From Panorpa germanica (Eukaryota; Arthropoda; Insecta; Mecoptera; Panorpidae), in NCBI GenBank assembly GCA_963678705.1, contig OY783212.1, forward strand, positions 10,602,001 through 10,666,000: DNA of 64,000 bases, given 5' to 3'. How positions within the stretch are numbered: the stretch's first letter is position 1; every line of letters starts with the position of its first letter. Of the stretch, positions 1 to 64,000 are shown piece by piece. Position numbers and translations under genes: made by a program. Under the pieces are notes generated by a model that was not told where the DNA came from, made no database searches, and was given only the letters and a program-made list of their open reading frames with translations.

Positions 1-293
1 TAACGCTTCAAAAATTTATTCCAAAATAATGATATATTTGTAATGTGTAATGATAATCAATAGCAAAATATATAATATATAAGCAAAATATTGGGCGTTA
101 GTTTTCTTCTATTTTTATATATTGAAAAAAGTAGTGAAAAACTGAATGACAAATTTCTGGGGCATCGAAACTACGAAATTTTTCTTTAAATTTGATTTTA
201 CTTTTTCAGCAGTAAGGTTATATCCCGTTTAAATGGCAATATAATAATTGTGAGTTTTTGTAGATTTGTTTATTGTATAAATTAGTATTGATA

Positions 294-472
294 CAGGGCC
301 AGATTTCGAGGTGTGGAGGCCTTAGAGCAACGAAGGAGCGAAGGCTCCTATTTATTTTCCGAATAAAGGAACAATTTTTTTCCGTCAAGTCTTTTAAAAG
401 TTTATTGCTTTTATCTCTATTGTGAGGGCCCCTGGGCAGTAGCCCTGCCTGCTCTCCCTTAATCCAGGCCTG
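294..472. mobile_element. hAT-like non-autonomous element (CAGGGCCAGATT ends)
   Basis: The left end CAGGGCCAGATT and the right end, whose complement reads CAGGCCTGGATT, form imperfect terminal inverted repeats about 180 bp apart. CAGGGCC-type ends are common in hAT transposons. The flanks tattgata and attgcata resemble a degraded 8-bp target duplication. Confidence 0.4.
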
Positions 473-808
473 ATTGCATAGTTTTCTATTCATGGCGAAA
501 AGCGGTAAAACGGTACCAAACTGACAGTGTAAACAAAACATTGTGGAATGAAATCATGAAAAGAAAACGGCATAAGTTCAAATTGAAAAACTAAGTCACA
601 TAGATAATATTAGTTAATAATAAAGTGAAAGCATATGTTAAAGAGCCGGTATACCGCAGCATTTGGTTAACCAAAAAGTCTCTTTAAAAAAGCAACATTA
701 AAAATCCGTTTTTCTATTAATTTTCATACAAAGCTCACAAAGCATACAAAGACAGACATTTTATTTAGCTTTACCAGGAATGTACTTCTGAAGACATGAA
801 GTAGGAGG

Positions 809-1280
809 ATGTTGAGAGCGAGGCTTCGTTCTCCAGAACGAAACCCGAGAAGAGTGAAGCAAAAGCTAGTGACTTTGCCACTCGAGGACTATGTTGAGTG
901 GTGCTCTTTGAGGCTTGACAAAGCCACGACATCAGCCCCCATCACTCCAGATCTCTACAAGTACGACATCCACATCTACATCTATATCTACATCCCCATA
1001 GACCTTTATCCTTGCTATCCTTCACAGATCCTACAAATCTCCATACTATACTCTTTCTACTCAATTAGTGTTTCGTCTTTGTACAACTTGTAATGCTGTT
1101 GTAAGAGTACGAGTATGTTCAGATGGAACCACATGTTTTTTGACGTCATGGCATGTGTTCTCATTTTGTGGCCTATATAACAAATTGTTTGTGAAGAAAA
1201 GTGACTCCATCTTTGTTGTATTTCTTAAAGGTGTTTTGAATATTGTTTGGTATACCACCATTTATTCTCTACAAGTGTAA
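809..1280 (+). other. Possible decayed LTR-type fragment
   Basis: A GC-richer open stretch (809-1000, with TLPLEDYVEWCSLRLDKATT) is followed by a block with TGT at 1089, a TATATAA box near 1171 and ACA at about 1273. This layout recalls the end of a retroelement coding region followed by an LTR. No matching second LTR, primer-binding site or polypurine tract was found, so the call is weak. Confidence 0.18.
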
Positions 1281-1684
1281 AATTCAATATGCATAAGATG
1301 CAGTTTGAATCCAATGGGAATGTGGCATAAATATTTCAAGGCTAATGATATGTCTTGAAAAGCTGCTTGCCTAAACACATGTGTTGACATCTTTTACAGC
1401 AGGACGTTGTTAATTCATTATGGTCGGAACCACGGGCATGTCTTATTGTTAAATTTGCCAATTACCAAATATCAATATAGTTTTAATGGGAATATCATAG
1501 ATAAATCACTCTGAACATAAATGTAAACGATGAAAGCATGCAGCTATGTGTTCACTCAAATTATGAACCTGCGTAAAGGATATAAATATCTGCAGTTTCC
1601 TACTGTTTTATAGAGAGCTTTTCAAACTTTGAACACAACCTGACAAGAGATTTGCCTAGTAACATAAACATTCACATCTGTTAA

Positions 1685-1945
1685 ACACAGTTACGTATAT
1701 TTAAGGTGTATCTAACATAACATATACGTTATCTGTTACGTAAACGTTATTATCTAATTTCAGAAAATATAGCCTACCGTTTTCCGCATTAGAATACTCA
1801 TAAAAGATCTTAAAACTACCCATATATTTAAAATAATACATTCATAATAATAATAATAATAATAATACTATAAAATAAAACCCTTTTAGGTTAAACATTA
1901 CTAGGTTTTGCTTAAGTAGGTAAAGGTGTTTTGAGGGTAATGCAT
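1685..1945. repeat. Old dispersed repeat, copy 1 (TACTAGGTTTTG family)
   Basis: Contains CAGTTACGTATATTTAAGG, a run of GTTACGTAAACG-like words and AAACATTACTAGGTTTTGCT. The same order of words occurs at 6030-6435, and partly at 9830-9960 and 37405-37510, so it is a dispersed and decayed repeat of unknown class. Confidence 0.4.
1844..1867. repeat. (ATA/TAA)n microsatellite
   Basis: About eight ATA units in a row. Confidence 0.9.
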
Positions 1946-2189
1946 ATAACTTTCCTTAAATTTAATTTACTTAATGTTCATTTATTTCCGATGCTAAAGC
2001 CCCATTCCCACTCACAGAGTTTTAGTGTTAATTTAGATATTTAATTAGAATTAGATATATTACACACGCATGACGCATGATTTCACAAGTTCAAAATTAT
2101 ATTTGAGGTTAAAACCTTGAATTAAAACTAAAAACAGTGATTGGGAATGAGGTTTAAGTTCTGTCATTGACGATCTCTTATTATGTTGA

Positions 2190-2345
2190 TGTCGTATCGT
2201 ATGTGGGCTACCTATTAAGTCTATAATTATGTGAGCACACAATTAATTAAACTGATAATAACCAAATAAAAATATTGCACTGATCCGGAGTTGGTATTCT
2301 AAAACACACCAGCGTAGCGTAATGCATAGTGCAAGTGAATCTTAC
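2190..2345 (-). mobile_element. SINE-like fragment
   Basis: Resembles the copies at 4195-4490 and 15462-15622 in the words ATAATTATGTGAGCACA, an AATTAATTAAACTGATAATA block and a GC-richer right end. Orientation follows the complete-looking copy at 15462. Confidence 0.3.
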
Positions 2346-2728
2346 TAATTACACACAACGTTGAAAAGGACAATCGATTTATATCCACATTTCGATTGCA
2401 AACTGCTACATGCGGTGGTTTATGAGGTAATTACTACGGTAATTGTTTGTTTCTAAATTTGTGTGCTGCAGCCAAAGCTCTAATGTATACCTTCTAATTA
2501 ATGAAAGCTCTTTCTCAATCATACCTCTATATGGTTAGACTGCAGTTCGCAGCAAATAACAACCGCAAGCTTTTGGCAATGGATGCGCCCCGACGCCGCG
2601 TGGCGTGCCTCGTCGTTTCATTGCGAGACGAAACCGATTTGTCTGTGTTGTATCAAATAGATCCAATCTAGCACCAAATAGAACGAGGAGAACCTTTGTA
2701 ACTAACCTACACTTTACTCGGGTTGAAG

Positions 2729-3352
2729 CAGTGGCGTACCATAAACAGTACCACTTCTACTACTGATATTTCAAATAAAAAATATTTTTTAAATTATAAT
2801 TTGATGGACTTCTCAGGGCTACATTACATGCAAGATCGTTTTAAACATTTCCTCGCCTATTCTTTCTGCTAAACTCGTTCCTTACTTTTTTCCCTTTACC
2901 TCATTTACTATTCCGGCCTTCTCTGCTTCTCTATCCTTACTTGAATTCGTTCTAACCTTTCTTTTTTTTTCTGCATTCCGTCCTGTTTCTATTGCATCAA
3001 ACGCCGCCTTTCGTTGTCTTTAAGCTTTTTTCCAGTCATCATCTTTATCTTCATTTTCTACATCTTCTATATCTTCTTTATTTTAGCCTTAACATTAACT
3101 AATACGCATTTTATTTCCTTCTTAAGAGACTTTGCCATAGCCACTTTTGGTCTTTTTTTGGGTAATTGAACTGATCATCTTTCGCTCTCCTTCAAAAAAT
3201 TTTTGTTGGCTCCAAATTCAATAGAATAGAATTCCATTGATGATAAACAGAGTTGGCAAGAGAAGAATGAAATTTAACAATAAAATTTACCGTTTTCTCT
3301 CACTTAATCCGGCCATGTCTCCCGTCCCGACGCGCCTGATGCTACGCCATTG
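2729..3352. mobile_element. hAT-like non-autonomous element with CAGTGGCGTA ends
   Basis: The left end CAGTGGCGTACC and the right end, whose complement is CAATGGCGTAGC, lie 624 bp apart. CAGTGGCGTA is a typical hAT terminus. Flanks ggttgaag and cgttagag agree at 5 of 8 positions, in line with an aged 8-bp target duplication. The interior is pyrimidine-rich and has no long open frame. Confidence 0.5.
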
Positions 3353-4194
3353 CGTTAGAGCAAATCTTGTGCTAACAGGGAAACATTGAACAAGAACAAG
3401 CCTCACTAATACATATAAACTATGTGTACACCGAGTATTATGCAATATGTTTCCGTTCCTCAAGCGAATGATTCTGCCGGTTTAGTGAGGCTAATCAGTC
3501 CGTTTTAATTAAAATATAATTAATGGTGGTAATTCAATACAGCAACCTCATTGTCGGAACGTTCTCAGGTCTAATCGTTATATAGCACCGGTACGTTGGA
3601 TATTCAGACATTCTGAACCCAAATTGAACGAAATATTTGAAATTTCTTTGAGTAGTTGAAGATAATGTCTGCTAAAATATAAATCTATTTGCGCATCAGG
3701 AGTAGCTCAATAAATATGGATCTTTTTAGAAACAAACAATATGATTGAATATGTCACATGTTTTATCTTTCAATCACATTCGTTTTATTTCAGTTGGAAG
3801 GGGGGACAAGACATTGTGCATTGTAAATCATTCCCGCATAATACAGTTGCATATATTTAAGGGATATTTAACCAAGAAAAGTTACCTTTCAAGTAAAAAA
3901 TGTTATCTAAGTAAAATATATTGCTATTACAGCAATAAAATTACCTTTCTTTGGATTAATAGAACATAAAACTATCTTATCAAAGGCTATGAAAAGCTTT
4001 GGTTGGCGAATATGACATACTTTGGTAAAAAACTTAACATATATAAGAAATAGACAACTTTTTATATACTTGCTCGTATTGTATTGTGATATTTAATCCA
4101 ATAATATTTTTCAGTTGCAGTAAAACTTAGCTCACGTAATAAATTAGTTCATATGGAATCCTAAAAGTTATCATTATCACAATAGTAGGTCCTC

Positions 4195-4490
4195 TATTTC
4201 ATTTTTTATTTAATGTCGGTCTATTTGCGATACTGATATCGATCACCGATGACCTTCTTCCATGTTGGTAATTTTTGTGGTGTGCTGCCCTCATATACGT
4301 GCTCTATACCATTGCTTAATTAATTTATGATTATGCATGCACTTAATCAATTTAATTTAACAACAATCCGTAAAATATAACTCTGGTCTGTGGATCAAAC
4401 CGGAAGACACAGCAAGTATCAGTGCTCACTGTGCCGAAACATTACGCTCTAGTTTCACGGTGATTTGAAGAACGGTCATGGTATCCGGTA
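4195..4490 (-). mobile_element. tRNA-derived SINE-like copy
   Basis: The left part (CTATTTGCGATACTG...ATCACCGATGACCTTC) recurs at 43915 and 48455. The right part (ACCATTGCTTAATTAA..., GGATCAAACCGGAAGACACAG) recurs at 15462, where it carries an inverted RNA polymerase III B box. The copy is therefore read on the minus strand. Confidence 0.45.
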
Positions 4491-5157
4491 ATTGTCATTT
4501 GATGTTGTCTTTTTCTCTAATGGCTGCATATATGTTGCAAGATATCAGAAGACGTTGCAATGCTATTTAACAGTGACATGTGTTGCATTATAGTGTAGGG
4601 AAAGCATTGTAGTTTTATTAAATGTATTATTTATTTGGCATTGACACTACTTTGGTATTAAACCGTCTATTAGATATTTTAAATTATTTTAAAATAATGT
4701 AATTTATCAATTGTATTAATGTTTTTTAAAACATAGTAAAATAAACAAATCATAAAATAAAATACGTAATAAGTTGTAAAATACATCTATTAAAAATTAT
4801 CTTTTCAAAAAAGTACAATACAAAAGTAACTTATTCAAATCTTTTTTAATGAACACTCTCTAATTTTAATAACGCATCGCTGACATAGTGTTTGGCACCT
4901 CTGTATTGTTCACGAGAGTTTTGTAGTCGCTGTATGTTGCGGTAACCATTTACCATTTCTCTGGGAAATGAGATTTCAGCCTCTTGTGTATTTTACTTAA
5001 AGTCTGTACCTCTCACAGTTAAAACTTAAAATAATTCCATCCATCGTTAGCCTCGGTGATTAATTTCAATTATGAATGTTGTTTCAACTGAAAATCAAAC
5101 AAACAAGCTCGGACATTTTCATTAAAGGTATCAGGCACAGGGTTTACGTTGTATAAG

Positions 5158-5701
5158 CAGTGGCGAATCCGAGACACTGGGGTAAGATAAAGAATTTTTC
5201 TATTTAAAAACTCAACCATATTTAAAATAAATTTGTGAAATGTCAATTTCAATTACAACCAGTATAAGATGATATCATTACTAGCTAATTAACTTTTTAG
5301 AAAATCTTAGATTTCATTCTACCTACCCATACCCAGGCAGATAATTGTCGTAGTAGAATTTTCACACTTGCTAGCTTGCCACAAGCAAATCGCTAAGCTC
5401 ATTTTCTCCTTCCTATATAGAAATTGTTTTACAGTGCAGTCCATACTTGCTATATTGCTAAATTTTCTGCCTGGGTATTAGGTATTTACTGCCCTTGTGA
5501 GCACAGTCGATTTAAGCTGACAGGGGGTTCTAGGCTGAAACCTTTTTGGCCGAAAAATATGTAATTTTCAAATTGAATTTCTATTCTTTCTAGATAGAAT
5601 TTATTCAGTATTTAATCCTCGTTGGGGCAGGGTTCTGCGTAGTATAAGAGCCTCTATGTTAGAGAGAGAGCTTTTATAGTCTACATGTAAGTTCGCCACT
5701 G
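5158..5701. mobile_element. hAT-like non-autonomous element with CAGTGGCGAA ends
   Basis: Left end CAGTGGCGAATCC and right end TTCGCCACTG form inverted termini 544 bp apart. The flanks tgtataag (5150-5157) and tctataaa (5702-5709) match at 6 of 8 positions, as expected of an hAT 8-bp target duplication. A complete small MITE (5332-5475) has inserted inside it, so this element is the older of the two. Confidence 0.6.
5332..5475. mobile_element. TA-inserting MITE, copy 1 (CCCAGGCAGA ends)
   Basis: 144 bp with terminal inverted repeats CCCAGGCAGATAATT and AATTTTCTGCCTGGG, flanked by TA on both sides. An internal palindromic GCTAGCTTG-type core recurs in eight more copies in the window. Ends and TA target suit a Tc1/mariner-like MITE. 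Confidence 0.7.
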
Positions 5702-6029
5702 TCTATAAATATTAGTAATGGGAATGGTTTTGTAAAATAATGGCGATGATTAGAACAATGTAATCGTTAACGAATAATGAATGGTGGGGGTGTAAGGAGG
5801 GGATGTAAGGTTATTCCATGAAAGCATTTATATGAATTACAAATGTAATTAGAATAGTCATTATTTTATAATTAAATAAAAATTACAACATTGTTTTTTA
5901 AGTCTAAATAATACGAGTGATAGAAACAATTTTTAGGATTCAAATAATTTATTGAACCGACGCTAATTCCGTTTTCTTAATCTAGATTTTAAAATCTACG
6001 AAAATTAAAATGTATTCATTTTAGCAAAC

Positions 6030-6435
6030 AAGAATCTATCTTCCTATAGACGTTCATAGAAAATTTTCAAGAGGGTTACAAAATGTAACTTTATGTAATC
6101 CTTATTATAAACTTTTGACACGTTACAAGAGAGATTTAACATAACCTTCTACACGCTGTTACGTTTAACAAACACTAAAGTTATACTAACGTAACAAAAA
6201 TATTATTATTTTTACGTAACCGATTTTACATAATACACTATTTTCTAACCTACTGCTTATTACTTTTTCAAAAATAAACCTATCCTTTTGTGTTTTATAA
6301 TACTAATAAAACTTCTTACGAATATCTTTTGAAAAGCCCTTTTTAGAGACTATAAAATAAGACCCTATTGGATTAAATACTACTAGGTTTTGATTAAGTA
6401 GAATATTACAAGAATGTTTTGCGGGAAAATTGCAA
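6030..6435. repeat. Old dispersed repeat, copy 2 (TACTAGGTTTTG family)
   Basis: Shares with the copy at 1685-1945 the words for TAAC-rich blocks, AATAAGACCCTATTGGATTA and ACTACTAGGTTTTGATTAAG in the same order. Confidence 0.4.
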
Positions 6436-9400
6436 ATTGGAACAACTCCCTTAAAGTTCTGCATCTTTAATTTAGTTTCAAAGACGTTAATTCTTTCATA
6501 ATTTTATTGGATTAAAACGAAATATTAACTCACAATATCTGAGTAATTTCGCAATTATACAAAACTTAAAAGTTTTTCTTTAATTAGAAAAACAGTCCTA
6601 TAAATTTGTTTGTCGTTGGAAAAATGAAGATAACTCAAGAGTTTAATCTCTTAATAAGTGATTTATTTGAATCCCAGCGGATTTGATTTAATACCCGTTT
6701 TTATAAAATGTGGACTATGGATTATATATGTAGAATGTATAATAAAATGGTACACTCAATTAGAAAAACTAAAAATATATGAGTTTGTTCATTTTTAATA
6801 TTTAAAAAAATTCTTGTGGGAAATTAGGAATTACTTTTTAATCATAATGTGTTTGTTTCATTATAGTTGTACAATTGTATAATTCCGTCATTTATTGTGA
6901 CAATATTTCAGAATCTAGAAGTCTAAATATTTAAAAAGGGCGTTGAGAAAATTTAGGGTTCGGTAAGAATCTTTGGAGAAAGTTGAAGTTTTCGATTATT
7001 TAACACTCATAACTGAGATACATGCTATCTTATTCATAAAAGAAAATGGAAATTTAACAATGTATTTGGTGGGCAGTTTTTGAAGAGTGAAAAATTGTGC
7101 TACCAAGTTGATATACTTTTGTACCAAATTTACAAATCGAGTAAGAACATTCCAAATTTTCAAAATTGAAAATATTTTTTATTTTGTTTTAAAATAAGAT
7201 TGATGGATACACTCTGTCAAAAAGGACAAAGTATAAATAACATTAATTTAAATGAAAAGGAGATTGTAAATTTTCCTAATTGCAAAACAATTATAAGAAA
7301 ATAAAAAAATGCAAATGTTACAATTCAAGTCAAATATTTTATTTTTAAACTGGAATTAAAATTTGAATTAAATTGGTCAAACGTCACCAAAAACACCAAA
7401 CGCTTACATCGTGGTCAAACAAATACATAATTCAAGGTAATACAGTTTATAAAACATTTTATATATTATATAACTTTTACTACTTCCTTTGTTTTTTTTT
7501 AATTGGTAACCTTATACTCGTATTTATTATACAACGCTAATTTTTTCTAAGTAAAAAACGCTACACATTTTTTAATTCTTTTAAATAAACATTATTCATT
7601 TTTAATCGCATTGTACCACCGTTTTCCAAAAACTGAATATTAATGAAACATTATTATCTGGATATTGTTATAATCCCGGCTACTGAGGATTATACATAGA
7701 CGTTATATATAAAAATATATACTAATGCGAATGCTACGATGGCAATGTTTCGAAAATGATAATGAATTATGAAATGTATTTAATTTTACTTTATTGCAAT
7801 TTAAATCTTTCACATTTTATCAGTTTGACTTTTGACCTAAATTGAAATCATGTCAGTTTAATATCTGGGATTACAAAAAGATTTAGAATTAATACTGTCA
7901 AATTATTTAGGCGTTTTAAAGAAGGGATTAGAGGTTTGTCGACTGAGAAATAATATATTGTTAGACGACTAAATGCCTACACAAAATTATGAATATTTTA
8001 ATTGATTCAAAATTTGAAATGATTTTGTGGCAAACATTTGTATTTAAATAATACAATATTTAATAACTTTAGTAATGGATATGCAACTAAATACATTCCT
8101 GCAATAAAACGTACTACTACTTATTTGCATTTATAATAACTTGGTATGTGAATCTAGCAGTTGACCTATTGTTAAGTTAGTTAACCATGGATACACGATC
8201 AGTGACAGATACGTATCTCTCTTAAGAGGAAGTGGGTAGTAAGGTTTCAACTTTTTTTTTCATTTCTTTTATTTATTTATATTAATGTACAACATATTAA
8301 GTTTATTGTGTGAAAATTTGAAGTCGATTGGAGTAAAACTGCCGGAGATATAGAATTTTAAGTCTTCAACTCTCTGGTCTGGTTTCGTGTTACTTTGAAA
8401 CTTTTAAACGCGTTTTTCTAACACATAGCTTTTTCAGACTCGGTGCCCTCTCTAGTTTAAAATTTACTGAACCGATCCTTTTGAAATTTTGCACACTACT
8501 TCTTTACATAAATGCCGATGTAGCGCTGTCGAGTTTTTAATATCTACGTATTTTAAAATAACAATAAAAATAATCAATAAAAAAAATTCGACAGAGTTAT
8601 CTGCAATCTGAAATTTATCAACTAATGAAATCATTTTGGTTTTTTGAATTCAGATAATTAAGTGATGAGTTATGAGTGGCACCGCAATGTTACTTTTTTT
8701 GTGACGTCTGCGGAGATTCGTTGTAAATGCCTCATTTCATGATATTTATTTATGAAAATTTCACATAGTATTCTTCAAATGTCATTTTATCATGTAGTAA
8801 TTATAGAAATAATTATCTATTAACTGTGTCGTTAAAAAACATTATCGAAAATATGATTTTTTTATCGTTTTGACCTTGTTGATACTCTACAAAAACGCAT
8901 TCTAATAACTTTTCATAAGTTTCTCCATCACTTCTTTCAACTCATCGCGTAGTTAATGTGTCATACATTGTGTACAATAGAAGTTAATCTCCTTTTATTT
9001 TCATTTTGAGTAAAGTTACGACTTATATAAGTAGTTAAAATTTTATTAGGTTTGTTTCAAAATTTTCTGGTTAATTCAACAAATTTCAATGGTTTTTGGT
9101 TGCCTACGACTAAGACTAGGACTATAACGTATATCGTTCTATGTCTATAGCTCAATAGACTCATCCAACATGTTAAGACTTGTACCATGTAGTATGGATT
9201 TGTTAGCGTGGACTAGGCACTAGGCACTAGGTTTATAACTACGCACTGCAAATGACAGCAATTTATGGCAGGCAATAACTCGGTTGTTATTATGGTTATT
9301 ATCACCCCCTTCCCTTATATCAGGGGTTATGTTGTGGCCAGGATTCCATTTTTTTGTTATGTGATATAAATGTTAAGCTCTGCCATTTATATAAAGATGT

Positions 9401-9829
9401 GAAATGATATTTGTATAAAAAATCACCTGACTATAAAAAAAAACAAGCAAGTTACGAGAGTTAAGGTCTGAAAGATTGGGGATTGTTAAAACAGAACATA
9501 AAAACGTTTTACCTTTGCTTTAAAACAATTTCGAGTACACTCGGAAAACATTTTATTACTCTAGAGTCTAGATTATTTGTGAGACTCTAGATTAAAGTCT
9601 ACTTAAATTTCTTTAGATAACTTTGTGTTAAGTGTAGACATCGTCGTTGTGGTTTATGTTTAATTTTTATTGTGTTTGATAACGGTAAAGCCAGTTTCGA
9701 AAACAATAAGGTCTTACTGTAAAAGTAAGCATAATAGCAGTTTCAATATTAAAGTATCTTGTATTTATATCTACGAGACTAAACACAGTAACGAGTTGTA
9801 CAAATATTTATTTTTGTAAGGTAAGGTTT

Positions 9830-9960
9830 AAGGTTTGTAATATTTATTTAAGGTTTATCTAAGATAACGAAAGATACCTGTTACATAAACGATTTTACCT
9901 AATATGTAACGCAAGGATTGAAGGCTTTTAGATTACTAAGTTTCGCTTGAGGAAAATATA
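9830..9960. repeat. Old dispersed repeat, partial copy
   Basis: Shares the TATTTATTTAAGGTTTATCT and GTTACATAAACGATTTTACC blocks with the family at 1685 and 6030, then a worn TTACTAAGTTTCGCTTGAGG. Confidence 0.3.
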
Positions 9961-9986
9961 ATTTAAATGTAAGGTAAGATTCATAC

Positions 9987-10045
9987 AGGGCCGGTCCGAG
10001 GAGCATGCGAGACATGCGACATATTTTCTTATTAATTTGTAATTT
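9987..10045. mobile_element. Possible transposon end (CAGGGCCGG)
   Basis: CAGGGCCGGTCCGAGGAGCA stands out from AT-rich flanks and resembles hAT-type termini; a similar single end (CAGGGCCGAATCTCG) occurs at 22543. No partner end was found for either. Confidence 0.2.
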
Positions 10046-12072
10046 TTTTTTATAAATAATACATTATATTGTAACATACATATAGATGTTTACTTATTGC
10101 TAAATGTTTACAACTTCTCAAAACGACTTCATCAACATTTGTTCTTAATCGAATTTTTCCCCGAATTTTCTGAGAAAACGTTATTTTGGAATAACTAAAT
10201 ACAGTTAAATTTTTTATATAGAATCTTTAATAATTTGTTCTTGGAGTTATTTGGCATGATACCGGAAAGTTGGCAGTTCTAATTGACCTTAATTGCTTAA
10301 AGTCCTGCAATAAAAAAACATACATACAAAACCGTAAAACACATTCATCATGTAGCTAATAAAACTTTATTCGTTTTACTTTTTAAGAATCGGAATTGTT
10401 ACTGCAATTGGTATTAGGCAAAAGGCCAAAAAGAATGCTGCGCTCTGGCGTACAAAATATTATCATATCTACCAACCCCCCTTGCCACCAGATTGTTGAG
10501 TCTGAAAAATACACTAAACTTCAAAAATTAGGTGAAATTGATGATATGTAGTAAATCAAACAAAATGTTGAGATATAAATTATATTTATTGTTATGCGGA
10601 AGTTGAGGATATAGAATTTGATTTATTTTATGTTTTATTTATGTCATTCTGCAGACATTATAATAATTTAATTAGGTATTAAAGTTAACTAGCATATATA
10701 CATTAATTCATAATTCAGTACACTCATGTCTAAATACTTATTAATGTTGGATGCCGCATGTTGGAATCGCACTAGTCTATACTGGGTTTAACAGAAAGGT
10801 CTTAAAAAGATTCAAGTGAGGGGCCCATAGCATTTATCTAAGCAAGGTTTGCTTTACTGAAGAAATTAAATGTTTCTGTTTTTAAATCTAACAGAATTTC
10901 TTGAATGTACCTCGAGACATCGTTGATTAATTCCGTAGATATTTAATAATTAAGTTATAACTTATAAAATTCTTCTTATTTCTTTCATATTTTTCTTAAA
11001 ATATTGTACTTTCTTTAATTTAAAAAACTCACAAAAGTTTAATAAATAATAGCCTAATAATTAAATATTGTTTCACATCTTGATTAATAATATTTTAATT
11101 AAACAAAACCTTTTTTCGAAATACAAATAGGTTTATCTCAGCTAATTAAAAGAGATTCTTCTAATTAAAAAATCAATGAAACAACCTCTGTTATTCGCTA
11201 TCCGCTATTCGCGTTAAGTGAGGAATAATATGTAAATCCGCAACGTACTAATGAACCAAGGAAAGCGCTTTACTTTTTGAATATATAAATATAAATATAT
11301 TTGTTTGGTTGGATTCAAATATTTTACATTCATTTATTCTTAATTAATCGTTTTATCTTTGTTATAGCAATTAGAGCGTTTGTTTTTAAGAATTAAAAAC
11401 TTCATATTTCAAAAGACTTATACAAACACTTTCTTAATTAAGCTAAATATTATATACTGATGCAGTGTTTAAATGAAAATGTTCTTAAAGAGAACTGAAT
11501 GCGCTCCCAGTATGCCCACCGCTAATACATCTCTGCCTATTCACATAGGGTTCCATTAAGTACGTCGACGACCCAGGTCAGTGAGTAAAGACCCTCGAGT
11601 TTCGATGAAAGAACATATTTAATTTAGTTTGTAGTTTAATATGCATATGACGTCATAGAACCTATTATTTATTATCCAATGTCACGTGTTATCACGCGAC
11701 AGACATCAAATATCAATGACAAAGTATTACAATATATACTTTTTAAATACATTTTGTTCAACTTGTTGTTTTATATATTTATAGTATAGTACAACGTAAA
11801 ACGATAGATTTTAAATATTTAACTTTTATAGATGTTCAAATACAAAATAAGAATTCTGTACATCTACTATGATATGTATACTTATCCCTTTCTTGTGTTT
11901 ATAGCTCGCATAAGACCATCTTATTCTTCAAACAACAGTGAAGTTAGCTTTCGTGGTATAGTGCACATGCAATAAGTTTTCTTATTTTCTTTGACGTATG
12001 TTGTTTTTTCAGCTTACGTGATGTTATTACTGCAGTAAAGTGCCTAGCCACATAGATCAAAAACATCGTAGA

Positions 12073-12794
12073 CAGCGCAGCACAGTGCTGCCATCCGCTG
12101 TCACTTTTAGTTCTAAACGAATTTTATATTCATATCCGATTTGATCCGAGCCGATCCGAAAGTAATGCTGTTATGAGTACTCTGTCAAACTTCTTGATTT
12201 TATGTTTAATTATATGAAGTTTGTGGAGTGCACTGATTTTTCTGCGTTTAATTTGTTATGCTCAGTAAATTCAAAATTCAGCAAACAATAAACTTGCATG
12301 TTACTCAGCCTAATTTTTAGTTTAAAAAAAATATACAAAATAGCAAGTTCAAGTTCAAAGATATTTATTCATTAAATGATTTTACAATAATTAATATTAA
12401 TTACCAAAATTGACATTGAAATTGAAAATTGACAAGTAACACTTCGAGTGCCGACCACTGTATACGAAACAGACGTTGCTCTACGACGGGGTAAATGCTA
12501 GTCAATACTATAAAGTTAATAATGAATTTGTAATAAACTACGAGTAAACTCCACAAGCAAATGTTAGCGAATGACGTACGTACAGACGTACAGACTAACG
12601 TTAAAGTAAAATACAACCGTAGGCAAAAAGTAAATGTAGAGTAACTTAAGAAGTTTTCCAATAAGTTTTGCCAACATTTGGCATTTAAGAATATAACTTT
12701 CTTGTCTATAGTCGATGATGTTTAAAAATAAGATGTAAAATGGAAGCAAAACAACAAATGGCTTCGCTGCACTGTGCTGTGCTGTGCTGCAGTG
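12073..12794. repeat. GC-rich inverted motifs flanking 0.7 kb
   Basis: CAGCGCAGCACAGTGCTGCC at the left is mirrored at the right by GCTTCGCTGCACTGTGCTGT plus extra TGCTG units. It may be the ends of a fold-back element. No target duplication was seen. Confidence 0.25.
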
Positions 12795-14135
12795 GAATAA
12801 GATCTAAGTAAATGCATTTCATTACCTAATAGAGAAGTATCTTTCAGATGTTTTTAAATATTACTTTACAAAGTTAAATATGTTTGAAATAAACTTTCTT
12901 AATTGGTTTCGTTTGTTACAAATGTATCGAGTTTATTGATTAGGTTTGTCTATTAGAAAAACTACTGAATTCTGATTTTATTCGATGGAAGTAAATTTAA
13001 AATTATGTAGTTGAATATAGAGTTCAACTCTATAGTAAAGTAAAAATTGGTTTTGAATAGTTTTAACGCCGGGCTAATTCCAAAAATACCTGACTTTATT
13101 CATAGCAGTTATAGTTTTTGAGATACATGATTGATTTGGCTATGATTGTAAACTTTCTCTTCTTGTCTCTCTGTTTTATTTATTTCCTTGTAACAGGAGT
13201 GCTAAGGGTTACCAGAAGCTGACCTTTTGGAAGTGTTATGTTTCTGGGAAATTCAACGGACAAATCAACGGACCTCTGCATATTAAGTTAGGAATCAATT
13301 TGGGAAGGTTTTGGCTACTTCTGTTATAAACAAGAAAAATATTCTAAATACATTATAAAAACATTTTTACATATTGCATGCACCAAAATTTTTGTTGGGT
13401 AATTTAATTGTAACTAGATTTTTTTTCTTCCCAACTAGGTTATACCAATTAGGCAAAACTGATATTACTCTATTTATTTTTACAATGGTCTCTTAATTTT
13501 TACGTTAGGTTATCCTAACCACATTGGGGCCCAATTGGGTCAAGACATATGTTAAGGGCAATCCCAGTGAAATTTCTAGTCAGATATTTTGATAAAGATT
13601 GAGTAAACTTTTAAAATAAACATCGAGGCTCTCAACACTCTATATTTTATTACTATATCGTATATACACTATGTAAATGTACAAATATAATCACATTATT
13701 AATTTAGCTTTATTTCACAACTATGTGCAACATGCCTCGTACAACGTACTTTAGACTCTTAACACGGTAACAAGATATATTTCTTCACTTTTACATAAAA
13801 TATTTAGTTTTAACAATGAAAACAACAAGGCATCACCTAGGTCAAAGATAGTCATCCGTAAATTAATTTATTATTACTGAGTGTTCTCTCTCTCTCTCTT
13901 ACTTTACGGGTCTGAGTTACTCGTACCATACTTTGGGTTTGCAACATACCTTATTTCTGTGTGAAACACACCCTTCTAAATAAAGTAAAGATTATTTCAC
14001 AATTTCTTTAGAAGTTAAACTGCAAATATTACGAGTGTTATACGTCAGCAGTGTTATTTACATTCCACAGCCACAAAACTGTATTATAGTGTTAACGACT
14101 AAACTAGAATTATTAATTAAATTATTATTAAACTA

Positions 14136-14388
14136 CCCAGTAAACAATTTGGTGAAGTGCCCTATTTAGTGACGTTTCTATCACTATTTCACTTCAATTA
14201 TAGTTCGCATCAACTTTATCTTCATTTGTATTCCGACAGGTGGAGTAAGTTCGCCATTTGTAGCAGATAAAGTAGACATTTTATATGAAAAAATGTGAGA
14301 AACTGAACTATAAATGAACTCTTGTAGACAAAAAAATCATGACGCATCTTCAGTATGATGTCAAAGTGACTCCAAAATGTTTACTGGG
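14136..14388. mobile_element. Non-autonomous DNA element with CCCAGTAAACA ends
   Basis: The left end CCCAGTAAACAATTTGG and the complement of the right end, CCCAGTAAACATTTTGG, agree at 16 of 17 positions across 253 bp. There is no long open frame. No perfect target duplication is visible. Confidence 0.6.
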
Positions 14389-14659
14389 AACATAGCACAT
14401 TCAATGCATTTATTTTATTTAATTCGTTGAACGTAATTTTATTGTACAAAACATTTGCCTTTAATGAAAGTCTAACACTGTTTGCAGAATTGTAGTCTTG
14501 GTCTACTACTCGAACCACAAATCGTGAACAGATTTATAATTGAAGTAGTAGTTAGTTATAATTAAGTAGAATAAAATGAGAAGTGATTACATTTATTGTG
14601 AACTGGTATTAACACTCATGTTCACTTAAGTTATGTCCTAATAAAGTGATATAAATGTT

Positions 14660-15000
14660 GGTATTCTACTTTATGCAGCGACGTACCGAGCAAAGGAAAT
14701 TGGACGCAAACGTCTCTGATAAATTTACTGTAGCAAATGTAGTAGGTAGAGCAGGTCGTAGGGCGTAGGGCGTAGGGGAACGTAGGGTCGGGATAGCGGT
14801 GTGGTATTGGTTCATAGTTGGAAATGGTACTGAGACAGGCTTCTCAACTTCTGGCTGCTCTACAAGAAATTATATCAGAAGATACCTACACCCCAGGATT
14901 GTGAGGTATCCAGCAACACCAGAGAACTGAGAGCCGAGAATCAACCGTTCCCGCTCCCGTACCCACTCAACCCTCCACGGATTCAGCCACGGTAGAAGGG
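14660..15000. other. GC-rich island of unknown origin
   Basis: Includes a short GTAGGGC direct repeat near 14757-14790 and a plus-strand 26-codon frame MVLRQASQLLAALQEIISED that then stops. It looks like the end of a decayed gene or transposon, but no family is recognised. Confidence 0.2.
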
Positions 15001-15461
15001 TCATATTCAAGTTATTTCAATTATATTATAATGAAAATTGTATGAAATGTAATATTTATGCTTTAATACATTATTATTTCATACAAATTAGAATATTTCT
15101 ATGTAATTTATAAAATAAGAATCTTGTTTCTTTCTTTTGTTCTTTTAAGTGGTTTTATTTTATTATCTGTGTTAACAAATTATTACTGTTATTAATATCT
15201 TACAGCACAACTGCACATTGTGTAGCTTCTTAGGATTTCGGTCCTTTTTTTGCCCTTTACATTACACTATCAATATCTACATAATTATCTTTACATTACA
15301 ATAACACGTTAAACTTTAAATCTCGTCACGCTCCATATCCTGTCAACAATCAAGCACACTGACCACGTAGGAATTTCCACATCATAATATATTAGTTTTT
15401 AATATTTTTTTAAAATAGAAACATTTTTGACAGAGTATGGTTTAAATGAAGGTATATGGAA

Positions 15462-15622
15462 ACCATTGCTTAATTTACGATTATTTGTATAATTGTGTGA
15501 GCACATAATCAATTTAATTTTGATAACAACAAAACGCAGAAAATATCTGGGTATAGGGCTCGAACCTGAAGACACAGTAGCCTGACGCGCAGCAATATCA
15601 CGGCGACTGTCGTTTGAAAGTA
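15462..15622 (-). mobile_element. tRNA-derived SINE-like copy with inverted B box
   Basis: At 15556-15566 the minus strand reads GGTTCGAGCCC, a good match to the RNA polymerase III B box (GGTTCGANTCC). The flanking words (GAAGACACAG, ATAATCAATTTAATTTTGAT, ACCATTGCTTAATT) are shared with the copy at 4195-4490. Confidence 0.5.
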
Positions 15623-16946
15623 AGTTTAAACTGTGGACATATTTAAAATGTTCTCATATATTATATTTAGATCTAATTCATAGTAAATAACTTGAAGTAT
15701 AAAAAACTCGAATAATGAAATTACATAGTTTCAGCTTACTAATCGTTATCTAACCAAGGGTATAAGTTTAAACGCTTTAGCAGGCTTCAAATGTCGATAA
15801 TAATTATATTGATGAATATATATCACTAGATTTTGCTAATGTCACTGTTTTGAATCGATCTGGTCAGTTCAATGTTTATGTAGACAGAAATTTGACGTCG
15901 ACACTAGAGTCTCTAGAGCTTTCATGAAAGGGGCCATGAAGTGTAGCTTCGAGTTGTGGACACCAGAGGGATAGGGGTTCTTCTTTTGTGTGAGTACACG
16001 CGTTACTTCTTCACATTTGCTGACGATGTCTACAGCTATTTACATACACTTTAAAAAAGATCAGAGCCGCACTTTGGCTTTTATTCTGAATTATATTTTA
16101 TAATGTCTAATATTTGTACATATCTTGAAAACAATTTTTCTAAATCTTGTATTTTATACGATTCGTTGGAATCTTATATGATTCTTGTAAAATTATAGTG
16201 TAATAAGTCGAAAGGACGATGTCATGTAGAGGATGTTATTTGTTCTCTAGGTACAAATTGGATATTTATAAAATTCACATTATGGGAAAATATTACTCGT
16301 ATAATATCTTTAAATCGGTTTTTATTAAACACCGTTTTTTTCAAGTTTATCAGTAAAGAATAAAAAAAATATTAACCAATTTTTGGGCAAAAAGCATTTC
16401 TACTGTGAACAAATCACATAAAACTGTTACCACTAAACGCAAAACGTAAACTCATTTATTATTTAATGTAATTAATGTAATTTTTATCTTAAAGATAACT
16501 TTTGTTATGTAATCTTCTAACATGATAATAACCTAAAAAATTTAATGTAAAAGGTAAACTTCTTTATGTTAAACACCTGGGTATATACTCGCACACATTT
16601 TCATTTATATTTTGTACAAATTGTTATGGATTATTTTAGAATACTTTACCAGATCCAGGCACCTACTAGTCTCTTTTCTTGTCATAATGATCATTCCTTC
16701 CTATGCTTCACAAAACTCTATGAATTTCTTCTTTGCATATTAAATAAACATGTTTGTCAGAATCAGCATAAAGAATTACGTCAAGAACTATTATAAATTG
16801 TGCATTTATTTCAATTTTTAATAAAATTAACAACTGTATAGCACTTCGAATATTAAAGAAAAAATGCATTTTAATTTTGATGCCAAGTTTTGTTACCCAA
16901 AAAAGAAAATCCAAGAAATTGTCCAAGAAAGCTAAAAAATTCATTA

Positions 16947-17447
16947 TTAGTAAATTTGGCCCTGACAACGACCCTTTCCGTCAGTTGATGCTCGGGCTGT
17001 CGTCACGGACCCTCCCTTGATCATAGAGTGACATTTTAGGTTCAGGGTGGCAGCTAGGGTGGCTGCGACGAACCGACGATAACGCATAGAATTAATTATG
17101 TGTAAAGTCATATGGGATATATGGATACGGATGTTTGGTTTCTCCAGCAGCTCCATCATCTCCTCCAGCGGCAATACTAATACTTGTTTACTTTCTAATA
17201 TGATCTGTATGAGGAATCTTTGTACCAGACGACGGCGACAGAGCAGACATGGCCGGGCTGGAGGACAAGTGAGGAATATAAAAGATTCTTTTCGTCTACA
17301 TGTATATTTCATATTTTTTAATGACAGGCTTGTTTGTTGTTTGTTCAGGAATGAAACGAAATCATGCAAGGGATACCAACTATGCAGGAAACAGGGGATC
17401 AAATAAATTATATGTTCAGTTGTTTCCTTTCTGAAAACCGAAGACAT
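16947..17447 (-). pseudogene. GC-rich island with long but unconvincing open frame
   Basis: About 450 bp (16970-17420) are richer in GC than the surroundings and open on both strands. The minus-strand product of up to 166 codons has pieces such as LVQRFLIQIILESKQVLVL and FVAATLAATLNLKCHS, with no domain I can recognise. A decayed transposon gene is the likeliest explanation. Confidence 0.2.
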
Positions 17448-18864
17448 AAAAAAAACTGGGAAACATGGAATATTTTTGATATTGTGTGATCACTGACCAG
17501 TGGGTGATATCTACATTGATCATTATTTTTTAAGAGCTCAATTTTTTTGAAATTTTTATCTGCCGATTGCCGAGTGCCGATTTTTGTGTGACCCCGAGTG
17601 GGCTTGAAAATTGTATTAAAAAATGGGTTTTTCAACTTTAGTTTTGTGAAATACCAAACATGGTTAATTAACGAAACATGTAATCCAGGATATTCCTTGG
17701 TTCAATACAGTTACTCGAAAAAATATGAGAGCTAAGAAACAAAGGTATCAACTAAGCCACAATAATAACCCACAGGCAACTGAGTTATTGAAAAGTCTGC
17801 CCTGAATAAGTCAAATTGTGAGTTAATGAATCAAAAGTGTATGAATGCAGAAAAATTGTCAACATTCACAAAATTACATTGAAATCATCACTATTTTAAA
17901 TTAACGTAATGATTATAATCTTTCATAGATAAATATTACTCCTGAATAGATGGCATCATGAATAACTGATTGAATATAGGGTACGTATTATGTATTCAAA
18001 ACAATTTATTTGACGTACGCATGGTTGATGCGAGAGTGCTGTATCTTCTGATTGGGATCCTAAACTAGCGTTATATTTTCTGAGTTTGATTGTTGGAAAG
18101 TTTAATTGTTTATTTACTCATAAGCATAAAAACTAATTTGGCATATTGCGCCTGAATTGGTGTCAACAAACATAACCTAATATTGCAGGAATCATGAGTG
18201 TTCATGTTTATGTATATTTTATTCAAAGATATCTAAAAGCATACAGTTTTATTCACTCCTTTTATTTTATCCGCTTGTTCTGAAAACTAACTTATAGCAA
18301 GGTACAAATAATTTTTTCTATGTTTTATTTTCATTTTTCTATATCCATTTTTTTTTGCTACCAATAAAATCAAATCATTTTATTTAGTCAGTTAACTAGT
18401 TAACAATAAATCACTGTATTGTCAGGCTACCATCCCCATGGTTATTTTTGATTACGCAGCAGTAGCTACCCCTATTTAATCGTTTTGTGTTTACTATATT
18501 TATGCTATTGATACGTAGACCTCACCTCTTTATTACAACCCTTCTGTAACACCCCGTGTACATTTATTCAGGGTGAAAATATTTTAACTGTGTTTCTGTT
18601 ATCGGCATAATCATTTGAATGATTTTTTACAATGGAAATTGTCATAATACGTAGTGTATAAAATGAAATTGATAATACATAATCAACAGGGTGTGTCGGA
18701 TTGGAATATAAGTTAATGTGGCTTCCAATAAAATGGATTAATACTTAACAATATGAAATAATGAAAAAGCAATATTTCTATCGTAAGTTTACGTAAGTAT
18801 AGAATTCTTTCATTTTAAATAACTACGCGTGTCTGACTTTTATACGATTTAAAATTCTATGATT

Positions 18865-19275
18865 TTAGAGCATATCGAACATAACTACATTAAAAAATTT
18901 CAAGAAAATGTAATTTCATATTTTGAAAAAAATGTCCATGAAAATAAAAAAGCTCGCGTAAATGCTAGAATCGCTTAGATATTTAAAATGTAATGGAACA
19001 GATCTTTACTTTAGAGAATGTCGAACATAACTGTATCGAAAATTGCAAGGAAATGCAATTTTTTTCTTTTGAAAAAAATGTTCATGAAAATGTAAAAGTT
19101 CGCATAAAAGCTAGAATCGCGTAGTTATTTAAAATGTAATAAAACAGATTTTCATTTTAGAGCATGACGAACATAATTGCATAATAAATTATCAAAGTAA
19201 TGGAATTTTTCTTTTAGAGAAGTATGCCCATGAATTTAAGAAAGATTGCGTAAAAGGTAAAATTTTAAATATGAA
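18865..19275. repeat. Tandem repeat with 146-bp period, nearly three copies
   Basis: Units begin TTAGAGCATATCGAACATAA (18865), TTAGAGAATGTCGAACATAA (19011) and TTAGAGCATGACGAACATAA (19157), exactly 146 bp apart. Each unit also carries GAAAAAAATGT.CATGAAAAT and a GCTAGAATCGC word. The copies have diverged. Confidence 0.8.
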
Positions 19276-20200
19276 ATAAAGATTTATGAAATAAAAAACA
19301 TACATTTTATAGGTTATTTATAATATGATTTATTAAACAATTAATATACAAATAGAAAAATTATAGTGCGTTTTTGTTACAACTAGGATTTAATTTAAAT
19401 TTCATTAAATTTTCATAAATAAAATATCTTCTTCTTCAGTAGATTACCTTATTAGATGTACTGCTAAAAATATATTTCACTTTAAAAATACATTTATTTT
19501 GTTTAAGGCATAGAAAAACTATAGTTTAGAGAAGTTGACAAAATTAGGATTAGATTTTTTTAAATATATAAATTTTAGCATATTCAACTTAGATTATTTG
19601 GTCAAAATACTTTCATAATATTTATACTTCTACCTAACTACACATGATGGCAGCACCACTGATCGATTGGAATATTAAAACAATAAATTTATATCTTTTA
19701 ATTAAAACCAAGCTTTTTTCATTAATAATTAATTGAAAACGAGCTGATGATATTAAAAAAAAACATTTCGAATTTTACATTTTAATAAATATCGATTTAA
19801 ATTCATGATTAGTACCATCCACTTATTTTCTATAGATACATACATATGTGTAGTTTTTGTCAACATTAAAAACCATTTTTTATAAAAAACTCTTTCTTGT
19901 TATTTTTCCTTTTAAAGTAAAAAAGTAAAGTCGTTTTAAAAAATTTAGTCCAGAAAATGTTGTAAAAAGAAATATATTCTCAAAGAAATAATCGTATCTT
20001 TCAACTTTAGTCATTTTAAGACACGACATTTTATTATACTGGATGAACCAGAATATTCTCCCGGCTCTGCTCCAGACGCCTGTCTCTGTGGAAGATACAA
20101 CTCGCCCAACACACACCCACGCAGGCTACTCACACACACGCACTACGCACGACGTACACGCAGGCAATTTATTTGCGTTAGTGCGGTAATCTGTACTTAC

Positions 20201-20273
20201 GGTTGAGTTCATCCGGATACCGATAGGAGTCTCCCCCTTCTCTCCGACTGTCTTCCTCAGCATTCTTCATCAT
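20201..20273 (-). CDS. Probable first coding exon of an unidentified gene (MMKNAEEDSRREGG...)
   Basis: On the minus strand ATGATG at 20268-20273 opens a frame MMKNAEEDSRREGGDSYRYP-DELN that reaches a consensus donor, AACC|GTAAGTACAG, after 24 codons and one base. The first ATG was chosen because an in-frame TAA (20280-20282) lies two codons upstream. The exon and about 100 nt on either side are GC-rich, unlike the rest of the window, as often seen near a 5' end. The peptide is hydrophilic and acidic/basic mixed; I cannot name the gene. If not spliced it stops after seven more codons. The next exon should lie further left, perhaps outside the window. It could also be an alternative first exon of a distant gene. 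Confidence 0.5.
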
Positions 20274-20279
20274 GTAAGC

Positions 20280-20309
20280 TTACGAATGTGGAACTGGAAA
20301 CTGTGCCAT
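20280..20309 (-). promoter_or_regulatory. Upstream small ORF (MAQFPVPHS) before the candidate start codon
   Basis: A ten-codon ATG-to-TAA frame lies in the putative 5' UTR, ending 6 nt before the ATGATG of the candidate first exon and in the same frame. Such a uORF could damp translation of the main frame. It is only meaningful if the exon call is right. Confidence 0.3.
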
Positions 20310-20489
20310 TGTACCGTGTACCGTGCGTTCCTTCCGAAGAAACAGTTTCTTGGCTAACCAGGAATTGTTTTTAAAAAGTACGCATTGAATAACACCGGAT
20401 ATGTGAAAGCAAGACTTTCTTGATAGGGTTATATCCACTACAAGTTAAATTAACTAACTTTTCTGGCTTTTATGCAAACAATAATAAAG

Positions 20490-21130
20490 TTAAAATAAGG
20501 TCGCTGATTATTCGAAAACCGTAACCGGAAATTAAAAACGAATTTTAATTTTGAAATCAGTATAAAAAACTACGTTAGAAAATATATATGAAATGTGAAA
20601 ATAAGAATAACTCTTGTTACTTTTCATAAAAAAAATAAAAAATAGTTCGTCAATAGAATGCATTTATAGTAGTTTTGAATGCTGATTTCAATATGCAATT
20701 TATTTTAATATAACTGTTTTGGTTTACGAGATATGAGCATATTAAAGTCAAAATTAATTATTGCTTTAAACGCTAATTATTCGAAAACCTTAACAGATAA
20801 TCTAAAATTACTTTCTTTCTTGGAATCAGCATAAAAAATTTCGTTAGAAGACATATATCATTTGTTAAAATAAGGTAAAAGTTTTTTTCTGGTAAAATAT
20901 ATTAAAGGCTCTTGTTAATTTCATAAAAATTGAAAAAAAATTATCTCATTTTTATAACGGTTTTTGAGATATTTTTTGAATGCTTATCTCAAATTTTCTT
21001 TTTTTACGAGATATCGACATAATAAATTCGAATCATAATAGATTTTAAAAATACCTTTTCTTTTTGAATTCAGCATAGAAAAAAAACTACGTTAAGATAC
21101 ATAAATCATTTAAAAAGTTTAATTTCAGGA
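20490..21130. repeat. Tandem repeat array, period about 268 bp (array A)
   Basis: GATTATTCGAAAACCGTAAC (20506) recurs as AATTATTCGAAAACCTTAAC (20774), followed in both by a GAAATCAG.ATAAAAAA block, a GTTAGAA.A.ATATAT block and a TTTACGAGATAT word; a third partial unit follows. Confidence 0.7.
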
Positions 21131-21660
21131 AAATAAAATTCATGAATTTAAAATATGTTCAATAAATTTCAGAAAAGCGCAGATTTCTTTTATTAATTTA
21201 ACGTGTAGAGAATTTGACCTCATATACATAAATGCGCATGTAGACAAATGAAATTATTTTTGAATGTTTTAATACATTTACCAAATGTGATGAAATGAAG
21301 GGCTCAAAAATAGCTCAAATGTGCATGAGTGTGACAGGGATATATTTCTGACTATGGTGAATTATAAAACTGAGTAAAAGGTAGAAAAATTATATTACCG
21401 TAACAATAGGCTCCAGGGATTTCACAAATTGAATGATTCTGAATTATTGGATGAACAGGATGTCAAATTACACGGCCAATTAGCGAAGAGATATTCAGTG
21501 ACGCACGTCGAAAAGATAACTAACTCTCATTTTATAATATGAAGTGCAACAACCATAAAATTTCATTTTAAATTCGCTAGATTTGATGCTTCGGATATAT
21601 GACTATTAGTAAGCAGTGGAAATTGAATAATAAGGTACAGGAAGTCTCCATGTAAGAGTA

Positions 21661-21745
21661 CCCAAGTAGAAAATTGTCATGCAGTGCAGCTTTCCACTTG
21701 CTAATTGTGTCACAAGGTAATTCCATGGTTCATTTTCTACTTCTC
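21661..21745. mobile_element. TA-inserting MITE, copy 2
   Basis: TA then CCCAAGTAGAAAATTGTCAT at the left; CATTTTCTACTTCTCA at the right, with CACTTGCTAATTGTGTCACA inside. An 85-bp half-size member of the family. Confidence 0.55.
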
Positions 21746-22564
21746 ATGTTTAAATTCGGCTATTCCAGAACGGTTATCTGAGATCGAGTTGCTCTCGAAG
21801 AAACCCTATTGAAAATGCCTAACCACTAACTATACAATATATAAGCTCTACGTCTATATAAGCTCTAAGTTGTACCCGATAATCAGTTTAGTGTACAGAA
21901 AGCTTAGTCAGCTGAGCTTTATACATAACACTAACTTATGATGCGTTACATAAGCTAATAACTAAAATAAAATATCTATAAAATGACAAGAACGCATAAA
22001 AAGTACAAATAAAAAACGTAGCCGCGTTTATACTATTAAACTCTCTTCAAATAAAAAAGTAACAGCAACTTTCTAAATACTTTGCATCATTTTCCAATTA
22101 AAACTTCTTTGCTTATGTCATTTTAAAATAGTTGAAAAAAAAATGTTTCAAATTAAGTAAAAGCAAAACCTGAAAGGTCGCGGTGGTGACATCTGTGACA
22201 CGTAAACAGAAACAAACTCTGTTAGGCATATTACGAAAAGATTATATAATTTTCCAAACAACTCCAGAAAAAAGCTTGGCATGATTATACATAGTCTGCG
22301 GGCAACGAGACGAGTGGGGCGACAGAGGAGAGATACAGGGAAAGAGGATTTCAAAGTTGTATTTATTTTCTCTTTTTTGTTGTTTGTGTGGCCAGATGTT
22401 AAACATGAATGTTTTATAAGTTTTAATTAAAGTGATATTAATAGTCTCGTTATAATTCAGCTATTTATACAGTACTAATTTAAATAAACATTGTCCGCTA
22501 CTTTGTTGGTTGCATATTGTTAGATGTGGTAAACTTAAATGCAGGGCCGAATCTCGAATAGGCG

Positions 22565-23045
22565 TCGTTCGATAAGTAATGAGTTTAACAAGCCAAAATA
22601 AAAATGTGTTGTTTATTGAAAATTTTAGAGAATTATTGAGAATTTTAGATTTTAGTTTTGATTAATTTTTATTGGTTCTTCGCGTAGTTTTTTATTTTCA
22701 TACCAAATCTGTAATTTATTTTTCAATAGGTGTCTTGTATTTCGAGATATCAGCATGTTTAGGCTAAATAATGTTGATATTTATGACTCGTTTCCAGTTT
22801 TGAAATCAACGTAAAAAATATGATAGAAAATATATTTAATAAATCAAAATAAAAATGTGTTTTCAATAGAAAATATACAGCCATGTTAATTTCATAAGAA
22901 TTAAAATTTTGTTTTGTTAAAATTTTAATGATTTTTGACGCAGTGTCTTATGTTGATTCCAAAACTGCAATTTGTTTTTAAATTGGTCTCTGTGTTCTCG
23001 AGATATCAGCATGATCAGGTGTAAATAATGCAGATTATTGTTAAA
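22565..23045. repeat. Tandem repeat array, period about 255 bp (array B)
   Basis: Two units share CAAAATAAAAATGTGTT, GTATTTCGAGATATCAGCAT versus GTTCTCGAGATATCAGCATG, and CCAAAACTGCAATTTGTTTT-like words. The same words occur in array A, so both arrays come from one family separated by about 1.4 kb. Confidence 0.65.
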
Positions 23046-23092
23046 CACCTTGCAAAAATCATCATAGTACCATGCTGTTTATAATTTGATTT

Positions 23093-23110
23093 AAAAAAAA
23101 AAAAAAAAAA
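23093..23110. repeat. A18 tract
   Basis: Eighteen consecutive A on the plus strand, just after tandem array B; it could be a retroposon tail, but no body is recognised. Confidence 0.9.
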
Positions 23111-24948
23111 CGTTAAATCAATCATTTAGAGCAGTGTGAAGGCTGATTGCAAAATCAAAAGCCCATGTGTATGCTGTAACAAAATCGAATTGAAAACAAA
23201 AGGATCGCTGGAACAGTGAATGGCATTGGGCAGAGTGACCTGGACGCATTCAACGGACTCGTATTCGTTAACAATGTTTGTTTTGTAAAATTCATCAGCA
23301 GCTAATACAATTACTTGATCATTTTAATTCTGAGCGGGATTTCAATTATTCTCGTCCACTGATATTTATACGAACTTTCAATTAGGACCTTAGTACATGA
23401 CGCTGTGCTTCTCCTACTATATTTTTGACTAAAGATCTGGCGTTATGATATAATTTATTTTTTTTGACAGAAAATTTAATTTTTACTTACTTTTTTTAAC
23501 ATCCATTGATATTTTCCTCCCAACGAGTTGAATGTAGTTAATCCGAGGTCTTTTAGTTTATAAATACTGTACCATTTCTAGTTCTTATTCTACCTATATT
23601 ACTTGAGGATGGGCGGATGAAAGGGATGAAAGGCATTAAATAAAAACATTTGTATTATTTTTTGAACAATGTCCATATTATATTTATTATTATTTCCACA
23701 TACACACGGCACGTTGTGAACCTTGCTTAATCATTATAATAATCATATGTACATTGTACAATATATATATGTATCCATACATCGTCACACACGCATTGGA
23801 GCCCGTTACTTTATACGGACATAATATTATAATATATAATTTTTTTTTAATTATTTTATTATTTTATTATTATTTATTATTAATAATTATTATTAAATCA
23901 TAGTTTCCAATAATTTTAATGGTGCTTCTGTTTCTGTGCACATCAGCTTTCAAATTATCAAGTTTGTTTTTTAAAATATTTAAAGTTTTTATTTTTTATT
24001 AAACAACACAAGCATTTTTGTCTTTATATTGTTTTACAAAAACTTCTAAATTCTGTACATTCTTCAAATATATTTTTAAGCCATACTTTCATCATCATCT
24101 TGGGATTTTTTTTTATTATTATCATCATTTGTGTAAAATATCGTTTGATAAATTGTTAAATGTATGTACTACTTAATTGTTTATTGTATAATATATATTT
24201 ATATAATCATATAATTTTTTTTAATAATTTTATATAACTTTAAAAATTTCAAAGCTTATTGCTTTTTTATTGCAAAAAGCCGCCACAGGGGGCTTGTAAA
24301 AGAAAAGTAGTGCATGCATTGCGCGACATTTTATTGAAATTGATTGATTTATCTTTTTTCAACATGAACAATAAAATGTGGCGCTTCTATCTACTGGTGT
24401 CAGCGATGCGAATATTTATAGCAAAGATACACTGAAAGATGAATGCAGCGCTTCAAGTGACAGTAGCTTTGTAATTATGTAGCTCAAGGGCTAGTGCATT
24501 CGAGTCCTAACTCCACATACGTTCAAATAATATCACATTTGTCAAAAACAAATTAATATACACAACTAAACAATCTAAGATGTTCAAATATTATTTCAAT
24601 GTATGTGTAGCAAAGATTCAAACCAATTTAATAGATGAGATGTATTTGTCACTTGTGACGCTTTAACACTAGGTATAATAAATGTTTTGTAATGAATATT
24701 TATTTATTTAGCGTACGTTTGCAATAATTCCACCAATAAACATATAACATAAACATTCAGATATGATGATTGGTGATGAACAATTAATATTATATACATA
24801 TTCGATATAAGTGTTTTTATTTATACCAACGTTGCATTATATTTATATTAATAATAACTTATTAAAACACAAACATAGTTCAGTGCATTACAATCGTCAA
24901 TGTTCGGGTTTATCCGGCGAATGACGTTTGTCGAGCCAGAACTAGATC

Positions 24949-25048
24949 AACGCTGTTGGCAGCAATGAATTTCAAAGTTCACGGTTTTAAGGTTATGATT
25001 CTCTCAATGTTTAGATGAACGTTGGAAGTCAGGGCTGCCAACAACGCA
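24949..25048. repeat. Imperfect hairpin, arms about 35 nt
   Basis: The left arm CGCTGTTGGCAGC pairs with GCTGCCAACAACG at the right with one mismatch, and pairing continues inward with mismatches (CAAAGTTCA against TGAACGTTG). The loop is about 35 nt. The GC content is higher than in the flanks. It may be an old palindromic transposon or a structured RNA. Confidence 0.5.
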
Positions 25049-28000
25049 AACAACGAGCGTTTTACATTATGTATATAACGTATTCCTCGTTTATTCCAGT
25101 ATAATTTATACATATTTCTTTAATGCAACAGTATTTTGGACAGCACGTTAAAATATTAGTATATAAGTAAGGCCCACGATACAAAGTTTGGAGATTATAC
25201 GCTTAAACAGAAAAACATTTTACAGTAATCATTTTTTCTTTATAATATATTTATATATGAATTAATATTGTCGAGATACGCGTTCCTTATCAGGGAGATA
25301 ATAATATAATAACGACGTACTTTATTTTTTAAAATATTTTAATAATTTATGTTTTTTTAAATATAATATAACTCCACCTACATTGATTTAACTATGGCAT
25401 TTTTATTTAAACAAAAAAAATATAGTAATGCCACTCTAAGATGTTTATGTTTCAATATTAACATATATTTGTATTCGAATATATATTGATTTGACATTAC
25501 ACAAAGATATGCAGATAAAAAAACCTAACCGATTCATAACTACATTTCACGATTTTAAAATCAGTCAAATTTATTGACTGCAATTACTTGATTAAATGGC
25601 GGACATTTCTAACGCGAATGTCGCCTCGCACTACGCTCTATGCCTTACATAAGTCAATCAGCTCGTATGTTTAACCTCTGTTGTTGCAAAAATAAATTCG
25701 TACAAAAGCTCGAAATTGTTCAATCAAGTGGAGAGATACCGAACAGCTATTGACAGCTCTAGAGACAACCAAAGAAATTAAAGTTTAGTTTAATTAAAAG
25801 TTACTAAAGCAAGTACATTAAACCATTTCAAGCTTTCGTCCTACAAGCTTCATAAGCCTTAAGTACATGTTTGAACAATTCATGTAATAATTTTGTTCTG
25901 AACCTGAGACCCATTCCTAAACACTCTCGTTCATGCCTTCATCTCTTTCTAACACATTATCAATGCATCGTAAACCGATGTTTAACCAAGAACCGCTGTT
26001 AAGTACGGTGATTGCAGATTTTGAGGTTAGGGTTATAGTTGGCATATACATATTCAAAGTATATGCCGGTTAAGCAAAGTTTACTATCAATATTAGCACA
26101 AATATGGTAAAATTGTTCCGGTTCCGGTAATTTTAATAGCCATAATAAAGTTTTATTTATTAGTACATATAAAATACTAATCTTATTATTATTCGTATGT
26201 AGTGCAGCTCAACTGTTTAAGAATCAAATTTAATGTGAATTGGAATTAACGCGGGCCTATTTCATCCGGGTTTAAATATGTATTAAAAAAAATATATGAA
26301 TTAAAGTTTTTATTTACTGATATGTTGTGTGGGGTATACAGCATACGAGTACTCAAGTGCTCGAGTACTATCGTACCGTACGCTGAGTTAAACATTCCGA
26401 TTGCAAAAACATTACCAATTTATTCCATTTATCAGTGTTGAATTCCATTCATATTAAATTCGTGCTTATTCACGTTCCCGTTCATAGAGATCATATTTGT
26501 CCATCATGGCGAATTTCTATGTATACAATACAAAATGTTTACTTGATTAAAGTTTATTTTCGGTTATTATTTATTTCATTTAATTAGTTTATCTAATTTG
26601 TGTAATTAACAAAGTGAATATCGAAAACGAATAACTTTACTATTTTAGTAAAAAATGGAGGAAGACAGATTACAAAATGAGAACAATATTTGTTCGTGAT
26701 GGCAGCCAAACGATGTTCTTGTTCTTTAATAAAAAGAAAAGTGATTAGGCGATAAAAAAGCAAAATGATTATATTTTAAAGCAATTTAGAAAAGCGAACA
26801 CTTCAATAAATAAATCAATAAATAAAATTATATATAAAAGATATATCGATGTTTCGATGATTCGATTTTATGTCGATATTAATAAAATATTTTGTAATTA
26901 GAAATGAAAAGTTGGCAAATAAAAGGCGGTAAGGGCATCTCAGAGGCAAAACAAAATTACATCAATTAGTCCAACGCAAATCTAATCATCTTAAGAGGTT
27001 GCTATTTTATAGAAATAAGAAAAACCCAGAACTAAGTTTTTTTTAAAGAATCAATAGTGAATTCATAGTTAACTGAAGCTCGTTCGGTGAATCCAATACG
27101 AACTCTATACGAATTCAATTCTAATATGGTTAACTGGTTAGGTAATTAATATTTATTTGAATTATTAGGAATTTATGAAAAGTTTATTTTGATTAAAATT
27201 AATTAGTTGTATTTATCGCTGTTCCTTTTTTAAAAATAAAAACCTATCCATTTATATTACAACATTAAAATTTTATAAGTGTATTTAGTAAATTTATACG
27301 GCAGACAGTACAAGTACCTACTTTAAAGGGCTTTTACTAACATTGATGCATACGTCATATGCATCACTGATTTCAAAAATAGCAACCCGTTTCTATACAA
27401 ATCGAAATAATCCATGAGTAATTCGAAAAATCTGTTTTTTTTTTATATTATTACGCATTTGTAAAAAATAACAGAGGCATTAATATTTTTCTATTTAATA
27501 CATATAATAAATTCGAAATACATACAATTGAGTATAATATTTGGAGTATCTCTATTTTGTTAGTTAAATTTATGTTATTGCTTTTGAAAATCAGTCATTA
27601 CACGCGAAAGCACATGCACACGAACCAAAGAAGTGTACAAGTCAAAGTACATACTACAGGAAATAAATAAATTAAAAAGAAATTGTATAGTGAATAAAGG
27701 TAAATAATAACAGAACTGAGAATAGATAAAAAATCGTTGATTATGTATTGATCAGCGTTTGGCTGACTTCAAATAAGAATAACATCCACATACATATATC
27801 CAATGATAATATTACAAAAATACCTTATTTACTCGTGCGGTAATATCGCCAAACACCATTTTATGTTTTTCAAAAAAGGTTTTTGAAAGGTCTAAGCATA
27901 ACGCCCTCCAACGGTTTAACTTTATTATGGTAGCGTTGTTTAGAAATAGATGATTGTAGCGAATTGTTAATCGACTTTCAAAAGGTCGTTTTTAGAATTC

Positions 28001-30788
28001 TCAACTAACTGAGGTTTTGTTATAAGCCTTGATTGATAATTTTGTTTCTCAACTATCATTTTTAATCAAGTTGAACAAAACTGTAGCTTAACCAACCAAA
28101 ATACATTTTTTACAACTAATTAAAAACGTTTAAAAATATGATTATTATTTATAAGAATATCGTATGAATCGTATGTGATATTTTGGCACATAAACTAAAG
28201 ACATAATATGGTTAATAATTGATAAAATATTTGATAAAATTATAGGACTTAAAGCAGCGCTGTGTTTAGTACAAATGGTTTCTTATCTCTTGATTTTGCG
28301 AGATTAAAAATATATAATCGTTCGATTTAAGCAGTGATCAAGTCACATTATTTACAGATAAAAGTTGTTTAGCGTAAGTCGCGTTTTTCGGTAAATGAAC
28401 ATGATGTTCAATAATACTACAAACTTGAACTTTTCTTAAATGCAGAGTCTTTTACAAACTCGTAAATCCTAGTCATTAGCCAGTAACGTTGTTTATATGG
28501 ACGGAAATTATATAAAAATAACTTATTACTTTATCGTTTTAATTTAGTAAGATTTGAAAAAACAAAAACAAGATATTTTTGTATAATCTTTCATTGGATA
28601 TATCAATAAATCAACAATTATAAAAAATTACATTATTAAGTTATTATCAAAGCAATGTTTCAAAATTAGATAGTTATTAAATTATGTTACTTTTAATTAT
28701 ATTTAAATATTTAATAATTACATAACAAGAAAAATTAATTAACATAATATTAACAAGTAAACAACTAAATGATATTACTATATGGACATATTAAATAACA
28801 AATCGTCGACAAATTTAATTGTTAAATTAACATATATTTATAATTAATAATCATAAACATAGATTAATTATACAACGGTAATAAGTCAGTAGTTTAAATA
28901 GTATACATTTGGTCCAATCCTCATCAAAATAAAACAATAAATCATTCTTTAAATTATATTGAAATTAACACAATGTTCAGTGATTTTAAATTATTTTAAC
29001 AAAATTATCCTCATACCTTATGGCCTTATGTCAAAGAAGTTGCATAAAATTTATCTCCCCCTTTCACAAACCCTATCTAGCCAGCTTTGGCGTCTGACAA
29101 CGTTGTTCTACGCTGACGTTACTGTTTTGTACAATGTTCATTTTTTAATGAGATTGTACACTATGCCAGAGACATCTTTCTACGTCAGCAGAAACGCAGA
29201 GACAAGTTTTGTTTAGAATAATTTAAAAGAAATCTAATTTTCGAAACAGAGATCCTAGCATATCTATATCTGTTTTATGTCTAGTTATGAAATAACTGGA
29301 CGCTATTTAAAATTTATACAAAATTGTAATTCATTTCTCTTAACATCCCTGCACATTTAAAAAAAAACATTTAAGAAATATTACGTTTAATTCTCATTCT
29401 ATTTAAAATCAAAATACTCTAACAATAGAATTAAATAGTAAAGAAATTACATATATTTAAAAATTAAATGTTTATAGAAATAGGTATTTGTTCCTTAATA
29501 GTTACGAATACACAATAATTATTTATTAATTTATATAATGTATAATTAAATATCGATGAAGAATTTATTTTGTGATATATATATATTTATATTTATAATA
29601 CATGTTTCTAGCTACATTTATAATATAATATTGTGTTAAATATTTAAAGTTTAAAATTTAATGCAATAATAATAGTTAAATATTATTTATGATTAATATT
29701 AATCACGGACTTGATTGGGCAGCTAAATTAACCTGTGATCACTTCTAATACCGTTTGATTTAAGGTTGAATAAACGAATCTACAACAACCCGTTAGTTAC
29801 ATTTGTTATAGAAAAATACCCGTCAAGTTCCTTCAAAATCGACGAAGATGTATTGACAGAATGTTGTTACAATAATGAATTCATTGTTTAATACCCAGTC
29901 TCAGCATTAAATTAATTCAAACTTATTCAAATATCCATCACTCAAATCGGAATAAAGATAAAGGATATTTTTTCGGTTTATTTCGGTAAAGAGGTTGTAA
30001 TACATGAAATCAAAAACTTTTTTAACGAAGAACAAAAAAGAGCAAAAAACCGTTTTTAATTAAAACAAAAAGAACAAAATAATTTCGATTTTAAATTAAC
30101 AATTTAATAAAAAATATATACTCATAGATAACTTTAATAGACCACAAATAGACCTTGAGCGGACTTCTGTACACTACTGCTTATTGGTAAATTGGTAAAT
30201 GCTTGTTTAATTCACATCGGTGTAGTATTGTAACTTAACATTCTGTCGATATCACATACTCGATTTAATCATCAATGCGGAGGCTCATGAATTCGATATT
30301 ATCTCACTATTCTATTTCGTTCATAATTGCATTTACCTAAGAGTTTCGTTAACTTATGTGTCCGTTATTTTATTTTTACTCATTTATAAAACCTGTATCG
30401 ATCAATCTTATACATTCTTTGTTTATTTTATTTAACTACACATTTCAATATTTATTGATTGTGTTCCTAGTTCTACAATATTAACAGTTCTCTAACGAAC
30501 GAACGAACGGGGCCCTTCCCCTTAATTTGTACTTAAATGGGAAATATAGCTGCGTGTACCTGTCAGTCAACAATAGTCATCATAACTAATTAATTGAATA
30601 ATTAATTAATTAAGTGATTTAAAAGGTGGTTTTAAATATATAACGTTGTAGCTTGTTAGTATAATGTAAATAATATAAAATTAAAACAAGCCGATTTAGA
30701 AATTATTTAAAAAAAAATGCAATGAAATGATGAGAAATAGAAATGTATTAGAAACAATTAGAAAGTATATTAATTAATGTTATTTTGT

Positions 30789-30927
30789 GCTTTACGGTTA
30801 TTATAGAAATATTATAAATCATGTTTTTGATCTACAGTCAACACGCGTTATTAATGCCAGCGACGTTGGTTGAGGGCTTGTACGACCTGTACTTTTATAA
30901 TAATATTTCTACTATAAGACGTAAAGC
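30789..30927. repeat. Long imperfect palindrome (139 bp), possible MITE
   Basis: The left arm GCTTTACGGTTATTATAGAA and the complement of the right arm, GCTTTACGTCTTATAGTAGA, continue into AATATTATAAA / AATATTATTATAAA. The inner GC-rich halves (CAGTCAACACGCG against CCCTCAACCAACGTCG) also pair. The whole segment could fold into one hairpin. Confidence 0.65.
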
Positions 30928-33900
30928 GAACGATAGTTTGAAATGTAGACGTATGAATATTATATAATATATTTGTATATATTTTTAATATTATTATTCT
31001 ACTTCTCTGTGTTTTGCTCGACAACTGTCCCCTCCCATTATATAAGAAATATTTTTTTTAGCCATTTCATTTTTTTAATTTTAATTCTATTTTTATTATT
31101 TTTTTCATTTTGTTAACAATAAACACTTAATATAATATATAATATTTTTTAATATAGATAGACTTCATTTAATTAATTAATTGTTGATTTTTAATTTGTT
31201 TAATTTATACTCTTAAACACTAAACAAATATTACTCATTAAAACTACAACGGTATTTGTTGTTTTTGTTTTATTTTGTATCATTATATCTATAATAAGTG
31301 ACAAATATTTTAAAATTGTGCTAAAATTGTGAAATACAATAAAAAAGATTACAGTTAATCAATTAATAATAATTGTAATTTAATAAATTTTTCTAACTAT
31401 TAGAATGTACAAATTTAGTGTCTAATTTTTTAAATTTTAGCACAATAACATAATAAATAGAACCATTTCGTCGATTTTGTGTAAACGCATGTAAGGAGTT
31501 ACGAAATAATATTGGAACATTGAAAAGACTCTCGCACGTAAAGGTTGACTTTTAGCACAATTTTAGGTTACAAAGACCGGACATTTATTTATTTCATTTA
31601 TTGGCTATTTTACTTTTTAATTAATTACTTTGATTTAATTTACAGAGAACACTAAAAGCTACAATTAGCGATTTGGAAAGGAAATTTTGTATTCTTTTAT
31701 GAATTTTTGTTTTCTTTATTTAAAACACTGGTAAATTTATTTACAAATGCATTATATTTATATTGTTATTAATTAAAATATATTGTTATTATGTATATAT
31801 TTGTATAATGATGTTGCTTTAACTTTACTTGAATTGTATGTGTTTGTTGATGCCAAAACAAAACAAAACAAAACAAAGAAGAAACAAAATGATGACTATT
31901 TCGTATTATATTTGCTACTCATTTAGCATGAACGATAACATTATTGCCTTGAAGTCTATGTCTATGCTTGACATGAATTGGGAAGTTACACGTTTTGCAA
32001 AGTGCAATTCACATTAAATACTCGTATGAATGGGTTTCATAGTTTGAAGTTACGGTGATATTATAGAAGGTATAAAATTATAATATTTATAAAAACTTAT
32101 TGACATTTATTTACATATACTGGATATACTGTTAATATTAATTACTTTTATTTATAATTAACTAAGACTTATAAACAATAACACGGCAAACTTTTAAAAT
32201 TTATACATAAAGCGATGACTTTTTCTATCGAGATAGTAACATGAAATATTTTTAAAATTTATTTTACAAAACACGTGAAAACAAATTTAATTTATTTAAA
32301 ATAACATTTTTGTATATGGCGTTATTAAGCTTGGAAATATATTTCATATTTATTAAATATGACAATTGACAGACTTCTTTCCTAAAAAGCATCAATTTAA
32401 TATTTAACAAAAATCCCCATCAAAATTTAAATAACAATAATTTGGAATTTTAAAATTGTATAAAATTTGTACGGATGGTAAAATGTAACTAAGCTATACA
32501 AGATAATTAGAGCGAACCAATTGCTTGGAACTCGTTGTTAGGATGTCGGATCACGATCAGTTCCATTGGGACGATTTGGTCCATCATATAATTTATAATA
32601 ATATTTAAATTTGTCTGTTTGTTTTTTTTATTATTTGTAATAAAGATATAATATTATTTATTTTGAAATATAAACCCCTTTCTTTTTATTTATACCCTGT
32701 AATTCATTATTTAAAAGAAAAATTATAAAAAAACTAAATATACAAATTGTGCACTAAAAATACAAAACGGGCATTACAAATACAAAATGGCCACGAGGAA
32801 GTTATATTTGGTGTTTTTATTTTTTAAATATTGACTATATGTTAGGATTATTTGCAAATATACACTTACTTAAATTATCTATCTTTGTCTTTCATATACT
32901 CGTAAACATATCTTAAAAAGCACTGGTGTAAAACTAATCTAGACACTTGCAAAGTAATTTAATGCCAGTTTCCAAATGACACTGTCAGTTACTTTTTAAT
33001 AAACCTAACAGTATGTACAAATATAGATGTGATAATACAAGAAACATGAACGAGATAGGCATTTTGGAAACTGCTCTTATAAAATTAACAAAAGGAAAAG
33101 GATATTTACAACGAGCATGTTTATGTTGTAAGTTTGTGTAAAGGATTCTTACTTTCAATTATTTATTAATTATAATTATTGTATGATGCGGATAGGATAC
33201 ATTTTATATTGTACCTCACCAATTGTTCATACGTGCCAAATGTAACATTAAAATTTGAATAATATTACTATAAATTTAGTGCTCACATAAGTAATTTAGT
33301 TTTTCATTTAAATTTTCTTTAAAAATATATAAAGAAATATATTTAAAATGAATAAACAATTAATTGAATATTTTGTAATAGAGGACAAAATGTCGGCCAT
33401 TTAAATTTGCCGCGAGTTCTAGAGGTATTTACTTTACATATAATGTATTTAATTTATACTTTTATTCAGAAATGGGAGTATTAAAGAGAAGGGCACAACT
33501 GCCGGGCTAAAACATTTGTTAACTGACTAACTCCACCTCTGCCTGCATATTGAACTATGTAAAAATGTAAAAAGGATTGTATATTCATACTCCGTTACAA
33601 AATTTTGTACTATTTCTTGATACCCGATGTTTCGTATTTTCCACTTAGTGCGTAAAAACAAGTTTTTTAATTCGTTTTCTCAAAAATGTTTAAACTTCTT
33701 TTTACATTTTTACACTTATCAAAATGCATACAAAAGATGTGTGAGTAGAAATTTTCCTTAAATTTATTACAATTTAATTTACGTAAATTGACAGTTGCTT
33801 TATTTCAACTATGCGCGTTTGTGGTGACATCAATGTGTCATCTTAGTACCTATCGTATCGCATCCTCACCGAATCAATAGACCCATCGAATCATATCAAA

Positions 33901-34554
33901 TCGTATCGTTACAAAGAAATAAACTATAAGTTATTTGCTCATCTTTATTTCTCGCATCAAGGTTCAAACAGGTGAATATTAATAAGTGTGTTTTTGCCAG
34001 ATGTATGATTAATATACTGTATTGTGTTAGTTATCATTTATTATTAATTTTATATAATTATTTTATTATAATATTAATATTATTTTTATATTACATTTTT
34101 ATTATTATAATTATTATTTTAAAGATATTTACGAGACGAAGTGATAGTCGAGTTAAATCCAAAAATAAAAATAATTTTAAAAATCTTTAAAAAATAATAA
34201 AAATAAACTCGACATTTATAAAGTGGGGATCACAGGGAATTACTTTTGCGAGAAATCAACTAAAGGGAAATATGTTTATAAAATTTACTAATATATATAT
34301 TATATATAAATATATTTTCTTAAAAGAGGAACATAAAATGTCGGCTTTAAATAACTAAATGTTTTCAATTAAATCAAATATTTAAAATCTTAACAATGTA
34401 CATTAAAATTGAAGTTTCGTGTTATTCTTACAACATAGTAATTTATTTTTAAAACCTTTATGTTTTCATTTTGTTGTGTTAATGTGTATGATTATTATAA
34501 TATGTTTATAATTTGCAACATACATTTATTGTATAGCGCATATTTGTTAAATTA

Positions 34555-34737
34555 TTGGATAAAGGGGATATTTATAATTTATGGCGCGCGCATTTTACAA
34601 ATAATGCACGTCAGAGAAATTCTGCAATGTCTGAAGAACAAATGATGTTCATGACATATTGTGATGTGGTTTTTGATTTCTATTTTATAATTGATCCTAC
34701 AGATGAGTCCGAAGAGGACAAACAGCTCGCAATTTGA
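34555..34737 (+). CDS. Small unidentified open frame, antisense side downstream of Rbp6
   Basis: Sixty codons from ATG to TGA on the plus strand. The product begins MDKGDIYNLWRAHFTNNARQ, has an internal MSEEQMMFMTYCDVV stretch and ends with the acidic PTDESEEDKQLAI. The composition is less biased than the Ile/Asn/Tyr-rich chance frames nearby. I recognise no domain. It overlaps the region opposite the Rbp6 3' end. It may be a transposon-protein fragment or chance. Confidence 0.2.
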   Translation: MDKGDIYNLWRAHFTNNARQRNSAMSEEQMMFMTYCDVVFDFYFIIDPTDESEEDKQLAI

Positions 34738-34767
34738 TTTTATTTTGTTTTTTTTTTATATACTTGT

Positions 34768-34778
34768 TTTATTTTATT
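34768..34778 (-). terminator. Candidate poly(A) signals (two overlapping AATAAA)
   Basis: AATAAAATAAA on the minus strand lies about 105 nt after the Rbp6 stop codon, a plausible proximal poly(A) site if the donor at 34845 is not used. The hexamer is common in this AT-rich DNA. Confidence 0.4.
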
Positions 34779-34845
34779 TATAATTCTTGTAGAGGGTTGT
34801 ATTTACTGAAGGTAGAGCTTAATATGTCTTCGTTAATGAACTCAC

Positions 34846-34879
34846 CTGCTAATATCATTTTATATATCTGTAGCTAACT
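34846..34879 (-). other. Start of Rbp6 3' UTR ending in a consensus donor
   Basis: The 34 nt after the stop end at TTAGCAG|GTGAGTTC, a near-perfect 5' splice site. Either the 3' UTR continues in a downstream exon that I cannot place, or the donor is unused and the transcript ends at the nearby AATAAA pair. Confidence 0.5.
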
Positions 34880-34921
34880 TCAATGGTAACCATTGGTGAA
34901 TGCCGCGGGTATAAGAGGGCC
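34880..34921 (-). CDS. Rbp6: Canonical last coding exon of Musashi Rbp6 (GPLIPAAFTNGYH stop)
   Basis: After a strong acceptor (CCCTTTGTTTGTTGCAG) this phase-0 segment encodes GPLIPAAFTNGYH and TGA at 34880-34882. Joined to the preceding exon it reads ...APLNYSP-GPLIPAAFTNGYH. Vertebrate MSI1 and MSI2 end in GPLIATAFTNGYH, so 11 of 13 residues agree. Such conservation at the extreme C-terminus, across an AT-rich 6-kb intron, makes this the best-supported terminal exon and confirms the family. Only 33 nt after the stop there is a consensus donor (GCAG|GTGAGT), so the 3' UTR may be spliced. Confidence 0.95.
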   Translation of the reverse strand, partial: GPLIPAAFTNGYH

Positions 34922-35748
34922 CTGCAACAAACAAAGGGACAAATGTAAGTGTTTAGTACTTCATATAACAGATGGCACTGCTATAGAAGATAATGAATTG
35001 TACTATATTACTATCATATATAAAAAAATATAAACATCAAGAAAACAAATTGTCACAACGTAAAATTGTGATATTAGTTTAAATATTAATTATTGACAAG
35101 GTTTGGTATATCAGCTAATCAAAGCTGGTCTGGTGTCACTTGTATTTAAGCAACGGTAAATGTAATATATATATGTAAGAGTAAGTTAAAATTTTGAATA
35201 TTTGTTTACAGATAAATATATAATAGATTTGCGTGGACTATTAAGTAGTTGTTTATAGGTTAGAATTTTAATATACATTGGTCTATTCGTCAAATTGACA
35301 TAATAGGCAACGTTAAAAGGATGAAAAGAAAACTAAATTTATTATTCTAAATAAATAAAGAGACATATAAATAATTACGCAAGTGGTTCATCGATATTAA
35401 ACATAAATGGAAAGAAAAGTAATTAACGTAATTTATTATTCATAAAAACTCACGTCTGCTAATTGTTCATATGGTATTGGTTAAGTAAATAAAATAAATT
35501 TTTCGAACGCACTTTAAAATTCATTGAAACCTGTAATCATTGTGAAAAAGTATTTTATATAAATTGTAGACATAAAATCAATTTATTGACATTCAATTAA
35601 ACTGTCCAACAATTGTAATGTATTTTTTATCAAATACTAACAAGAGTCTATATGTTAGTATGTTAAATGCCAATTACTTTAGTCTCGTCTGATTGATTTT
35701 AGGGTCTGTAGCAATCGGTAGAGTTGTTATTTCTAAATTTTTCATGTA

Positions 35749-35900
35749 CTCAGGTAGAAAGATAGATATACTCATGTTAGTTAGCCATAAGCTAGCTATT
35801 CCAAGGTTCATTTTTTACTTATCATATAGAAATTATCTTGTAGTGCGGTTTCATGATTGTCAGCTAATTCAAGTGTTCTAAGAGACTATTTCTTTTTCCA
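35749..35900. mobile_element. TA-inserting MITE, copy 3
   Basis: Starts TA-CTCAGGTAGAAAGATAG, contains AGCCATAAGCTAGCTATTCC and CTTGTAGTGCGGTTTCATGA in the family order. The right end is worn, so its boundary is approximate. Confidence 0.45.
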
Positions 35901-37404
35901 AAAGTGAAATATTTTCTATTAATTTCGGGGAAATGTAATATAAAAATTCAAAATATTATTGCAATAATTGAAAGTAACTTTTTAAACGATTCTTCAACGA
36001 ATAATTACGAACAAACGTTGGAATTTGTTATTTTGTTGAATACAATACATTTCTCATATCATATTAATTTATAGTTGTCTCTCTTTGCATATATTGCTGT
36101 AATTGAACGTAATCGTAAAATTAACTGAAACAAATAATAATAAACTAGACAAATAACACAGTTAGTGAGTATATAATAACAACCAACGATAAATGATTGA
36201 ATGAAATGGAATTAAATAACTACTTCGAATTGAAGTAAATACGTAATAACATCATAATGTTAATTACAAAATATATAAATAAAATAACAGAGTAAGTTAA
36301 AACAATCGTTGCCAAATTCAATTATATTCATTATTAATTCATTCACTGGGAAAATAATAACGTTTTATGTGGAAGAGATATAAAATATGGTAAACCAACT
36401 TAAAATAGTCAATATTGGTATTAGCGTGGACAATACCCAATTGAATACTGTTTCAATAATGAAATAATGTGGTACATAATCATATGTATTTGACTGAATT
36501 TTTATTTTTAATTAATTACTTGTAATTTATAATACTTCGACTGATTTTATGATAATTAATCCATTTTATATTATTATATAATATGGTTTTGAACAGTTTC
36601 AATATACATAAAGCTTTTAATTTAATGTTTAATCAAATAAAGGAAATATAAAAGATAAAATAAAAATTTAAAATTTTACTAAATGCATATGTAAATATTC
36701 CCATGTTAATTAAAATGATTTAACAGTTTTGTAATTAATTAAAAAAATTATATTTAATTATTTAATGTTGCAGAATAAAAATATTTTAAATAATTTCAAA
36801 AAATCAGAAAATTGCATTACGTACTTTTATACTATAAAAATTACAACAAAAAGATATTAATAAAAGTTTTTGATAATATCGTCAATAACAAAAAACCCGT
36901 CACAAAATTAGGGGGTACAAGGATTACACAACGAATAAAAATCATAAAAAACTAATTCCGGAAGAACTTTGGTATGCGTTATGGAAAGAATCTATACTAT
37001 ATAAATATTGAATTAATATGATTATAAAAAAACTAATAATTTAAATTAATCGTGACATTTGTGCAATAAATGAATTCATAAAATATGATTGCACATGAAT
37101 TAATTAACAATTATACGCGTCATCTGGCGTTCATGACAAGCATTTTGCACACACATGGTTAGGGGTACAAGGGAAGGGAGTTGGTGTTGGTAATCGTACG
37201 AGGGGTAGAAGGATGTTGAATTAAATATGGTGACGATGGTTGCCTAGCTATACTGTACGATTATAAAATACGTCAAATTGTTAATTGGTCTGTATTAAAA
37301 TGTTAGTGGTTAATTTTAATGGCCATTTAGTAATATAATTACACTGTCAATAATTTGTTCATAATATTATTTACAATATTGTTATATTAAATATATTAAT
37401 CGCT

Positions 37405-37510
37405 CAACACAGTTACTAAGGTTTATGTAACATAACAAATGTTAACTGTTAATACACGTTTTGCAACCTATTTTATTGCTTTTTATACTTAAGAACACCT
37501 TTTCAAAAAC
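37405..37510. repeat. Old dispersed repeat, partial copy
   Basis: CACAGTTACTAAGGTTTATG followed by TAACATAACAAATGTTAAC and an ACACGTTTTGCAACC-like block matches the first half of the family at 1685-1945. Confidence 0.3.
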
Positions 37511-38506
37511 TAACATCATAATAAGTCTTTTTTCAGGATTACAGGCATATGGAATAAAATAAAAGTTAGCAAAATTAGCGAAAATGTCAAATATCAAGAA
37601 ATAAAATTCTCAATAAATATAAAATTGGAGATGATGTACATTTGCATTAATGAATTCAATTCGGCATAAGAACTAAGGGACAAAATGTTACTTTAAATAG
37701 AACTAGACAAAAGTGAGTAAACTTAATTTTTTTTAGGTTAATAACGGTTGGTTATTAGCATGTTTGTTAGTTCGAATGACTTATTTTATAATTTGTTCTG
37801 AATCTGGCATTATTTCTAATTAAGTGTCATGATGATGATTTTACTGAAACTGATTTTAGTAGCGCACAAATTTCCACAACAGCAAATTGTTTCTCAACAG
37901 TGTAATACCATCATATTTATTTTGTTATTGCGGCAGTTGTATTATTTTGATCATTATTTTGTTAACATTGTTTATTTTAACTCATTATTATTATTACTAA
38001 TGCATTATGTGTCTATGTATTGGAATTACACATACAGGACTCTATCAGTATGACCGCGATAGTATCACCATCAATTATTTATGCATATTTCCTACCACAT
38101 GAGAGGAGACCAGTTAAAAATATTTTTACATTAAAATTTTATTTTTGAATATAAATTTATGATTTTTAAAATATGGTAGTTTTATTTAAAAATATACGAG
38201 GCTAGATTGTTTGTCATAAATATTAGGGGTATAATGCAATGGAAATAAAACGTTACGTGTGGTTGTTTAATAAATCGTTTGATTGTTGCTTTATGAATTG
38301 TATATTATTCGCCAAATACCGATACCAGGACCCACTGATCACAGCTATTTATACTTCATTTGTATTTTATATATAAAAAAAAATATAATTGACATAAAAT
38401 CCTTTATGTAAAATTGTCAAAGAATTGATAAATACAAGCAAATATTTAGCGGTAGAAATCATATTGGAAATACTCGACAACGATTAAAAATAAGAAAGAG
38501 CACTTT

Positions 38507-38700
38507 CCAGGCAGAAAATGTAAAGTAATGTAAAGCTTTTGTTAACTAGTAGTAAGCTAGCAATTGTAAAAAGTTTGCAAGGCAATTTTCTATATAAGAA
38601 GTAAAATATGAAACTTAGAGCTAGCTTGTTATAAGCTAGCAAGTATGAAACTGTACTGCAAGGCAATGTGTTTTTTAAGTTTTATTTTCTTTAGAAAATA
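38507..38700. mobile_element. TA-inserting MITE, copy 4 (possibly two halves)
   Basis: CCAGGCAGAAAATGTAAAGT at the left; inside it AGTAGTAAGCTAGCAATTG and again AGCTAGCTTGTTATAAGCTAGC-type palindrome (38620-38641). The core occurs twice, suggesting a doubled or nested copy. Confidence 0.5.
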
Positions 38701-39908
38701 CTGCAAAACGTGTGCATAAATTTTGATTACGTATTAAAATTATAACAACAGTACTTTATCATAAGGCAAAATGGAGGCAGAATTAAATTGAGGACAAATA
38801 GAGTTATTAATGTAACCTTAACACTGTTATTTAATTTAAATGTATACTATTTAACTTGTAACCTACTCGAATCTCGATAAACATAGAGTGAAAATGCGCA
38901 ATAAGGAGAGTTTACAATATGTACTATATAAGAAAGAAAGATGTATAATTAGTTATAAAAATAATAAAAACAAAATTTGTAAGAAATCGTGTAATTTGAA
39001 AGATAGCGTTCTAATTATTTCATTAAGTATTTTGATTGAGACTGTAACTACTAAGGGATTTCAACAACTGTTATGCTTCTCTCACATTGGAACCGTATAC
39101 GCGCGTATATTTCCGTAAGACTATGTCTGACAATGTGAATCTGATTAGAACCGATATAGACAGCAAAGATTCACGCGGCATGCATGTATATATCCTTAAT
39201 AAAATTTTGCATTTATTACACGGCAAATACCCTTAAATAGTTTTCTAAAACAACATTTATAGAATACGAAATATGTCGAAGATAAACGAGCATGGACGTG
39301 TCATATTTACAAAAAAGATTTACAATGTAAAAAATAATAATAATAAAAAATATATAACATGTGCAAGCATGATTTAAATATTTCGATAGATTCAACATAA
39401 GGATCTTCGATTGTATTTAATGACATGATTTATAACAGTAATTAAAAAGACTTACAATTAATGATTAAATCCAAACTTGCTACTATATACAATAATTTAA
39501 AGTGGGCCTTTTTTTTAAAGTTAATAACATTTAATATTTGCATTAAAATTACTTATTATAATATCCGGCTGTTCCACCAAAAAGCTTTTTTTATAAAGCT
39601 TTTAATTACATATTACTTATTGAATGTACAATTTGTTAAAATTTATATTATTATAGTTAACTAGGTATACTTATTTTATTATTTAAGAATAAACATTTAG
39701 TATTCTTGTAAAGTAGGTTGACAAATATAATTAACAATTTGCTTTTTTGTATTTAACGGTTTCTTGATGTATCAGCTTTAAACTTATATGTAAACTTTAA
39801 ATAAGGAATTAGCAATATTCCAGTCGCTAGGTAAAAGTCTGCTGGAGAAAAGGTTCAGTTTGGTTAACCAGTATTAGCAATTTAACGAATATAAAAAGGG
39901 ACAAGTAA

Positions 39909-39992
39909 GTATGTAGAAAATGTAACACTTTAATTAGCTTGTAGTAAGCTATCAAGCGTAAAACTGCACTGCAAGACAATTTTCTACCCGGA
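39909..39992. mobile_element. TA-inserting MITE, copy 5
   Basis: Starts GTATGTAGAAAATGTAACAC, has TTAGCTTGTAGTAAGCTATC and ACTGCACTGCAAGACAATTT, and ends TTTCTACCCGG. Confidence 0.6.
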
Positions 39993-40784
39993 AGTTATTG
40001 CAGCATACTAAATTTAGAACAAAATCATAATTTTACATGAATAATTCTTACTGAGATACAGCAGGTAATACCTTCACGCAAATTTATGTATTAAGTGAAA
40101 TCGTAATCAAAATTAAGTTTTAACGATAATCTTAGCAATATTTTTAAAAGATGTAGAGGTTTTTATTAATTTTCGTTATCTCTGGCAACACTTTTAGACG
40201 TTAACTATATTGTTTACAACTCTGTAAAGTTAGCGAATGTAGTTCTAGGTACCATTTCTCCAACACAACTTGTACAACAAACTGACCTAAGGTTTCCTAG
40301 CGATTGGATTACAAGTGGTAAGTGAAATTAACTTTATTATTATTAAAGTGAATATTCTATAACATATAATATATTATCAAACAACACTTAATAATCAGGT
40401 ACTGCAGTAATATCCAATGGTTTCCTTCCAAGAATAAAAAAGATACACATAACTATAATGCTTTGAAAGTTAATAAAGCATTAGTAGGTAGTAAGAAAGT
40501 ATACGTATATTGAATAACTGTAGTATGGCATTGGAAAACTGTGTGTTATTGGCTTTATTGCTTGGGCTGTTTGTATTTGTGCCGATGCATCAAGAAACAT
40601 TTTATAACTTCAATATATTAGGTATATATATTTGAGATTTAAAAGAATTAAAGAAAAATGTACGTTATTGAAAACATAATATTGATTGGTCGGAAACAGA
40701 CGAATAACAGAATATAAATGTCCGTTAAAAATGTTTTCAAAAAATTTAATAATCCTAAATTCTAAAAAACTCAAAGTGATATAT

Positions 40785-40874
40785 TTACCAACTTTGATAA
40801 ACTGTACCATTCATTGTATTATACAATTCTAAATTACTTCTATTTCGTAAATACGCTTGTTGATAAACACTTAC
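40785..40874 (-). other. Open read-through of the exon 40875-41128 donor
   Basis: Ignoring the GTAAGTG donor gives 29 further codons (VSVYQQAYLRNRSNLELYNT...) to TAA. The composition is AT-driven and unlike the Musashi tail, so I consider this intron, with intron retention a remote option. Confidence 0.15.
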
Positions 40875-41128
40875 CGGGCTGTAGTTAAGAGGTGCGCGAC
40901 TTACGGCGATCGCTGGAAATCCAGACGGCTGTGGACTTGCTGCTTGAACGTAGCCAACGCTATCGGGTCCACTTGAACTGTACATGTCAATTGTGGGTCC
41001 CGGAGAGTTAGCAGCCGTAGGAAACCCCCCTCTGGTGGTGACGGTGGTTGCGTGAGGGGACGCTGGGGGGCCGAACTGGGCGGCAGCCGCTGCAGCCTGG
41101 TAGTTGTTCATCACTGCAACCGCGGGCA
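40875..41128 (-). CDS. Rbp6: Musashi Rbp6 internal exon with the SPGP/AASPQPSGF tail
   Basis: This 254-nt exon is the largest coding block in the window. After a split Val it encodes PAVAVMNNYQ, a run of six Ala with QFGPPASPHA, then GGFPTAANSPGPTIDMYSSS, GPDSVGYVQAASPQPSGF and PAIAVSRAPLNYSP. The order GGFP - NSPGP - DMY/DLY - AASPQPSGF matches the vertebrate Musashi C-terminal region. It ends in phase 0 at donor CCCG|GTAAGTG. Two in-phase acceptors are available at its start (41129-41130 and 41114-41115), so the first five residues may be optional. If the donor is ignored the frame runs on for 29 AT-rich codons to a stop at 40785. Confidence 0.95.
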
Positions 41129-41583
41129 CTGCGATTATGTTGGGATATTTGGTTTGCAATTTCAAATAATAATTAAAACTAATAACTTTTGTTTTGTCGC
41201 GATTTTAATTCCAGATTCTTTTTTTGAAAATCAATCAAAAACTAGAAACATTCTTTAAAATTTAATCAACAAAATTTTGATCTGAGATTTGAACGTAGAA
41301 ACATCACAGTCTTGATATGCTTGATATGCTAGGTAAATTAATCCACGATTCTACTTTATTAATAAATAACCCTTCTCGAATTTAAAAATGATTGAAAAGA
41401 ACTATATAAGATGAAAAGAATAAATAAATACATTGGAAATTTTTGAAGCATTATTAGAAGAAAAACAGTGGTAACATGTAATTGGTTCCCAAGATAAATA
41501 TGTACTAAATATTTAATTGAGTGTATATTATATTAAAATAAAATTAAAAGTAATAAAAAAGGCGATAAACTTACTGAACTCAC
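41129..41583 (-). other. Short Rbp6 intron (about 455 nt)
   Basis: Bounded by donor GTGAGTTCAG and acceptor CCAACATAATCGCAG, which has a poor pyrimidine tract. A second AG 15 nt further on can also act as acceptor. Confidence 0.75.
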
Positions 41584-41649
41584 CTGACAGCGCTTGCGTC
41601 AGAAGGGGGGTATTGTTATTTGGAGTCAGCTGACCGTTTGTGAGATCCA
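41584..41649 (-). CDS. Rbp6: Musashi Rbp6 internal exon (DLTNGQLTPNNNTPLLTQAL)
   Basis: This 66-nt minus-strand exon lies between acceptor TTTTGTTATTATTTATAG and donor CTGTCAG|GTGAGT. Its first two bases (TG) complete the codon begun by G at the end of exon 59980-60063 to give Val. It then encodes DLTNGQLTPNNN, TPLLTQALS and ends with one base (G). It is symmetric, so it can be skipped without frame loss. Asn/Gln/Thr/Leu-rich composition suits the low-complexity tail of Musashi proteins. The flanking exons and both phases fit exactly, which is the main evidence. Confidence 0.85.
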
Positions 41650-41997
41650 CTATAAATAATAACAAAATAAATTAGAAACAAATCAGGTATCAAAGCGAGA
41701 AAATGAAACAAATGAAATCATCTTTAAACCAGCACTGAAATAAGTTTAACAGAAATACAAATATTACGCTAATCCAATGTGTCAGACTAAGTAAACTGAG
41801 TTAGTACATGTTATACATGATGCATTACGATAAATCAAATATATACAAATTCAAGAAGTGATTACAGGTCAAATTATATTGATTTTCAAAATCTAGTAAA
41901 GCTACATTTAAAGGAAGTATAAAATTTCCATCAACATTAATTTGTAAATAATATTCTATTTGACTTTCTTAAAATTTAGGTAGAAATGAATACTGAA

Positions 41998-42068
41998 ATG
42001 AGCTTGTAGAAAGCTAGCAAGCTGGCTACTTTTACTACTTTACGATTGATCTAAATGAAATGTAGAAA
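41998..42068. mobile_element. TA-inserting MITE, worn copy 6
   Basis: ATGAGCTTGTAGAAAGCTAG followed by a worn right half ending ATGTAGAAAATTA. Recognised by the internal core only. Confidence 0.3.
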
Positions 42069-43297
42069 ATTAAGCTTGGAATTAGTTTGAAAATTATTTT
42101 TTTAATTTAATCTATCAGCGCTAAAACACACAAGTGCAAGATAACTAAGATTGAATTAAACCTGTGATTAAAATTTTATTCAATCACTTATTGTTTTATA
42201 AAATTGACATTATTTAAGGAATGTATTTCTTGAACATGGAAAAGATGTTATTCATCACTATTTACTATTAGATAAAAATAAAAATATTGGTAAAAGTGAA
42301 GGTGTGATATACATTTAAATAAAATATTATAATAAATATTTTACTTCATACAAATAACTAGAATACAGAAAACCAGAATATTTTGAATTCATATTCAATA
42401 CCGAGTTCGAATATTACTGGCTAGTATTAATAATAAAATAAGTACTAATCAAGCCATTGCTTGGCGTAAACGATATTTCTTCTCATTAAAAAGCAATCAA
42501 CGTACGAAATTTTTATTTTTCCATTAGAAAACTACAAAAGTAGCGCCACTAAATCTACTATAACTTCTAAACTAATGGTCGAAATGTTATGATATGTAAT
42601 CATGATTTAAATCCTTCATTATTTTTTTAAATAATTTGAATCACATTCTTGAACGTTAAAATAGCAAAAAATCAGATTAATTTTGTTGAATAAATTTGCA
42701 AGAAATGAGCATAAAAATTATAATTGCAATAAAATATACATTACAAAGTAATAGAATTTTTAAACAGTAATTTATGTAGTTTCGTTTTATTTCAATTATT
42801 TTCATGTTATTTAAATAAATAATCAATTGTAATGTCAAAAAATAATAAATATGCAAAAGTATAGTTAACGTTTTGCTGGGATGGTCTAGAATTTATTTTT
42901 AATTTAATGTTTTGTGTTGAGCATCTATAGCACTGCGCACGCATAGGTAATAAATTTTAAATGTTTTTCCATTTATATTTATGATTCTGTGAAAATATAT
43001 ATATACAGGGTGCTGGCCTTATCGATACCAAGCGAGAAAGTAGAGATTAAAATATGAAAAGAAACAATATGATACTATACAATGTGTCAGGGATTTCAAA
43101 GTATCAGTATTTGTTGACAAGACTAGTGATAGTTGTTACCTTTTCAATTTATAAATTTCTAATCATAAATGCAGTAATTGTATAAAATAGAGGCTGTTAT
43201 GTTTCAAAATTATTAAATTTATTAAAACGTGGTATAGAACGCATGTACTAAGCTTCAAGGTTTTCGTTGAAAAAACGGGCTAACTCTAAGTGAAATT

Positions 43298-43299
<2 letters not shown>

Positions 43300-43362
<63 letters not shown>
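43300..43362. repeat. (AT)n microsatellite, about 31 units
   Basis: Uninterrupted AT dinucleotides inside the large Rbp6 intron. Confidence 0.95.
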
Positions 43363-43365
<3 letters not shown>

Positions 43366-43821
43366 AATTTACAGGTTAAAAGTTTCACCTGAATTGAGCA
43401 AATACCAGTTTTTTAAAAACCATGACGCTATTAAATATATTTGGTTTTTTTTTCTCTATAACACTTTTCCAAATTAACATCGATTTACCTAACACCCTAT
43501 ACATATTTTTTTACGTATACTTGAAATGATGGTACCGGAATACCAAAACACCGGAACACCGGAAAACAGAATTACCGGAATATATGAAACCACGAGTGGT
43601 TTGAATATTTATAAACATAATAATTATTTTAGCATTTTTTAAAAATAATATAAAATATGAAATAATTATTGATAATGAACATGCAATGCGAAATATGGCG
43701 GAACATGGTGAATGGACGGACAAATATTTATACGATGTTAAATGAGTGGATGTTATGTTTAATTTAATATGACATGGGTAAGTAGCCGCGTTGTAAAACC
43801 GTTCTAAATATACACATTTTA

Positions 43822-43900
43822 CCCAGATAGAAAATGAACCTTGGAGCTAGCTTGTGACAAGTTAGCAAGTGTGAACCTTACACTGAACCATTTAATTATT
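43822..43900. mobile_element. TA-inserting MITE, copy 7
   Basis: TA then CCCAGATAGAAAATGAACCT, then GGAGCTAGCTTGTGACAAGT and AGCAAGTGTGAACCTTACAC. The right end is truncated. Confidence 0.55.
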
Positions 43901-43914
43901 TACTTATAAACTTT

Positions 43915-44030
43915 TATTTTTATTTAATTTAATCGGACTATTTCCGATGCTGAGTCCTATCACTGATGGCCTCCTACTACGTTATCAGTTTTTGTGTCGT
44001 CATAGCCTCATACTCGTCGTTTTGTTGTAT
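43915..44030 (-). mobile_element. SINE-like fragment (left part)
   Basis: GGACTATTTCCGATGCTGAG, then CCTATCACTGATGGCCTCCT and ACTACGTTATCAGTTTTTGT; matches 48455-48560 closely and the left part of 4195-4490. Confidence 0.45.
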
Positions 44031-47000
44031 TTTATTTCAATTTTACAGCAAGTGTATTTACGCGCGATGTGTTTTCTATGCTATAATAGGTAATAACGAG
44101 TTCGTATTAATGTACACTCAAGATAGATGTTTAATAATAACCCATTTCTTACGCAGCTAAAGTGTAAATTCTAATGTAAGCTTTATAAAATAAAAAATAA
44201 TCAATTATCAGTCAGGGCTATATATCCTGCAAACAAATTACAGCAGAAACACAGTGCCAATATTCAAAATACAATAAGTTCTGAATTTTTTTAATTTCAG
44301 GTAATTTAATCACTATAATATACTAAATTGATAACTATGTTATTTATTAAATAAAATGATTTTTCTTTTAATAACTATATAGTAAATATGTACCATATAT
44401 CAGAATCTTTATCGTATTTAACTAGAGAATGGTTTGATGTGTAGGTACATATATGGATTAGCAATAATTTAATTTTATTAAATTATTGAAAACAACTTCA
44501 CGAAATATTGTGATAAATGGACAAGAGTATTCGAAAACAAACACTACGAGAGAAACAGACCTGTTTAGATGGTAATTAATATGTTTTGCACATTAGACTG
44601 ACACATTAGATATTTAGCTTAATATATACAGGGTTTAAATAATTAATTAAATCATGCATAATAATCATTAAAGTTTATATAAGCAAAAGTAGTCATCTGG
44701 TGGAGATCGCTCTGGTGGTGATTATAGGAACTAATTTGTAAGGATATTAAGTGTTTTTGAACCATAAATATACATAATTAATTATTAATTTAACTACAGT
44801 ATAGAAATAAGAGTTTCTTTAATTAATTTTGCTAATAGTAACTCATAATAAATATAGAAATGGTTCAACAATCACTTTAGAAGTATAAAATTTGATGGTA
44901 ACTATTATAGAATGGTAAACATAGAGATTAGAAAGATATTTTACTTTGCTGGCGGTCTAAGGTCAGCCATGCGAGTATTAATATGTGTTGAGCTATTACT
45001 ATGGTCTAAGCTATGACACTTATTAATTAATTGATCTTTTGTTAAATATCTCGTATATAAAACTTTTGCTTTCATTTTTATTGCATAAGGTTTCATCATA
45101 TAAAAATTATTTGAATAAGTAATTCTTAAAAAAGGACTCGAACAAAATATACAATGTTAAAAGGATACAACTCTCCTGTTAAATATAGGTACGTATATTT
45201 AACCTTTATTTAACATAAAAAAGTGTACCCGTTATATAATACGCTTTTTGGTTGATATAATATAAAATTATGTAACAAATATCATTCGTCATAAATTTAC
45301 ATTTTCCGATATTAATAAACTCTTAAATAATGTAACATAATTATGTTAAACTGTGGAAAATAACACAATATAACTTTAGGAAAAAAATATTACGTGAAAT
45401 AATACACGAGTTTATGTTTTGTGATTACAGTTTGTTGTTTATGTAAAAATTAGTAATTATTGAATTAAATTTAATAATTAATTTTAATCTATTAAGGAAG
45501 TTAATTGTCAAAGTTGGGCAAATTAAATACTTTTAATTAGTTCCGTTGGTATAGAAGCAGTTAAATTGTAATTAAAAGGGTACACATCATAGCTTTACGA
45601 AAATAAAAAAGTAAAACATATTACTTCAAAAAAATTTATATGTGGAAAAATGTAAGCAAAAGTATACATACACACACATTAGGTAAATTGTTTATTATTA
45701 GTTAAATATTGTTATAAAGCTCACTAGAAAAATAAATATGAACAATATACACACACACACACAAGTACACCACACATTAGTTTCTAATGACAAATTGTTA
45801 TGTAAATATTGACTATTATTGACTATGTACTAATTACTAAAGCTATAGTTATTATTTATTAATTGTTTAAATATTTGTATTTAATATTATATAATAGGTT
45901 ACTATGTTTAAATATAAAAAGTATATATTTTGTATTAGTTCTGTACTTAGTACAAGTAATACTCAAATTATTTGAAAGTACATAATTGCAAGTTTTCTTT
46001 TATAGAAAACTAGATTCTTGATTTATATAATTTTGATAATATAAAACATATACTTTTACTAAAATGTTTTCGTCATCATTGTCCTAAAATGAGATTTCTA
46101 AGAAACTATTATTATAATTAGATTATTTATTTTAAACTATTTTCTGTATATTATTATAAACTAAATAATAGTCTATAACTATCTATGTATCTATAGACTA
46201 TATTATCTTTTGATTTACATAATATTTTTATAAGCTGTTTGACGAATTCCGATGAAACTAATCATATTCTAATAGCTCATTAATGCAGTATCCAATTAGC
46301 TAATTTTGTTCTGTACATTATTGAGGAAAAATCTTTACGTGCAAGTCTTTATATTTATTTCATCAAATTAATTATAATTTTTATTAACACGATTACGATT
46401 TTAGTTGCTATCCTTAATCCTTAATTACAGATAATTGGATTTATATTTAAGTAGTGTCATTTTGAATATTTTTTCCAGACTGTATATGTATGTAGTGAAA
46501 ATAAGATATAAAAGTGATACTTTTGAAATTTCACTAAATGAAAAAGCCACAAAATTTAATTTTATCCAGTTACTAGTTTCTCTTGCTCTACCTTCCCTTA
46601 CTAATTAAGACTTTGTCTTATCGCATTACTAAATTCAAGCGAAGTTCTTGCGATTAAGTCAATTTATTTATATTTTCTGATTTTTGCAAGTTTAATTAAA
46701 TAAATAATAATCATTTTAATAATAATGCATTTACTGACTAGATGTTCTTCAATGCATTTTGGACTTAACCACATTGGTTTCTGATCGACTAAATTAATAT
46801 TTCGTTTTCTATTTGTCAGACAGATATGAAACTAGATGCTAAAGGTGATAACAATTTAACATTTTAAGGAGGGTATAAAGTTAGTAACTAGTAATAAGGA
46901 TTCAACAGAGAAAACTACAGAAAGAAATCCATGCTTTTTAACACATCACTTATTTATATTGTGAAGTCATTGACATTAATTTGACGTAAGTAAGTATAAA

Positions 47001-47287
47001 TAACTTGCAACGTAGAAATTAGATGTTAGATACATCGGAATTCGTAATTACAAAACGGGTACAATAAATTAAATTATTAGTTATATCATTTATAAACTAA
47101 TATCACTAAAAAAAACTCTCTACAAAACGACATTTTTTTAAAACACACATTTTTAACTGTTATACGAGAATCTTCTATTCTATTTTGAACACAAATAAAA
47201 AAAGATCTATTCTATCTAGAATTCTCATTAATAATTTTGATAGTTGCTTAAGATTGAGATAAATTTTACTGTTTTCGTTTCTTTCAG

Positions 47288-47432
47288 ATTAGATCATGTA
47301 CTCCACTTCGAAGATCCTTTTCGTGGTAGATCCAAGATGGTTCCCAATGAAGTTCCGAGATATTTTGCATCAGTTTTTCATTTAATCACAAATTTGAAAA
47401 CACTTTCTTGCCGTTTCCACCGTTTTAGTTAA
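47288..47432 (+). CDS. Possible plus-strand terminal exon inside the Rbp6 intron
   Basis: A strong acceptor-like sequence on the plus strand (CTGTTTTCGTTTCTTTCAG, ending 47287) is followed by an open frame LDHVLHFEDPFRGRSKMVPN, EVPRYFASVFHLITNLKTL and SCRFHRFS, then TAA. The first base completes a split codon. The peptide has a balanced composition compared with neighbouring chance frames. No domain is recognised, no partner exon was found, and a decayed transposon gene is an equal alternative. Confidence 0.22.
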
Positions 47433-48454
47433 TTAAATATCCATATTTCGTCGTATTTACCTTAGCTATGCTTACAATTATTATATTTAAAAACGTTGAC
47501 AAAATCTCTTCCGATTTTCTTATAAACTTTTTACATGATTTTTAGTCTACATATTTGAAAGATTAAACAATACACTATATAGATATTATCAATAAGAAAA
47601 TTAAACTTTTCTATGTTGTAATAGAAATTAAAATAAAGAAGGAACAGAGAAGAATCTAAAACATGCTTGGACACGTTAAAAACGTAAATAATAATTATGT
47701 TTAAATAATAATTAATATTAGATATCTTTATTAGCTCTACAGAATGTTGCAAATACTAATATAAGAATGATCTAACTTAGTGACTCATCCAATAAAATTA
47801 TAACTAAGAACTTTATTTTATATCTTTATCTGACGTTGTTTAAAATTAGACGGTACTATTTTAAATAAAGTTAAGCTACTAATAAACCCGTCTAATGTAC
47901 AACGACGTCTGAAAAAAAATATAAAAAATAAGGGTCTTAGGTTATATTTAATAGAAAATTTCAAAAGTATACATTTTAGTTTCTATTTTTATTTCTTATT
48001 AGTTACGAACCAATGACTTAAAACTGCGATATTTTATTTGTAGAAACTACGTACCGATGTTTATCTGTACATCATTTGACGTTCTGTTTATAATAAAACG
48101 GAAGCATCTACGAATAAAAGCTGGCGACTTTCAAGTTTATTTTAAATTACGAATATGACTTTTGTAATTTTATTATAATATTGTTGAAGAATATTATTTG
48201 GAAACATGCTTGTGGCCACCTAATTTCAATTTAATTTTAGAAATTAAACCAACGGCTAACTCGAACAGTACTAACTAAGATCGTGTGGTTTACACATGAG
48301 CAGAATCAGTAAATAGCTAAACGATGTACAAACTTTTCTGCCTATTAAGGTGGAATTGTAAGTAAACAAATTGACAAGAATTTATCTCACTTTATTTATA
48401 ATCTTTGTAATAGTAACGTACTCATAAAATTATTATTATTTTTTTTAAATTTAT

Positions 48455-48560
48455 TTGTTTTAACGTTGGCCTACTTCCAATGCTGAATCCTATCACCGAC
48501 GACCTCCTACTACGTTGACAGTAATTATAGTATTATAGTGAGCAACACCGCTGCATTATA
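48455..48560 (-). mobile_element. SINE-like fragment (left part)
   Basis: GGCCTACTTCCAATGCTGAA, then CCTATCACCGACGACCTCCT and ACTACGTTGACAGTAATTAT; close relative of the fragment at 43915-44030. Confidence 0.45.
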
Positions 48561-50219
48561 AGTTTTATGATTGATGTTTTATGAAAGTATCTAGAAAATA
48601 TAGCACGATATAGTGTGCAAAACCTAGACTGACCTAATTACCCTAGCTACAATAAGTATGTAATTAAAAATATATATTGTTACATTGATTAAAAAGAAAA
48701 ACAGTGGTTGGATATGATTATTTGTGATGTTATGATACGAGTAAATACCTTAGGCGGAAATCATTATTCGTGTTTTTGAATGCATAGCGGGATATTATTA
48801 TTCAAGAATATGTAGTTAGTAAATATAGGTATACATAATAAATTCATATTTATGGGGTTGAATTTTATACATCTACAATAAATATGTCTAATATAAGCTA
48901 AAACATAACTGGATGGAAATCTAAGCAGGCAGTCTATGTTTAAATATCTATCGACTAACGACCTGCATCATTTGAATCAACACAGCAATTAAAAAAATAA
49001 CTAATTAGTTTAATGAATTTATTTATTAATAATGTTATCACTTAAATACAAAATATTTTAAATATAATTATATGAACTAATTAAAACAATAGGAATTAAT
49101 TTTAATTGTAATTAATGAACCGGAATACATAGTGCGAAACATTTAAATACAAATGTAAATATATACAATGTAGCTATTATTCATAATGGATTAAATGTTC
49201 ATTGTTGAATTATAATATTTAATTATTTTGAAATTATCAAATCGTTTAATCGTATTTTTTCGCATGAGTTATTTGCATAAACACTATCACGTGCGTTGAA
49301 GGACTGCGTTGATAATGCTGTAGATAACGAGATTGTAAACGCATGACCGCTAATTGCTAATGGTGATAACGAATCAGTGGAATGTGATTTTAAAAGTACA
49401 CATTAATGGACGTTAGAGTTAGAGTTAATGAAGGAAAAGTTTGAGGCCGCGTACACACTGAAATTATGTTGGGTTGGTAACTAGCTCGGCCAGCATGCTA
49501 GCACATGTTGGCGTAACACAGCCTGATATAAGTCAAGCGGCAAAATAAATGCAAAACACAATGGCAAGCATGTTGGTCATAGATAATTTAGTTCAACTTT
49601 TGAACTGGTGCGAAACATATGGCAAGTTTTTATTATTCTGTAGTAATTGAGTTATTATTGAATAATTGAATAAACTTAATGATAATGTCACTTGGTGACA
49701 ATAATAAGTTTTGCAGTGAATTTGTAAGCATGTGTAGCAAACAGAGGCCACGTTTGTGACGAATGAATCAAAGAGTACAGCAACAAGCATATAAAAAGAG
49801 AGAGTTATTATGGAAAAGTGTAGGAAAACCGGGACTTAACTTTATTTTTCACACTGGTCATACTAACCAGTGTGAGTATTTAGAATATTATACTATACAT
49901 TAAATAATTTTAATGTAATATTTACGCTTTTACGTAAGGACTATTTTAAATAACTCATCATAAATTGGATTGTTTTTTTTAATAAAGTTATCCACCAGTT
50001 CATTTTGAACTGCAATTTTTTGGCACTATCAGTTAGCTTTGTATTTCATTGCACTAAATTAATTTTCATCTTACTAATTGAACCGTAGGGACTTTGTTCA
50101 TGATTTTATTCGTGAAATATAAAGTTGAGCCACGTGAATTTGACTGAATAATATATTATACTACAAAAACAAAAAAACGGTAGTAATTTATCATATATAG
50201 GTTTGACGGTTATAGGTTG

Positions 50220-50460
50220 CTATTAACGTTAGCCATGCTTCACACTGTGTTTGAGCACATGACCGCTATGACGGAAATGTACAGACGCGCAGAAATATGA
50301 GTACAGAAACTGTGTACGCTTCGGCGTTAAATAATCATCACACATCAGCTAAACGCTTAGTTATGAGCGCCCTCTATTAATCACGATAACGATATTCCCG
50401 CGCCCGCGCCAGTGCCAGAGCTGTGCTTCATAGCCCATTCCATGTTTCCACTAATTACTA
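50220..50460. other. GC-rich island inside the Rbp6 intron, unidentified
   Basis: About 240 bp with locally high GC (including a CGCCCGCGCC stretch near 50400) in very AT-rich surroundings. The minus strand has a 20-codon frame MEWAMKHSSGTGAGAGISLS. It could be an internal promoter, a first exon or a transposon end; nothing decides between them. Confidence 0.2.
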
Positions 50461-51497
50461 GAATTAACTAAAGCATTGGGAGCCATTTGGCATTTTGGCA
50501 TGTCAGAAATTAGATTAAACGATCCATTTCGGTATAACAGCTGTTCGCAGTTCAAAAAATAATAATCTACAGTCATTTATTTTTACAAACTTTAACTGGA
50601 CGTTATTTTTGTTAATTTAAATCATTAATTGACATTTTACTTAAAAGTTATACAGTGAAATTACATTTTTTTGAATTAACGGGTTATCCCAATCTGGAAG
50701 CTCAATTCGAAAATTGACTTTTTATGAGTGTCACATTGGTAGGAGTCAATTTATTCTTGCAGCAACAGGATCTGCAACGCTGTTGCAATATATTTATGGT
50801 AACAAATGAACGGCATATAAATACAAGGTGTTCAAGATCCCCTTTCCCAAAATTTTGAAATTTTTGAAAATGACAGCGTCATTGTAATTAACAAATGGTT
50901 CCAACAATTAAAATCGCGATTGTAAACTGAAAATGTAATAATTGTAAAAAGCCAAGTCAATATGATGACAGTTAGTCCAGGCAGTTATCAATCAAGCGGT
51001 GTCAAGAAATGTAGTTTTACAATAATTGTGTTCAAAATTTTAATATTTTGATCCGCATTGAAATGACTAACGTTATCAATTTTTTAATTTTCAAGATCGG
51101 GTTTGTTTTAAACAATTCTTAAACGATACGAGCAAAAAGAAGAAAACGCTTTTCCGAACTTTCCTGACTGGGATAATTCCTGAATTTCCTCTTTCTTTTG
51201 TAAAGATTAGCTTAAAATAATATTGCATACAAATTAAAAAGAATAGATTTAAAATTTAGTGTTTCTTATAGGTTTATCAATAAGACAGTAGTAATATCAC
51301 ATAATTCTTTAATTTTAGAATAACTATGTTTCATATTTGACAAATTACCTATTATCAATACATAAAAAGGGTTACACAGAATATAATTTATAGGCAGTAA
51401 GATAAAGTGAACAATATTTATTAATTATTAATATTTAGACGGATCATATGTAGAACATATACATCGATAATTATCTTTTTCTTGTTTCTCAAATATA

Positions 51498-51593
51498 CCT
51501 CAAGTAGAAAATGTAACGCAATGTAACACTTTAGTTAGCTTGTGGTAAGCTAGCAAATGTGAAACTACACTGCAAGACAATTTTCTAATTGGG
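51498..51593. mobile_element. TA-inserting MITE, copy 8
   Basis: TA then CCTCAAGTAGAAAATGTAAC; inside TTAGCTTGTGGTAAGCTAGC and ACACTGCAAGACAATTTTCT; ends AATTGGG. A nearly complete short member. Confidence 0.65.
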
Positions 51594-52129
51594 AATAAAT
51601 AAAAATAATTTTTATGAAACTTTTTTGCATTATAGATAAAGATATGTTAGAAAGAGTTAAATTGACTTAATATTATAAGTTTAATCCAAGGCAATATTTA
51701 AGGTGATATGAACGTATAATTCAAAAGATTCTATGATTAATTATTATGTTATTATAACCAGTAAAGCTATATTCATTAGTAGAATTGATTGAAAATTTAG
51801 ATTAACATTAACTATAGGTTCTAATTAAAAATCACTTTGTACCAAGGATTCTAAAACTACAACTCTATTCCATTACTGGACAATACGGGTTATTAGATAG
51901 CATACCAAAATGAGGATTCAAACGGTAAATGAACGTACAGAATGTTTACAGCATGATTCCTCGAAATATTATTCAGGATAAATGTAACAAATATAAATGT
52001 TAAAGGATGTTAGTACAACTACTTGCCTAATTATTACAAACAGTCGAATGAGCAAAAAATATTAAATTATAACAGGGGACCTTCAAAAGCTGTTTCCTCG
52101 TAGACACAACGGGTGAATAGTTGGCTTAC

Positions 52130-52215
52130 CGGCCAATAGAGGACTCCGTGACGTGTTCAATGATATAGGACGTCGCCCCAGTGTCAAAGGGGGCCCATGA
52201 CTCATGCCGCAAATT
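52130..52215 (-). other. GC-rich island with a donor-like end, unidentified
   Basis: On the minus strand this island ends at GGCCG|GTAAGCC. Two frames are open through it: one from an ATG (MSHGPPLTLGRRPISLNTSR...) and one reading PFDTGATSYIIEHVTESS. The second looks more protein-like, but ends in TAA at the donor. It could be a transposon fragment or a small exon. I do not recognise either peptide. Confidence 0.22.
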
Positions 52216-52617
52216 GAAAACCCTGTTGTGGTGATATACACACTATTGTACTTCATTTTTAAAGATATTGATTATTACTACTTCATTCTTAAGCAACAGT
52301 ACGAAATATATTTGTCATGTTTAGTATTTTGTTTTTGTACAACAAACCAAAATTTCATGAGTTGTGGCGCATTTTGCATATGCTCGGCTGCTGAACCCCT
52401 CCTACTGCAATTTATTTACGAGTAATGTATTATTGCTCCCACGCGAGCCATATGCACTTATTAAGTAATAACATGGCATTATATCAGTGGCTTGGTACTA
52501 AAAGGGCCAATTCCAAAATATAAAATTCATAATCAGATTCTACGCTTTAGCCAAACTTGAACTACTGAAACGCATTATACTTTAGGTCAATTGATTTAAA
52601 AATTATTTTAGATAAGA

Positions 52618-52765
52618 CCCAGGTGAAAAATTGTCTTGCAGCTTATTTGTCTCAAGCTTGCTACTATATGTTTATTTTCGACTTCCGTCATAGAAATTGT
52701 CAAGTGGTTAGTGCGTTACATGCTAATTCAAGCGTTGTATTTCTATCTGAGAAACTTTTATTGCA
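52618..52765. mobile_element. TA-inserting MITE, copy 9
   Basis: CCCAGGTGAAAAATTGTCTT at the left, followed by the family order with TTGTCTCAAGCTTGCTACTA and GCTAATTCAAGCGTTGTATT; the right end near TATCTGAGAAAC is approximate. Small open frames here are accidental. Confidence 0.5.
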
Positions 52766-54323
52766 ATTCTTTAAATTTTCCATCTCTCTCTATCATTTGG
52801 AATATTAACATTGGCCCTTTTAGCACTAAGTCACTGATATATTTCTGTGTTCTTCTCTTTATAGAATAAATAAATTGATAAAACAGTCTCGTCATTTCAG
52901 GAGGAAGAGTTCCATAATCTTATACAAGCACAAACTCATGAAAACATATTTTGGTTTTCATATCATGAAAACATAATAGTTATGTACTTTTGAAGAAAAA
53001 TGATTATTTTACTGGATGAGTCAGAGAAACTAATGATAAGTTTTACAACAAGAATAATTTTTGAATTATTTAATAAGCAATGATTTAATGCATATTTAAT
53101 TATGGTATAAAAGTATTCCTGAATCTAAAACTGTATTCAATTTTTTCAAACAATGTAAAATAAAATGTTAGTGATAATTTTTAACGTGTCCAGAAAAATT
53201 ATATAAATAAAATAAAAAACCTGAAAATTCTGTAACTTTTAAATAAAATATATTAAATTTACTTCAAGTAAAAGTAAAACTCAAATTAATTAAAGATTTT
53301 TATAATGTTTAGACAAAATAATAATTATTGTATAATATGGGTTTTCTGACTACTGAGGAATAATAATAAAAGGCAATTTAAAATTCAATATATGTAATAG
53401 GTATTATATAATACATATAATGTTTCAAAGAGCGCGGGACGATTGATATCATTATATATTTGTTTATACATTTTAATATAATTATAATATAATTCTTTAA
53501 ATTTATTTACATATACGTTTTATTTTTGTAACGCATTCAAAAATACAACAAACAAGCGAACACATTCATACATTTGAAATATATCTATTAATAGATGTGT
53601 TATCTATTATTTTGTTAAATAAAAATTTATTTAATTAATTTTTATACTTTTGATGTAATGTAAACGAATAATGAAATTATGATATAATTGATTTTTTAAA
53701 TATAATAATAAAATTTATAATTTTTTTTATAATCACAATACTCAAAATTATAATATGGTTTGGTTATGTTTCAATTTCATATAGTAAAGAGCACGCTGGA
53801 ATCTGATTTACAATTTAGTTACTTACTTTTTTTATTATTTTATATAGAATTTGATACAGTATTATTTTTCATTTAAATCAATGTTTCAAATCAACAACGA
53901 TACAGTAATACTAATATTTAAATATTATTTCAATATTCCATCAATTTTCTAAATTATAATCCTTGTTAAATATTTTAATGTTTGATGAAAGTTAACAATA
54001 AATATTATTTCTTAAAAACACTGATTTAAATATACAATAATACATATTCTTAAAAATATGATCTTTTAGCGCTTTCCTAGATCGGACGGTGCCATAAAGC
54101 TTCTGTGAACAACGGGTTTTTATTTTAAATTTAAATTTATAATTTTTGTCGTGTAACTTTGAATAAAATCGTGTTATAACACATCAATATTAACATTTAA
54201 ATGGAAAATTAACAGCAAATATTATTTTTGAAAAAAGATTTTATATGCTTTAATTAATTTATATATTTTTAAAATTTTATTTTAAGAGTTAATATTATTT
54301 TTATAGAGATAAATTATACTTAT

Positions 54324-54329
54324 TTTATT
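54324..54329 (-). terminator. Candidate poly(A) signal AATAAA for the alternative last exon
   Basis: AATAAA on the minus strand lies about 35 nt after the TAA of exon 54362-54450. The hexamer is frequent by chance in DNA this AT-rich, so position is the only support. Confidence 0.35.
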
Positions 54330-54361
54330 TAATGATTGATTATTTTTAATTTAGTGTCTAT

Positions 54362-54450
54362 TTATGAAGCAGACGTCGGTGGCCCTACGATATTCATGTT
54401 TACGTAATCGCCGACAAGAATTTGATTCTCTTGCATTACGCCGACCACAC
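54362..54450 (-). CDS. Rbp6: Alternative last coding exon of Musashi Rbp6 (...VGPPTSAS stop)
   Basis: On the minus strand a strong polypyrimidine tract and acceptor (CCTTTTATTTCTTTTCTCACAG shortened to its last 20 bases: TTTTATTTCTTTTCTCACAG) precede an exon that fits the phase-1 end of exon 59980-60063. The split Gly is followed by [15 protein letters not shown], then [13 protein letters not shown] and TAA at 54362-54364. The exon is clearly more GC-rich than its AT-rich surroundings. It has no donor after the stop and an AATAAA about 35 nt downstream, as expected for a terminal exon. The peptide has no domain I recognise and differs entirely from the canonical GPLI...NGYH ending. I infer an alternative polyadenylated isoform; no transcript evidence is available here. 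Confidence 0.72.
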
Positions 54451-54501
54451 CTGTGAGAAAAGAAATAAAAGGAAAAATACTGAATTTATTTTAAATAAAT
54501 A

Positions 54502-54505
<4 letters not shown>

Positions 54506-54574
<69 letters not shown>
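54506..54574. repeat. (TA)n microsatellite, about 34 units
   Basis: Uninterrupted TA dinucleotides that end about 55 nt upstream (minus-strand sense) of the acceptor of exon 54362-54450. Confidence 0.95.
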
Positions 54575-54580
<6 letters not shown>

Positions 54581-54662
54581 TTTATATATGTATGTATATA
54601 CTTAAATAAAAGCGTAATACGAACAGATATTATATAAAATTATTGAGATAAACGACATTAAC

Positions 54663-54908
54663 GTGATATCCAGAGCGAGACTCCAAGAGGACCGTTATCG
54701 GGCACTAGGAGTGCATGTAACAACGATTAAACGAAAAGAAAAAAATAAACATTCTAAAAGTTATAAAGCACACAAGGTATGGTGGGTAGCTGTGGTGGCA
54801 AACTCGGAGGGTGCAAAGGGCCAAATCGGAGATGTTAGTCAATTATTTTTAAGCGAGTGGATGGAAATAGTCAAAAGGACGATGGACGGCGGGTGCTTAG
54901 CAATATAA
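54663..54908 (+). CDS. Unidentified GC-richer open frame next to the TA repeat
   Basis: A plus-strand frame of about 81 codons. Its product contains RARLQEDRYRALGVHVTTIK, then a basic Lys-rich stretch, then KVWWVAVVANSEGAKGQIG and LFLSEWMEIVKRTMDGG. GC content is visibly higher than in the flanking DNA and the amino-acid mix is ordinary, not AT-driven. No domain is recognised. It starts with a GTG/ATG-like codon context and no acceptor was identified. It lies antisense inside the Rbp6 intron. It may be a mobile-element fragment, a lineage-specific small gene or chance. Confidence 0.25.
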   Translation: MISRARLQEDRYRALGVHVTTIKRKEKNKHSKSYKAHKVWWVAVVANSEGAKGQIGDVSQLFLSEWMEIVKRTMDGGCLAI

Positions 54909-57900
54909 AATAATACGTAAATTAGGGAACACGTTAGTTTTTTATTTTAATTAAATATTGTAATTATATGCTAATGCAGTTTATTAAAAACTCAATAAGA
55001 AAAAAGTATATATACATTTTTGTGTTGCTTTTAATTATTATTAAAATGATTAATATTTAAAAAAAGGTATCACTTTTTGACTAAAACTTATTCGCAAATA
55101 GCTGCGATACCTAAGCAAGAATCTTAAACACCGATATACTTTTACCTAGTGTAGTGAGATTAGATATAATGAGAATATTTTTTAAATTTCAAATCAATTC
55201 GATAAATCGGGTACAAACGTGCTAAAGTGAAAATCGCATAAAAGAAAAAAAAAACGCAAATAAAGTTTTCTTTGCAATGTTGTGAGGCGACTCAGTGTTA
55301 CAGCTCTAAATTGTATTAAAAAGAACTTGCATCATCAAACTGAGAAGTTGTTTATATTATTTTAAAATTGTAATAATATTATATAAAATATAGAAAATGT
55401 CAATGAGGTGGAATTTAAAATCTTTATCAATCTTACAGAAATTCAAAATATGCTTACTTTGTCTCAACTGCTGTTTTAATTTAGTAATTTAATTAACACA
55501 TAATTACAATATTAAATTAAATTTTAATATTAAAATTATTTTTCTTTTTTATAAATATTTATATAATAATACATTTCATTTAAGCGTAGCGAAATTCCTT
55601 TAAAAAATACCTTCATATTTTTTTGTTATATCTTATGCAAATGATGAAATTTTATTTTTTTTGTAATATTCAAGAAATTTACATTCGTTAAAAAGTATAA
55701 AAATAGCGCGCGGTGAATAAAATAGGAAACGGTATAACAATATATTTTAATATTAATAACAGTTTATCAATACAACTGGACAGTTCATTATTTTAATATA
55801 TTTTATTTATTTATTTCATTGTATAATATATAATTAATTATATGGAATGCGCTTAGATAAATTTATAAATAAATCACAGTGGTTGTGATAACGAGGATAG
55901 GTTTTAATCAGTTATTACGTATGTGCGGAGGCCCTAATTGGTTATCAATACGTGCGATTAAAAAACAAATTAATAATCTTTAAGATATGATGAGAAAAAG
56001 TTAAAAAGTACAGAAGAAAAACCAAATACATCCTACTCGATGTTGAGAAAAAACTCAGTGCAATGTGTCTGAAATAAAAACTGTCCTTCTCAGAGGAAAG
56101 CAGTTGACAACCCTATTTGTACGGTACACTTTGCTAGTTCAATTCTTATTAATTACTTTGTTCGAGATATTTTTGTCTATGGGTTCTGCCGCAATGCAAT
56201 CGATTTTCGGTAATTATATTAGGAAAGAACATTTCAAATAATTTTAAGAATAATTTTAAAACTTAACTAGTTATGACTGACTAGTTATGCAAATAATGAT
56301 ACCTAATATAAAAAGTTTTGTTATAAAATTTTCAGCTTTTTGAAAAATGAGTCTACCGTTTTAAATATTAACATAATCATAACATTTTCTAATAAACCTT
56401 TTAAAAGATTAAAGGTTGTTAAACTAGCTATTAAAATTTAGGTTTTAGATTAGAGATTAACAACTTAGATTAAATATTATTAGATTTTGTTTTAAGTAAA
56501 ATATTGTATGAATGTAAGGTAGCATCCTATGTTTCGGTCCTCGGGGTAAGTGATTATCTAATTCAGAATTCTTATATTTTTTTATTTAGCCGTTATGAAT
56601 TCCATATCTTTATTGCAAAAAGCTCTAATTACTATTCTAATAGCAATAAGCAAAATAATGTTTATTTATATAATATTTTTTACGTAGAAAGTAATTCTTT
56701 TCACGTTAAGTAATCAACAAACTCTGAGTTTAGCGGGAATTACTGTGTATTCAATGTAGCTATTTCAATTAAGCTGGGTGTATTACGATTTACGAATAAA
56801 CATCACGTTTTCGATTTATAACTGCCTGTAGATTGTTCATCGTAATACCGGCTGAACATTTCTGGTAAAACTTGAATGATTGCATTGCACTGTAACCTAT
56901 AATTTGATTCACTATGTAAATTTTTGATAAAGCAAATAATAATTATTAGCAAAACGTACTTCATTTTAAAATTGTTTTATTACATGTTACATTAATATGT
57001 TAGCTATAATTTTAATACACCTACTAAAAAACTTTCAATTCTTGTATATTTTTATTGAAATCGATATGTGATTTTCATTTACAAATATATTTTCAATAAT
57101 CGCATTGAAAGTTTATTGAAATTACGTAAGTGTGTAACATTTGGTAATTAATCAGTTGCATTAATTGGCAGTTCGATTTTAAAATGCTTGAATAATATAT
57201 ATAATAAAATATAAAAAGTGAACTCTAATTTTTTAATGTAACATTTATTAATTTCGTTTATTAATTCAAGAGCATGATATTTTGAATATCTGTAAATTAA
57301 AATCAAATATAAAGGTAAATAAATCAATCAAGTAAACGTGTAGCTGTAAGCTGGGTTGACTAGGGATGAAGTGGGGTGGTGTAATGTACCCCTAACTCCC
57401 CGCACATACGTATAACAATACAAATGCCATACATAACGTGGTGGTATATGTTACATATGATATAATGCACGATATATGAAGTCATAGCGAGGCAACAGAT
57501 GTAATATAGGTGACTTGTAATACATGGTCTTTGGGAACACCAGGCGTTCGAATAAATCATTTGTCGTGGCCAATTACAGCAGCACATTTAATATAGTGTG
57601 CAATACTGCCAGTGGTGTATATGTGGTTGAAATAATTTATAGGAAATGAAATTTAAAAAGCAAAATGTTTTTGTGAAAGCAGGGTTGCATTTGCAATGTT
57701 TATTTGCGTAATGAGCTTTTATATTTGAGATTTAAAGTTGTGTAATGAATTTAATTTGACACTACTACAACCCTGGATGATAAAAACTGTGTAGAACAGC
57801 AAGCCATTGTTAGAATGCCTTCCTGTGTGTCGTTCCGTCATGTTTGAAGCAGTGAACCATTACTAAGTCCAGTGTAAAAGTCAAGATACGTTTATGAACT

Positions 57901-59818
57901 GCTTCTGTTCAAAGTTTTGATAGTTCCACAGTAGATTATCCCAGAAAATAAATTAATTCGGAGTAAAAAAGATGTTTCCAGTACTCACAAAGAATAAATA
58001 AATATCAAATAATAACAAATGATTTTTTCAAAAATATTTACATGTAGATATTACTTCGAAATGACTTTCATATAGTGTTGTGCAATAACGAATGGAATGA
58101 TGATAAAAATCATTTAAATTCGATGTAGATATGAGATAAGATAAGAAAACGAGCTAAACCACTAAACTAAAACGACTTAGTCTGAGAAGAAATTACTAAT
58201 TTTAGTACTAGTATTATACCTATTGATATATTGAACCACAAGTTAATTTCTACAATATTTAACTACATTACTTAGTCATTTTTTACAGCACTAACAGATT
58301 AAAGCTTCCAAGTTATATGTAATACAGTAAAACCGATAAGAAAGTGTGCTTTGAGCAGTTACTTTCTTCTTCCACCATGTTAAAAGGCACAACTGGATTT
58401 AAATTTGATTGATTTGTTTTCCACTCAGTCATTATTTTGAAAGTAAGGATGGAATAAGTTTTTGTGTTTCTACAAAATTTTGAAGAGAGCTTTTTGGTAG
58501 ATACTAACATTACCCTTAACTTTTGCTTTGAAACTTTTATAATAAAAAGTTATAGACAAAAATAATTTTAAAATTAATTGTGTAATGAAGAGACATTTCT
58601 TAATGTTAGATTTAGTTTAGTTTATAACTTTTGACAAAAATGTTCTGAACAGACTTTTTGTGGGAGCTTTCGTTTTCAAGATAAACGAAAAACACTGACT
58701 ATCAAAACACACTGTATCAAGATGGCGGTGAATGGTGACGTACCAGAAAACTCAAATTTAAATCCATGTTTGACGCTTTTACCCAAAGTGCACGGTTGTC
58801 TTTTTTTAATACAGAATTTACTGTTTTAATTATTTAAGACTCACTTACAAGAAATATTTATTATACTCTACTAACTTTGACAACTATTATAAAACCAGTT
58901 TTTAGGTTAAATTTTTTTGGAAGCTTTAGAAACACTACTATATGCTTTAACATTAAACTATGTTGATTATATTTATATATATATATATATGTTTATTATT
59001 TGAAGTTAAGTTATTTGTTAACTAACGCTAAATTGCTAACGAAGAAAGTACAGAACTTTTAAATCGGATTCTAGATTATATTGTTTTGTTAAGATTTATA
59101 TTTTATTTATAGAATATATTAATCTAATGTTAAATTTATATTGTAATGGAGATAAATTCGGACACCCTAAGTGTCTACACTATCCATTAAATATTTGAAT
59201 ATTTCCGTTTTAATGCATTCAATATATATTTAATAAAAGATTGTTTTAGTAACATTTTGAAATTTACCAAATTACACAAAGCATGTGTTTTGGATAAAAT
59301 TTCAGTTTTCAGCTGCTAGTTGAATTTAACATATGAATTTTCATATTTATTCCCTCCGATTCTAAACGATTTTTATATGTTATTTACTTTAATTATAAAT
59401 TATATTTATTTATATATAATTGATTATTAATTTATTTAGAATCATTTAATATTAAATTAACATAAATTGTATAAAGTTGATAACTTTCCAATTAAATAAA
59501 AAACAGGTAATTATTTTTTAGAAAACGAAATAAATCTAGAATTTCGTTTATGAAAGGTTGATTTTATTTAAAATTAACAAAATATTTAAATTTGTTGTTT
59601 TTTAATTTATTTAATTAATTAATTTATAGTTTTCAAGGTTTATTATTTGGACGATAATTTTTGCCATAAACTGAATACGATGCATGTCATATTATTACAT
59701 TAATTAATATATAATTAGATGGTTATTGCTTTATTCGTTAATTAGTTGATCATTTCAAAGGAGGATACATACGAATATTAACGGTTAACATTTAAAGTTA
59801 ACTGTTAGTTCACATTGT

Positions 59819-59979
59819 TCACAGATGCATGGCAGCACCGTACACACTCAGGTGCTCAAGCGGATGACACGGTAGCAATGTTAATGATGGATGGGAATGA
59901 TGGGGATGGTGCGGGTGGTGGGGGTGACTATGATGACTGTGGTGATGATGATGATGTAAACTGCTTGTCAAATGATTAC
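59819..59979 (-). CDS. Rbp6: Candidate His-rich alternative C-terminus by read-through of the exon donor
   Basis: If the donor at 59979 is not used, the frame of exon 59980-60063 stays open for 52 more codons and stops at TGA (59819-59821). The extension begins NHLTSSL, then a run of six His followed by Ser/Pro/His repeats (about 20 His in 30 residues), and ends SLTLLPCHPLEHLSVYGAAMHL less its last few residues in other isoforms. The segment is much more GC-rich than the flanking DNA, and the GC drops close to the stop codon. A histidine repeat is made of mixed CAT and CAC codons, which argues for selection on protein over a simple CAT microsatellite. The same stretch is open on the opposite strand too, because the ATG/GGT-type repeat lacks stops, so chance is possible. 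Confidence 0.5.
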
Positions 59980-60063
59980 CTGTGGGGTACGGGAGTCCAA
60001 AACTAGGATAACCGGAGTAGCCGCGACCAGCTGCATAAGCGGCATAGGCGGCCGCTGGAAAAC
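59980..60063 (-). CDS. Rbp6: Musashi Rbp6 internal exon (GFPAAAYAAYAAGRGYSGYP)
   Basis: This 84-nt minus-strand exon follows acceptor TATTTATTTCAG and can end at donor CAG|GTAATC. It encodes FPAAAYAAYAAGRGY, then SGYPSFGLPYPT, flanked by split Gly codons on both sides. The peptide matches the Musashi tail motif GFPAAAY plus GRGYxGxxPSxGxxxP of vertebrate MSI2, in the Ala/Gly/Tyr-rich low-complexity region after the RRMs. GC content rises sharply inside the exon relative to the surrounding DNA. The exon is symmetric (phase 1 in, phase 1 out). The GT at its donor also begins an in-frame extension (59819-59979), so the junction is a branch point for alternative C-termini. Confidence 0.9.
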
Positions 60064-61352
60064 CTGAAATAAATATTTACACTCATATTAGATAAAATTA
60101 CAAATTTATTCATTAAATATTTATTAAACTGAATAAATAATATATCTTAAAGTTCATTGTAATATTTCCTTATTTGAATAAAGGAAATGATAATTTTAAT
60201 AACAATTTGTCTAAATATAATATCTGTTACGTAAGACATCTTTTTATAAAAAGTTCGATTGCATAAATTATCCTTTGACATAAATTTAGGATTTATGACG
60301 TAAATTAAGCTTCAATATATTATATTATTTATTATAGTAGGGATTAACACATGAATGACTCCAGAAGTCTAACTTACATACAATTTTGTATGTATTTAAA
60401 GTAATATGTATTGTATTTAGCGAGTATGTACCGTAGGTTAATATCAATGAATTGTTATTTCAAGATTGTTATTCAAAATTAAAATGAACTCTTTGATATA
60501 TAACGTAAAACTAGTAAAGAAAAAAAATAAGTTAATGTTACAAGAGTATTACATACACTGAAAATTTTAAGTCAAGAAAGCCAAATTATAAAACAGATAA
60601 AAACTGTTAAAATTAAATAGTACTACATCTGATCAACACCAACGGCATGAGTATTACAATAAAAAAACAAATTCTGTGTTTGAGGTAATTTAGATATGAT
60701 AAAACAGTACCTAATAAATGTATGTTTCAGAAAAAGTTTCAGGCAGCTTCCAATGTTCTAGCGCTAATGAGCTATGGTTTTGAAGCACATTAAACAAATT
60801 TGTTGATAAAAACATTTTAGTACTTCCAGTCAGACCCGATTTTTGGTGACAGTTGCCATACAAATAATAAATAAGCTAACTATTGTAGTTACCATTGAAA
60901 TACCGTTTATAATAATGCACAAAAATGCTTTTAATTTTATCATAATTAATATTTCAAACATAAATTTGACACGAAATGGTATTACACAACCTCATAATTA
61001 TGAACATAAAAGTTTTAAGAATATGGAATCTAAAAAACCATTTCATACATAATGCTCTTGTAACAAATTTTATGACGCATGCTTTTAGTATTAGAAATTT
61101 CATATTTTGAGTATAAAAAACACTTTTGTTTAAGTCTGAATACTTGAATAACTAGGAAAATACAAACTATAAATAAATGAATTTAAAGTACAGGTATAAA
61201 ATAATAAAAATACTTTGAAAAGGTTTAGTATTAATTTAAAAAATTATTATTTGAAAGAAAATGGCAATTTTAAACACGTATACATATTTTCGATATAAAA
61301 ATAAAAAATAAAACTTAATCTTAATTAAATACAAAAATCGATATCTACTCAC
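60064..61352 (-). other. Rbp6 intron (1.3 kb)
   Basis: AT-rich intron with donor GTGAGT at 61347-61352 and acceptor ATTTCAG ending at 60064. A 69-codon open frame on the plus strand (60843-61052) is AT-rich, Ile- and Asn-rich and looks like chance. Nothing else was recognised. Confidence 0.7.
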
Positions 61353-61385
61353 CGTCAGGTAGTGCTCCCAGCGACCACATAAAAT
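61353..61385 (-). CDS. Rbp6: Musashi Rbp6 internal microexon (FMWSLGALPD)
   Basis: This 33-nt exon lies on the minus strand between acceptor ...TACATTTCTAG and donor GTGAGT. It supplies two bases of a codon begun upstream (?AT, Asp if the base is G), then FMWSLGALPD, and ends with one base (G). That G joins GT of the next exon to make Gly. It corresponds to the family segment just after RRM2, where vertebrate proteins read MDAFMLG.GMLG; the shared pattern is D-F-M-(W/L)-x-L-G. Length 33 nt is symmetric, so skipping it keeps the frame. Both splice sites are close to consensus. The identification depends on the match to the family and on the exact phase fit to exon 59980-60063. Confidence 0.82.
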
Positions 61386-62305
61386 CTAGAAATGTAGAAA
61401 ACAAACACTTTCTCAGTAATTTTGTTTTATAAAAGTGTTAAAATCTAAAACATTTAAATACATCGAAAAAAAAAAGAAAAAAAGAATAAATAAAATGAAT
61501 ATAAATAATTGTAAAGAAAATAAAAAAAATCACTCGCACACATAAAAAAAAGTACTAAAAAATTAAAATATTTCTAATAATATTTATAAAACAAATACTG
61601 TATTGAAAGAGTTTACTAAAAGTTAAATTTAAAAATATCCTAGCGATATTTTAAAATTTAATTCGCAATAAAATCATTTACAGTATCCATGAAATTTCAT
61701 AAACTATTTTTTATTTTCAGTGTCTACACTACAGTATGATATTTAAATTCAAAAATACCAAACTACAAAAAAATTGGACTTTTTTCTGCGTATGTATTTT
61801 TTAAGCCCATATATAAATGATCTATTTAGCAAAAGGCGATATAAGACAGCTACGGACTATAAAACAAATTTCGTTTTTTTTTAAATACACTTTTGTATTG
61901 TTTATATACTATTCTACTATTCTATTCTACTAGTTTTTTAATTATTTTTCTATTCTAATTGAGGAATAACAAATTGATTAAGTTTTAAATCATTTTTTTA
62001 TTCTATTAAGCAGATTTCTTGATATTTTTTTACAAGTCTCGAGTTTTATGATTAATGTTATATTTTTAGTATATATTTATATTTTTATATATATATTTTT
62101 GATATATTGCAAAAAGTGCTTCACATTTTTGAACTGACTGTCATTTGTTGGATAAATTAACCCGTGGACTTTAATTCCTCTAAAAAATATTTATAATTTT
62201 AAAACAGTAAAATTTCCTTGATAAATTTATTTAATTATTGTGATCAGACTTATCTGTATTATTACTTAAAAGAATTATTTTTATTTAAATAGTGTATGTG
62301 CTTAC

Positions 62306-62308
62306 CTT
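62306..62308 (-). promoter_or_regulatory. Adjacent acceptor and donor: 3-nt microexon or recursive splice site
   Basis: The minus strand reads CTTATCTAG|AAG|GTAAGC. An acceptor-like pyrimidine tract is directly followed by a donor consensus in the long intron upstream of the first visible Rbp6 exon. It could be chance. Confidence 0.25.
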
Positions 62309-63510
62309 CTAGATAAGATAACAGTAACTCAGTAATTCAGTAACAAAAATTTACGACAATAGTGAAGGAAAACATCTTTGCGGAAAACGCGATTTAATTA
62401 TTTAAAAGATAAAATATAAAAAACAATTTATTTATTAATAGATAATAAAAAATAACACTGAGTTCAGAAACGAGCACAATTTGCGATTTGAGAACATTCT
62501 GTTTTCTAATTGGTGTAATTTTGTTAAATAAGAAAATAATAATTGAATGAAACAGGTTAAAAAATATGTTATTAGTGTAACTTATAAAAGAAATAAAGGT
62601 AAATAAAAATGTGCACAATTTTCGAAATTTCCTAATTTTTGTATATATTAAAAAGTTAAATAATAAAATAATAATTAATTAATAAAATAAAGAAAAGATA
62701 ATGTTTGAAAATAGAAAATGATTAAAGAAGTGTGTTAGAAAATAGTTTAGGAGATTTAGAAAAGTGTCAAAATGAAAATAACCCAATAGAAAACAGTAAT
62801 ATCTCATTTTTACAATAAACTCATGTTATATGTAATTACAAACATTTAGAGAGAGTGGAAAACATTTTCTAAATATTCAAGATAATAATAATATATAAGA
62901 TATATTTATTATTATTAATGCTAAGACTAGATTATATATATTTGACTAATTTAACACAATTAGAACAATTAATCCAGCAGTTTCATACTTTCCATGAGAC
63001 GATCACTGAAGTTATATAGTGATGTGATTATTTGAAGTTCAGAAAAACACTCAATATCAACAACTAGAGCGATGAAACTTCAAACAATGAAGATGATACA
63101 ACTTCAATAACTTCACAGCATGTGTTATTTCATTTAATTAATATCTACAATACTAAGAATTAGTAATTCACTAAAGTAGAATTATCTAAGAGAAATATGA
63201 TATCATAATTATTTTATATTGTGATATTTGTTTTGTTTTTCTTTTTTATAAAATAAAAAGTGCAATTCTTTTTCTGGTACTAAAATATATAACTAATATC
63301 TAATGTAAATTTTTAAAAAAGTTACATCTTAAGTACGAATATTAGAAAATCACCTAAAATACCTGAAAGCTACTTATGTAAGTATTAAAAATATTTTAGG
63401 CGTATTTCGCCATAGAGGCCTATTTAAAGTCAGTATTATGATGTGTAAATGTCAAAACAAAACAACTAATCACTAAATCATCTACTTGACTATTCAATTA
63501 CTGGTCCAAG

Positions 63511-63543
63511 ACAAGGTAAGTACAAGGTAAGTACAAGGTAAAA
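63511..63543. repeat. 11-bp tandem repeat, three units
   Basis: ACAAGGTAAGT twice, then ACAAGGTAAAA. Each unit is a donor-like AAGGTAAGT on the plus strand. Confidence 0.85.
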
Positions 63544-63987
63544 GTACTCGTTCATTAAAAATCAGTCCAAAGTCGTTATTAAAAATAAATTTATTTTAAT
63601 AAAATACTCGTATATGAAAATTAATTATATTTATTATTTAAGTTATAAAATCTACTTTTGAATTAAAAACACTCCAATATCACAAATATTTTTGTCAGCT
63701 TCCTATGAAAGCTGGTCTACGCGGTTCTATAAGTTTCATATTTTGACATGTACACATTAAGCTGAGTTTAACTCCTATCTGAACTAGTTGACTTAATCAG
63801 CTACGCGCTATCCTAGCCTAACTACTAATTAGACAATAATTAACCTGATTTATCAGGTAATTATATAGTACACCCAATCACCATTTAATATGTAACTATA
63901 AAAGTAGTGGTAATACTGACGATTATTTTCGTTAAATATTAACAATGGAACTTTAATTAATGGAAGATAAGCTTCCACACAAAAACA

Positions 63988-64000
63988 CGTGTGTGTGTGT
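63988..64000. repeat. GT microsatellite cut by the window edge
   Basis: CGTGTGTGTGTGT at the right boundary; its full length is unknown. Confidence 0.7.

Follow-up and report, generated by a model that had tools for sequence, protein, structure and literature searches.

The window (the whole stretch of 64,000 nt of Panorpa germanica DNA analyzed here) carries on its minus strand a gene that we read, jointly with a three-way choice of protein endings and with confidence only a little above even, as the 3' portion of an Rbp6 (Musashi) gene of the insect type. Assignment to Musashi, Rbp6 type, as in the original prediction, held up, with the exon-length pattern and the C-terminal similarity in agreement. 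The canonical protein aligned to human MSI2 with a local score of 172 (best among 300 shuffles, 88) and has the conserved Musashi C-terminal region ending PLI..AFTNGYH; its end GPLIPAAFTNGYH matches the C-terminal end of human MSI2 (GPLIATAFTNGYH). In the MSI2 sequence used, Ser-Pro falls at 278 and 303 of 328, in agreement with the published positions. Exon sizes of 33, 84, 66 and 239 nt compare with 36, 84 (exon 12), 66 (exon 13) and 242 (exon 14) nt in Drosophila Rbp6-A (PMC3507872, its Table 1), two of the four being identical and two differing by 3 nt.

Pfam gave no match above the cut-off for the canonical protein, the read-through protein or a set of window frames (best sub-threshold E values, 0.41 for the canonical protein and 0.059 for frame 16950-17489) and none at E up to 0.1 for nine further window frames. 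NCBIfam matched neither the canonical protein nor the 29-aa tail, PDB, searched with the canonical protein only, gave three chance matches (E 0.68-0.73), and Rfam gave none at gathering scores over the whole window. The string KAQPKE, a motif at the end of RRM2 in Musashi, was absent from all six frames of the window; exons for the two RRM domains must presumably lie past position 64000, upstream of the window. The 49-aa core gave 366 pattern matches among prokaryote contigs and 38 among viral contigs, with no confirmed relative in either set. A literature text search had no match for the string AFTNGYH; the "Rbp6" of PMC3654919 is retinoblastoma binding protein 6, a different protein, and in PMC6003920 an Rbp6-like transcript appears merely as an entry in a locust table.

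Table 1. Exons and candidate protein endings of the minus-strand gene (positions in the window; slashes mark exon boundaries).
Feature	Position	Strand	Details
Micro-exon, FMWSLGALPD	61353..61385	-	33 nt; TTCTAG/.../GTGAGT; phase fits; spliced to 60063; donor 7.56 bits
Shared exon, FPAAAYAAYAAGRGYSGYPSFGLPYPT + open G	59980..60063	-	84 nt, phase 1; branch point; flanks TTTCAG and GTAATC
Putative read-through tail, His-rich, 53 aa	59819..59979	-	composite terminal exon; sole open frame of three
Putative alternative last exon, 29-aa tail	54362..54450	-	acceptor CTCACAG/54450; stop 54362-54364
Canonical exon, VDLTNGQLTPNNNTPLLTQALS	41584..41649	-	66 nt; acceptor TTATAG/41649, -0.5 bits; donor 9.88 bits
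Canonical exon with Ser-Pro motifs NSPGP, AASPQP	40875..41113	-	239 nt
Canonical last exon, coding end GPLIPAAFTNGYH and stop	34880..34921	-	acceptor 9.4 bits

The coordinates, frames and stops given in the original prediction were all confirmed base for base, as was its central claim that three continuations branch from one phase-1 junction, each of them in frame to a stop. Judged from the DNA alone, the gene appears able to form three different protein endings from one splice junction, and we regard this as a credible prediction. Splice sites were scored with generic matrices, under which two near-certain exons, 60063 and 41649, score badly (acceptors -1.9 and -0.5 bits). The donor of the branch exon (CAG/GTAATC, 3.74 bits) is the weakest of the four (others, 7.56, 9.88 and 8.21 bits); it nonetheless ranks 7th among 1272 GTs, which we count against the explanation that we favor. 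The intron from the branch exon to canonical exon 41649 spans 18.3 kb.

The acceptor at 54450 ranks first among the 955 AGs scored in 34922-59979. From this acceptor down to 54000 the best donor reaches 1.22 bits, and at the DNA level 54362-54450 has the features of an alternative last exon, i.e., an acceptor, an in-frame stop and no usable donor downstream. An AATAAA lies 33 nt past the stop, and GC by codon position in the 29-aa tail is 0.62/0.34/0.48. As the acceptor is the top of 955, the frame is open and no usable donor follows, we judge 54362-54450 to be a real terminal exon. A cassette (poison) exon at 54450 was rejected, as after its stop no donor above -4.65 bits was found down to 54000.

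As a control, the sequence 41650-59818 was shuffled 300 times each by Markov-3 and by block shuffling. An acceptor as strong as that at 54450 combined with a phase-1 frame open for 29 codons or more occurred in one of 300 Markov-3 and one of 300 block shuffles, and in none of either when a GC of at least 0.45 was added to these strict limits. Limits of 9.3 bits, 25 codons and GC 0.42 were passed in 0/300 Markov-3 and 2/300 block shuffles; at 5 bits, with the other two limits unchanged, the figures were 0/300 and 13/300, and we count these loose-limit matches against our preferred explanation. On the real opposite strand, none of 820 AGs passed the 5-bit, 25-codon, GC 0.42 limits. The 0-1 matches per 300 shuffles under strict limits, together with what GC and open frame indicate for the read-through (see below), argue against pure chance, in which neither alternative end would ever be used; we consider this very improbable, even with a third frame-compatible candidate at 52222 in its favor. 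This other phase-1 frame in the same intron (46 codons, GC 0.51, weaker acceptor of 1.8 bits) indicates that, taken by themselves, an open frame and a raised GC are also present at other places in the intron, and it somewhat lowers our confidence in the preferred explanation. When candidate ends of phase 0 and phase 1 were listed down to 25000, the nearest rivals of 54450 outside known exons were 52222 and 49522 (acceptor 4.4 bits, 19 codons, GC 0.54). Both are weaker at the acceptor than 54450, yet may be possible ends, since two near-certain exons have lower acceptor scores. A possible fourth end at 40788-40874 (VSVYQQAYLRNRSNLELYNTMNGTVYQSW) would come from read-through of exon 40875-41113; as its GC of 0.28 and GC3 of 0.14 are intron-like, these 29 open codons are probably due to chance.

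Read-through of exon 59980-60063 encodes GNHLTSSLHHHHHHSHHSHPHHPHHPHHSHPSLTLLPCHPLEHLSVYGAAMHL (stop at 59819-59821), the frame running open through donor 59980 to the stop. Only the coding frame is open, with three stops in each of the other two, and the GC of 0.49 (0.68/0.38/0.43 by codon position) is reached by 0.2% of same-length intron windows. We take the His-rich tail to be probably real: no other frame of the three is open, its GC is raised, and the donor that it reads through is the weakest of the four. We count against our preferred explanation that 10% of intron positions have an open frame of at least 29 codons. The AATAAA found 84 nt after the read-through stop is weak evidence, frequently expected by chance; with 86 copies of AATAAA in 24,897 nt, predicted poly(A) signals carry little weight here. 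Within the His-rich tail, the best candidate for a second donor scores 0.78 bits and was rejected. It is conceivable, if rather unlikely, that of the two alternative ends the 54450 last exon alone is real, the read-through being intron in which chance and a CAY-rich tract keep the frame open. This 69-nt tract makes up 23 of the 53 read-through codons; besides the split G codon, openness by chance would need just 7 codons before the tract and 22 after it, and 18% of intron positions have 22 open codons. On the other hand, the region of the tract is not open in every frame (three stops in each of the other two), the 22 codons after it still have a GC of 0.515, a value that 1.0% of intron windows attain, and the interruptions of the tract vary at the third positions of His, Ser and Pro codons, a variation not accounted for by a bare microsatellite.

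NSPGP and AASPQP both lie in exon 40875-41113, 23 residues apart (vertebrate spacing, 25), so that, at the sequence level, two C-terminal Ser-Pro sites share one exon, as in the MSI phospho-switch proteins. This difference in spacing, and two further Ser-Pro sites in the canonical tail, we count against our preferred explanation. Neither short tail has a Ser-Pro or Thr-Pro. The main predicted effect of both short ends would be more specific than proposed originally, namely the loss of the exon with the two Ser-Pro motifs, and at the DNA level this removal of a phosphosite exon resembles MSI2 variant 2. The two motifs match the vertebrate phospho-switch sites and may have a switch function in insects as well.

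This kind of ending choice is already known from human MSI2, and Panorpa would have two such ends. MSI2 variant 2 (NM_170721, exon 11b) likewise has an alternative last exon in the intron after a shared C-terminal exon and likewise loses the downstream exon with two phosphoserines; its binding to a target RNA is comparable to that of the full-length protein, yet it lacks the C-terminal phosphosites and does not promote translation (PMC5599597). The original proposal of isoforms with the same RNA specificity and different outputs fits this precedent as reported in PMC5599597, and use of the isoforms in Panorpa is still presumed. The human case differs in its short tail (13 aa, compared with 29 or 53 aa in Panorpa), in having one alternative end rather than two, and in an N-terminus that also differs in variant 2; no His-rich read-through is described for MSI2 in the available text of PMC5599597, which places the last exon shared with variant 2 at exon 10 (3-11 in a figure legend). 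The tail peptides are unrelated: between the 29-aa tail and that of human variant 2 (DYLPVSQDIIFIN) no homology was found, as 258 of 1000 shuffles of the 29-aa tail scored as well; the His-rich tail scored lower than the 29-aa tail. In the human sequence, variant 2 presumably branches within one residue of the Panorpa branch and is phase-1 compatible (canonical G, variant D). Residues 194-236 of MSI1 may correspond to a region upstream of the Panorpa branch, and if so, the short forms may keep contacts with PABP and GLD2. The sites for these two proteins in MSI1 are reported in residues 194-236 (PMC9054762). Most characterized MSI1 partners, except LSM14B and ELAVL4, are reported to bind the C-terminal domain (2026 preprint, PMC13345177), which supports the earlier claim that the Musashi tail recruits partners.

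The ends most likely reflect a choice of last exon together with intronic polyadenylation. From the exon end at 59980, one route would splice over the long intron to the canonical tail and a second to the early alternative last exon at 54450; in a third, the suboptimal donor GTAATC would be ignored and polyadenylation inside the intron would give the His-rich tail. The choice would most likely be kinetic, with U1 recognition of the weaker donor competing with cleavage and polyadenylation, and the strong early acceptor at 54450 competing with the distant one. Both short forms would keep the RNA-binding part and lose the 239-nt Ser-Pro exon; as the two motifs of this exon match the vertebrate MSI phosphorylation switch, they would be RNA binders not switchable from repressor to activator, like human MSI2 variant 2. 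We lean slightly toward this explanation as a whole, i.e., a three-way choice of ends with unswitchable short forms; the frames, splice sites, stops and Ser-Pro content are read directly from the sequence, and transcription of the short forms, their regulation and any effect of the His tract we infer. Premature polyadenylation occurs in very long introns with weaker donors, and the 18.3-kb intron with its weaker donor provides such a setting. The short forms could be made by intronic polyadenylation or splice errors, mainly as regulatory dead ends that lower the amount of full-length protein, with tail peptides of no selected function. We consider this rather unlikely, since GC is raised at the first and third codon positions of both tails and neutral noise would not favor the strongest acceptor scored in the region, that at 54450; as it overlaps the other readings, their probabilities need not add up to one.

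In Drosophila Rbp6, the intron after the 84-nt exon is also long (6,134 nt, compared with 18.3 kb in Panorpa), and the A and B isoforms likewise differ in their C-termini (PMC3507872). As isoform B has only 10 aa in common with the C-terminal antigen of A, it probably branches elsewhere than at the Panorpa junction. The primer published for the isoform A end encodes NFAMANI and a stop, compared with AFTNGYH in Panorpa, and a three-way branch is not described for Drosophila Rbp6 in the available text of PMC3507872; a counterpart of the NFAMANI end was not found in six frames of the window. For Drosophila genes with alternative last exons or intronic polyadenylation, last-exon choice alters both the protein end and the 3' UTR, often in a cell-type-dependent way (PMC9470587), a statement about the general gene class; Rbp6 is named 0 times in the text of that source.

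Should both short ends be in use, a single insect Rbp6 gene would yield Musashi proteins with and without the switch, following the human MSI2 route. The repressor/activator switch would then be open to study in an insect with good genetics, and it could be understood why part of Rbp6 function escapes antibodies or mutants directed at one end. If the ends are unused, they are a reminder that long AT-rich introns commonly hold frame-compatible ends. We also entertain, as an unlikely extension, that the Musashi C-terminus has an ancient bilaterian switch point at the phase-1 junction following the shared segment with GRGY, to which insects and vertebrates would each have added unrelated short last exons escaping the phosphorylation switch, Panorpa having two, the His-rich one perhaps nuclear-localising.

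Exon 40875-41113 also has a tandem alternative acceptor at 41128, 15 nt upstream and in frame (+15 nt). This acceptor, the coordinates of the 239-nt exon itself and the micro-exon at 61353-61385 are additions to the original prediction.

The gene, a Musashi of the Rbp6 type, lies on the minus strand of the window (27.8% GC), and its branch exon, read as FPAAAYAAYAAGRGYSGYPSFGLPYPT, leaves an open G at its end. The original prediction proposed that this codon can be completed in three exclusive ways, i.e., by a His-rich read-through, by a separate last exon or by the canonical route, and the coordinates, frames and stops of all three continuations match the sequence. The three-way branch is genuine and well observed. 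The donor bypassed by the read-through (CAG/GTAATC) scored 3.74 bits as compared to 7.56, 9.88 and 8.21 bits for the other three donors, and ranked 7th among 1272 GTs despite this low score. Which end is formed would most likely depend on how this weaker donor, a poly(A) site in the intron and the strong early acceptor compete with one another.

Exons at and around the three-way branch
Feature	Coordinates	Strand	Remarks
Micro-exon FMWSLGALPD	61353-61385	-	33 nt; joins branch exon in phase
Branch exon	59980-60063	-	84 nt; ends in phase 1
His-rich read-through		-	53 aa; stop 59819
Alternative last exon	54362-54450	-	29 aa; stop 54362
Canonical exon	41584-41649	-	
Canonical exon	40875-41113	-	239 nt; second, in-frame acceptor at 41128, 15 nt upstream
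Canonical last exon	34880-34921	-	ends AFTNGYH

The micro-exon, which is possibly a cassette, precedes the branch exon by approx. 1.3 kb and has a 36-nt counterpart in Drosophila. At the tandem acceptors 41113 and 41128, distal choice would add five residues (VPAVA) and keep the frame; beyond the GTAAGT donor of the same 239-nt exon, the frame stays open for 29 codons of intron-like composition (40788-40874).

When aligned to the human MSI2 C-terminus, the canonical protein scored 172, as compared to a best score of 88 among 300 shuffles. The human sequence used has 328 residues, with Ser-Pro at 278 and 303; PMC5599597 names the same sites (S278/S303), and the residues 235-328 named in PMC9054762 fit this length. 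Exon lengths here (33, 84, 66 and 239 nt, with an 18.3 kb intron after the 84-nt exon) can be set beside those listed for Drosophila Rbp6-A at the corresponding point (36, 84, 66, 242 and 93 nt, with a 6,134 nt intron behind the 84-nt exon; PMC3507872, Table 1). The gene here ends in AFTNGYH, whereas the end primer published for Rbp6-A in PMC3507872 translates to NFAMANI and a stop; that fly isoform therefore lacks the AFTNGYH end. The RRMs presumably lie beyond the window.

A CAY-rich tract of 69 nt supplies 23 of the 53 codons of the read-through tail, with 7 codons before it and 22 after (split G codon not counted), and the frame of such a tract tends to remain open. The two alternative frames of this region hold three stops apiece. 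GC content was 0.515 in the 22 codons past the tract and 0.49 in the whole tail; 1.0% and 0.2% of intron windows, respectively, were as GC-rich. In 34922-59818, runs of 53 or more open codons whose GC is not below 0.45 begin at 106 of 24,497 positions on the minus strand and at 29 of 24,497 on the plus strand, counts that take in the real exon 40875-41113. AATAAA occurs 84 nt beyond the read-through stop and 33 nt beyond the 54362 stop, which is weak evidence as this motif is found 86 times per 24,897 nt. Overall, the His-rich end is probably used. PMC2644819 describes histidine repeats, defined as five or more in a row, as having a role in localising human proteins to nuclear speckles; this tail has a run of six, and a similar role for it would be a guess.

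Under a generic acceptor matrix that is not specific to this species, acceptor 54450 scored 10.9 bits, the highest value among the 955 AGs assessed in 34922-59979. Two near-certain exons have acceptors that scored -1.9 and -0.5 bits under the same matrix, and real acceptors here therefore need no strong score. In Markov-3 and block shuffles of 41650-59818 (n = 300 each), an acceptor of this strength leading into 29 or more open phase-1 codons was seen in 1/300 and 1/300, and in none of either set when GC of at least 0.45 was also required. With 25 codons and GC 0.42, the respective numbers were 0/300 and 2/300 at 9.3 bits and 0/300 and 13/300 at 5 bits; at the latter limits, none of the 820 AGs on the opposite strand qualified. 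GC of the exon is 0.62/0.34/0.48 by codon position and 0.46 overall, a level that 2.2% of intron windows attain. No donor GT between the acceptor and 54000 exceeded 1.22 bits, and none past the stop exceeded -4.65; a terminal exon thus fits better than a cassette. Use of the 54450 end appears likely.

The same intron holds a second phase-1 frame (52085-52222) of 46 codons with GC 0.51, the acceptor of which is weak (1.8 bits); this frame could be either a chance one inside a GC-rich island or an additional alternative end. GC-rich stretches of this 18-kb intron are found at 54618-54905, 52081-52240, 50321-50440 and 57363-57587. None of the frames 54618-54905, 52201-52422 and 57363-57587 matched a Pfam family (E up to 0.1), and no second copy of the stretches at 54618, 52060 and 50300 was found in the window; the GC-rich stretches could represent remnants of old transposons or regulatory DNA.

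If the human sequence and the variant 2 length used here are correct, the branch residue lies no more than one residue from the human MSI2 branch in the alignment, and a first codon base G common to both forms would be compatible with phase 1 there. In the canonical tail, NSPGP and AASPQP lie in one exon, spaced 23 residues apart, and the tail has two more Ser-Pro and two Thr-Pro; neither motif was found in either short tail. According to PMC5599597, conversion of vertebrate MSI from repressor to activator requires two such serines, 25 residues apart, and human MSI2 variant 2, which has an alternative last exon (11b) and lacks both, binds a target RNA with similar efficacy and does not promote translation. 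Its last shared exon is exon 10 in the text and 3-11 in a figure legend of that paper. Variant 2 forgoes the exon equivalent to the one dropped by both predicted alternative ends here; its tail is unrelated to the short tails. We infer a function for the alternative ends.

Alternative Musashi C-termini are already known for human MSI2 (PMC5599597) and have been described for Drosophila Rbp6 A/B (PMC3507872). The three-way branch is not described in the available text of PMC3507872, by titles and passages the sole paper on Rbp6 isoforms among the listed literature matches for Rbp6 and Musashi, in a search with FlyBase, RefSeq and subscription journals outside its scope; these ends may already be annotated in insect gene models. 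A direct repeat of 68 nt (39919-39986 and 51520-51587; 90% identity) has its copies in two different introns.
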